This document shows, piece after piece, positions 1-43,399 of a stretch of DNA of 43,399 nt; position 1 is the first letter of the stretch, and the number at the start of each line of letters is the position of its first letter. Origin of the DNA: Bacteroidales bacterium (GTDB lineage Bacteria > Bacteroidota > Bacteroidia > Bacteroidales > UBA932); the NCBI GenBank assembly GCA_017626555.1, contig JAGAIM010000172.1:1-43399 (forward strand), in the 5' to 3' direction. The notes under the pieces are model-generated. The model was given only the letters and a program-made list of their open reading frames with translations. It was not told where the DNA came from and did not search any database. The position numbers were made by a program, and so were the translations under genes.

Positions 1-131
1 GGGTTGTGAAGGAGCGTCTGGTGAAACTCGGAGTCGAGGAGTCAAGGATTATGACCGCATACAAGGGTGACACAGTTCAGCCTTTCGCAGAGAACGCGAA
101 GAACCGCGTGGTGATCTGCACACTTGAGTAA
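1..131 (+). CDS. C-terminal end of an OmpA-family outer-membrane protein (partial)
   Basis: An open frame enters from the left edge (first complete codon at position 3) and ends with TAA at 129-131, giving about 42 residues. The visible tail has the look of the last helix and strand of an OmpA/MotB peptidoglycan-binding domain: a KERL..LGVEESRI stretch, then a conserved asparagine-arginine pair (AKNRVVI) near the end. Such domains bind diaminopimelate in peptidoglycan and anchor the outer membrane. The next gene starts 49 bp downstream with no terminator in between, so the two may be co-transcribed. The N-terminal part is outside the window, so barrel-type OmpA and OmpA-like lipoprotein cannot be told apart. 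Confidence 0.7.
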   Translation, partial: VVKERLVKLGVEESRIMTAYKGDTVQPFAENAKNRVVICTLE

Positions 132-180
132 TTCGAAAACCCAATAATATTCACATTACTTTTTAAACATTATTAATTTT

Positions 181-3100
181 ATGAAAAAATCATTTGTAAA
201 ACTTTTGCTCTCAGGAGCAATTGTGCTTGCAGGATTCGCTTTCACAGGTTGTAATGATCAACTTTCAGATGATCTGACCAACCTCACTGGACGTGTTGAC
301 GCTCTCGAGCAGAGTGTTGCTAACCTCCAGAAAGCAATCGACGAAGGTGCAGTCATCACTAAGGTTGAGACTGTTACCGGCGGTGTACAGGTTACTCTCA
401 GCGACGGAAGTACATTCCTCGTTAAGAACGGAGCCGATGGCGCTAAGGGCGACAAAGGTGACAAGGGTGACAAGGGCGACACTGGTGCTACCGGAGCAAC
501 TGGCGCTGCTGGTGCTGACGGTAAGGACGGTAAAGACGGTAAGGACGGTGTTGACGGTAAGGACGCAACCGTTTGGACTATCGGAGAAGACGGTTACTGG
601 TACCAGGACGGAAAGAAGACTGACTACAAGGCTGTAGGCGCTGACGGTAAGAACGGCGAGAACGGTAAGGATGGTCAGAACGGTTTCTACTATGTTCCTA
701 ACCTTGAGACAGGATGCTTCGACATCTATCAGATCAATGAGAAGGGCGAGCCTGTTCTTGTTGAGGAGACTGAGATCAGTTGGAAGAAGTCAGGCGTGAG
801 CGCAGTTCTCGACGGCGACACTCTTACTCTCACTAACGTAGAGGGTGCAAATGGTCCGGTTGTGATCACTCTCGGTGCTGAACTCAACTCAGTAGCATTT
901 ATGCCATCTGTTGTTGACAAGAACTTCACTACTTACCCAACAACTGATAAGCCATTCTATCACATTCCTGCTTATATCACTGAGGCTAAGTATGTTCCTA
1001 CAACATTCGAGTTCGTAGAGCAGCCAATGGATGCTTCTAACTCTGTAGTTCTCGAGTATCGTGTTAACCCATCAACTGTTGCAAATGTAACTTACGGTGG
1101 CTTCCTTGCACGTTCAATCGAGACTCGTGCTGCTGCTGATCAGTATATGAAGAGCATTGTTCACAATGACCTTTTCGCTGGTGAGAAGTATTTCACTCTT
1201 GCTGACGGTATCTACACTGTTGACGTTCGTTACAATGTATCAGAGGCTACTGAGAACCACGATGTTGTTGCTCTTGTTCTCAACCAGGGTACAGATGTTA
1301 CAACTTCTGACTATGTATATGTAACTTCAACAGCAATTGAGGCTGTGATTGCAAATGTTGAGAAGACAAAGGTAGGTCAGACTGCAGTTGAGTTCTACAA
1401 CAGAACAAAGGCTATTACTGAGACTAACAAGGAGAACGATGCATTCGTTAAGACTTTCGTTCCTCTTACTGCAGATTGCCACTTCCAACTCGTTCACAAC
1501 GACAAACTCGATCTTAAGCCGCTTGCTGCTCTCTACACTAACGACCTTAAGAACTATCTTGACAAGGTTGATTTCAACGGTATGAGATATGAGTTCTCAC
1601 TTCCTGAGGAGTATCTTGCTGCTGACAATCAGAAGACTAACCAGCAGTGGTTCGTTGAACTCAATGACGGTGTCCTCACTGTTAACGAGACTAACCTTAC
1701 AACTGGTACAACTCCAGCAATCGGCCGTACTCCTGTAGTTCGCGTTGACGCTTATCTTTGCGACAATAACGCTAATGAGTATATGGTTGCTTCAGCATAC
1801 ATCAAGGTTGATATCGTTGAGCATAAGGAAACTCCTAAGCCAGAGTACCACGCACCTAAGGTTGAGGCTGATATCGATGCACCTGCATACTTCTACTACC
1901 ACGATCTTAAGAACACTTGGTCTGAGGTTGGTGTAATGGATTGGAAGAGATTCAACACTGAGGTTTACGGTAAGACTGTTTCTACATCAGTTAACTTCTG
2001 GGAGAAGTACTATGGTGGTGCAAACGATGTTTACAACGTTAAACTCACTACTACTCTCAAGGATGGTACAACTCAGAAACTTGCTGAGGTAGATGGCGTT
2101 GCAAATGGTACTCCTTATATCATCAATACTGACGGTGTAATGGTAGAGGTTATCCTTAACGCTGCTGATGTAACTACATCTAACATCTCTGTAGGTGTAA
2201 ATAATGAGGCTAAGACTGACATCACTTATAAGGATGTAAACGGTAAGGGTGCTGAGTATGTTGTAACTCTCACAATCAAGACTGATGACGATACTATCGA
2301 GCACAAGGGTGATGTAATCCTTACTCAGAAGTTCTACGTTAAGCAGGATTGCGAGCAACTTCCATTCAACCCACTCGCATACTTCGCTTCTTACACTGAT
2401 CTTGACGACAATAAGACTTACGCTGACGTAATCAAGATTACTGGTAAGGCATCACAGACTCAGACTTGGAAGATGATCGGTGACGTTAACGACCACTTCA
2501 AGAAGGGTCTTAACGACAAGACTATCTTCGATCAGATCGCTGCAGGTGATATCAGCAACGTAACTGCTGTTGAGTTCGATCCAGATGGAAAACTTGCTCT
2601 TGAGGATGTTGTTCTCGCAGGTACAGACAACGATATGACTGTTGCTCTTGGACACGAGATCGAGGAGAAGGATGAGGTTTACGTAATGGAGTACATCAAG
2701 ACTCACGTTAACGGTGAGGAGAAGCTCTTCAAGTACCACATCGTATTCGTTAATCCATTCGTAGGTGCTGCTAACGAGGGTACAAGCCTCTTCCTTAACT
2801 CTAAGGTTCAGGAGACTGCTGAGGTTGCTCCATTCGTGAAGGTAACTGAAAGCGTTAAGCCTTACGGCGTAATCTACGCTTGGGATAAGACTCTTGCAAC
2901 TCCTGCTCTTGCTCTTACTGAACTTGCAACTGGTGAGCCTTACTACATCCTGGATACTCCTACTGCAGTTTCTGTAACTTACGCTTGGGATGAGGACAAT
3001 GCAGATTACAAGTACCTCACTGCAAATATGGGTGTTAACTCAGAACTTAACCTCGATGCAAATACTGGTACAGTAACTTGGAAGAGAGTTGGTAACGAGT

Positions 3101-3213
3101 ACAACCGTGACCTCGTACTCCCAGTTATCGCTACTGTAACATTCACTGACCTCTCAGTTGTAGAGTGCGTGATCCCAGTTACATTCGCAATGGAATATGT
3201 TGCTAAGAACTAG
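181..3213 (+). CDS. Collagen-like repeat surface lipoprotein (DUF4988/PL29 N-terminal-like)
   Basis: A 1010-residue protein with a lipoprotein signal peptide ending in the lipobox FTGC (Cys24). Residues about 28-56 form a short heptad-like coiled coil, followed by a small beta segment (about 58-82). Then come 15 uninterrupted Gly-X-Y triplets (84-128) and a second block of about 5 triplets (153-168). The remaining 840 residues are beta-rich and without a domain I recognise. The N-terminal layout resembles the module annotated in Bacteroidetes as DUF4988 or 'PL29 family lyase N-terminal domain', but I see no lyase catalytic signature. Codons are strongly restricted (GTT, ACT, CTT, AAC, AAG, GGT dominate) compared with neighbours, suggesting high expression. 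Lipidation should anchor it in the outer membrane, probably surface-exposed. Function unknown. Confidence 0.8.
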   Translation: MKKSFVKLLLSGAIVLAGFAFTGCNDQLSDDLTNLTGRVDALEQSVANLQKAIDEGAVITKVETVTGGVQVTLSDGSTFLVKNGADGAKGDKGDKGDKGDTGATGATGAAGADGKDGKDGKDGVDGKDATVWTIGEDGYWYQDGKKTDYKAVGADGKNGENGKDGQNGFYYVPNLETGCFDIYQINEKGEPVLVEETEISWKKSGVSAVLDGDTLTLTNVEGANGPVVITLGAELNSVAFMPSVVDKNFTTYPTTDKPFYHIPAYITEAKYVPTTFEFVEQPMDASNSVVLEYRVNPSTVANVTYGGFLARSIETRAAADQYMKSIVHNDLFAGEKYFTLADGIYTVDVRYNVSEATENHDVVALVLNQGTDVTTSDYVYVTSTAIEAVIANVEKTKVGQTAVEFYNRTKAITETNKENDAFVKTFVPLTADCHFQLVHNDKLDLKPLAALYTNDLKNYLDKVDFNGMRYEFSLPEEYLAADNQKTNQQWFVELNDGVLTVNETNLTTGTTPAIGRTPVVRVDAYLCDNNANEYMVASAYIKVDIVEHKETPKPEYHAPKVEADIDAPAYFYYHDLKNTWSEVGVMDWKRFNTEVYGKTVSTSVNFWEKYYGGANDVYNVKLTTTLKDGTTQKLAEVDGVANGTPYIINTDGVMVEVILNAADVTTSNISVGVNNEAKTDITYKDVNGKGAEYVVTLTIKTDDDTIEHKGDVILTQKFYVKQDCEQLPFNPLAYFASYTDLDDNKTYADVIKITGKASQTQTWKMIGDVNDHFKKGLNDKTIFDQIAAGDISNVTAVEFDPDGKLALEDVVLAGTDNDMTVALGHEIEEKDEVYVMEYIKTHVNGEEKLFKYHIVFVNPFVGAANEGTSLFLNSKVQETAEVAPFVKVTESVKPYGVIYAWDKTLATPALALTELATGEPYYILDTPTAVSVTYAWDEDNADYKYLTANMGVNSELNLDANTGTVTWKRVGNEYNRDLVLPVIATVTFTDLSVVECVIPVTFAMEYVAKN

Positions 3214-3232
3214 TAATCTATCCATATAATTT

Positions 3233-3262
3233 GAAGCCGGCCGAAAGGTCGGCTTCTTTTTT
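3233..3262 (+). terminator. Rho-independent terminator of the collagen-like lipoprotein gene
   Basis: A 10-bp stem (GAAGCCGGCC / GGTCGGCTTC, with one G-U pair) closed by a GAAA tetraloop and followed by six T residues. It begins 19 bp after the stop codon. Confidence 0.9.
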
Positions 3263-3280
3263 ATGTGGATTCCGGGTAAA

Positions 3281-3325
3281 CAAGAAAATCGGCTCATTGT
3301 TGAATGATTCATCAATGAGCCGATT
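3281..3325 (-). terminator. Terminator at the end of the hutH-hutI unit
   Basis: A perfect 13-bp inverted repeat (AATCGGCTCATTG at 3287-3299, its complement at 3313-3325) with a 13-nt loop. Read on the minus strand it ends in a T-rich run, 25 bp beyond the hutI stop. It sits tail to tail with the terminator of the upstream plus-strand gene. Confidence 0.8.
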
Positions 3326-3350
3326 ATGCATTTTGTTCAGACCTGTTATG

Positions 3351-4661
3351 TCAGATTATCACTCTTTCTATAATAGGTGTCTGGTGACTGTAAGGAATGA
3401 ATGCAAGCGAAGGAATAGGCTTGGTAATTATCAGATTGGCTTTTTTGCCGATGGTAATTGATCCAAGGATGTCGCTGACTCCCATTGCGTATGCAGAGTT
3501 TATAGTGCAGGCATTCAGTGATTGTTCTGGTGTGAGACGCATCCTTATGCATCCTAATGCCATAACGAATCTCATATTTCCGCTCGGACTCGATCCCGGA
3601 TTGTAGTCGGATGCGAGTGCTACAGGAAGGCCTGCTTCTATATAATCCTTTGCCCTGCCGTATGGCAGACCCAGGAAGAATGAACAGCCCGGAAGCATTG
3701 TAGGCATTGTACCGCTTCCACGTAATGCTTCTATTTCAGCATCGGTGGTCTTTTCAAGGTGATCCACAGAGAGGGCGCCATATTTCACGCCCACCTGTAC
3801 TCCACCTGACACTTCCAGTTCGTTTGCGTGGATTTTAGGACGGATGCCGTATTCTGCCGCTTTTTCGAGGATTCTCGCTGTCTCTTCCACTGTGAAGAAG
3901 CCTGAGTCGCAGAACACATCAACGTAGTCTGCAAGGCCTTCTTCTGCCACTTTAGGAAGCATTTCATTACATACGAGATCCACATATTCGCCTTGGCGTC
4001 CTCTGTATGCCCTTCCAACTGCGTGTGCGCCGAGAAAGTTGGCTTTCACAGTAATGGGTGCAGTCTCTTTGATCCTTCTAATGACACGCAGCATCTTCAA
4101 TTCGTCTTCGACTGTAAGGCCGTAGCCGCTCTTGATTTCTACTGCTCCTGTACCCATTGCCATAATCTCCTTCACTCTCTCCATCGACTGTCTGTACAGT
4201 TCGTCTTCTGATGTGTTGTGAAGAAGATCGGCCGAATTGAGGATGCCTCCGCCTCTGGCCGCAATCTCCTCGTAACTCAGTCCGGCTATTTTGTCGCGGA
4301 ATTCACCGTCGCGGCATCCGGCATACACTATGTGCGTGTGGCTGTCGCAAAAACAAGGCAGTACGAATCCTCCCTTGGCATCTATATATTCAATATTTGC
4401 CTCGCGGCTGCCGGATACTGTTGTACAGGGAACGACCCCTCCCACTTCGTGGGTCCCTCCCCCTGCGGCCAGGGGGGTAGCACGGTTCCCTGTACAACAG
4501 TATCCGGCAGCCTCCCCAAAGTCAGTGATGATTCCGTCTTCGATTACCAGATATGCATTCTCGATGCACTCCACCCGGTTCATCGCCTCACCTTCCAATT
4601 TCAGGACTCCCTCCGGCAGTATCCCTGCCAATGTACCTATATTATATATGATCGTCTTCAT
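3351..4661 (-). CDS. hutI: Imidazolonepropionase with an in-frame palindromic insertion
   Basis: HutI hydrolyses 4-imidazolone-5-propionate to N-formimino-L-glutamate, the third step of histidine degradation, in the cytoplasm. The 436-residue product shows the amidohydrolase signature DSHTHIVYAG (metal ligands His108 and His110), a later HAVG, HANE and VDHLEK, and the SDYNPG segment near the C-terminus typical of this family. Residues about 51-86 do not fit the family: they are encoded by a 107-bp palindromic element (see 4406-4512) in the small N-terminal beta domain, before the conserved DAKGGFVLP strand. Without them the length would be about 400 residues, the usual size. The start codon overlaps the hutH stop by one base (TAATG), so the two are translationally coupled. 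Activity with the insertion is likely but unproven. Confidence 0.93.
   Translation of the reverse strand: MKTIIYNIGTLAGILPEGVLKLEGEAMNRVECIENAYLVIEDGIITDFGEAAGYCCTGNRATPLAAGGGTHEVGGVVPCTTVSGSREANIEYIDAKGGFVLPCFCDSHTHIVYAGCRDGEFRDKIAGLSYEEIAARGGGILNSADLLHNTSEDELYRQSMERVKEIMAMGTGAVEIKSGYGLTVEDELKMLRVIRRIKETAPITVKANFLGAHAVGRAYRGRQGEYVDLVCNEMLPKVAEEGLADYVDVFCDSGFFTVEETARILEKAAEYGIRPKIHANELEVSGGVQVGVKYGALSVDHLEKTTDAEIEALRGSGTMPTMLPGCSFFLGLPYGRAKDYIEAGLPVALASDYNPGSSPSGNMRFVMALGCIRMRLTPEQSLNACTINSAYAMGVSDILGSITIGKKANLIITKPIPSLAFIPYSHQTPIIERVII
4406..4512 (-). repeat. In-frame palindromic element inside hutI
   Basis: Two perfect 28-bp inverted arms (4406-4433 and 4485-4512) flank a 51-bp core (4434-4484). 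The core holds two small hairpins: CCCAC-TTC-GTGGG, and CCCCCTG-CGGC-CAGGGGG. On the coding strand arm 1 encodes HutI residues 51-59, the core residues 60-76 and arm 2 residues 77-85, with no stop. The core begins CGT GCT ACC and ends GGG GTC, as does the core of the truB insertion (18885-18941), and is read in the same frame. The arms are unrelated to the truB arms. It lies where HutI proteins normally have a short loop. Recent insertion is inferred from the perfect arms. Confidence 0.85.
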
Positions 4662-6133
4662 TATCTGAGGAATTCCACTGACTTTTCAATAAGCGGATGC
4701 ATATATCTGTCATCATCTATGAACGGAACGACCTTGCGGTATCCTGCAAAGATCTTCTCGATGCTCCAGGATGATCTGAGTGGCCTGCGGAACTCCAATG
4801 CCTGAGCGGCATTGAATAGTTCGATTGCAAGTACGCGCTCTGTATTGTCAACAACGCGCACAAGTTTGGTCGCAGCATTTGCTCCCATACTTACGTGGTC
4901 TTCCTGACCTTGTGACGACGGTATCGAATCGGCAGAGGCAGGCATACAAAGACCTTTGCTCTGACTTACGATTGATGCAGCAGTATATTGAGGAATCATA
5001 AATCCGCTGTTCAGGCCTGGCTTTGCCACGAGGAAATTAGGAAGCCCTCTCTGGCCGGAAATCAACTTGTATATCCTTCTTTCCGAGATGTTGGAGAGTT
5101 CCGACAGGGCAAGGGTCAGCATATCGATAGGAATGGCAATCGGTTGGCCGTGGAAGTTTCCTGCAGAAATGATCAGATCCTCGTCAGGGAATACGGTCGG
5201 ATTGTCTGTCGCACTGTTGATTTCGATCTCAATTACAGATTTCACGTATCTGATAGTGTCCTTGCTTGCTCCGTGCACCTGCGGGATGCATCTGAATGAA
5301 TATGGATCCTGGACGTGAACCTTTTTCTGCTTTATGATTTCGCTGCCTTCAAGCAATTCCCTGAAGCGTGCAGCAGTCTCGATCTGTCCTTTATGCGCAC
5401 GCACCTCGTGTACCTGAGGGTAGAAAGGCTCAATACGTCCGTCGTATGCTTCCAATGACATTGCTCCGATCTTGTCAGCCCAGTCTGAAAGTCTTTCAGC
5501 CTGGATAAGTGACCAGACGGCGTGTGCACTCATAAACTGGGTTCCGTTGAGAAGAGCCAGTCCTTCTTTTGATTTGAGACGTATCGGTTCCCAGCCCAGT
5601 TCCGTCCATAGTTCGCAGGCCTGACGGACTTCTCCTTTGTAGTTTACCTCTCCCATACCGATCAGAGGCAGGCAGAGATGGGCTAATGGAGCGAGGTCGC
5701 CTGATGCTCCGAGCGAGCCCTGCTGATATACTACAGGAAGTATATCGTTGTTGAACATATCGATCAGTCTCTGAACTGTCTCAAGTTGCACACCGGAATA
5801 GCCGTACGACAGTGACTGAATCTTGAGCAAGAGCATAAGTTTCACGATTTCCGGACGAACCGTTTCGCCTGTGCCGCAGGCGTGCGACATCACCAGATTG
5901 TGCTGCAGTTGGGAAAGATCTTCCGCAGGAATGGTAATGTTGCAGAGTGAGCCGAATCCTGTGGTGACTCCATATACAGGACGGCCTATGTCTTCCATCT
6001 TGGTGTCCAGGAACTTACGGCATTTTACAATCGCTTCTTCAGCCTCTTTGCCGAGTTCAAGACGTATTCCTCCCGAGAGAAGTGTCTTGACATAGTCGAT
6101 GGTGAGTTTCTTGTGGGAAATTATGTGGTTCAT
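4661..6133 (-). CDS. hutH: Histidine ammonia-lyase
   Basis: HutH removes ammonia from L-histidine to give trans-urocanate, the first step of the Hut pathway. The Ala-Ser-Gly triad that cyclises into the MIO electrophile is at residues 143-145 (GSLGASGDLAPLAH). The active-site tyrosine region VYGVTTGFG (Tyr54) and the conserved QGQEDHVSMG segment near the C-terminus are intact. I place the start at 6133 (490 residues, normal for the family). The upstream in-frame ATG at 6157 lies almost on the probable -7 element at 6159-6166, so it would fall at or before the transcription start. The stop overlaps the hutI start by one base. hutH is separated from hutU by an oppositely oriented wzi-like gene, so hutHI forms its own transcription unit. 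Confidence 0.95.
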   Translation of the reverse strand: MNHIISHKKLTIDYVKTLLSGGIRLELGKEAEEAIVKCRKFLDTKMEDIGRPVYGVTTGFGSLCNITIPAEDLSQLQHNLVMSHACGTGETVRPEIVKLMLLLKIQSLSYGYSGVQLETVQRLIDMFNNDILPVVYQQGSLGASGDLAPLAHLCLPLIGMGEVNYKGEVRQACELWTELGWEPIRLKSKEGLALLNGTQFMSAHAVWSLIQAERLSDWADKIGAMSLEAYDGRIEPFYPQVHEVRAHKGQIETAARFRELLEGSEIIKQKKVHVQDPYSFRCIPQVHGASKDTIRYVKSVIEIEINSATDNPTVFPDEDLIISAGNFHGQPIAIPIDMLTLALSELSNISERRIYKLISGQRGLPNFLVAKPGLNSGFMIPQYTAASIVSQSKGLCMPASADSIPSSQGQEDHVSMGANAATKLVRVVDNTERVLAIELFNAAQALEFRRPLRSSWSIEKIFAGYRKVVPFIDDDRYMHPLIEKSVEFLR

Positions 6134-6158
6134 ATCAGTCTGATGTTTGTAAATCACA

Positions 6159-6188
6159 CAAAGATATGAAAATATATCATTATCTTTG
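6159..6188. promoter_or_regulatory. Divergent promoter region between hutHI and the wzi-like gene
   Basis: TATCTTTG, the Bacteroidetes -7 consensus TAnnTTTG, occurs twice: on the minus strand at 6166-6159 facing hutH, and on the plus strand at 6181-6188 facing the wzi-like gene. No clear TTTG -33 element is visible for either. The plus-strand copy ends only 5 nt before the wzi ATG, implying a very short or absent leader. Confidence 0.5.
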
Positions 6189-6193
6189 CCGCT

Positions 6194-7720
6194 ATGGAAA
6201 GAAATAATCGTTTAGCACATATATTGGCTCTGGTGTCGTTCCTGATCATTTCCGCCTCAGCGGATGCGCAGAACGGGTGGACTGCCGGTTGGGAAGGAAA
6301 GGCTGTTCTCAATGGTGGAACCGGAGAATATCTGCCCTTCTGGCAGAGAACAGGATATGACGGAGTTATGCCATATACTTCGGCTGCAGTCCTGTCTGCA
6401 GGTGCCGATCTGAAATATGAGGCCTCGAACGGGATATATTTCGAGACCGGAACCAATCTTGTCGGATATGTCAATGCGGCGAGTCAATGGAACCTTCCCG
6501 GGGCAGGGGGCATAGTTGACAGGCTTTATGTCTCCGGAGGCTGGAAAATGCTCCATCTTGATGTGGGTCTGAAGCCTCGTGTCCGGGAACTGGGCGATCT
6601 TTCCATTATGGGTGGAAATCTGGTGCTGACAGGAAACGCACGCAATCTCCCTGGTATAAATGCCTGGTCGGACTGGATATATTTCGAGAAGGGACATTGG
6701 TTCGGTATCAGGGGCAATTTCGCTCATTATCAAACTTTTGATACCAGATGGATCCAGGGTGCCAGGATTCACAACAAGTCCTTTGCGTTCAAGGTGGCGT
6801 TGGGACGTAAGGTGGATTTCGAAATGGGGCTTGACCATTGGGCTCAGTGGGGAGGTACATCTCCTGCAGCAGGATCGAGACCGGCATCTTTCAAGGATTA
6901 TGTAAGGGTCATTTTCGGAAAGAGCGGGGGTAGTGATGCGACTGTTTCCGACCAACTCAATGCATTGGGAAACCATCTCGGCAGGGAATATATCCGCCTT
7001 GCCTGGAGGGCTTCATCCTTCACTATGCATCTCCAGTATGATATGCCTTTTGAGGACGGTGGTCAGATCATAAAGACCAATCCTATGCCTGACGGAGTTT
7101 ATACGCTGAAATTGTCATTCAATGACAGGGACAGATTCGTTACGGATGTACTGTATGAATTCATACATACCACCTGGCAGGGTGGAACAGTTCACGACAG
7201 ACCGGCTACAGAGGAGGAAATGACAAAGGATTATGGTGAATACAAATATTGGCAGGATCCCGATCATCATTATTACGGAAGATATGTCGTAGGAGGACTG
7301 GACGATTATTTCAACAACGGTGAATATGGTTCCGGCTGGACTTATTTCGGCAGGACTCTGGGACTCCCGCTGATCATTCCTTCCGCCCCGGGTGAAAATG
7401 GTGTGACTATGGGAGTAGCCTGCAACCGTATCCGTGCCCATCATTTCGGAATAAAAGGAGTTGCCTGGACTGTACCTTATTCATTCAAAGCGACTTATAG
7501 CAGCAACTGGGGTAGATATTCAGATAGCGTGACAGGATTCTTCGCCGCTCACCCTAAACAATTGTCACTTGCCCTCGAAGTGGAACTTGGAGAACAAGTG
7601 ACAAATATTCCATTGACTTTCGCCATAGGCGCTTACGGTGATTTCGGCAAGGTATATCGCAACAGTGCCGGCCTGAGTCTCAGAGTATGCTATGGCGGTT
7701 CCAAGGCATTGAAGCGTTAG
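6194..7720 (+). CDS. Wzi-family outer-membrane beta-barrel protein
   Basis: A 508-residue protein with an N-terminal signal peptide (hydrophobic about residues 8-23, likely cleavage after ADA). It is rich in alternating aromatic strands typical of a barrel, with a composition and layout matching the Bacteroidetes 'capsule assembly Wzi family' proteins: the GIYFETGTNL and WIYFEKGHWFGIRGNFAHYQ strands. E. coli Wzi anchors capsular polysaccharide at the cell surface; in Bacteroidota the homologues often lie outside capsule loci and their role is unclear. Here the gene is embedded opposite to the hut genes, between hutH and hutU. Its TAG stop shares two bases with the TAA stop of hutU on the other strand, leaving no room for a terminator between them. 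Confidence 0.75.
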   Translation: MERNNRLAHILALVSFLIISASADAQNGWTAGWEGKAVLNGGTGEYLPFWQRTGYDGVMPYTSAAVLSAGADLKYEASNGIYFETGTNLVGYVNAASQWNLPGAGGIVDRLYVSGGWKMLHLDVGLKPRVRELGDLSIMGGNLVLTGNARNLPGINAWSDWIYFEKGHWFGIRGNFAHYQTFDTRWIQGARIHNKSFAFKVALGRKVDFEMGLDHWAQWGGTSPAAGSRPASFKDYVRVIFGKSGGSDATVSDQLNALGNHLGREYIRLAWRASSFTMHLQYDMPFEDGGQIIKTNPMPDGVYTLKLSFNDRDRFVTDVLYEFIHTTWQGGTVHDRPATEEEMTKDYGEYKYWQDPDHHYYGRYVVGGLDDYFNNGEYGSGWTYFGRTLGLPLIIPSAPGENGVTMGVACNRIRAHHFGIKGVAWTVPYSFKATYSSNWGRYSDSVTGFFAAHPKQLSLALEVELGEQVTNIPLTFAIGAYGDFGKVYRNSAGLSLRVCYGGSKALKR

Positions 7721-9744
7721 AGCAGTTTTCTGATCATTGCTTCATCCGCGAGGTTAGGCAGAGTGACTTTCAGGCCAGGAGTACGCTCCATTTCACGCTT
7801 GATGGCGTGCATTGCGCCTTCGTTGCGTGCCCAACTGCGTCGTGCTATACCGTTGTTCACGTCCCAAAGGAGCATTTCCTGAATGTGTCTGTCGGAATCT
7901 ACCGAACCATCGATGACCATACCGAAGCCTCCATTCATAACTTCGCCCCATCCGACGCCGCCACCATTATGGATCGATACCCAGGTAGCGCCTCTGAATC
8001 CGTCTCCGATCACGTTATGTACTGCCATATCGGCACAGAACTGAGAGCCGTCATATATGTTCGAGGTCTCGCGGAACGGTGAATCAGTTCCTGATACGTC
8101 GTGGTGGTCGCGTCCAAGGACGATCGGAGCAGTGATTTCGCCATTGCGGATTGCCTCATTGAATGCAAGCGCTATCTTTGTACGGCCTTCGCAATCGGCA
8201 TAAAGGATACGGGCCTGCGAGCCAACCACGAGGTTGTTTCTGCCTGCTTCCTCGATCCATCTGATATTGTCCATCATCTGTCCCTGGATTTCCTCCGGTG
8301 CTTCTCTCATTATATCTCTTAGCACCTTGGCTGCGATTGCATCGGACTTTGCCAGGTCTTCCGGCTTTTCCGACATACATACCCATCTGAACGGACCGAA
8401 TCCATAGTCAAAGAAGAGAGGCCCCATAATGTCCTGTACGTATGACGGATAACGGAATCTTCCGTCTTCGCGGAGTACATCTGCGCCTGCTCGTGATGCC
8501 TCAAGAAGGAATGCATTGCCATAGTCGAAGAAATACATTCCCTTGTCAGCCAGACGGTTGACTGCAGCAGCGTGTCTGCGGAGCGATTCCTGTACACACT
8601 CCCTGAACCTTTCCGGTTCTTCTGCCATCATCCTGTTGGACTCCTCGTATGAATAGCCCACAGGATAGTATCCTCCAGCCCAAGGATTGTGGAGCGATGT
8701 CTGGTCTGATCCGAGATCGACGTGTATATTTTCGTCGGCCAGTCTTTCCCAAAGATCCACTACATTGCCCTGATAAGCGATCGAGACTACTTCCTTGTTT
8801 TCTACGGCCTTGCGGATACGTGGAATGAGTTCGTCGAGATCTTCGTGTATTTCATCCACCCATCCTTGGCTGTGCCTTTTGTGGGCGGCGTGAGGGTTTA
8901 CTTCAGCGCATACGCTGACAACACCGGAAATGACACCAGCCTTAGGCTGCGCTCCCGACATACCTCCGAGACCGGCAGTGACGAAAAGCATACCTTTCAT
9001 ATTATCCTCTGTGCCGGCGAGTCCGCGAGCCTTGAGTTGCTTGCGGGCTGCGTTCATTACCGTGATCGTAGTTCCGTGTACGATGCCCTGAGGACCGATG
9101 TACATATATGATCCTGCTGTCATCTGTCCGTACTGGGATACTCCGAGTGCATTGAACTTCTCCCAATGATCCGGCTTCGAGTAATTAGGAATCACCATTC
9201 CGTTGGTAACGATCACGCGTGGGGCATCCTTGTGGCTTGGGAAGAGTCCCAGAGGATGACCTGAATACATAACCAGAGTCTGTTCGTCAGTCATAGTGGC
9301 CAGATACTGCATAACCAGACGGTACTGAGCCCAGTTCTGGAACACCGCTCCGTTACCTCCGTATGTGATGAGTTCGTGAGGGTGCTGTGCCACGCGGTAG
9401 TCCAGGTTGTTCTGGATCATAGCCATAATGGCTGCCGCCTGACGTGATTTTGCCGGATATTCGTCGATGGGACGTGCGTACATCTCGTAATCAGGACGGA
9501 AACGGTACATATATATACGACCGTAGTCCTTGAGTTCCTGTGCAAACTCGGCAGCAAGTATTTCGTGATGCTCTGCGGGGAAATAACGCAGGGCATTCTT
9601 TATTGCCAGCACCTTTTCCTCCGCGCTGAGAATCTCCTTGCGCTTTGGTGCGTGGTTCACTTCTGTAGAGTACGGCTTAGGCTCCGGAAGTACGGCCGGA
9701 ATACCGTTCAGAATATCTTCGTGAAACTTGTTTATGTTGAGCAT
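7717..9744 (-). CDS. hutU: Urocanate hydratase
   Basis: HutU adds water to urocanate to form 4-imidazolone-5-propionate, using tightly bound NAD+ as electrophile. The 675-residue product is of the longer urocanase type with an N-terminal extension before the conserved LITYGGNGAVFQNW and GQMTAGSYMYIGPQGIVHGT segments. The glycine-rich NAD site TAGLGGMSGAQPKA and the DQTSLHNPWAGGYYP motif are present. Towards the C-terminus there is GRDHHDVSGTDSPFRET and SIHNGGGVGWGEVMNGGFG. It is downstream of ftcD in the same orientation with a 99-bp spacer that contains a repeat (9775-9827). Its 3' end overlaps that of the convergent wzi-like gene. Confidence 0.96.
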   Translation of the reverse strand: MLNINKFHEDILNGIPAVLPEPKPYSTEVNHAPKRKEILSAEEKVLAIKNALRYFPAEHHEILAAEFAQELKDYGRIYMYRFRPDYEMYARPIDEYPAKSRQAAAIMAMIQNNLDYRVAQHPHELITYGGNGAVFQNWAQYRLVMQYLATMTDEQTLVMYSGHPLGLFPSHKDAPRVIVTNGMVIPNYSKPDHWEKFNALGVSQYGQMTAGSYMYIGPQGIVHGTTITVMNAARKQLKARGLAGTEDNMKGMLFVTAGLGGMSGAQPKAGVISGVVSVCAEVNPHAAHKRHSQGWVDEIHEDLDELIPRIRKAVENKEVVSIAYQGNVVDLWERLADENIHVDLGSDQTSLHNPWAGGYYPVGYSYEESNRMMAEEPERFRECVQESLRRHAAAVNRLADKGMYFFDYGNAFLLEASRAGADVLREDGRFRYPSYVQDIMGPLFFDYGFGPFRWVCMSEKPEDLAKSDAIAAKVLRDIMREAPEEIQGQMMDNIRWIEEAGRNNLVVGSQARILYADCEGRTKIALAFNEAIRNGEITAPIVLGRDHHDVSGTDSPFRETSNIYDGSQFCADMAVHNVIGDGFRGATWVSIHNGGGVGWGEVMNGGFGMVIDGSVDSDRHIQEMLLWDVNNGIARRSWARNEGAMHAIKREMERTPGLKVTLPNLADEAMIRKLL

Positions 9745-9774
9745 AACTAATTGTCTAATAGATATTTATGTGTT

Positions 9775-9827
9775 CTACGTGCTGCATCAAGTACGGCACG
9801 TGGTTTGTGTAATCTGTTGAGGGTTAG
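9775..9827. repeat. Intergenic hairpin repeat, copy A (between ftcD and hutU)
   Basis: A hairpin ACGTGC - 13-nt loop - GCACGT (9777-9801) is followed after 7 nt by GTAATCTGTTG (9809-9819) and then GGGTTAG. Copies at 17064-17125 and 18525-18578 have the same plan; copy C shares the stem sequence, loop length and spacing. In each case the motif lies 16-33 nt beyond the stop of a minus-strand gene, here ftcD. Confidence 0.6.
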
Positions 9828-9843
9828 AAGGTTAGGCTCCTCC

Positions 9844-11550
9844 TTAGTTGATCTTGCCGTTTACGATTTTTAGCACCTCGGCCTCTTCTGCAATTGCTTT
9901 TGCCGCAATCTCTGCAGCCTCTGCGCAAAGCCTTTCTGCTGCTTCGCGGTCGGCAAGGCCTGCGGCATTGATGCGTACGTTGAGTTGTGCTCCGAGTACT
10001 GCGGAACGCGCTGCCAATGCTCCTACGCCTGCATCAGAAACCGAATTAGGATTACCTTCTTCAGCCATTGCGCGTACGATAGGGAATACTTCAAATGCAG
10101 TCTTCATAGTCTTGAGCGGAACTTCCGTCGCATAGAGAGTGGCCGCTTCAAGAGCCTCTGCCCTTGCCTTCTTCTCTTCTTCAGATCCCTTAGGCATACC
10201 TATGGCAGCCATAATCCTGTCGAATGCTGCAGTGTCCTCATCTACAAGAGCAAGCAGCCTGCGCATAACATCCTGTCCCTGGTCTGCCCAGTCCGAGAAC
10301 TCCTTCCAGCGGGCATCCCATCCTGCCTTGTGTGACGATAAATTGGCTACCATTGTTCCGAGTGCTGCTCCAAGCGCACCCATATAAGCCGAGATCGAGC
10401 CGCCTCCCGGTGCCGGAGACTCTGATGCTGTCTCGTATGCGAATCCCTTGCAGGTCATCCTTACGAGTCTTTCGCGTGCAGCCTCTTCCTTTTCATCCTG
10501 GATAAGATATTCTATCACCTTTTCTGCAGGATTGAACGGTTTGAGGTCGTCAAGTCCCATAGACTTCACTGCTATCTTCATTATTTCCTCTTCGGAAATA
10601 CCGGTCGAACGCTGCTGCTTCTCGAGGAAATATCTTCCAGCCTCGATCAGCGTGCGTTTAGGCACGAGACCTACGATCTCAGTTCCTGTGACGCGAAGTC
10701 CTCTTGCCTGGGCGGCTCTGCATACTTCATCAAATGCGATATGGAGTGGGGTAGTGTTGATGTCTGTTATGTTCATTGACACCTGTGCAATGCCGTATTC
10801 ATCTATGAACCAGCCGATTGCTTTGCATCCCTTCAATGTACCCGGAATCATCACGGTCTTGCCGTTTTCATCCTTAACGATCTTTCCGGTGATAGGGTTG
10901 CCTTCTCGTTTCGGACGGCCTTTTTCACGGACGTCGAATGCGATGGCGTTTGCACGACGGGTTGAGGTCGTGTTGAGGTTGTAGTTCACAGCAATCAGGA
11001 AGTCACGGGCGCCAACATTTGTCGCGCCAGCCTGGGCAGCACGTTCTGTATAGTGTCCGGGACCGAAATCAGGCTGACGGTCAGGGTCTCCCATCTTCTC
11101 CGGAAGAGCCTCATATTCACCGGCGCGGCACACCGCAAGATTCTTGCGTTCAGGCTTCTGTGCAGCAGCCTCATAGCAGTAGCAAGGAATCTCAAGTTCG
11201 TTGTAAATCCTTTCTGCAAGTTGTCTGGCCAGTTCGGCGCATTCCTGAAGGGTCATTCCTGAGATCGGAATGAGCGGAAGCACATCAGTAGCACCTGAAC
11301 GCGGATGGGCACCGTGATGCTGGCGCATATCGATGAGTTCGCCTGCTCTTTTCACACCTTGGAATGCTGCTTCCACGACTGCTTCCGGGCTGCCGACGAA
11401 GGTTACTACAGTGCGGTTGGTCGCTTCCCCCGGATCGACATCCAGCACTTTTACTCCGCCGGATTTTTCGATAGCATTGACAATCGAGTCAATGACTTCC
11501 TTATTGCGTCCTTCGCTGAAATTAGGCACGCATTCGATGATTCTTTCCAT
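9844..11550 (-). CDS. ftcD: Glutamate formimidoyltransferase / formimidoyl-THF cyclodeaminase fusion
   Basis: This bifunctional enzyme transfers the formimino group from N-formiminoglutamate (the HutI product) to tetrahydrofolate, releasing glutamate, and then deaminates it to 5,10-methenyl-THF. The 568-residue chain begins with the transferase domain (IIECVPNFSEGR at the start, MRQHHGAHPRSGATDVLPL near residues 75-95, to about residue 300). A linker follows, then the cyclodeaminase domain from about residue 350 (ESPAPGGGSISAYMGALGAAL, then NPNSVSDAGVGALAARSAV). In many bacteria the two activities are separate genes; the fused form resembles the animal enzyme. It sits 20 bp after the 5'-nucleotidase gene and upstream of hutU, completing histidine-to-glutamate conversion coupled to one-carbon metabolism. 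Confidence 0.95.
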   Translation of the reverse strand: MERIIECVPNFSEGRNKEVIDSIVNAIEKSGGVKVLDVDPGEATNRTVVTFVGSPEAVVEAAFQGVKRAGELIDMRQHHGAHPRSGATDVLPLIPISGMTLQECAELARQLAERIYNELEIPCYCYEAAAQKPERKNLAVCRAGEYEALPEKMGDPDRQPDFGPGHYTERAAQAGATNVGARDFLIAVNYNLNTTSTRRANAIAFDVREKGRPKREGNPITGKIVKDENGKTVMIPGTLKGCKAIGWFIDEYGIAQVSMNITDINTTPLHIAFDEVCRAAQARGLRVTGTEIVGLVPKRTLIEAGRYFLEKQQRSTGISEEEIMKIAVKSMGLDDLKPFNPAEKVIEYLIQDEKEEAARERLVRMTCKGFAYETASESPAPGGGSISAYMGALGAALGTMVANLSSHKAGWDARWKEFSDWADQGQDVMRRLLALVDEDTAAFDRIMAAIGMPKGSEEEKKARAEALEAATLYATEVPLKTMKTAFEVFPIVRAMAEEGNPNSVSDAGVGALAARSAVLGAQLNVRINAAGLADREAAERLCAEAAEIAAKAIAEEAEVLKIVNGKIN

Positions 11551-11570
11551 AAATATTTCTTTTCAGTTAT

Positions 11571-13199
11571 CTATTCAATTGTAATTCGTCCGTCCTTGGA
11601 GGCAGTGATCTCTCCTTTGCTGTTGTTTGATGCCAGATGACGGAAATATTCTCCATAATAATCCCGGATCATTTCGTGGGAATCTGTCCTGCTGATGGCT
11701 TTGTCCAAGCCGTAACTGCCGGAATTCACAAGATAGTCGATGGTGGCTATGGTGTATGTCCTGTCATTTTCTATCTGCTTTCCTCCGACTGTAACAGATT
11801 TGACTTTCCCATCGGATATCACCAGTCTTACACCTGCATTGATCGGCAGTCCTCCATTTGCGGCAACATATTCGAACAGATTCCTGAGATCTTTGCCTTT
11901 CATTGTGACAAGTGACAATGTGTTGTCGAATGGATAGACAGCATAGATGTCGCCTAATGTCAGATCTCCTTTTGATATTTCAGCCCTGATTCCTCCGCTG
12001 TTGTATATGCTGACATCTGCATCGACATTGAAATATTCCTTGGCCATCCATATCAGACCATCTCCGGTAAGATTGCCCAGAGGGCTTTCCGGCTGGCCTT
12101 TCCTTATGGCGCGAGGACAATATCCTATCACTTCGCTCATTTTTTCCCTGACAGTGGCGCTGTATGCATCGATCATTGATGAGAAGTCCGGATCAGTCTC
12201 GCTGTCCAGCCTGTTGTCCACCGGGATAAGTCTGTATGTAAAGGATGGTTTTCCTGCCTCATCGAGCCTGATCTTGGCATATCCCAGACAAATGCCTTTG
12301 CTTCCGGTCTGTACTATCGGGACTTTGTCCCCGTCCAGGTTAGCGACATAATCGGCTGAGTTGAGGAATGTATGTGTGTGTCCTCCGATGATCATATCTA
12401 TGTGTCTGGTATTCATTGCGATACCACGATCATAGTAGTAGATGTCACTGTCACGGTAATAGCCCAGATGGGATAGGGCTATGATAATGTCCGCTCCTTG
12501 TTCCTGCAGTTTTTCCGTCTCTTCGTCGGCGATGTTTATGGCGTTCTGCCATTCCACTCCTTCGCAGGCTGTAGGATCGACCAGATTCTGCAGCCTGACG
12601 TTAAGACCGATGAATCCTACCTTTACCTTTCCTGCTTCCAGTATGGTGGATTTGAGGATATATGGAGCGATGCTTGTACTGCTGAAGTCATAGTTGGATG
12701 CGACAACGGGGACTTTGCTCATAGCAAGCATATCTCCGAGACCTGTCATTTTCTTATCAAATTCGTGATTACCCAGAGTCCTGACATTGTAACCCAGTTC
12801 ATCAAGTACCATCATTTCAACGACTCCGTTCAGGAGACTGAAATAATAAGTGCCCTGAACCAGATCTCCCGCATCTGCGAGGAGCACTGCAGGTTCGGCC
12901 TTTCTGACACTGTCAACAAGCGCCTTGATTCTTTTGACACCGCCTCTGTCGGCATTGTAAGTCTCATCCTTGCTGAGTGGCTCGATCTGACTGTGGATGT
13001 CGTTGGTGAAAAGGATGACGAATTCTTCCGGTCCCTTTTCCGGCTCTGGTTCGGGCTCCGGTTCGGGTTCTGGCTCCGGATTGAGGCCATTATTGTTTTC
13101 AATCTCCTCCTCTTGCTTGACTTCTGGTTTTTCGCAAGAAGGCAGTACCACCAATATCAGTGACAATATCAAGATGATGATGCGTTTTGAAAGTGTCAT
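11571..13199 (-). CDS. Lipoprotein 5'-nucleotidase / metallophosphoesterase
   Basis: A 542-residue protein of the UshA/5'-nucleotidase family, expected to hydrolyse nucleotides or related phosphoesters outside the cytoplasm. From the chosen start a lipoprotein signal ends at LPSC (Cys22). An acidic stretch and about seven Glu-Pro repeats follow as a rigid spacer. The metallophosphoesterase domain has FTNDIHSQ, LADAGDLVQG, TLGNHEFD and GGHTHTFL, covering the usual dinuclear metal ligands. The C-terminal nucleotidase domain includes YNSGGIRAEI and VYPFDNTL. I use the ATG at 13199 rather than 13226, because 13226 touches the probable -7 element (13228-13235) and the shorter form gives a proper signal peptide. 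It leads the ftcD-hutU unit; the metabolic link is not obvious. Confidence 0.88.
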   Translation of the reverse strand: MTLSKRIIILILSLILVVLPSCEKPEVKQEEEIENNNGLNPEPEPEPEPEPEPEKGPEEFVILFTNDIHSQIEPLSKDETYNADRGGVKRIKALVDSVRKAEPAVLLADAGDLVQGTYYFSLLNGVVEMMVLDELGYNVRTLGNHEFDKKMTGLGDMLAMSKVPVVASNYDFSSTSIAPYILKSTILEAGKVKVGFIGLNVRLQNLVDPTACEGVEWQNAINIADEETEKLQEQGADIIIALSHLGYYRDSDIYYYDRGIAMNTRHIDMIIGGHTHTFLNSADYVANLDGDKVPIVQTGSKGICLGYAKIRLDEAGKPSFTYRLIPVDNRLDSETDPDFSSMIDAYSATVREKMSEVIGYCPRAIRKGQPESPLGNLTGDGLIWMAKEYFNVDADVSIYNSGGIRAEISKGDLTLGDIYAVYPFDNTLSLVTMKGKDLRNLFEYVAANGGLPINAGVRLVISDGKVKSVTVGGKQIENDRTYTIATIDYLVNSGSYGLDKAISRTDSHEMIRDYYGEYFRHLASNNSKGEITASKDGRITIE

Positions 13200-13227
13200 T
13201 TCCTGCCAGATAAATTGATACAACATC

Positions 13228-13235
13228 CAAAGTTA
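13228..13235 (-). promoter_or_regulatory. Probable -7 element for the nucleotidase-ftcD-hutU unit
   Basis: The minus strand reads TAACTTTG, matching TAnnTTTG, about 29 nt upstream of the ATG at 13199. No exact -33 TTG is found at the usual 19-nt spacing. Confidence 0.4.
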
Positions 13236-13320
13236 AACATTTTCGTCAAATCTCGCAGTCTTTTTTGATTTTAATGATTTCTGCCTTGGGAATAATTCTA
13301 TGCCTGTCCCTGGATATATG

Positions 13321-13350
13321 AAAAAGGACCGGCATTATCTGCCAGTCCTT
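13321..13350 (-). terminator. Terminator of pnp
   Basis: AAGGAC-c-GGC (13324-13333) pairs with GCC-a-GTCCTT (13341-13350) around a 7-nt loop. On the minus strand the stem runs into TTTTT, 23 nt after the pnp stop. Confidence 0.85.
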
Positions 13351-13372
13351 CATTCATTATTTGGTCTTCAGA

Positions 13373-15697
13373 TTAGAACATTTCCGGTTCGTTGTTCTGC
13401 TCTGGAGCCTCAGCCGGACGCTCACGACGTGGACCTCTTGGGCCTCTGTCATCGCGGCGTGGGCCACGGTTGTCATCACGACGTGGTCCGCGGTTGTCGC
13501 GACGGTCGTTGTCACGGCGTGGACCTCTGTCACCTCTTGGCTTACGCTCAGGCTCTACATAACCCTCAGGCTTCTCGATGAGTGCCTTGCGTGAAAGTCT
13601 CATCTTGCCGGTCTTCTCGTCGATCTCGAGGAGTTTTACATCCACCTCGTCACCTACGTGAAGAACATCCTCTACCTTATCTGTCTTCTTCCAGTCGATC
13701 TCTGAAACGTGGAGGAGGCCTTCCTTACCAGGAAGAATCTCAACGAATGCGCCGAATTCAAGGATCGATACGATCTTTCCGTGATATACGGTTCCAACTT
13801 CCGGAACTGCGGTGATGCCGTTGATCCAACCCAGAGCCTTGTCCATAGACTCCTTGTCGAGACCGAAGATATCAACAACACCTTCTGATACGCCATTGAC
13901 CTGCTCCTCTGTGATTGTGATGGTAGTGCCGGTCTCACGCTGGATACGCTGGATAGTCTCGCCACCCTTTCCGATGATAGCACCGATGAATTCGCCTGCA
14001 ACGCGGATCTGAACCATACGAGGTACAAACTCCTTGTACTCTGCACGAGGCTCGCTGATGGTCTTCATCATCTCGCCCATAATGTGCATACGGCCCTGGC
14101 GTGCCTGCTCGAGAGCCTTCTCGAGAACGTCGTATGAAAGACCGTCCACCTTGATGTCCATCTGAGTGGCAGTGATACCGTCCTTAGTACCTGTCACCTT
14201 GAAGTCCATATCTCCGAGGTGGTCCTCGTCGCCGAGGATGTCGGTAAGGATTGCATAGCGCTCGTTAGGATTGTCCTTGTCTGTGATAAGACCCATTGCT
14301 ACACCTGCAACTGGCTTCTTGATCTTCACACCTGCATCCATAAGGGCGAGGCAGCCTGCACATACTGTAGCCATTGAAGATGAACCGTTTGACTCGAGGA
14401 TATCTGAAACTACGCGAACTGCGTATGGATTCTCCGGAGCCATAGGGATCATAGGCTTGAGTGCCCTGTAGGCAAGGTTTCCGTGTCCGATCTCACGACG
14501 GCCTACACCGCGCTGAGGACGTGCCTCACCAGTAGAGAACGGAGGGAAATTATAGTGGAGTACAAACTGGTCTGTGTCCTGGATGAGAACCTCGTCACGC
14601 TCCTTCATATCAAGTTTGGTACCGAGGGTAACAGTTGAAAGTGACTGAGTCTCACCACGGGTGAATATCGCTGAACCGTGAGCGCAAGGGAGATAGTCTG
14701 TCTCGCACCAGATAGGGCGTACAGTTGTGGTGTCACGGCCGTCGAGGCGTACACCCTCGTCGAGGATCATATTTCTCATCGCTGCCTTCTCGACTGCGTG
14801 ATAATATCTCTCGATCATCATCCTCTTCTCTTCCTGCTCCTCTTCTGGGAGAGTTGCATAGAACTCTTCCTTGAGTGCTTCGAATGCGTCTGAACGCTCG
14901 TGCTTAGCCGATCCTGACTTGGCGATTGCGTAGCATCTGTCGTAGCAGAACTCCTGGATAGCCTTGCGGAGATCCTCGTCGTTCTCCTCGTGGCAGTAAG
15001 CCCTCTTCTGAGTCTTGCCTACAGCCTCGGTGAGTTCCATCTGTACCTTGCAGTGCTTCTTGATCTCCTCGTGAGCGAACTTGATAGCCTCAAGCATATC
15101 GTGCTCGCTTACTTCGTTCATCTCACCCTCCACCATCATAATGTTGTCGTATGTAGCGGCAACCATAATGTCGAGGTCTGCATCAGCCATTTCGCTGAAG
15201 TTAGGATTGATCTTGAGTTCGCCACCGATTCTTGCTACACGTACCTCTGAGATTGGACCCTCGAAAGGAATGTCGCTGACTGCGAGTGCAGATGATGCAG
15301 CAAGACCAGCGAGTGCATCCGGCTGGATGTCTTTCTCAGCAGAGATAAGGTTTACGTTTACGAAAACCTCTGCGTGGAAATCCTCAGGGAAAAGTGGTCT
15401 GAGGGCACGGTCAACAAGACGTGCGATAAGAATTTCATAATCGGAAGCCTTTCCTTCACGCTTCATAAAGCCTCCTGGGAAACGTCCCGCAGAAGCATAT
15501 TTCTCCTTGTAGTCCACCTGAAGCGGCATAAAGTCAACGTCCTCTTTTGCGTCTTTTGCGCAAGTGACTGTCGCGAGGAGCATTGTACCGCCCATCTTTA
15601 CGACTACAGAACCGTCAGCCTGCTTTGCAAGTTTTCCGGTTTCGATTTCAATTATCCTTCCGTCGGATAATTCGATTGTCTTTTTTACGATATTCAT
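13373..15697 (-). CDS. pnp: Polynucleotide phosphorylase with an arginine-rich C-terminal tail
   Basis: PNPase degrades RNA 3'-to-5' by phosphorolysis and can add tails. The 774-residue product has two RNase PH domains, a KH domain ([14 protein letters not shown]), and an S1 domain ([21 protein letters not shown]). After the S1 domain a tail of about 67 residues follows (13376-13576), dominated by RGP-RRD-type repeats (about 20 arginines) and ending in EPEMF. Such a disordered basic tail is absent from E. coli PNPase and may add RNA binding. I start at 15697 (MNIVKK): the frame is open upstream to 15778, but those 27 residues do not resemble PNPase and lie in the leader. It follows rpsO, the classic rpsO-pnp order, but is separated from it by a strong terminator. 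Confidence 0.96.
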
Positions 15698-15867
15698 TTT
15701 TGCGTTTTCAACCTGCCTCCCCCTATGGGAGTCATTATACAAATTGTCATTTTCCGCCCATACGGAACTCATTTTCAAGTTCCTACATACAGTTACGTAT
15801 TATATATTGTTCTGCTCCATCAGCGCCGCAGGTTGATGTGTTAGCGCCTTGGAAGCGTCTTTGCGTG
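15698..15867 (-). other. Long leader region of pnp
   Basis: About 170 nt separate the rpsO terminator from the pnp start. No TAnnTTTG element is evident. One short hairpin, CTCCC-CCTAT-GGGAG, is visible about 20 nt upstream of the start. The pnp promoter must lie here unless transcription reads through from rpsO. Confidence 0.35.
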
Positions 15868-15905
15868 AAAAAAGGGGGAGTCCCATCTTGTGGGCATTCC
15901 CCCTT
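15868..15905 (-). terminator. Terminator of rpsO
   Basis: An 8-bp outer stem AAGGGGGA / TCCCCCTT (15872-15879, 15898-15905) has an inner CCCA / TGGG pairing. On the minus strand it continues into a run of T residues, 24 nt past the rpsO stop. Confidence 0.88.
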
Positions 15906-15929
15906 CGCCGGTTCCTACTATGATGTAGC

Positions 15930-16205
15930 CTATCGACGGAGACCAAGTTCCTTAACGATAGTTCTGTATCTCTCAATGTCAATTGCCTTGAGATAATCAA
16001 GTACACGACGACGCTTACCTACAAGTTTAAGAAGCGAACGACGAGTCACATAATCGTGCTTGTTGCTCTTAAGATGCTCGGTAAGGTGAGCGATACGGTA
16101 GGAAAATAAAGCCACCTGGCTCTCTGGAGAACCTGTGTCAGTATTAGACTTTCCGTACTTCTCGAAAAGCTCCTGTTTTTTCTCTGGTGCTAAATATTCA
16201 GCCAT
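15930..16205 (-). CDS. rpsO: 30S ribosomal protein S15
   Basis: S15 is a primary 16S rRNA-binding protein of the small-subunit platform. The 91-residue product is close to the usual 88-89. It has the conserved core: [23 protein letters not shown], then [23 protein letters not shown], with the rRNA-binding histidine-aspartate and arginine residues. It is transcribed from a well-defined promoter (16277-16306) with a leader of about 65 nt containing a hairpin, and it ends at a strong terminator before pnp. In several bacteria S15 represses its own mRNA through leader structures; the leader here may serve that role, but the structure is not recognisably one of the published types. Confidence 0.97.
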
Positions 16206-16243
16206 CTTTTGAAAAAATTAGAGGTTAATTAATAAATTTTCGT

Positions 16244-16275
16244 GCCCGCACCCGACTAAGGGGTTTTAAGCGGGC
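16244..16275 (-). promoter_or_regulatory. Hairpin in the rpsO leader, possible S15 autoregulatory site
   Basis: GCCCGC (16244-16249) pairs with GCGGGC (16270-16275), with possible inner ACCC / GGGT pairing. It lies at the very 5' end of the predicted rpsO transcript, about 40 nt before the start codon. An autoregulatory function is inference from the known behaviour of S15 in other bacteria. Confidence 0.35.
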
Positions 16276-16276
16276 G

Positions 16277-16306
16277 CAAAGATACGCATAAATTCCAAGA
16301 AAACAA
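16277..16306 (-). promoter_or_regulatory. rpsO promoter (Bacteroidetes-type)
   Basis: On the minus strand TTG (16306-16304), then exactly 19 nt, then TATCTTTG (16284-16277). This matches the Bacteroidetes primary sigma consensus TTG-N19-TAnnTTTG and is the best-formed promoter in the window. Confidence 0.75.
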
Positions 16307-16353
16307 TCGGATGAGATTAAATTTTCCATATAATTTGTATATTCGCTTTTGAA

Positions 16354-17031
16354 ATGATTAATGTGTCGGAGAAAATAATCAATGATCCTCAGATCGGGCT
16401 GATTAAGTTTCGCAAAAGTTTGCGGAGCCGAAGCATCAGTATCCGTGTGCATCCTGTAAAAGGCGTGAGCGTCACAGTGCCGTATATCGTGCCGTACGCT
16501 GCGGCTCTGGCTTTTTTCAAGGTCCGCCGTGACTGGGTGATGCAGACCATCGCACGACAAAAGGAGAGGGTCGGCAGTGCCGATATGCCTTCCGAGGCCG
16601 AAATCGAGGCTCTCCGCCGTCAGGCCAAGGCCGAACTTCCGGGAAGGCTGGCCGAACTGGCGGCGTGCTATGGGTTTTCATATAACAGAGTGACAGTCAA
16701 ACATAATGCTTCCAACTGGGGGAGTTGCTCGTCAAAGGGAAATATCAACCTCAATCTGAATATTGTCCGTCTTCCGCGCATTCTTCAGGATTATATTCTG
16801 CTGCACGAACTCTGCCATCTGAGGCATCAGGATCACGGCCAGGCCTTCCATCTGCTTCTGGAGCACGTCCTTACAGACCATATTCTGAAACTGATGTCCG
16901 GGGATATGCCCATTTCTGAAGGTGATCGGGCTCTGGTGGTGGAAATTGCGCGCAAAGGAGCATCCTCAAAGGCACGATATCCGTTGGATTATACCATCAC
17001 TCGCGCAATCAAGCAATACCCTCTGGTATAG
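16354..17031 (+). CDS. YgjP-like zinc metallopeptidase domain protein
   Basis: A 225-residue protein of the YgjP/DUF45 (SprT-like M48-related) family. The zinc site is HELCH (residues about 151-155) followed by HQDHGQAFH, with the preceding SNWGSCSSKGNINLNL strand that is diagnostic for this family. The N-terminal third carries the IKFRKSLRSRSISIRVHPVKGVSV beta segment common to YgjP proteins. No signal peptide is seen, so it is probably cytoplasmic. The physiological role is not established; homologues often lie near DNA-repair or type I restriction genes, which are absent here. It diverges from rpsO and converges on the MATE gene. Confidence 0.85.
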   Translation: MINVSEKIINDPQIGLIKFRKSLRSRSISIRVHPVKGVSVTVPYIVPYAAALAFFKVRRDWVMQTIARQKERVGSADMPSEAEIEALRRQAKAELPGRLAELAACYGFSYNRVTVKHNASNWGSCSSKGNINLNLNIVRLPRILQDYILLHELCHLRHQDHGQAFHLLLEHVLTDHILKLMSGDMPISEGDRALVVEIARKGASSKARYPLDYTITRAIKQYPLV

Positions 17032-17063
17032 TGGTGGCGCCTAATCGTCTGATTGCTAGTGCT

Positions 17064-17125
17064 TTACGCGAAATGCCTGCTGCAGAAGTACAGCAGGCAT
17101 TATACGTAAGTTGTTGATGTACAGT
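17064..17125. repeat. Intergenic hairpin repeat, copy B (between the YgjP-like and MATE genes)
   Basis: A perfect 11-bp stem AATGCCTGCTG / CAGCAGGCATT (17072-17082, 17091-17101) is followed 4 nt later by GTAAGTTGTTG (17106-17116) and ATGTACAG. The tail is identical to that of copy C over 11 nt. The stem sequence differs from copies A and C. It lies between two convergent genes and could also act as a bidirectional terminator, although T-tracts are weak on both sides. Confidence 0.6.
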
Positions 17126-17143
17126 GTTTTGAGCGTCACCGGA

Positions 17144-18472
17144 TCAGATGCTGCGGTTCTTCCAGCGTCCGCTGCGCATATACCACCAACTGCAGATCAG
17201 GAGCATACCGGCATATACGTGTTCCGCTGTCCAGCATACCGCTACATCTAGTTTGAGGATTCCGATGATGATGGTACAATATATCATATAAACCGCCAGG
17301 GCGATAAGTTCGAGTCTGAATGCGGTTTTGGTGCTTCCTGTGCCGGATACTGCGAGGAAGAATACCTGTCCGCCGACATTTACGAAATATGAGGATGCCA
17401 TAACGACCATAGCGGGAATCGAGGCCGTAATGAGGTCTGGGATGTCGGTGTATATTCTTGCAATGGCTTCAGGGAAGAGACAGATGATCAGGATCAGCGC
17501 ACTGACGAGTCCGTATGACAGTTTCAGGATACGTTTGACCAGTGACATCACTTTGTCCTGATGTCCTTCGCCTATCATATTGCTGACCAGTGTGCTGCAG
17601 GTTGATGAAAATGCCTGGAGCACGACCCATATCAGTCCGGATACTCCTCTGGTTATGTTTGATATGGCAAGGGCGCGTTCCCCGAGATGCTCGATGTAGA
17701 GGAAGAAGATCAACCAGGTCGAGACCGAGATTGTATGCTGGATCATTGTCCATACGCACACGGGCATCATTCCCTTGAGTTCGTCCTTGTCGAACTTTGC
17801 CGCTTTGTCCAGACCGTATTTTCTGCGGTCACATCTGAGGACTGTATATACTATGAAGAATATGAGCGAGACCAGTTCGGCGAGGCTTGAGCCTATGGCC
17901 GCTCCTGTAATTCCTAAAGCCGGGCATCCGAATTTTCCGAAAATCAGGATCCAGTTGAATAAGATGTTCGATAGCACCATCACTATCGAGTTGAGTGTCA
18001 GGGTCTTGGTCTGGGTTGTGCCGACATAGAATGCTCTGAACATTGCGGTTATGAAGGCGAATACCATACCCGGGAGCCTCCACCGGACATAACTCAGTGC
18101 TGCATTATACACAGCCGCGGATGATACCATAAATTTCATCATCCACGGACTCAACAGTTCGGACAGCAGGATTATGATTCCGGCAAGCCCGAGCACGAAG
18201 TAAAGGCCTGTCCAGAACACCTTTCCGGTCTCCTTGAACCTTCCTTCACCGTTCCGTCGGCCTATGATGATCTGGGCTCCGATGCTGAAGCCGAATCCGA
18301 TCATAAACAGGACCATATAATATACTATGGCGATGGCGGATGCTCCGAGTTCGATTTCGCCGACTCTGCCAAGGAATGCAGTGTCTGTGAGTCCTATCAT
18401 CTGCTCCATCACGAGGCTTATCAGGATAGGGTATGCAACCTTCCAGATGTTCCTGTATGAATATGTTCCCAT
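17144..18472 (-). CDS. MATE-family multidrug efflux transporter
   Basis: A 442-residue polytopic membrane protein with about 12 hydrophobic segments. It begins with the typical MATE N-terminus (WKVAYPILISLVMEQMIGLTDTAFLGRVGE) and has GFSIGAQIIIGRRNGEG in the first half. Internal twofold similarity is expected for this family: the second half restarts at GVSGLIWVVLQAFSSTCSTLVSNMIGEG. MATE proteins export cationic drugs using Na+ or H+ gradients; the substrate here is unknown. I choose the ATG at 18472. The frame stays open to 18628, but the extra 52 residues are hydrophilic, cross a repeat (copy C) and overlap the end of truB. Confidence 0.93.
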   Translation of the reverse strand: MGTYSYRNIWKVAYPILISLVMEQMIGLTDTAFLGRVGEIELGASAIAIVYYMVLFMIGFGFSIGAQIIIGRRNGEGRFKETGKVFWTGLYFVLGLAGIIILLSELLSPWMMKFMVSSAAVYNAALSYVRWRLPGMVFAFITAMFRAFYVGTTQTKTLTLNSIVMVLSNILFNWILIFGKFGCPALGITGAAIGSSLAELVSLIFFIVYTVLRCDRRKYGLDKAAKFDKDELKGMMPVCVWTMIQHTISVSTWLIFFLYIEHLGERALAISNITRGVSGLIWVVLQAFSSTCSTLVSNMIGEGHQDKVMSLVKRILKLSYGLVSALILIICLFPEAIARIYTDIPDLITASIPAMVVMASSYFVNVGGQVFFLAVSGTGSTKTAFRLELIALAVYMIYCTIIIGILKLDVAVCWTAEHVYAGMLLICSWWYMRSGRWKNRSI

Positions 18473-18524
18473 AATCGTTCTTTGATGTTTTCCTATATTG
18501 CTGATAGTCAATTCATTCCTGAAA

Positions 18525-18578
18525 CTACGTGCCGTCAAAAGGGGAGCACGTGGTTTTGGTAAGTTGTTGGCTGTCAGG
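18525..18578. repeat. Intergenic hairpin repeat, copy C (between truB and MATE)
   Basis: ACGTGC (18527-18532) and GCACGT (18546-18551) form a stem around a 13-nt loop, extended by an outer C-G and a T-G pair. GTAAGTTGTTG follows after 7 nt (18559-18569), then GCTGTCAG. Stem, loop length and spacer length equal those of copy A; the tail equals copy B. Confidence 0.6.
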
Positions 18579-18611
18579 GTGATATGATTTGCGCTGTGCG
18601 TGGAACTGATC

Positions 18612-19547
18612 CTAGGAAAGCAAGGCAATGACCTGCTCTACCGTGAGGGCATTGCTGATGCGGAATATTCCGCTGCAACTGCGCTGAAGGCTGTCCAGGT
18701 GGGCTCCGCTGCCAAGCGCCTCTCCGAGGTCACGGGCGAATGCGCGGACGTATGTACCTTTGCTGCAGGCTATTCTTACCACAGCACGCGGCAGACCCAG
18801 TTCCGAATTGTCGGTCACATTGATTCTGCTGGAAGCATCCGCTGTTTGAAGGTTGGATGAGGAATCCTGGACGTTCGCTTCGCTCACCCCACCACTTCGC
18901 TTCGCTCGTGGTCCCCCCGCTTCCGTGCCGCGGGTGGCACGGTCCTCGATTTCCTCATCCCGACCTTCAAACTCCATCAGTTCCAATTCCGTGATATTGA
19001 TCCGTGAGACTCTGATCAATTCCTCAGCAACCTCATCAAGAGTCTTGCCTTCCTTATGCAGTTTTCTTGCAAGTTCGTAGGCACGGACTCCATCGACCGA
19101 TTTGGCGGAGAACAGGGGAGCGATCTGATCCTGCTCGCCTATGAATGATGGTAAGGCCGAGGCCACAGCATCTGCATCGATATGCTGATAGGGGAAGAAT
19201 CTGTCGATTTCTTTTTCCAGATCGTATGAAGGTGTTGTCGCTCCGAATGTGATGCCGGCTACATATTCCTTATGATGTGACTGAAGCCATTCTGCAAGTT
19301 TGGTAGCCTTTCCGATGCATACAAGAAGAACTCCTGTTGCAAGCGGATCCAGAGTGCCGGCGTGCCCGACTTTCAGATTCTTTTTGCCGAAATGACGGAT
19401 AGCGGCGAACTTGACCTTTCTGATCACGTCCGCCGATGTCCATCTGTATGGTTTGTCTATAGGGATTATTATCCCTTCCGGATAGTCGTTGATGTCCCTT
19501 GAAAGGGTTTTGTCTTCCGGAGTAAGAATCTTTGCGCTTATTTCCAT
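18612..19547 (-). CDS. truB: tRNA pseudouridine-55 synthase with an in-frame palindromic insertion
   Basis: TruB isomerises U55 of the tRNA T-loop to pseudouridine. The catalytic aspartate is Asp67 in HAGTLDPLATGVLLVCIGKATKL, preceded by the IPIDKPYRWTSADVIRKV start motif. The late conserved RIACSKGTYVRAFARDLGEALGSGAHL is intact. The 311-residue chain is about 60 residues longer than typical Bacteroidetes TruB. The extra part (about residues 192-250) lies between the ELELMEFEG strand and LPRAVVRIACSKGTY, in a loop, and contains the palindromic element 18845-18971. Deleting exactly 60 codons between two diverged direct repeats would restore a normal sequence. truB starts directly after the rpiB stop, with no gap, so it is read from the rpiB promoter. 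Confidence 0.94.
   Translation of the reverse strand: MEISAKILTPEDKTLSRDINDYPEGIIIPIDKPYRWTSADVIRKVKFAAIRHFGKKNLKVGHAGTLDPLATGVLLVCIGKATKLAEWLQSHHKEYVAGITFGATTPSYDLEKEIDRFFPYQHIDADAVASALPSFIGEQDQIAPLFSAKSVDGVRAYELARKLHKEGKTLDEVAEELIRVSRINITELELMEFEGRDEEIEDRATRGTEAGGPRAKRSGGVSEANVQDSSSNLQTADASSRINVTDNSELGLPRAVVRIACSKGTYVRAFARDLGEALGSGAHLDSLQRSCSGIFRISNALTVEQVIALLS
18798..19008 (-). repeat. Diverged direct duplication flanking the truB insertion
   Basis: CAGTTCC begins at 18798 and again at 18978, exactly 180 nt (60 codons) apart. Each is followed by a related stretch ending around ATTGAT, with small length differences. In protein terms RINITELEL before the element is matched by RINVTDNSELGL after it. 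This suggests that part of the truB sequence was duplicated with the insertion. Confidence 0.5.
18845..18971 (-). repeat. In-frame palindromic element inside truB
   Basis: Outer arms: TTTGAAGGT (18845-18853) with ACCTTCAAA (18963-18971), and GGATGAGGAA (18855-18864) with TTCCTCATCC (18951-18960). GGAC/GTCC pairs further in (18869-18872 with 18942-18945). The core 18885-18941 contains CCAC...GTGG and GTGCC...GGCAC hairpins. On the coding strand the core starts CGT GCC ACC (Arg203-Ala-Thr) and ends GGG GTG (Gly220-Val221), in the same frame and with the same ends as the hutI element. The arms are less perfect than in hutI, suggesting an older copy. Confidence 0.8.
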
Positions 19548-19982
19548 CTATTTGTTGTAAGGTATCTTGTCGATGCGGTTCTGATGACGTCCACCTTCGA
19601 AGGTCTCTCCAAGCCAGGCGTTGGTAATCTCCTGAACGGTCTCGAAAGAAACGAATCGTGCCGGCATAACCAGGATGTTTGCATTGTTATGCTGCTTGAT
19701 AAGTTTTCCTATCTCCGCATTCCAGCAGAGACCTGCGCGTATGCCCTGATGTTTGTTCAGAGCCATAGCCATACCGTTGCCTGTACCGCAGAAAGCGATT
19801 CCGAGATCGACTTCTCCCTTTTCCACCGCTTCTGCAAGAGGATGCGCTACATCCGGATAGTCCATACTGTCGGTTGTGTCGGTACCGAAATTCACCATCT
19901 CATATCCCTTTGACTCCAGATACTCCGCCAGGCGGAATTTATAGTCCACACCAGCGTGGTCGTTGCATATACCTATTTTCAT
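19548..19982 (-). CDS. rpiB: Ribose-5-phosphate isomerase B
   Basis: RpiB interconverts ribose 5-phosphate and ribulose 5-phosphate in the pentose phosphate pathway. The 144-residue product (family size 140-150) has the N-terminal IGICNDHAG motif and the catalytic-loop cysteine segment GIAFCGTGNGMAMALNKHQGIRAGLC. A later NNANILVMPARF strand and a C-terminal FEGGRHQNRIDKI also match. The start is at 19982; the upstream open frame to 20093 encodes an unrelated hydrophobic stretch and crosses the promoter. truB follows immediately, so the two form an operon. Confidence 0.95.
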   Translation of the reverse strand: MKIGICNDHAGVDYKFRLAEYLESKGYEMVNFGTDTTDSMDYPDVAHPLAEAVEKGEVDLGIAFCGTGNGMAMALNKHQGIRAGLCWNAEIGKLIKQHNNANILVMPARFVSFETVQEITNAWLGETFEGGRHQNRIDKIPYNK

Positions 19983-20006
19983 AAAACATTTTTTAGTTTT
20001 CGTCTG

Positions 20007-20014
20007 CAAATTTA
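20007..20014 (-). promoter_or_regulatory. Probable -7 element for rpiB-truB
   Basis: The minus strand reads TAAATTTG (TAnnTTTG) 25 nt upstream of the rpiB ATG. There is no TTG at the usual -33 spacing. Confidence 0.4.
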
Positions 20015-20167
20015 ATGGATGCAAAATGATAAAAAAAGTTAAATCATCATAAAAAAGAGAAAATGTTCCTGTGGTTTGAACTAAAAACAACAAATAATAG
20101 TGTTTTTAGACTTTCCTTTGTATCGTATAAATATTTTGATTGTTCTAAAAATTAGCAGACTTTTGTT

Positions 20168-20388
20168 ATGAGCAGCAAAAAGGTAAAGAAAGAGATTGCA
20201 GGGCAAATGATTTGTCATCATCAAAAACGTTGACATATCTGATAGGTAGTTTAGTCTCTGTTGTATCTCTTGTCTGGGGACTTAGATTTTATAAAAACAA
20301 ATAATATGTGACCATCAGTGATTTTTCTAAGTATAATGCTTATAGTATGTCTGACAGGATTGACAATCCATACTATAAGAGACCGTAA
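20168..20388 (+). pseudogene. Possible decayed small membrane-protein gene in a 470-bp spacer
   Basis: The spacer 19983-20452 has no intact gene. An ATG at 20168 opens a 21-codon basic reading frame (MSSKKVKKEIAGQ...). In another frame from about 20212 there are 30 codons encoding a plausible single transmembrane helix (TYLIGSLVSVVSLVWGLRFYK) up to TAA at 20302. The same frame then continues with 26 more codons (VTISDFSKYNAY ... YYKRP) to a TAA at 20386. One frameshift near 20207 and one nonsense codon would join all three into a single small membrane protein. I do not recognise the family. It could equally be chance open frames or two tiny peptides. Confidence 0.3.
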
Positions 20389-20392
20389 GAGA

Positions 20393-20436
20393 GAAAAAAG
20401 CAAGAGAGCCTCCAAGTAATCAGGGGCTCTCTTGCT
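20393..20436 (-). terminator. Terminator of gltX
   Basis: A perfect 12-bp stem AGCAAGAGAGCC / GGCTCTCTTGCT (20399-20410, 20425-20436). On the minus strand it leads straight into six T residues, 17 nt after the gltX stop. Confidence 0.9.
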
Positions 20437-20452
20437 GCTTATCAGACTTGTT

Positions 20453-22087
20453 TTATTTCAGTGTCGATTTTATATATTCGATTCTCTTAGCAAACTCCTT
20501 CTTGCCGATCAGGGTTACGATGTCTGCAATACCCAATCCGCTTGATGCTCCTACTAGAGCCAGACGGAGGCAGTTCATCACCTTACCCATAGGCCATTCA
20601 TTTCCGCGGATGTATTCCTCGAGCGGTCCTTCAAGAGTCTCCTTTGTGAATTCTCCTTTGAAGTCGAGAATGAAATCAGCCACCTGGAGTGCGAGGGAAT
20701 AGTTCTCTTCCTTCCAGAATTTAGCAGCATCCTTTTCTACAAATGAAGCAGGAGCGATGAACAGGTATGAGGCAATATCCCAGAAATCTGCCACGAATGT
20801 CGCTCTTTCCTGGATCAGTGCCACAATTCTCTCTACATACTGACGAGAGAATATCCTGTTTTCGAAATCTGCTCCGGTGACGGTCATTTCGGATCCTGCA
20901 GTGAGAGCGCAGGCCGGACAGTCAACAATCTGAATGCCCTTGGATTCGAGTATAGGAATATAAAGGTCGGTCAGTTCTTCTACGCTCTTTGTACGAAGGT
21001 ACTCTTTGTTGTACCATTTGGCTTTGTCGGCATTGAAGCGTGCTCCAGACTTCACTACTCTTTCAAGAGAGAAGGCTGCTGTAAGTTCTTCAAGAGTGAA
21101 GAGTTCCTGATCGTTGCCAGGGTTCCAGCCGAGCATAGCAAGGAGATTGACGAATGCTTCAGGGAAATATCCGTCTTCACGATATCCGCGTGATACTTCA
21201 CCCTCGGCATTCACCCACTTCAACGGGAATACAGGGAAGCCGAGACGGTCGCCGTCGCGTTTGCTGAGTTTTCCTTTTCCGTCCGGCTTGAGAAGGAGGG
21301 AAAGATGGGCGAAACGTGGCTGGGTCTCTGTCCATCCGAATGCCTCGTATAGGAGATAGTGCAGAGGCAGCGAAGGAAGCCATTCCTCACCTCTTATGAC
21401 TTCTGTGATCTCCATAAGGTGGTCGTCAACGATGTTGGCCAGATGGTATGTAGGGAGTTCGTCAGCCCTTTTCCAAAGCACTTTGTCGTCAAGTGTATCT
21501 GTGTTCACTTCCACGTGTCCGCGGATAAGGTCGTCCATCTTCACGACCCTGTTCTCAGGCATCCTGAAGCGAATTGTCCAGTCTGTCCTGGTCTCGAGGA
21601 GTTCCTTCCATTCGTTTTCAGGGAGAGAGAGAGAGTTGCGCAGACCCAGTCGGGTGGTCTGGTTGTAGATGAAAGTCTGTCCTGCGGCTTCCATCTCAGC
21701 CCTCTTTGCTCCGAGTTCCTCTGCTGTGTCGAATGCATAGTATGCGAAGCCGTTTGCAACGAGTTCCTCTGCATACTTGCGGTATATAGGTTTCCTCTGA
21801 CTCTGTCTGTATGGTGCGTGAGGATGACGCTCGGATGCAGTCTCTACAACATTGCCGGCAGCGTCAACTCCTTCGTCCGGTATGATTCCGCACCAGTTCA
21901 GTGCTTCGATGATATATTTTTCTGCTCCTGGTACAAATCTCTGGGAGTCAGTATCTTCGATCCTTATGATGAAGTCTCCTCCACGCTGCTTTGCGAAGAG
22001 GTAATTGTAAAGTGCAGTCCTTACTCCACCCATATGGAGTGGTCCTGTTGGTGAGGGTGCGAATCTGACCCTTGTCTTGCGTTCCAT
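20453..22087 (-). CDS. gltX: Glutamate-tRNA ligase
   Basis: GltX charges tRNA-Glu with glutamate. The 544-residue class I synthetase has the HIGH-type motif in FAPSPTGPLHMGGVRTALYNYLFAK at the N-terminus and the KMSKS-type motif KLSKRDGDR about residue 280. IRIEDTDSQRF follows the first motif as expected. The C-terminal third is the helical anticodon-binding domain. It lies 41 bp after ftsZ, with its own -7 element in that gap and a strong terminator behind it, so it can be expressed apart from the division cluster. The tRNA-Glu gene at the right edge of the window is its substrate. Confidence 0.96.
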   Translation of the reverse strand: MERKTRVRFAPSPTGPLHMGGVRTALYNYLFAKQRGGDFIIRIEDTDSQRFVPGAEKYIIEALNWCGIIPDEGVDAAGNVVETASERHPHAPYRQSQRKPIYRKYAEELVANGFAYYAFDTAEELGAKRAEMEAAGQTFIYNQTTRLGLRNSLSLPENEWKELLETRTDWTIRFRMPENRVVKMDDLIRGHVEVNTDTLDDKVLWKRADELPTYHLANIVDDHLMEITEVIRGEEWLPSLPLHYLLYEAFGWTETQPRFAHLSLLLKPDGKGKLSKRDGDRLGFPVFPLKWVNAEGEVSRGYREDGYFPEAFVNLLAMLGWNPGNDQELFTLEELTAAFSLERVVKSGARFNADKAKWYNKEYLRTKSVEELTDLYIPILESKGIQIVDCPACALTAGSEMTVTGADFENRIFSRQYVERIVALIQERATFVADFWDIASYLFIAPASFVEKDAAKFWKEENYSLALQVADFILDFKGEFTKETLEGPLEEYIRGNEWPMGKVMNCLRLALVGASSGLGIADIVTLIGKKEFAKRIEYIKSTLK

Positions 22088-22109
22088 ATACTTGTGTTTT
22101 AATCGGGCG

Positions 22110-22117
22110 CAAAAATA
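22110..22117 (-). promoter_or_regulatory. Probable -7 element for gltX
   Basis: The minus strand reads TATTTTTG (TAnnTTTG) 23 nt before the gltX ATG, inside the 41-bp ftsZ-gltX gap. No -33 element is clear. Confidence 0.4.
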
Positions 22118-22128
22118 ATAAAAAAATC

Positions 22129-23388
22129 CTATTCCCTGCTTCTCCCGGCCGATCTCTTGATTGCAGGAGTGTTCTCGAGTTCACTCTTGTCATCACCTTC
22201 ACGGATCAGAAGTGCCGGTTTTCTGCCCTCCTCGAAAGAAATCCTTTTCCGGATGGCAGTGTTGTTGTAGCCTATCTTCTGGCTTCTTACTTCAGGAAGT
22301 TCTATGCCTTCTTCTGCGATGCCCTGGTTCTTCTTGTAAACGAAGTTGCTGTCGATATTTATATAGTTGCCGAGATTGCCTTCCGTGATTTCGATGATCC
22401 TCGCCATCTTGAAGCCTGTCGCTATGACTGTGATGCTGACTTTGTCTCCGAAGTCTGGATTGTCATCGAATACGATTCCTCGCTTGAAATTGTTGGCATT
22501 GCCGGTATATTCCTTGATCATCTTGTCGATCTCGTCCAACTGCTTCATCATAAGGCCATCCTTGTTCGAGCCGGAAGTGATGTTGATCAGTACGTTTTTC
22601 GCGGTCTTGATGTCGAAGTCGTTCAGGAGAGGGGAGTCCATAGCCATCTTGACGGCGTCCTGGAGCCTGTTCTTTCCTGTTCCGGTACCGCATCCCATCA
22701 GAGCCATTCCGCTTCCGGTCATCATAGCCTTGACATCCTTGAAGTCAACGTTGATGAAACCGCGTTTCTTGATGATTTCGGTTATTCCTCTGACGGCTGT
22801 GGCAAGAACCTCATCTGCTTTCGGGAATGCATCCTGGATGAGCAGGTCGCCATATTCTTTGTATATCTTCTCGTTGTTGATGATTATAAGGCTGTCAACA
22901 TTCTTTTCCAGTTCGTTGATGCCGTCTATGGCTTTGGACATAGACTCATTGCCTTCACTCTTGAACGGAATTGTAACTACGCCTACGGTCAGGATGCCTT
23001 TTTTCTTTGCCATTGCAGCAATGACAGGAGCCGCTCCTGTGCCGGTTCCGCCTCCCATTCCTGCAGTGATGAAGAGCATATCGGTGTTATTGTTTATCAC
23101 CTTCTCTGCAATTTCGTCCTGAGAGTTGAGTGCTGCATTGCGGCCTTCGGTAGGGTTGCAACCCGCTCCAAGTCCTTCTCCGAGTTGGATCTTGACAGGA
23201 ACGTCACAACTGTTCAGTGCCTGGGCATCGGTGTTGCAGACAATGAATGTGCATCCTTCGATGCGCTGGTGATACATATAGTTGACGGCATTGCAACCGC
23301 CTCCTCCGACTCCGATCACTTTGATTATAGAATTCTCGGGAATCCAGTCGTTAGGCATTATATCGTTCGTTTCAATAAATTCAGTCAT
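22129..23388 (-). CDS. ftsZ: Cell division GTPase FtsZ
   Basis: FtsZ polymerises into the Z ring that organises septation. The 419-residue product has the nucleotide-binding [11 protein letters not shown] (residues 26-36) and the tubulin signature GGGTGTG (112-118). The T7-loop region [18 protein letters not shown], which supplies the catalytic aspartate to the next subunit, is also present. The C-terminal linker is short (about 70 residues). The end, [15 protein letters not shown], matches the conserved C-terminal peptide pattern that binds FtsA, followed by a basic patch. It is the last gene of the dcw series, 21 bp after ftsA. Confidence 0.97.
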
Positions 23389-23409
23389 AGCATTGTCCTG
23401 TTATACGTT

Positions 23410-24873
23410 TTACACCTCTTCTTCGCTCAGGATGGTGAGCAGTTCGTCCGTCTTTGCGGCAGCATCTTCCATCTTCTTCTTGGCTTTCCTCCAGATGGCG
23501 CTGAATCCGTTTCTCTGTTTTTTCGGTTTTTCCACAACTTGCACATCATCACTGCTGAAAAGTTGTCCGTTGTATTCCGGCTCATCCTTGTGCTCGGTAT
23601 TCCCTTCTGTTTCAGGTACGTTTTCGGCACAATGTGGGGCGGTCTCTTCATTCTCCACGATCACATTGCTTCCTGTTTTATCCTCGCTGTATGCGCAGTT
23701 GACTGCAAGTTCGTCCTTTGCTGCCATAATCAGTCCGACAGATGTCGCTGCTGTGGTGTCTGTGAGTCCATCACATACTCCGTTGGAGAACTGTTGCTTA
23801 GGGTATCCGGTCCTTACCCTGTATCCGGAAAGTTCATATAAGAAATTGCAGAGGTTGGCAGTCTGAGCCACGCCACCTGTGATGACTATGCCGCTTCTGA
23901 GCATATCGGCAAAACCGCTTTCGTTGATCTCGTACAGCATTGCCATCATTATTTCTTCGATACGTGCTGTTATGATCTCCGACAGATATTTGACTGTGAT
24001 CTGCTTGTCCGGCTCGGTGTTGTTGCTCCTGATCTGCAGAATCTTTTCACTGAGACTCTGTAGTTTTTCAGGCATACAGGCTCCGTATGCCAGTTTTATG
24101 TTTTCTGCGAGTCTCTCGGATATCTGGCATTCGCTCTTTATGTCGTCAGTGATGTTCTTGCCTCCGAACGGAATGGATGCGTAGTGGCGCATAATGTTGC
24201 CGTGATATATCGATACGGATGTGCTTCCTCCTCCGAAGTCTATGAGTGCCACTCCGTTCTCCATTTCAGCATCTGTCAGTACGGCCTTGGCAGTGGTGTC
24301 GGCGGTGAAATATTTCTTTCTCGCAGATATCCCTGTCTTTGTCATAACTGAGTCTATCTTCTTCAGATCGCTCTTTTTTCCGATGAATATCTTGAAGTTT
24401 CCTTCAAGAGTGTCGCTCGCCATACCGATGATGTCGTTCTCTATGATCTGAAAATATTCACCGTCGGAGAAGGACTGGGCCACGGCTCCGTATATGGCCT
24501 CCTTTGCAGGGTCGTCAAGAGGATATGAATCTTCTGCATAACTTTTCAGGTCGGCAATATCCTCTGCAGTGATATCGGTGTCCTCACCTCTATCCTTGAC
24601 AATGGCACTGTTGCTCTCCTGGCGTACCGGATACTTCGGCATACCTATCACTGCCTGTGTTATCTTGATGTCAAGTGCTTCTTCTGCATCGCGGATTATT
24701 CTTGACAATGGGTCTGTAACCTGATTGATGTTCCAGACGCTGCTGTATTTGATGCCGGCAGAAGGCATTTCCTTGTAGTATGCTATCTGTACGTCATCGC
24801 CGTTTACTTTTGCGACCGTCAGGGCTATTTTCGATGTGCCCAGATCTATCGCCACTATGTTCATCTCTTCCAT
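23410..24873 (-). CDS. ftsA: Cell division protein FtsA
   Basis: FtsA is the actin-like protein that tethers FtsZ filaments to the membrane. The 487-residue product starts with the phosphate-1 motif IVAIDLGTSKIALTVAKV and has the phosphate-2 segment GVALIDFGGGSTSVSIYHG. The adenosine motif GIVITGGVAQTANL follows. The C-terminal 90 residues after the ATPase core are charged and low in complexity, then a basic amphipathic stretch (FSAIWRKAKKKMEDAAAK) likely serves as the membrane-targeting helix, located before the last 15 residues. Thirteen bp separate it from ftsQ upstream and 21 bp from ftsZ downstream. Confidence 0.95.
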   Translation of the reverse strand: MEEMNIVAIDLGTSKIALTVAKVNGDDVQIAYYKEMPSAGIKYSSVWNINQVTDPLSRIIRDAEEALDIKITQAVIGMPKYPVRQESNSAIVKDRGEDTDITAEDIADLKSYAEDSYPLDDPAKEAIYGAVAQSFSDGEYFQIIENDIIGMASDTLEGNFKIFIGKKSDLKKIDSVMTKTGISARKKYFTADTTAKAVLTDAEMENGVALIDFGGGSTSVSIYHGNIMRHYASIPFGGKNITDDIKSECQISERLAENIKLAYGACMPEKLQSLSEKILQIRSNNTEPDKQITVKYLSEIITARIEEIMMAMLYEINESGFADMLRSGIVITGGVAQTANLCNFLYELSGYRVRTGYPKQQFSNGVCDGLTDTTAATSVGLIMAAKDELAVNCAYSEDKTGSNVIVENEETAPHCAENVPETEGNTEHKDEPEYNGQLFSSDDVQVVEKPKKQRNGFSAIWRKAKKKMEDAAAKTDELLTILSEEEV

Positions 24874-24886
24874 ATATAGTTTCTTA

Positions 24887-25666
24887 TTATCTGCATACTA
24901 TCTGACCGTCAAACTCAAGGCTGACTCTGCTGTAGCAGGTCTCGCCTTTCTCCGGGACGATGTACCTGTAATACATTTCCATCTTGCGGAATTTTTCTTC
25001 AATATTGTCCGGTTGTCCGAAAATGAAAACTTCCTGTCCTACCCTCGGTACCAGAGAAATCCCGCCTCCGTCAGAGACTGTGATCTGCACAATCTTGTCT
25101 TTCCACAATCTGCTGTTTTCCATATAGTTGACAACATTCAGGACTTTTTTCAGCCATTCCTTTTCCTTTGGATCTTCGACCGCCCCCTTGTATCCGCTGT
25201 TTGCCTTCAAAGGTATGTTTCCGTCAATGACCTGCACTCTTGAGGCATAACTGTTCTGTAGTGGGAATAGGAATCCTTCAGCATCAGCATAAAATCCTCC
25301 GTCGCTTTTCTGGAATCTTACAATAGGTGTCCTTTGGGTCACGCTCACGTTCAATTTCCCGTCTCTTGTGGTGTAGGCCTCGCTCTTGAATACAGCACTT
25401 CTCGCGTCTATGATTTTTTCCACTTTCGTCAGATCTATGCTGTCGAGGCATACACCTGTATATTCGCCGTACTCCTTCTTGAGATATTTCTCTACTTCAG
25501 CCCTGGTGACGAATCTGTTTGTAGCGCTGTCCTTGATTACGACATTCAGTCCTGTGCACTTCAGAGGTGCCCTGCAGGATACGCCAGCCATATATGCAAT
25601 GACCAGCCCGCTTGCCAGAAGCAACGCTGAAATCAGATTGATTATATTTCTTGCCGTCTTTGACAT
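24887..25666 (-). CDS. ftsQ: Cell division protein FtsQ
   Basis: FtsQ is a bitopic divisome protein linking early and late division proteins. The 259-residue product has one N-terminal transmembrane helix (about residues 8-28). A periplasmic POTRA-like part (ATNRFVTRAEVEKYLKK ... VTQRTPIVRFQ) and a beta domain follow. Sequence conservation in FtsQ is low; the call rests on topology, size and position between murC and ftsA. Its start overlaps the end of murC by 25 nt, which points to translational coupling. Confidence 0.88.
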   Translation of the reverse strand: MSKTARNIINLISALLLASGLVIAYMAGVSCRAPLKCTGLNVVIKDSATNRFVTRAEVEKYLKKEYGEYTGVCLDSIDLTKVEKIIDARSAVFKSEAYTTRDGKLNVSVTQRTPIVRFQKSDGGFYADAEGFLFPLQNSYASRVQVIDGNIPLKANSGYKGAVEDPKEKEWLKKVLNVVNYMENSRLWKDKIVQITVSDGGGISLVPRVGQEVFIFGQPDNIEEKFRKMEMYYRYIVPEKGETCYSRVSLEFDGQIVCR

Positions 25667-27006
25667 AGCATTTCAGTTATAGGTTCTATATATCTGTCTA
25701 TGTTTCCTGCTCCGAATGTTATCAGTGTGTCGATAGGCTCATTGCTGAGGTAGTCCATAAGTTCTTCCTTCTTCATCAGGATCTTTTCCGGTCCGCAGAC
25801 CTTTTCGAATATGATTTCCGATGTTACTCCCGGTATCGGTTCTTCTCTTGCCGGATATATGTCCAGAAGGATCAGTTTATCGACCTTGCTCAGAGCCTGT
25901 GCGAATCCGTCTGCGAAATCTCGTGTCCTTGTGTAAAGATGTGGCTGGAATATGGCAGTGAGCCTTCTTCCCGGGAATATGTCGCGCATCGAACTTATTG
26001 CTGCCGCTATTTCCTTGGGATGATGGGCATAATCGTCTATATATGAGCATTCCGGGGTGTTGATGTGTATGTCGAAACGTCTCTTCACTCCCTGGAATGT
26101 ATTCAATGCTGTCTTTACCTTTCCCGGTTCGAGACCGTATGTGAGTGCTATTGCAGATGCCGCTACAGCGTTTTCCACGTTGACCCATCCCGGTATTCCT
26201 ACCCTGCAGTCCTTTATCGTACCTCCCGGCCAGTTGAGGTCGAATGTGAAATATCCGCATTCATCGACCTTTATGCTGCTCGCGTAGAAGTCTGCTCTGC
26301 AGTCATCGTAGGAATATCTTAGCAGATTTGCTTTTGTGTCTCCGGATCCTATTGGAAGCCCGTATTTGGCTATGACTGTGCCGCTGACCTGCGATGCAAA
26401 AGCCTTGAACGCCTCGTGCATATTACTGATGTCGTTATATATGTCAAGGTGGTCGGCATCCATAGAGGTGATTACGGCGATTTCAGGGAACAATTGGAGG
26501 AAGGAACGGTCGAATTCATCCGCTTCAGCCACGATGGTGTTGTTGCTGCTCACCAGAAGGTTCGTACCATAGTTCTTTGAAATGCCACCTAGAAATGCCG
26601 AACATCCTTCTCCCGTGTCTTGGAAAATGTGCGCCAGAAGTGTGCTGGTGGTCGTTTTGCCGTGTGTTCCTGCCACAGCAAGGCATCTTTGTCCCTGTGC
26701 TATTTCTCCGAGCGTTCTGGAACGTTTGATGACCCTGTATCCATTCTCCATAACGAATACAAGTTCACCCATATCCTTTGGTATTGCCGGAGTATATACA
26801 ACTAAGGTATGTTCGACATCTTCAGGGACGAAACCGATGTTGTCCTCATAGTGTACTTCTATACCCTCGTTCTCGAGGGCGTGCGTCAATTCTGAAGGTG
26901 TCTTGTCGTATCCGGACACTTTCAGGCCTTTATGATGATAATAGCGGGCTATCGCACTCATTCCGATGCCGCCGATTCCTATGAAATATACGTTTGTGTA
27001 CATCAT
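25642..27006 (-). CDS. murC: UDP-N-acetylmuramate-L-alanine ligase
   Basis: MurC adds L-alanine to UDP-MurNAc, the first peptide step of peptidoglycan synthesis. The 454-residue product has the N-terminal dinucleotide-fold FIGIGGIGMSAIARYY and the Mur-ligase ATP site VAGTHGKTTTSTLLAHIF. Later DADHLDIYND and SYIDDYAHHPKEIAA match the metal and second-substrate regions, and the C-terminal domain includes IFQPHLYTRTRDF. The ATG at 27006 overlaps the murG stop as ATGA; a second ATG follows at 27003. Confidence 0.97.
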   Translation of the reverse strand: MMYTNVYFIGIGGIGMSAIARYYHHKGLKVSGYDKTPSELTHALENEGIEVHYEDNIGFVPEDVEHTLVVYTPAIPKDMGELVFVMENGYRVIKRSRTLGEIAQGQRCLAVAGTHGKTTTSTLLAHIFQDTGEGCSAFLGGISKNYGTNLLVSSNNTIVAEADEFDRSFLQLFPEIAVITSMDADHLDIYNDISNMHEAFKAFASQVSGTVIAKYGLPIGSGDTKANLLRYSYDDCRADFYASSIKVDECGYFTFDLNWPGGTIKDCRVGIPGWVNVENAVAASAIALTYGLEPGKVKTALNTFQGVKRRFDIHINTPECSYIDDYAHHPKEIAAAISSMRDIFPGRRLTAIFQPHLYTRTRDFADGFAQALSKVDKLILLDIYPAREEPIPGVTSEIIFEKVCGPEKILMKKEELMDYLSNEPIDTLITFGAGNIDRYIEPITEMLCQRRQEI

Positions 27007-28145
27007 TTGATTATTCTATATACTTCGTCTGCGATAGTTCTTGCTGCATCCGGTCTGGCCAGAACCGCAACGTTCTTTTCCATAAGAGCAATCTGCTCGG
27101 GATTTTCTATCAGTCTGCAGGCCGTATCCATAAGTTTTTCCGCAGCCTCGCTGTCTTTTACGATCAATGCGGCCTCCTTTCTCACCAGCGCCATTGCATT
27201 ATGCGTCTGATGGTCTTCAGTAACATTAGGCGATGGAACGAAGATCGATGCCTTGTGTGCTGCGCAAAGTTCCGAGATGGAACTTGCACCCGAGCGTGAA
27301 ACAACTACGTCCGCGGCAGCGTATGCCAGATCCATCCTTTTTATGAAGTCGTAGTGGTGGATATGTTTCAGATTTCCTCCACCCAGTCCCTTTTCCTGTG
27401 CCTCTTTCATAAAAGCATCTGTGCCGGGCTTGTAGTATTTTCCGCATTGCCAGATCACCTCGATATCGCCGCCTCCGGGACATCCGTCACTGATCCATTT
27501 CTTCATAGCATTGTTGAGTGTTCCGCTTCCCAGACTTCCTCCGACAATGAATATATGTTTCTTTTCCGGATCCAGACCGTAATATCGTATGGCTTCTTCT
27601 TTGGTTTCATCGGTGGCCGGAACAATGTCTTTTCTGATAGGATTGCCAGTGAAAATGATCCTGTCTGCCGGGAAGAATCTTTCCATCCCCTCGTATGCTA
27701 CGCAAATGGCTTTTGCCTTCTTGCCCAGAATCTTGTTGGCCAGACCTGCAAAACCGTTCTGCTCCTGAATCAATGTCGGTATCCCGAGACGTTCTGCAGC
27801 CCAGAGAAGGGGAGCGCTGGCGTATCCGCCGACTCCTATCGCAATGTCAGGACGGAATTCCTTTACTACCTTCCTGGCCATTCTGACGCTTCTGATCACT
27901 TTGAAAGGCAGTGCGAGATTGGCAAGAGTGAGTTTCCTTTGCAGTCCCGCCATAGGCAGTCCGACAATATCATAACCGGCAGCCGGTACCCTTTCCATCT
28001 CCATCCTTCCTTCCGCTCCTACAAACAGTATCTCATTTTCCGGATTGAGTTCCTTCAGTTTCTCGGCAATGGAGAGTGCGGGGAAGATGTGGCCGCCTGT
28101 GCCTCCTCCGCTTATTATCGCCTTTATCTTTCTGTATTCTTTCAT
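27003..28145 (-). CDS. murG: UDP-GlcNAc:undecaprenyl-PP-MurNAc-pentapeptide GlcNAc transferase
   Basis: MurG converts lipid I to lipid II on the cytoplasmic face of the membrane. The 380-residue GT-B enzyme has the first glycine-rich loop ISGGGTGGHIFPALSIAEKL, the second GVGGYASAPLLWAAERLGIPTLIQEQN, and the C-terminal donor site SRSGASSISELCA. It lies 4 bp after ftsW and overlaps murC by 4 nt. Confidence 0.97.
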   Translation of the reverse strand: MKEYRKIKAIISGGGTGGHIFPALSIAEKLKELNPENEILFVGAEGRMEMERVPAAGYDIVGLPMAGLQRKLTLANLALPFKVIRSVRMARKVVKEFRPDIAIGVGGYASAPLLWAAERLGIPTLIQEQNGFAGLANKILGKKAKAICVAYEGMERFFPADRIIFTGNPIRKDIVPATDETKEEAIRYYGLDPEKKHIFIVGGSLGSGTLNNAMKKWISDGCPGGGDIEVIWQCGKYYKPGTDAFMKEAQEKGLGGGNLKHIHHYDFIKRMDLAYAAADVVVSRSGASSISELCAAHKASIFVPSPNVTEDHQTHNAMALVRKEAALIVKDSEAAEKLMDTACRLIENPEQIALMEKNVAVLARPDAARTIADEVYRIIK

Positions 28146-28149
28146 ATCT

Positions 28150-29556
28150 CTATGATTGCTGTTCGTCGTCGATCTGTTCCAATATCATCATTCTTGCCTG
28201 GATGTCATCTGTGCTTCGTAATTCAGATTCCTCGACAGTCTTGATCTTTTTATTTGCCATCCTGCTGATAGATAATATGATACCGAATGCCAGACAGGAT
28301 ATGAGGAATGCACTTGCTCCATCACTTAGCAGAGGCAGGGTCTGTCCCGTCATCGGGATTATGCCTGAGTTCACAAGAATATGGAGAAATGCCTGACCGG
28401 TGATCAGGAATGCCAGTCCTCCGATTGCTATCTTTGCGAATTCATTGCTGCATAGTCTCACTATCATCGAACTTCTTGCCAGGAGGCTCAGATATAGGAT
28501 GATTATGAACAGACCTCCGATAAGTCCGTATTCTTCGATTATGAAACTGAACATATAGTCGGAGTATATATGCGTCACGGAATACTTCTGGGTACTGTTG
28601 CCTATACCTTTACCAAGAAGTTTACCTTCGTGTACTGCGACCTTTGCTCCGTATGGCTGTCTGATGGAGTCGAGAGCATTATAGAACTCTGCACTTCCTT
28701 CTCTGTATTTCTCAAGTATCTCAGTATCGTAATTCGCTTTCACGCGGCTTTCGAAAGTAGCCATACGGCCCATCACCGCTCCGTCTGTAGCCTTATAGAT
28801 GCCGAACAATATACCTACCATCACGACCATTGCTGCACCTGCGGCCAGAAGTTCCTTGATCGGGATGCCTCCGATAAGCATAATGCCTATCAATATCAAT
28901 GCGATGAAAATGGCACTCGAGTTACTTCCGGGCATCACCAGACCGCATACGAGGAGTGAAGGAAGATAGATGTACAGGGCTCTTTTGGAGAAAGGTCTGG
29001 CCATAAATTCCAGGCCTTTCTTTTCGGCAAGTCTGTTGGCAATGCTCAATGTAGGACTCTTCAGTCCCTGTTCCAATGCCTCTTTGTCCTGTTTGAGAGC
29101 GTGCATAGCCCAGGCAAGATACATCACCATCGCTACCTTCACCACTTCGAATACGTGGATCTGCAGCCCGAACATCTCCAATGTTCTCCAGGCTCCGTTC
29201 AGATATTGTGCCCTGATGAAACCGAGATCGGCGTGCCCGTCCAGTATGAGCAGGAGAATCAGGGATACGAAGAATCCGAACTGGGAGAAGAACCGGTATA
29301 TGCCGATCCTGGTAACGAATTTATACAGTACGAAGATCAGAGCGAGGCCGGACACTGCGACCACCCCGTGGCTCTTCATAATCTCGATCCTGCTTTCGTC
29401 GGAAAGAAGGGGAGTCGAAGAGAATATGGCGAGTACTGATATAAGAATGAGAAGGAGAACGATGATCCATATCACCTTATCTCCTTCGATGCTGTCTATG
29501 ATGCGCCAGAGACCTTTCTTTTCAGTCTCCGGCTCTCTGTAATCCCTGTCCGCCAT
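28150..29556 (-). CDS. ftsW: SEDS glycosyltransferase FtsW
   Basis: FtsW polymerises septal glycan from lipid II with its partner FtsI. The 468-residue product has about ten transmembrane segments. The late SEDS motif is recognisable as SGIIPMTGQTLPLLSDGASAFLIS; the common form is SYGGS or SMGGT, so the SDGAS version is unusual. The N-terminal 30 residues are polar and the C-terminus carries a charged cytoplasmic tail. It is 3 bp after murD. FtsW rather than RodA is favoured by its place in the dcw cluster. Confidence 0.93.
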   Translation of the reverse strand: MADRDYREPETEKKGLWRIIDSIEGDKVIWIIVLLLILISVLAIFSSTPLLSDESRIEIMKSHGVVAVSGLALIFVLYKFVTRIGIYRFFSQFGFFVSLILLLILDGHADLGFIRAQYLNGAWRTLEMFGLQIHVFEVVKVAMVMYLAWAMHALKQDKEALEQGLKSPTLSIANRLAEKKGLEFMARPFSKRALYIYLPSLLVCGLVMPGSNSSAIFIALILIGIMLIGGIPIKELLAAGAAMVVMVGILFGIYKATDGAVMGRMATFESRVKANYDTEILEKYREGSAEFYNALDSIRQPYGAKVAVHEGKLLGKGIGNSTQKYSVTHIYSDYMFSFIIEEYGLIGGLFIIILYLSLLARSSMIVRLCSNEFAKIAIGGLAFLITGQAFLHILVNSGIIPMTGQTLPLLSDGASAFLISCLAFGIILSISRMANKKIKTVEESELRSTDDIQARMMILEQIDDEQQS

Positions 29557-29559
29557 ACA

Positions 29560-30894
29560 CTATAGATTTCTTACGGCTTCCTTGAACTGTCTGCCCCTGT
29601 CTTCATAATTCTTGAACAGATCGAAACTTGCGCAGCAAGGTGAGAGCAGAACTACATCTCCCGGAGCCGCCAGTCTGCTTGCGAGTTGTACTGCATCTTT
29701 TGCCGATGTTACGTCGTGTATCTCCGGTACTATGTCCGCAAATGACTCGTGGAACTTGGCATTGTCCAGACCCATACATATCATAGCCTTGCATTTTTCC
29801 TTTGCCAGCGGAAGGAGGCTTGTGTAGTCATTTCCTTTGTCTGTGCCTCCGACAATCCATACTACAGGTCTTGTCTGACATTCAAGGGCGTACCACGCTG
29901 CGTCAACATTCGTCGCTTTCGAGTCATTGATGTACAACACATCCTTGATGCTGAGTACATTCTCAAGACGATGCTCCACTGCCTGGAATGTTGCGAGTCC
30001 GTTTCTGATCACCTCATTGTCAATATCCATTGCCTTGGCTGCGATAGCGGCTGCCATAGAGTTGTAAACGTTGTGTTTTCCCCCAAGAGCAAGTTCCTGA
30101 AGGTACATATCGCATTCTTCCTCCTTGTAGCGCACTATCATCCTGTCGTCCTTGATGAAGGCACCCTGCTCCACTTCCTCTTTCTGAGTGAAAGGAAGTT
30201 TGCGTGCTTTCATAACGATCTGGTCGAGATGTCTTATTGTGATCTCGTCGTCGGAACAGAAGATGAAGCAGTCGTCGCTCGACATATTGCGTGTGATACG
30301 GAATTTCGACTTCACATAGTTTTCCATATTGTAGTCGTACCTGTCCAGGTGGTCCGGCGTGATATTGGTTATGATTGCTATGTCGGCCTTGAAATCATAT
30401 ACGTTGTCCAACTGGAAACTGCTCAGTTCCAGTACATAGATGTCGTGTTGTTCTGTAGCCACCTGATATGCATAACTCTTGCCTATGTTACCTCCGAGGC
30501 CGACATTGAGGCCGGCATTCTTAAGCAGATGGTAGATAAGAGAAGTAGTGGTGGTCTTGCCATTGCTTCCGGTGATGCATACCTTCTTCGCTGTGTCGAA
30601 ACGTCCGGCAAACTCGATTTCCGAAATGATACCGATGCCGTTTTCAGCGATCTTTCTCACCATCGGTGCCTTTGGAGGAATACCAGGACTCTTTACTACT
30701 TCGTCAGCGTTTAGGATCAGTTCTTCAGAATGTCTGCCCTGCTCGTAAGGAATATCCCATTCTTCGAGCACAGCAGTATATTTCTCCGGTATCTGACCCA
30801 TATCGGAGAGAAATACATCATAACCCTTGACTTTTGCGAGGACTGCGGATCCCACTCCGCTTTCACCTCCGCCGAGAACTACTAATCTGGACAT
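29560..30894 (-). CDS. murD: UDP-N-acetylmuramoyl-L-alanine-D-glutamate ligase
   Basis: MurD adds D-glutamate to UDP-MurNAc-L-Ala. The 444-residue product has the N-terminal VVLGGGESGVGSAVLAK fold, the ATP site CITGSNGKTTTTSLIYHLL and the NITPDHLDRYDYNMENY region. YINDSKATNVDAAWYAL and the C-terminal VLLSPCCASFDLFKNYEDRG are both diagnostic of MurD. It is 15 bp after mraY and 3 bp before ftsW. Confidence 0.97.
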   Translation of the reverse strand: MSRLVVLGGGESGVGSAVLAKVKGYDVFLSDMGQIPEKYTAVLEEWDIPYEQGRHSEELILNADEVVKSPGIPPKAPMVRKIAENGIGIISEIEFAGRFDTAKKVCITGSNGKTTTTSLIYHLLKNAGLNVGLGGNIGKSYAYQVATEQHDIYVLELSSFQLDNVYDFKADIAIITNITPDHLDRYDYNMENYVKSKFRITRNMSSDDCFIFCSDDEITIRHLDQIVMKARKLPFTQKEEVEQGAFIKDDRMIVRYKEEECDMYLQELALGGKHNVYNSMAAAIAAKAMDIDNEVIRNGLATFQAVEHRLENVLSIKDVLYINDSKATNVDAAWYALECQTRPVVWIVGGTDKGNDYTSLLPLAKEKCKAMICMGLDNAKFHESFADIVPEIHDVTSAKDAVQLASRLAAPGDVVLLSPCCASFDLFKNYEDRGRQFKEAVRNL

Positions 30895-30909
30895 AACTTA
30901 TATGGTGCT

Positions 30910-32211
30910 TTATCTTATTTTCAACAATGCTATGGTTATAACAGCGAGGATCATTCCTACGATCCAGAATCTTGTGACGATCTTTGCCTCCGGGAGAGCC
31001 TTTTTCGGCAATTGGATCAATGCCGGCACTCCCTCTTTCTGATAGTGATGGTGAAGAGGTGCCATCTTGAATATTCTTCGGCCTTCTCCGTATTTCTTCT
31101 TTGTATATTTGAACCAGAATCTCTGCATAAGTACTGAGAGGCTTTCTACGAAGAATATTCCGCAAAGAATCGGAAGCAGGAGTTCTTTTCTTATCAGTAC
31201 CGCACATACTCCTATGATGCCGCCAAGCATAAGGCTTCCTGTGTCTCCCATAAATATCTGTGCAGGGAAAGAGTTGTACCATAGGAAGCCTATCAGGGCT
31301 CCGACAAAGGCAGACATAAACACGGCTATCTCACCGCTTCCCGGTATGTACATTATATTAAGATACTCCGCGTTAAGGATGTTGCCCGATAGCCAGGCGA
31401 ATATACCGAGCACCACACCCACTATGGCTGATGATCCTGTGGCAAGGCCGTCCATCCCGTCTGTGAGGTTAACGCCGTTTGAACAAGCCGTAATGACAAT
31501 GATTATCATCAGCATATATATCGCCCACTTGCAGTACCAGCCGAATTTACCCTTGAAAGGGGACAGCCATTTGTAGTCGAATTCGTGATTCTTGATGAAA
31601 GGAATTGTGGTTTTTGTGCTTTTTATCACATCGTGCTTCTCTATCCCTCCTGTGAGTCCGGTTCCTGAGTCGATCGATGTGCTGTCGCTGGTGGCTTCCA
31701 TTGCGATGTTCTCCTGTATGTTCACCTTCTCTCTCACCACAATGTCGTCGCTGAAACATACGGCCAATGCTATTACAAGACCTAACATTCCCTGGGCAAT
31801 CAGTTTGCCCTTCTCGCTCATACCTTCCTTATTCTTCTTGAACACTTTTATGTAGTCATCTGCAAATCCGATGAGGAAGAACCATATTGTGCTCACTATC
31901 AGCAGAATATTATAGATGTTCGTAAGGTCTGCAAACAGGAGGACCGGCACGATGATGGAAAGGAATATGATTATTCCGCCCATTGTGGGAGTCCCTTTCT
32001 TCTGCATCTGTCCTTCCAATCCCAGATCTCTGATCTCTTCTCCGATCTGTTTCTTCTGAATCCATCTTATGATGTGCTTTCCTGCAAAGATGGATATCAG
32101 CAGGGCAGTTGTGAAGGATATGATTGCTCTGAAGGACAGGTAGCCGAAAAGGCCCTGTCCCGGGAGATCTATTCCTATTCCCTTCAAATATTCTATGAGG
32201 TGGTATATCAT
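30910..32211 (-). CDS. mraY: Phospho-N-acetylmuramoyl-pentapeptide transferase
   Basis: MraY transfers phospho-MurNAc-pentapeptide to undecaprenyl phosphate to make lipid I. The 433-residue membrane protein has the catalytic aspartate motifs GFADDYIKVFKKNKEG and GVNLTDGMDGLATG, the histidine motif APLHHHYQKEG, and GTPTMGGIIIF near the start. It is about 70 residues longer than E. coli MraY (360). The excess is a hydrophilic segment of about 55 residues (VVREKVNIQENIAME to KNHEFDYKW) between two membrane segments, a feature I associate with Bacteroidota MraY. Confidence 0.96.
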   Translation of the reverse strand: MIYHLIEYLKGIGIDLPGQGLFGYLSFRAIISFTTALLISIFAGKHIIRWIQKKQIGEEIRDLGLEGQMQKKGTPTMGGIIIFLSIIVPVLLFADLTNIYNILLIVSTIWFFLIGFADDYIKVFKKNKEGMSEKGKLIAQGMLGLVIALAVCFSDDIVVREKVNIQENIAMEATSDSTSIDSGTGLTGGIEKHDVIKSTKTTIPFIKNHEFDYKWLSPFKGKFGWYCKWAIYMLMIIIVITACSNGVNLTDGMDGLATGSSAIVGVVLGIFAWLSGNILNAEYLNIMYIPGSGEIAVFMSAFVGALIGFLWYNSFPAQIFMGDTGSLMLGGIIGVCAVLIRKELLLPILCGIFFVESLSVLMQRFWFKYTKKKYGEGRRIFKMAPLHHHYQKEGVPALIQLPKKALPEAKIVTRFWIVGMILAVITIALLKIR

Positions 32212-32214
32212 ATT

Positions 32215-33681
32215 CTATAATGTTTCAAATATTCCGTTGACGATTTCCTTTTCGTCGAAATGTCTTTTTTCTGTTCCTATGATCTGATAGGTTTCGTGCC
32301 CTTTGCCGGCCAGCAGTATTGTCGCTCCCTGACCTGCAATCATTATTGCTGTCCTTATGGCTTCCTCCCTGTCCTCAATGAATAGTGACCTGGCTCTTCC
32401 GGCGGTATCCATCCCTGTTTTTATGTCAGCCATAATGTCGGAAGTCTTCTCAGTGCGGCTGTTGTCTGAGGTCACGATTATACGATCTGCATATTTCTGT
32501 GCAATCGCTGCCATCTCAGGTCTCTTTGTTCTGTCTCTGTCACCTCCGCAACCGAACAGACAGATCAGTTCGTGGTCAGGTGCTATCTCTCTCAATGTCT
32601 TCAGTACGTTTTCAAGAGCATCAGGAGTGTGGGCATAGTCGATTATTACGGATAAGTCCCTCGGGCCTCTTATGTTCTCTAGTCTTCCTGGGGCAGGCCT
32701 CAGGCTGCTCAGCGCAACAAGTGCCTCCTGCGGATCTGCTCCGAGTGTAACGGCAGTAGTGTAAACCGCCAGAAGATTATATGCGTTGTGCATACCTATC
32801 AGGCAGGTCCAACTTTCTCTGTCATCAATTCTGAGAAGCATCCCTTCGAAACTCTGCTCAATGATGCGGCAGGTGTGGTCGGCAATCTTCCTGCAGGAAT
32901 ATGTAACTGTTTCTGCCTTTGTATTCTGCACCATCACCATACCGTTGCGGTCGTCGATGTTTGTGATCGCGTATGCGTCCTTGCTCAGATTGTCGAAGAA
33001 TAGTTTCTTGCATCTGAGGTACTCTGCGAAGGTCTTGTGATAGTCCAGATGGTCGTGTGTCAGATTCGAGAATATGCCTGCCTTGAATTCCAACCCGGCA
33101 ATTCTGTCCTGTTCCACGCCTATCGAACTGACTTCCATAAAGCAGAATCCGCATCCGGCCTTTACCATTTCGTCCAGAAGTGAGTTGATGGTCAGGGGAT
33201 CCGATGTCGTGTTGACCGCTTCATAGGATCTTGAACCTACATAATTCGCGATGGTTGACAGAAGTCCGCAACTATATCCCATAGCAGTGAACATCCTGTG
33301 CAGAAGTGTAACTGTCGTGGTCTTGCCGTTGGTACCTGTGATGCCGACAAGGGTAAGTTTACGCGATGGATTATCATAGAAGTTGGCAGCCATTATCGCC
33401 AGTGCGTACCTTGACGATTCTGCCTGCACCATAGTGGTGTCAGAAGCGCCGCAAGCCTGTTTCACGGCTTCCTCTCTGTCTTCAAACACGATTGCTACCG
33501 CTCCTTTGGCGATGGCTGCTGCTATGAATCCGTGTCCGTCGCTTGCGAAACCCTTTACAGCCACGAAAAGCGATCCGGGGGTGACTTTCCTCGAATCGCA
33601 GCAGATGGCGCTGATCTCTATGTCTCCGTCGCCGGAGATAATTACGCTGCAACTATCCTTTATTATATCGTGTAACTTCAT
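32215..33681 (-). CDS. murE: UDP-MurNAc-L-Ala-D-Glu ligase MurE
   Basis: MurE adds the third amino acid (meso-diaminopimelate in most Gram-negatives) to UDP-MurNAc-dipeptide. From the ATG at 33681 the product has 488 residues. It has ICCDSRKVTPGSLFVAVKG near the start, the ATP site LVGITGTNGKTTTVTLL, and the NLTHDHLDYHKTF motif. The residues that define the substrate read D406-N407-S408-R409, against DNPR in E. coli, so the proline is replaced. The start forms an ATGA overlap with the ftsI stop, which rules out the longer frame from 33774. Confidence 0.95.
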   Translation of the reverse strand: MKLHDIIKDSCSVIISGDGDIEISAICCDSRKVTPGSLFVAVKGFASDGHGFIAAAIAKGAVAIVFEDREEAVKQACGASDTTMVQAESSRYALAIMAANFYDNPSRKLTLVGITGTNGKTTTVTLLHRMFTAMGYSCGLLSTIANYVGSRSYEAVNTTSDPLTINSLLDEMVKAGCGFCFMEVSSIGVEQDRIAGLEFKAGIFSNLTHDHLDYHKTFAEYLRCKKLFFDNLSKDAYAITNIDDRNGMVMVQNTKAETVTYSCRKIADHTCRIIEQSFEGMLLRIDDRESWTCLIGMHNAYNLLAVYTTAVTLGADPQEALVALSSLRPAPGRLENIRGPRDLSVIIDYAHTPDALENVLKTLREIAPDHELICLFGCGGDRDRTKRPEMAAIAQKYADRIIVTSDNSRTEKTSDIMADIKTGMDTAGRARSLFIEDREEAIRTAIMIAGQGATILLAGKGHETYQIIGTEKRHFDEKEIVNGIFETL

Positions 33682-35792
33682 CGCAGTTTTATGCTGATCG
33701 TTTCTCCTTTCTTCAGTTTGCTTCCCGGTGCAGGCTGCTGGCTTGCCACGTGGCCTGTTCCGCTGTGGCTGCATCGGTATCCGTTGTTTTCAATGGCATA
33801 TACGGCGTCTCTCAGTCCTAATCCCTTGAGGTCGGGAACCGGACTGTCGTCCGATCTGGTTGTGCTGATATGCTCGGCAATCATCTGTGGAACCTCTCCT
33901 CTTTTCTTCAGTTCATTTCCCCATCCGGGAGTGGATGCCCAAAGTTCATCTGCTATTTCCTTGAATGTCATTGCAGGAATGCTTCCTCCATAGACATTGT
34001 GGCTTATAAGGTCGGTATAGACCACGACGATTGCAGTATATTGCGGTTCGTCTGCCGGGAAGAATCCGACGAAAGTGGCTTGATGCTTCTTTCTTCCCTG
34101 ATCGTCAGAATATGGATCCCTGCTGCCGTTCCTCTCCTCGTTGTTGAGGTGCATTCTTGATGTACCGGTTTTTCCGGCAACAATGCAGCGGCTGTTCTTC
34201 AGTTTGCTGGCTGTTCCTTCCAGAGTCACCATCTTCAGGGCTCTTGTCAAGGTGTCAGCCGTCGCTTTCGAGCAGATGGATCCGTTAAGAATCTCAGGCT
34301 TGAACTGCTTCTCAATCTTGCCGTTGTGCTCGATGCTTTCAACGATGTACGGCTTCATCATCTTGCCGTCATTCGCAATTGCGTTGTAGAATGTTGCCAC
34401 TTGGAGAGGCGTCACTCTGGCTGAATATCCGATTGCAACCGATACTAGGTCATATATTGTCCATCCTTTGTCGGAAGGATCCGGAATTCTTGGCTTTGCG
34501 CTTCCGACCTCAGTCAGGTCGAATTCGTATGCTTCACCGAAATTATACGCGTGAAGTCTGTCTATGAATTTCTCGGGATCATCGCCGTAATGATCCTTTA
34601 CAAGTCTTCTGAATACATAGTTGGAAGAAATCTTGAATCCGTCGATTACAGGTATCTCCCTCACTCCGTTTCTGCTCTCGTATGTAGTGATGTACTTGTC
34701 CTGGTTGATCTTTGGCATATCGTCCATCAATCCGCGATTCGTCGGGATCTTATCCTCGAGTTCCACTTTGCCGTCTTCCAGCAATGTGGTCAGAGTCACG
34801 GCCTTGAATACCGATCCGGGTTCAGCCGGTCTTCCGGCCGCCATATTGAATATTTCCCTGAATTCACCCTTTTTGTCTTTCTGAAGATTGACCATAGCCC
34901 TTATCGCTCCGGTTTCCACGTCGAGAACTACTGCACATCCTCCCACGATATCCTCATCGCCGGACATATTCCTTCTCAATGCCCTGTCTGCTATGTCCTG
35001 TATGTTGATGTCCAAGGTTGTCCTTATGTCATATCCGTGTTCCACTGCTATTATGCTGCTGTCCACGTCCTTGATCATCACCTTCTTATCAGTGATCTTC
35101 TTCCATTCGGCTCCCTTTTTCCCGTGGAGAACATAGTCATATTTCCCCTCGATGCCTATATGGTTGGAATTCGTGTCTTTATTGTGTCTGACGTATCCTA
35201 TCACTCTCCTCGCCAGTTCATCGTATGGATATTGTCTGGTCTCAACCTTCTCTACGATCAAGCCTCCCTTGTGCTGTTTCTCATTGAACAAAGGCAGCGT
35301 CTTGAGTCGGGTGAGCACGTCGTGATCGACGTTCTTTGCTATAGATACGTATCTTCTCTTGTTCTTTCTTCCGTTGAATATAAGCGAACTGTAATATGAT
35401 TCATTCTTGCCTGCTTCATTCAGGACTTCCGGAAGCATCTTTGCAAGATTTTCTGCCTTCTCGACCCATTCAGCCTCATTCTTCTTTCCGTTTTTCAGAT
35501 CGGCATCGTGTGCTTCCTTCTGTACGTAACAGTCCATATAGATGTTGTACATAGGAGTGGACATTGCGAGGAGATTGCCGTTGTGATCTATTATGGAGCC
35601 TCTGTCCGGATCGATGTCCTGCTTCTTCTTCTTAGGCTGGAAATAAGTAAGATATTTAGGGTCAGGCTCCCAGAAATATTGGGTGATGACGATTTCCGCA
35701 ACGGACGCGAGAGCCATAAGCAGGAACACGACGTGAAAGGCGCTAAGCACATTGCTCGCCCTTCTTTTTTCTCTGTCTGCCCTGTTTATCAT
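33678..35792 (-). CDS. ftsI: Penicillin-binding protein FtsI (PBP3-type transpeptidase) with a PASTA domain
   Basis: FtsI cross-links septal peptidoglycan. The 704-residue class B PBP has one N-terminal membrane helix (about residues 17-38) and a long dimerisation domain. The transpeptidase domain has the active-site serine in EPGSVFKAVT, SSN in KISSNYVFRR, and KTG in VAGKTGTSRMH. The last 60 residues form a PASTA domain (PVPDLKGLGLRDAVYAIENNG ... ETISIKLR), common in Bacteroidota FtsI and in Gram-positives but absent from E. coli. It partners with FtsW. It lies 12 bp after the ftsL-like gene and overlaps murE by an ATGA. Confidence 0.96.
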   Translation of the reverse strand: MINRADREKRRASNVLSAFHVVFLLMALASVAEIVITQYFWEPDPKYLTYFQPKKKKQDIDPDRGSIIDHNGNLLAMSTPMYNIYMDCYVQKEAHDADLKNGKKNEAEWVEKAENLAKMLPEVLNEAGKNESYYSSLIFNGRKNKRRYVSIAKNVDHDVLTRLKTLPLFNEKQHKGGLIVEKVETRQYPYDELARRVIGYVRHNKDTNSNHIGIEGKYDYVLHGKKGAEWKKITDKKVMIKDVDSSIIAVEHGYDIRTTLDINIQDIADRALRRNMSGDEDIVGGCAVVLDVETGAIRAMVNLQKDKKGEFREIFNMAAGRPAEPGSVFKAVTLTTLLEDGKVELEDKIPTNRGLMDDMPKINQDKYITTYESRNGVREIPVIDGFKISSNYVFRRLVKDHYGDDPEKFIDRLHAYNFGEAYEFDLTEVGSAKPRIPDPSDKGWTIYDLVSVAIGYSARVTPLQVATFYNAIANDGKMMKPYIVESIEHNGKIEKQFKPEILNGSICSKATADTLTRALKMVTLEGTASKLKNSRCIVAGKTGTSRMHLNNEERNGSRDPYSDDQGRKKHQATFVGFFPADEPQYTAIVVVYTDLISHNVYGGSIPAMTFKEIADELWASTPGWGNELKKRGEVPQMIAEHISTTRSDDSPVPDLKGLGLRDAVYAIENNGYRCSHSGTGHVASQQPAPGSKLKKGETISIKLR

Positions 35793-35804
35793 ATCCCAAT
35801 CCTT

Positions 35805-36134
35805 TTATTTAATTATAATGTCCGCCGGCTTTACCGGTGCCTTGACTTCCGAACCTTTTTCTTCAAGCATAGCCTCTATAGTGCTTATCCTGTCGAGCCC
35901 TACATATTCACAGGTCTTCTGAGCGTGATGAATCTTGAGGGTTTCAAGTTCTTTCTTGTTGCGCTCCACCAGTGTCATAGTCTGCTCAGCCTTGTAACTC
36001 ATCCAGATGCTCACCCATCCCAGGATGAACACATACAGGATGTATGGAAACAGTCTGTGAACCCCCATCAGCAGCAGGATGTCTCCGCTGATGATGGCCT
36101 TCAGTATTTTTATTGCAGACATTTTCTCCTTCAT
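35805..36134 (-). CDS. ftsL: FtsL-like small bitopic division protein
   Basis: A 109-residue protein with one transmembrane helix (about residues 29-46) followed by a coiled-coil-like periplasmic stretch (ERNKKELETLKIHHAQK). This topology, with the position between rsmH and ftsI, matches FtsL, which joins FtsQ and FtsB to activate FtsWI. Sequence conservation in FtsL is too weak for a motif-based call. The start overlaps the rsmH stop by 4 nt. Confidence 0.75.
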   Translation of the reverse strand: MKEKMSAIKILKAIISGDILLLMGVHRLFPYILYVFILGWVSIWMSYKAEQTMTLVERNKKELETLKIHHAQKTCEYVGLDRISTIEAMLEEKGSEVKAPVKPADIIIK

Positions 36135-37045
36135 CGCCCGTCCCCCTTTTCCGCTATTCTGAGTTTAGCGCTTCTTGCCCTTGTGTTGGCAGCGATTTCG
36201 CTTTCCTGAGGCAGGATAGGTTTCCTGTTCACGGCTCTCAGAGGTGCTGTTGCGTTACCGTAGAAATCCTTTTCCATCTTTCCCTCGATGTTGCCTGATT
36301 TTATGAAGTTCTTCACCATCCTGTCCTCCAGAGAGTGATATGTGATCACTACAAGTCTGCCTCCGGGTTTAAGGGACTTTGCTGCTCCGCTGAGGAATTT
36401 TTCGAGTGACTTCATTTCCTGATTTACCTCGATCCTCAGAGCCTGATATACTTTTGCAAGGAATTTATGCTCGGCAAATTTCGGAAGAGCATTTTCAATC
36501 GCCTTACAGAGTTCAGAGGTTGTTCTGATTTCCGCTGTCTCTCTGGCCTTGCATATAAGTTGGGCGATTCTGCGGCTGTTATCCACTTCGCCATACAGCC
36601 TGAATATTCTTTCAAGATCTTCCTGGCTGTATGAATTCACGACATCCGCAGCATTCAGAGCGGCTTCCTGATTCATCCTCATATCGAGAGGTGCCTCGTA
36701 TCTGAAGGAGAATCCTCTTTCCGCTGTGTCGAACTGGTGGGATGATACTCCAAGGTCGGCAAGAACTCCGTCGATCCCGCCGGCATATCCCTGATGTATG
36801 ATATGGTTGTGGATCCATCGGAAATCGCTTCTGATGAGGGTGAGGCGGTTGTCGTCCGGCTTGTTCTCGATGGCGTCGCTGTCGCGGTCGAAGGCAATGA
36901 CACGTCCCTCAGGGGAAAGCCTCCTGAGAATTTCGGAAGTGTGTCCTCCGCCGCCGAATGTGGCGTCTGCGTAAATTCCTGATGCTGAGCCGATCAAAGC
37001 GGAAACGCTTTCATCAAGCAATACTGAAGTGTGATATTCTGACAT
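36131..37045 (-). CDS. rsmH: 16S rRNA (cytosine-1402-N4) methyltransferase
   Basis: RsmH (MraW) methylates N4 of C1402 in 16S rRNA at the decoding centre. The 304-residue product begins with EYHTSVLLDESVSAL, has the SAM-binding ADATFGGGGHTSEIL, and then GVLADLGVSSHQFDTAERGFSFR. RLVVITYHSLEDRMVKNFI follows towards the end. It is 15 bp after mraZ, the usual order. Confidence 0.97.
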   Translation of the reverse strand: MSEYHTSVLLDESVSALIGSASGIYADATFGGGGHTSEILRRLSPEGRVIAFDRDSDAIENKPDDNRLTLIRSDFRWIHNHIIHQGYAGGIDGVLADLGVSSHQFDTAERGFSFRYEAPLDMRMNQEAALNAADVVNSYSQEDLERIFRLYGEVDNSRRIAQLICKARETAEIRTTSELCKAIENALPKFAEHKFLAKVYQALRIEVNQEMKSLEKFLSGAAKSLKPGGRLVVITYHSLEDRMVKNFIKSGNIEGKMEKDFYGNATAPLRAVNRKPILPQESEIAANTRARSAKLRIAEKGDGR

Positions 37046-37060
37046 CGTCCGGCCCTCCTC

Positions 37061-37513
37061 TTAAAGATCAGAAAGCATATTGGCAATGTCTGTGAACTCT
37101 TCGTTTGAGATGATTCCGGACTCAAAGTTCTCTTTGGCCCAGATTTCAATCTTATGGTCGTTGCCCGAGAAGATTACCTCCTTGGTCACACCGATCAGTT
37201 CCAAGAGTTTCTTTGGGATGGAGATGCGGCCGAGTTTTGCGTCTGGCTCGACGATGGCGCTGTTATGCATATATGCTCTCCAGAATTTTGCGTGCTTTTC
37301 GTTGAAGGTGATATTGAGTTTCGACCTTACCAGTTCGGACTGACGTTCCCATTCTTCGAATGTGTACATCTCCAGACATTTCTCGAAAACGTCCTTCCTG
37401 ACCACGAATCTCATATCTCCATCAGCAGGCATAATGCCTTTGAAGGCGGCAGGGAAAATGAGCCTCCCCTTGTCGTCAACCTTAACATTATATTCGCCGA
37501 TGAATTTGATCAT
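37061..37513 (-). CDS. mraZ: Transcriptional regulator MraZ
   Basis: MraZ is a double AbrB-fold DNA-binding protein that, where studied, controls the dcw operon it heads. The 150-residue product has two similar halves, each with the DxKGRL- or DAKLGRISIP-type loop: VDDKGRLIFPAAFK and EPDAKLGRISIPKKL. It is the first gene of the division cluster and diverges from an M23-family lipoprotein gene; the 117-bp gap holds -7 elements for both directions. I did not find a convincing series of MraZ box repeats. Confidence 0.96.
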   Translation of the reverse strand: MIKFIGEYNVKVDDKGRLIFPAAFKGIMPADGDMRFVVRKDVFEKCLEMYTFEEWERQSELVRSKLNITFNEKHAKFWRAYMHNSAIVEPDAKLGRISIPKKLLELIGVTKEVIFSGNDHKIEIWAKENFESGIISNEEFTDIANMLSDL

Positions 37514-37535
37514 AGTCTTTCACACGTAATTGATG

Positions 37536-37543
37536 CAAAAGTA
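37536..37543 (-). promoter_or_regulatory. Probable -7 element of the dcw operon (mraZ)
   Basis: The minus strand reads TACTTTTG (TAnnTTTG) 23 nt before the mraZ ATG. A -33 TTG is not present at 19 nt. Confidence 0.4.
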
Positions 37544-37597
37544 AGAATAATTTTCCACTTTCTTACACTTTCTTCCAAAATTTTCCACAAAAAGTTT

Positions 37598-37605
37598 TAT
37601 TTTTG
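37598..37605 (+). promoter_or_regulatory. Probable -7 element of the M23-family lipoprotein gene
   Basis: TATTTTTG (TAnnTTTG) lies 25 nt before the ATG at 37631, diverging from the mraZ element 55 bp away. Confidence 0.4.
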
Positions 37606-37630
37606 CAATCGTTCACTCAATCAGATAATT

Positions 37631-38890
37631 ATGACAGTTTCTAATAAGTGGCTTATAGCGGCTTCTGCAGCCGTTTTCGCCATAATATCCGTTTCTTGCG
37701 GCAACGCTGGAAATTCAGAAAAAGTCCTTGATGTTGAGGTTGCCTCAGAGGATAGCGTATGCTGCCCTTTGGGATTCTGCACCGATTCGCTTGAAGTCAG
37801 AGAAGGTAAGGTTCGTAAAGGCCAGTTCTTTTCGACCTTGCTTGGAGAACTTGGTATGAGCCAGAAAGAGGCATACGACCTGACCGTCGCCTGTGATTCT
37901 GTTTTTGATGTCAGGACTCTCAGAGTCGGTAACGCTTATAAAGCATATTATTCGTCGGAGTTGGAATATCTTGTCTATGAGAGAGATAGGGCAAGCAGTG
38001 TGGTCTTTTCCTGTCGTCTTCCATACGGTGCGTGGGAGTATCGTAAACCGGTCACGGTGGAAAGCAGGTATGCGGATGTTACCATAAATACGTCTTTGTG
38101 GAATGATATGCTTGCGGCAGATGTTTCTCCGCTTCTGATCTTGAGTCTGTCGGACATTTATGCCTGGACAATAGACTTTTTCGGCCTTCAGAAGGGTGAT
38201 CGTTTCAGGGTACTTTATGATGAGAAAATGTGTGATGGAGAAGTGCTGGCAGTGGATACTGTGAGATATGCTGTCTTTTCGCACGACGGGGAGGATCTTC
38301 CTATGATTATGTTCAATCAGCGTGACAGTGGAAATATATGGTGGAACGAGAAAGGAGAAAGTATGCGAAAGGCCTTCCTTAAGGCTCCACTGCAGTATTC
38401 CCGTATAAGTTCCGGATTTTCATACGCAAGGAGACATCCGGTGACCCGAAAGGTTCAGCCACACACAGGTGTTGATTACGCCGCACCGAAAGGTACACCG
38501 GTAATGACAATCGGAGACGGAGTCGTTACTAGTGTCAAGTATGAGGGGGCTGGAGGTAATACGGTGAGAATCAGGCATAATTCAGTATATTCCACCGCAT
38601 ATCTCCACTTGTCTAAATATGCCAAGGGGCTTAAGGCCGGGCAGCGTGTCCGTCAGGGAGAGGTTATAGGATATGTTGGCTCTACAGGCCGTTCTACAGG
38701 CCCTCATCTCGATTTCCGTGTATGGAAGAACGGCACTCCGATCAATCCTCTCAAAATGGATTCTCCTCCTGCAGAACCGCTTAAGGAGGAACATCGCGCG
38801 GCATTTGAAGCAACTGCGGAAAAATGCCGTGCCAGAATAGATACCATCCGGGCACGGCAAGTTATGCGTGAGTTATTGGAAAAACTATGA
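37631..38890 (+). CDS. M23-family lipoprotein, zinc site altered
   Basis: A 419-residue lipoprotein (signal ending SVSC, Cys23). The first 250 residues resemble the OapA/LysM-like region found before LytM domains in Bacteroidota (QFFSTLLGELGMSQKEAYDL). The C-terminal M23 domain has HTGVD (His278, Asp282) and the GPHLDFRVWKNG strand. Active M23 enzymes have His-x-His in that strand; here it reads His359-Leu-Asp361, so one zinc ligand is replaced by aspartate. It may be catalytically weak or serve as an amidase activator in the manner of EnvC or NlpD. The upstream open frame from 37154 runs antisense to mraZ and is not used. It converges on glyA with only 3 bp between stops. Confidence 0.88.
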   Translation: MTVSNKWLIAASAAVFAIISVSCGNAGNSEKVLDVEVASEDSVCCPLGFCTDSLEVREGKVRKGQFFSTLLGELGMSQKEAYDLTVACDSVFDVRTLRVGNAYKAYYSSELEYLVYERDRASSVVFSCRLPYGAWEYRKPVTVESRYADVTINTSLWNDMLAADVSPLLILSLSDIYAWTIDFFGLQKGDRFRVLYDEKMCDGEVLAVDTVRYAVFSHDGEDLPMIMFNQRDSGNIWWNEKGESMRKAFLKAPLQYSRISSGFSYARRHPVTRKVQPHTGVDYAAPKGTPVMTIGDGVVTSVKYEGAGGNTVRIRHNSVYSTAYLHLSKYAKGLKAGQRVRQGEVIGYVGSTGRSTGPHLDFRVWKNGTPINPLKMDSPPAEPLKEEHRAAFEATAEKCRARIDTIRARQVMRELLEKL

Positions 38891-38893
38891 TTC

Positions 38894-40222
38894 TCAATAT
38901 CTGTTGAGAGGCATTCCGTTGGTCTTCATACGTACCTGTTTCCTTACATTGGCAAGAACCTCTTCGTATGCCTCACGTCCTTCTTCTGTCTTGCCTGCGA
39001 TGAGGTCGAGGTTGGCTGCGGCATTTGAGAGAACCTGATCAATGAGGTTGACGATGAATTCCATATCTTTCTCGACGAAACCGCGTGATGTGATGGCAGG
39101 TGTTCCTACGCGGATACCTGATGTCTGGAACGGAGTGCGTGAGTCGAACGGAACCATATTCTTGTTGACGGTAATGTCAGCCTTTCCGAGTTCCTTTTCT
39201 GCAACTTTTCCTGTGAGTTCAGGGAATTTTGTGCGGAGGTCGATGAGCATAAGATGATTGTCAGTGCCACCAGATACAATCTTGTAACCTCTTGATGCAA
39301 AGGCTTCTGCCATTGCTTGGGCATTTGACACGACCTGCTTCTGATATTCCTTGAATTCAGGCTGGAGTGCTTCATAGAATGAAACAGCCTTGGCTGCGAT
39401 GCAATGCTCAAGAGGGCCGCCCTGTACGCCAGGGAATACACTTGAATTGAGTATCTGCGACATTTTCTTCACCACGCCCTTTGGAGTCTTTAGTCCCCAA
39501 GGATTGTCGAAGTCCTTGCCCAGGAGGATGATTCCTCCACGAGGACCACGGAGGGTCTTGTGGGTGGTAGATGTCACAATGTGTGCATACTTGACAGGGT
39601 TGCTCAGAAGTCCTGCTGCGATAAGTCCTGCAGTATGTGCCATATCGATCCAAAGAATTGCTCCTACCTTGTCAGCGATTTCGCGCATACGTGCGTAATC
39701 CCATTCTCTGGAATATGCCGATGCTCCACCGATGATGAGTTTTGGCTTGAACTCGAGGGCTCTCTGTTCCATCTGGTCATAGTCGATCATTCCTGTCGCC
39801 TCGCTGAGCCCATAAGCCACAGCATTGTAAAGGATGCCTGACATATTTACAGGCGAGCCGTGCGTAAGGTGGCCTCCGTGTGCGAGGTCGAGACCCATAA
39901 ATGTCTCTCCCGGCTTGAGGCAGGCCATCATAACAGCCATATTTGCCTGAGCGCCCGAGTGTGGCTGTACGTTGGCATATTCCGCTTCGTACAGTTCGCA
40001 GAGACGGTCGATGGCGAGTTGTTCGATCTGATCGACAACCTCACATCCTCCGTAGTATCTTGCTCCCGGGTATCCTTCTGCGTACTTGTTTGTGCAGATG
40101 GAACCAAGTGCGGTAAGAACCTGCTGGCTCACATAGTTCTCAGATGCGATGAGTTCGATTCCGGAGGTCTGTCTTTCCTCTTCCTTCTTGATGAGATTGA
40201 AAATCTGTAGATCCTGTTTCAT
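38894..40222 (-). CDS. glyA: Serine hydroxymethyltransferase
   Basis: GlyA interconverts serine and glycine with transfer of a one-carbon unit to tetrahydrofolate, using PLP. The 442-residue product has [28 protein letters not shown] and [14 protein letters not shown]. The PLP-lysine motif is [15 protein letters not shown]. The ATG at 40222 is chosen over the TTG two codons upstream. A -7 element lies 23 nt before it. Confidence 0.97.
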
Positions 40223-40244
40223 AAACAATGTTTTTAAGGGAATG

Positions 40245-40252
40245 CAAAAATA
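40245..40252 (-). promoter_or_regulatory. Probable -7 element of glyA
   Basis: The minus strand reads TATTTTTG (TAnnTTTG), 23 nt upstream of the glyA ATG. It faces the oppositely directed element at 40272. Confidence 0.4.
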
Positions 40253-40271
40253 CTCATTTTTTTATTTTTAC

Positions 40272-40279
40272 TACCTTTG
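40272..40279 (+). promoter_or_regulatory. Probable -7 element of the TrmH-family methyltransferase gene
   Basis: TACCTTTG (TAnnTTTG) lies 23 nt before the ATG at 40303. Confidence 0.4.
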
Positions 40280-40302
40280 TGTTGATAACTTTTTGGATTT
40301 AT

Positions 40303-40833
40303 ATGAACAATCGCAAATTATTGAACATAGAACTCGGCAGGGTGACTGCGCAAGAGTACAAGGAATTGCCGGAAACAGGCGTTGTCGTGGTACTTGACAA
40401 TATCAGAAGCGCGCATAATGTAGGATCGGTCTTCCGCACTTCTGATTCATTCAAGATAGACAAGGTCTGGCTGTGCGGTATATGCGCTGTACCTCCATCT
40501 GCGGAGATACATAAGTCCGCATTGGGAGCGGAGGACAGTGTCGCTTGGGAGTATGTGGCAGATACGTTGGATGCCGTCAAGCGTCTGAAGGAGGAGGGAT
40601 ACACCGTAGTATGTGCCGAGCAGACTGTCGGTTCGGTGATGCTTGATACCTTCCGTCCTGAGCCGGGACGCAAATATGCCGTAGTGTTCGGAAATGAGGT
40701 GTCCGGAGTCCGTCAGGATGTCGTCGATGCTGCGGATATGTGTCTGGAGATACCTCAGTTCGGCACAAAGCACTCGCTCAATGTATCAGTAAGTGCTGGA
40801 GTAATACTATGGCATTTCCGCCTTTTTCTTTAA
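40303..40833 (+). CDS. SpoU/TrmH-family RNA 2'-O-methyltransferase
   Basis: A 176-residue SPOUT (trefoil-knot) methyltransferase that probably methylates a ribose in tRNA or rRNA with SAM. The three family motifs are visible: NIRSAHNVGSVFRTSD (motif 1), YAVVFGNEVSGV (motif 2) and IPQFGTKHSLNVSVSAGVILW (motif 3). The short length means the knot domain alone, as in single-domain TrmL/TrmH-like proteins; the RNA target cannot be told. The start at 40303 is preferred because the longer frame from 40228 encodes an unrelated hydrophobic run across the promoter. Confidence 0.9.
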   Translation: MNNRKLLNIELGRVTAQEYKELPETGVVVVLDNIRSAHNVGSVFRTSDSFKIDKVWLCGICAVPPSAEIHKSALGAEDSVAWEYVADTLDAVKRLKEEGYTVVCAEQTVGSVMLDTFRPEPGRKYAVVFGNEVSGVRQDVVDAADMCLEIPQFGTKHSLNVSVSAGVILWHFRLFL

Positions 40834-40882
40834 AATGGAAGCGGCAGGCAGTTGCTCTGCAGGGGATAATGGACAAGAGGTG

Positions 40883-40902
40883 TGACAAAATGTCAGTCTG
40901 AC
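40883..40902 (+). promoter_or_regulatory. Overlapping palindromes upstream of the groESL sigma-54 site
   Basis: TGACA-AAA-TGTCA (40883-40895) and GTCAG-T-CTGAC (40892-40902) overlap. They lie 5 nt upstream of the -24 element. They look like a binding site for a dimeric regulator; the identity of that regulator is unknown. Confidence 0.5.
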
Positions 40903-40907
40903 CCGGA

Positions 40908-40922
40908 TGGCACTTCTTTTGC
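40908..40922 (+). promoter_or_regulatory. Sigma-54 type promoter of groES-groEL
   Basis: TGGCAC-N5-TTGC matches the -24/-12 consensus TGGCACG-N4-TTGC in every fixed base but the G after TGGCAC, with exact spacing. The expected transcription start is about 12 nt downstream, giving a leader of roughly 85 nt. No TAnnTTTG element is seen between the methyltransferase gene and groES. Confidence 0.6.
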
Positions 40923-41019
40923 CGATATCCTGACGCAACAGTGCCGGATTGTGCTTCTGAATTTCAAGAAGTGATACGACTCCGATATTAACCGACATAA
41001 ACAATAAAAATCAAATAAA

Positions 41020-42925
<1,906 letters not shown>

Positions 42926-42948
42926 TCTGTTCCGGATTTATATATTTG

Positions 42949-42986
42949 ACCGGCCGGTTTCCAATGATGGAAGCCGGCCGGTTTTG
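42949..42986 (+). terminator. Terminator of groES-groEL
   Basis: A 15-bp stem (42949-42963 with 42968-42982, one G-U pair) built on ACCGGCCGG / CCGGCCGGT around a 4-nt loop, followed by TTTT. Confidence 0.9.
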
Positions 42987-43012
42987 CTGATGGATCTTTG
43001 CAGGGTACAATG

Positions 43013-43041
43013 AAAAAGCGGCAGTCATTCAGACTACCGCT
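43013..43041 (-). terminator. Terminator of rpsT
   Basis: AGCGG-c-AGTC (43017-43026) pairs with GACT-a-CCGCT (43032-43041) around a 5-nt loop. On the minus strand it runs into TTTTT, 40 nt after the rpsT stop. Confidence 0.85.
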
Positions 43042-43080
43042 CCTCTGCTATAAGAAAACCCTTAAAATGGGAACCTTTCT

Positions 43081-43335
43081 TTATGAAAGTTTATTGATAT
43101 AAACTGCGATACCGCTCTTGAGGTTTGCAGCCTTGTTCTTGTGAATTACACCGATCTTTGCCAACTTGTCGATCATTGCATAGACCTTAGGAGCGTTAGC
43201 CTCGGCTGCTGCCTTGTCGGTTGTGTTACGAATCGCACGGATTGCGTTTCTTGTGGTTTTTGCATAATACTTATTATGCAATCTGCGCCTTTCGCTCTGG
43301 CGATAGCGCTTGTCTGCTGATGCGTGATTTGCCAT
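43081..43335 (-). CDS. rpsT: 30S ribosomal protein S20
   Basis: S20 binds 16S rRNA in the body of the small subunit. The 84-residue, very basic helical protein starts [22 protein letters not shown] and contains [11 protein letters not shown]-like [17 protein letters not shown] at the end, as in the family. It lies 24 bp downstream of a tRNA-Glu gene on the same strand, so the two may be co-transcribed. Confidence 0.96.
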
Positions 43336-43359
43336 TGTTTTTATTTTTTATATTTCTTG

Positions 43360-43399
43360 TAGTCGGTAGGGGAATCGAACCCCTCTTGCAAGAATGAAA
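43360..43399 (-). tRNA. tRNA-Glu (anticodon TTC), 3' half, cut by the window edge
   Basis: Minus-strand sequence from the edge shows most of the anticodon loop (T-TTC-AT), the 3' anticodon-stem strand TCTTG, and a 4-nt variable loop. The T-arm AGGGG-TTCGATT-CCCCT follows, then the 3' acceptor strand ACCGACT and discriminator A. The TTC triplet and the 4-nt variable loop fit tRNA-Glu. CCA is not encoded after the discriminator base. Confidence 0.85.

Follow-up and report, generated by a model that had tools for sequence, protein, structure and literature searches.

Results

A family of short GC-rich hairpin elements, found in uncultured gut Bacteroidales and mainly in one of their genera, is dispersed within and between genes, and its complementary outer arms are specific to each site. 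With modest confidence, we regard these elements as non-autonomous hairpins resembling REPs and RPEs, for which an inverted copy of the flanking host DNA is made at or soon after insertion. The observation in hutI and truB of the window (the whole stretch of DNA analysed, 43,399 nt) is real, and the family is larger than first noted.

Element copies of the window

The first copy lies in a variable N-terminal loop of hutI (imidazolonepropionase; ORF at 3351..4661, minus strand, 436 aa). The ORF scores 396 bits against TIGR01224 (cut-off 298), its frame is open across the element, and the best PDB match of HutI begins at residue 90, which is past the insert. The core occupies 4434..4484 of the minus strand (51 nt), runs on the gene strand from CGTGCTACCC to GGGGTC and forms two small GC hairpins in the centroid fold. 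The gene-downstream arm (4406..4433) and the gene-upstream arm (4485..4512) are 28 nt each and perfectly complementary with no mismatches, exactly as the initial annotation had described for this core. The fold-back score is 28, compared to a maximum of 14 in 100 two-base-block shuffles of the window, and the DNA fold of the element has z = -10.5.

The second copy lies in truB (tRNA pseudouridine-55 synthase; ORF at 18612..19547, minus strand, 311 aa; TIGR00431 173 bits, cut-off 151), and the best PDB match of TruB omits residues 171-256, where the insert lies. The core had been placed at 18885-18941, which is too short; it spans 18873..18941 of the minus strand (69 nt), from CGTGCCACCCGCGGCACGG to GCGAAC on the gene strand. 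The gene-downstream arm (18845..18872, 28 nt) is decayed and shows by eye a gapped pairing, with mismatches and two indels, to the gene-upstream arm (18942..18971, 30 nt), which encodes FEGRDEEIED. Complementarity within a locus, claimed for both genes, is therefore perfect in hutI and weaker in truB. The truB fold-back is absent from the ungapped list of the window scan at a score of at least 13, and its fold z of -1.7 was computed on 18855-18964, a stretch that cuts the arms. The copy is 94% identical over 81 nt to the miaA copy of the same genome (L007), the core of which is also 69 nt. By this homology, the truB copy appears to be a decayed relative of the hutI copy, not above chance when taken alone. 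The core ends proposed to be shared, with CGT-GCN-ACC encoding Arg-Ala-Thr, are right for both window copies. The truB loop of relatives holds such elements too, and in the wider genus it is also occupied by other core types and other repeats. Across the genus, several hairpin families have landed repeatedly in this loop (L392-L421), and L394 and L398 look like deletion remnants.

Extent of the family

The genome of the window (G000; 3.09 Mb, 222 contigs) contains additional intragenic copies in aroE, an M20 deacetylase gene and miaA, which were found by DNA searches; further copies in the source genome were among the expectations of the initial annotation. A gapped DNA pattern for the core had no match in this genome, and a covariance model of five G000 copies, with the arms modelled as pairs, was used instead. 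The search of the same clade with such a model, as had been proposed, found more copies: 49 of the 61 genus genomes match at E <= 0.01, with 24 places in G000. With stricter filters and a threshold of 0.001, three genomes in a sample of 198 from the order gave a match, namely G000, one genome of the same family and one from another family. Scanning contigs with one core pattern gave 105 stretches. All 80 listed matches are titled as Bacteroidales MAGs, and those of their titles that name a source refer to ruminant caecum, colon or rectum. Together with earlier loci, the stretches make up 103 elements distinct in DNA, near-identical copies from close species being retained; 82 have arms scoring at least 12, and 32 have perfect arms of at least 20 nt. 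In 1.5 Mb of loci chosen for the family or its host genes, there are 144 fold-backs with a score of at least 16.

Several variants were seen. The second hairpin is missing from the cores of L213 and L220. The miaA arms of L220 recur in L224 around a complete core, so loss can affect the inner hairpin by itself. L176, L177, L188, L215 and L273 have long cores (about 90 nt) in which an additional inner hairpin surrounds a CCAGTGG-like centre. Another family, of the GTGACATGCCACCCCC type with long arms, is present in L201, L333 and L047 (near 2627); compared to L201, the other species in L239 retains the left arm without the right arm. Other palindromic repeats, GTCATTCTGAGC-like, are found in L119 (hutI of G024), L190 (tilS), L335 and L416 (truB of G006), where they encode loop residues or occupy sites at which the hairpin family inserts in relatives; we take them to have a CGTC-REP appearance.

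Gene sites, orientation and frame

Subfamily A has 61 of its 68 elements within nine genes, subfamily B 8 of 35. The resulting 69 intragenic copies, which bear out the claim of a dispersed family with a shared core and in-frame copies inside genes, are distributed over hutI (15), aroE (10), M20 (10), lpxB (9), miaA (9), truB (7), aroK (4), tilS (3) and folC (2). The names hutI, truB and miaA are given by NCBIfam above cut-off and aroE and M20 below it; lpxB, aroK, tilS and folC were named by eye. The frames used are -0 (30 copies), +0 (23), +2 (10), -2 (5) and +1 (1), and none of the 69 uses frame -1, in which the A core has a TAG stop. The same orientation and frame, as initially described, hold for the two window copies and the miaA copy of G000, and fail for the aroE and M20 copies of that genome. 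Constancy across the family had to be given up, since both orientations and five frames occur among the intragenic copies; the frame is set by the site, and neither property is set by the element. Insertion at random with respect to frame, named beforehand as evidence against the proposal, was found in part: the site fixes the frame, and -1 is unseen. Of the A cores with scored arms, 52 of the 54 in genes and 1 of the 7 elsewhere have a length divisible by three. For B cores, the counts are 2 of 6 in genes and 11 of 15 elsewhere, so that only A shows a clear frame signal, and the 11 of 15 B cores outside the named genes weaken frame constraint as the cause of such lengths.

Arms compared to cores

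The dissociation of arms from cores is clearest within one genome, G007. Eight copies (28 pairs) have a core identity of 0.950 (minimum 0.871; three pairs at 100%) and an inner 5 nt identity of 0.95, and their outer arms are 0.33 alike compared to 0.28 when shuffled. Including two G007 copies with a slightly different core, the outer-arm value is 0.32 over 45 pairs. The G007 copies L284 and L286, which for their core stand outside the eight-copy count, have arms 69% alike. The arms are thus not the same everywhere, and their description as unrelated between loci stands for the outer arms and fails for the inner 5 nt (AAAAC and similar), which are shared. To us, near-identical cores with unrelated outer arms suggest that the arms arise during insertion or shortly after it.

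The arms have some common character. In the 110 of 144 fold-backs that were oriented (34 left out), a weak consensus, c-a-G-n-G-G-k-T-T-y-n-r-A-A-A-C, extends to about -16, and the outer arms are G-rich (0.44 G and 0.20 C at -24 to -18) while the flanks are balanced. This is unexpected for a random host copy without target preference; the G-richness and weak consensus may represent a target preference or element remains. Positional similarity over 1234 arm pairs, mostly from coding copies, shows a scattered excess over composition (e.g. at -11, -12, -20, -21, -23 and -25).

Occupied and empty sites

One site was resolved to the base. The occupied hutI of L182 differs from the unoccupied one of G039 (L122) by 93 nt, made up of two 9-nt ends, a 57-nt core and an 18-nt inverted copy of the upstream flank with one mismatch; the host bases precede the insert and the copy follows it. 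No target duplication was seen there. G039 groups with occupied species in the hutI tree, and it may have lost an element. The residues L-x-E-V encoded by the aroE upstream arm recur in the unoccupied gene of G021 (WLEEV), with a looser match in G059, and the downstream arm has no counterpart in unoccupied orthologues. We had also counted truB as the third site at which the upstream arm resembles host sequence, and dropped it on recheck: Phe is the only residue that its upstream arm has in common with unoccupied orthologues.

Lengths were compared over 72 rows with a net gain of at least 35 nt, smaller gains being invisible. The ranges for hutI and aroE (32 and 10 rows) come from unoccupied orthologues only; rows with an occupied target, e.g. 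the window, L242, L213 and L059, fall outside them. Measured against the unoccupied L120, L121, L122 and L124, the 12 hutI elements whose cores are 51-57 nt long add 69-96 nt (75-85 for the core plus one arm, 96-113 for the full length), and L273, with a core of 90, gains 126-132 (119 and 148, respectively). The 10 aroE rows gain 69-87 nt, except one of 36 (core plus one arm 81-88, full length 105-119). The hutI and aroE gains are mostly close to the core plus one arm, those of the 12 hutI elements mostly falling below the full length. The idea that a copied arm replaces host sequence, drawn from core lengths in multiples of three, is contradicted by these occupied and empty lengths. The M20 copies vary: G000 and G007 both gain 111 nt, near the full 112 and 121 compared to 83 and 89 for the core plus one arm, G021 gains 93, between 83 and 109, and G056 gains 84, which fits the core plus one arm (83). 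Intergenic G007 copies, compared to unoccupied relatives whose flanks match at only about 67-88%, gain 135 and 160 (L085; full length 122), 136 and 136 (L283; 116) and 90-143 (L071; 122). The initial suggestion that one arm is host sequence copied in inverted orientation is thus plausible at aroE and at hutI L182 against G039, and some M20 and intergenic copies misfit. We infer it for sites beyond these two.

Concerted arm change and core flips

Arms of one copy change together. Pairing within a copy is 0.907 over the inner 20 positions (n = 61), whereas it is 0.560 (n = 480) when a left arm is matched with the right arm of another species at its locus; 61 of 67 copies entered the test, which needed an equal inner 4 nt of both arms and counted identical arms once. 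Between G000 and its relative SIG153, five hutI arm positions differ by eye and both copies are perfectly paired; the M20 copy of SIG153 has five arm mismatches. The core is inverted between these two genomes in hutI and aroE and has the same direction in M20, and both core orientations are present within occupied groups of the hutI, aroE and M20 trees. A polarity rule, by which the host arm follows GGGGTT, was dropped once these flips were observed.

The occupied M20 rows form one clade (10 of 10, SH-aLRT 100 in a quick tree). The trees of hutI (15 occupied, 25 empty) and aroE (10 occupied, 26 empty) require four changes each. In scoring, M20 L196 and aroE L180 were set occupied by hand, and hutI L119 and L269 were left unscored. 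With a single M20 clade and four changes in each other gene, we rejected the explanation that the arms seen at a locus come from a separate insertion in each species. PMC8604942 describes template switching between inverted repeats as a source of both homogenised arms and inverted spacers. Flips together with arms changing in step on both sides are as expected of template switching by a DNA polymerase, and a template-switch-like process, as initially proposed, is supported.

Y1 transposases

The initial annotation had suggested looking for a Y1/RAYT-type transposase, and RAYT-like Y1 transposases co-occur with the family. A Y1 domain occurs in 46 of the 61 genus genomes, three times in G000. 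It is found in 43 of 49 element-positive compared to 3 of 12 element-negative genomes (Fisher p 4.5e-5), in 38 of 39 genomes with at least three element matches compared to 8 of 22 with fewer (p 1.8e-7), and, among the 26 genomes at least 90% complete, in 20 of 23 positive and 0 of 3 negative ones (p 0.008). These statistics ignore kinship; three well-supported independent pairs mostly agree, too few for significance. The three diverged RAYT-like genes of G000 (L013 850-1779, L014 880-1977 and L015 880-1896) have REP_Tyr_transpos (NF047646) as their best NCBIfam model at 31-43 bits, below its 80-bit cut-off. The covariance model has no element match in these three loci, and inspection by eye of the palindromes in 32 Y1 loci (about 3 kb each), out of 138 Y1 matches in the 61 genomes, revealed none that we recognised. 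A RAYT-like Y1 (HUH) transposase is the likeliest mobiliser.

Discussion

In the explanation that we favour, the mobile unit would be the GC-rich hairpin core, mostly of about 45-90 nt, with very short shared ends of about 5-9 nt (AAAAC...GTTTT). Upon insertion or shortly afterwards, about 15-25 nt of one host flank would be copied in inverted orientation to the other side, leaving the core inside a palindrome with site-specific arms of mostly 21-32 nt. By the preferred route, the short complementary ends would pair, the recessed 3' end would then copy the adjacent host strand by snap-back or template-switch synthesis, and the copied product would be rejoined to the far flank. Later, polymerase template switching between the arms would maintain their match and flip the core. 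Within genes, a copy would survive only if the protein loop tolerates it and its length preserves the frame. That the spreading mechanism itself makes the palindrome arms, as first proposed, is something that we too infer. A more specific version, in which mobile hairpins build their own arms at each landing site, RAYT-type single-strand integration joining one end while the 3' terminus at the other folds back on the flank, copies about 15-25 nt of it and rejoins, is put forward tentatively, as possible rather than probable. If true, self-built arms mean that insertion is marked by an inverted and not a direct duplication.

The mobile unit could instead be the whole palindrome including its arms, as in RPEs, the arms evolving faster than the core and in step through template switching, which can alter several arm bases at once (PMC8604942). 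The weak arm consensus and G-richness agree with this, as do the full-length or larger gains of L085, L283 and two M20 copies and the similar arms of L284 and L286. We nevertheless consider it unlikely: identical 62-nt cores carry outer arms about as alike as shuffled ones, the aroE upstream arm has host-like residues, L182 against G039 shows an inverted flank copy, and the hutI and aroE gains are mostly below full length. These gains also exceed the core by about one arm, which argues against insertion of a core into the loop of pre-existing host inverted repeats, e.g. terminators, where both arms would be old host sequence. L026 does sit where L066 has a terminator-like hairpin, three further relatives have other palindromes at the intergenic G007 sites, and the unoccupied hutI of L133 and L135 holds another palindrome in the same loop (scores 17 and 14). 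However, the best inverted-repeat scores of the other unoccupied hutI and aroE genes are 6-10 (L136 15, elsewhere in the gene) and those of unoccupied M20 genes 7-12, compared to 11-31 in scored occupied ones. Such an origin is already disfavoured in genes and seems to us very improbable overall.

The pairing of the arms could also be kept by selection for a DNA or RNA hairpin through compensatory mutation, and not by template switching. The within-copy pairing of 0.907 against 0.560 is equally expected from such selection, but the core flips, a described product of template switching (PMC8604942), are left unexplained by it, and the same genes retain copies whose arms pair poorly (aroE L180 and L268; miaA L067 and L181). 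We think this explanation improbable. Site-differing arms on near-identical cores preserve a trace of how a REP- or RPE-like palindrome moved, and the recurrent flips and matched changes of the arms within housekeeping genes are a natural record of what seems to be bacterial template switching. Several palindromic families occupy the same small set of protein loops, which are places where selfish DNA can yield new protein segments.

Comparison with known systems

In the Rickettsia palindromic element, the whole palindrome including its arms is the repeated sequence. The Bacteroidales element shares only the core and about five end bases between copies, its outer arms are site-specific (0.33 compared to 0.28 shuffled, with cores at 0.95, in the eight G007 copies), and its core flips in place. 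REPs and RPEs are short palindromic repeats located between genes and in frame inside genes (PMC3733652); RPEs and CGTC-tagged REPs, as described there, resemble our family as dispersed short palindromes, both intergenic and in-frame intragenic. CGTC-tagged repeats have the tag at one end (PMC3733652), and by eye no CGTC tag was seen at the ends of A cores, which start with CGTG and end with GGGGTT or GGGGTC. GTAG REPs and REPINs with RAYT are likewise GC-rich non-autonomous hairpins, and more copies of our elements go with RAYT-like Y1 genes. In contrast to GTAG REPs, GTAG was not found at the 5' end of the palindrome; it occurs only in the CTACC subfamilies, 3' of hairpin 1, whereas the REP tag lies on the other side. 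No Bacteroidales copy was seen beside the Y1 genes examined, and the RAYT model matches of the three G000 proteins are below cut-off.

Arm homogenisation and spacer inversion are shared with quasipalindromes, described for yeast coding DNA (PMC8604942) and RNA hairpins (PMC8794818). The spacer of those is no dispersed element, whereas the Bacteroidales spacer is a dispersed core at many sites. The family departs from MITEs in that its shared ends are only about 5-9 nt and the one resolved site lacks a target-site duplication, and Rfam has no match in the window over the gathering score. Mitochondrial double-hairpin elements are GC-rich double hairpins at many sites and resemble our hairpins in this respect, in another compartment; we know of no site-specific arms in them. 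Among the titles and abstracts of the open-licence PMC literature, we recognised neither a Bacteroidales counterpart nor site-specific arms. We file the family as a REP/RPE-like variant that is a member of neither class.
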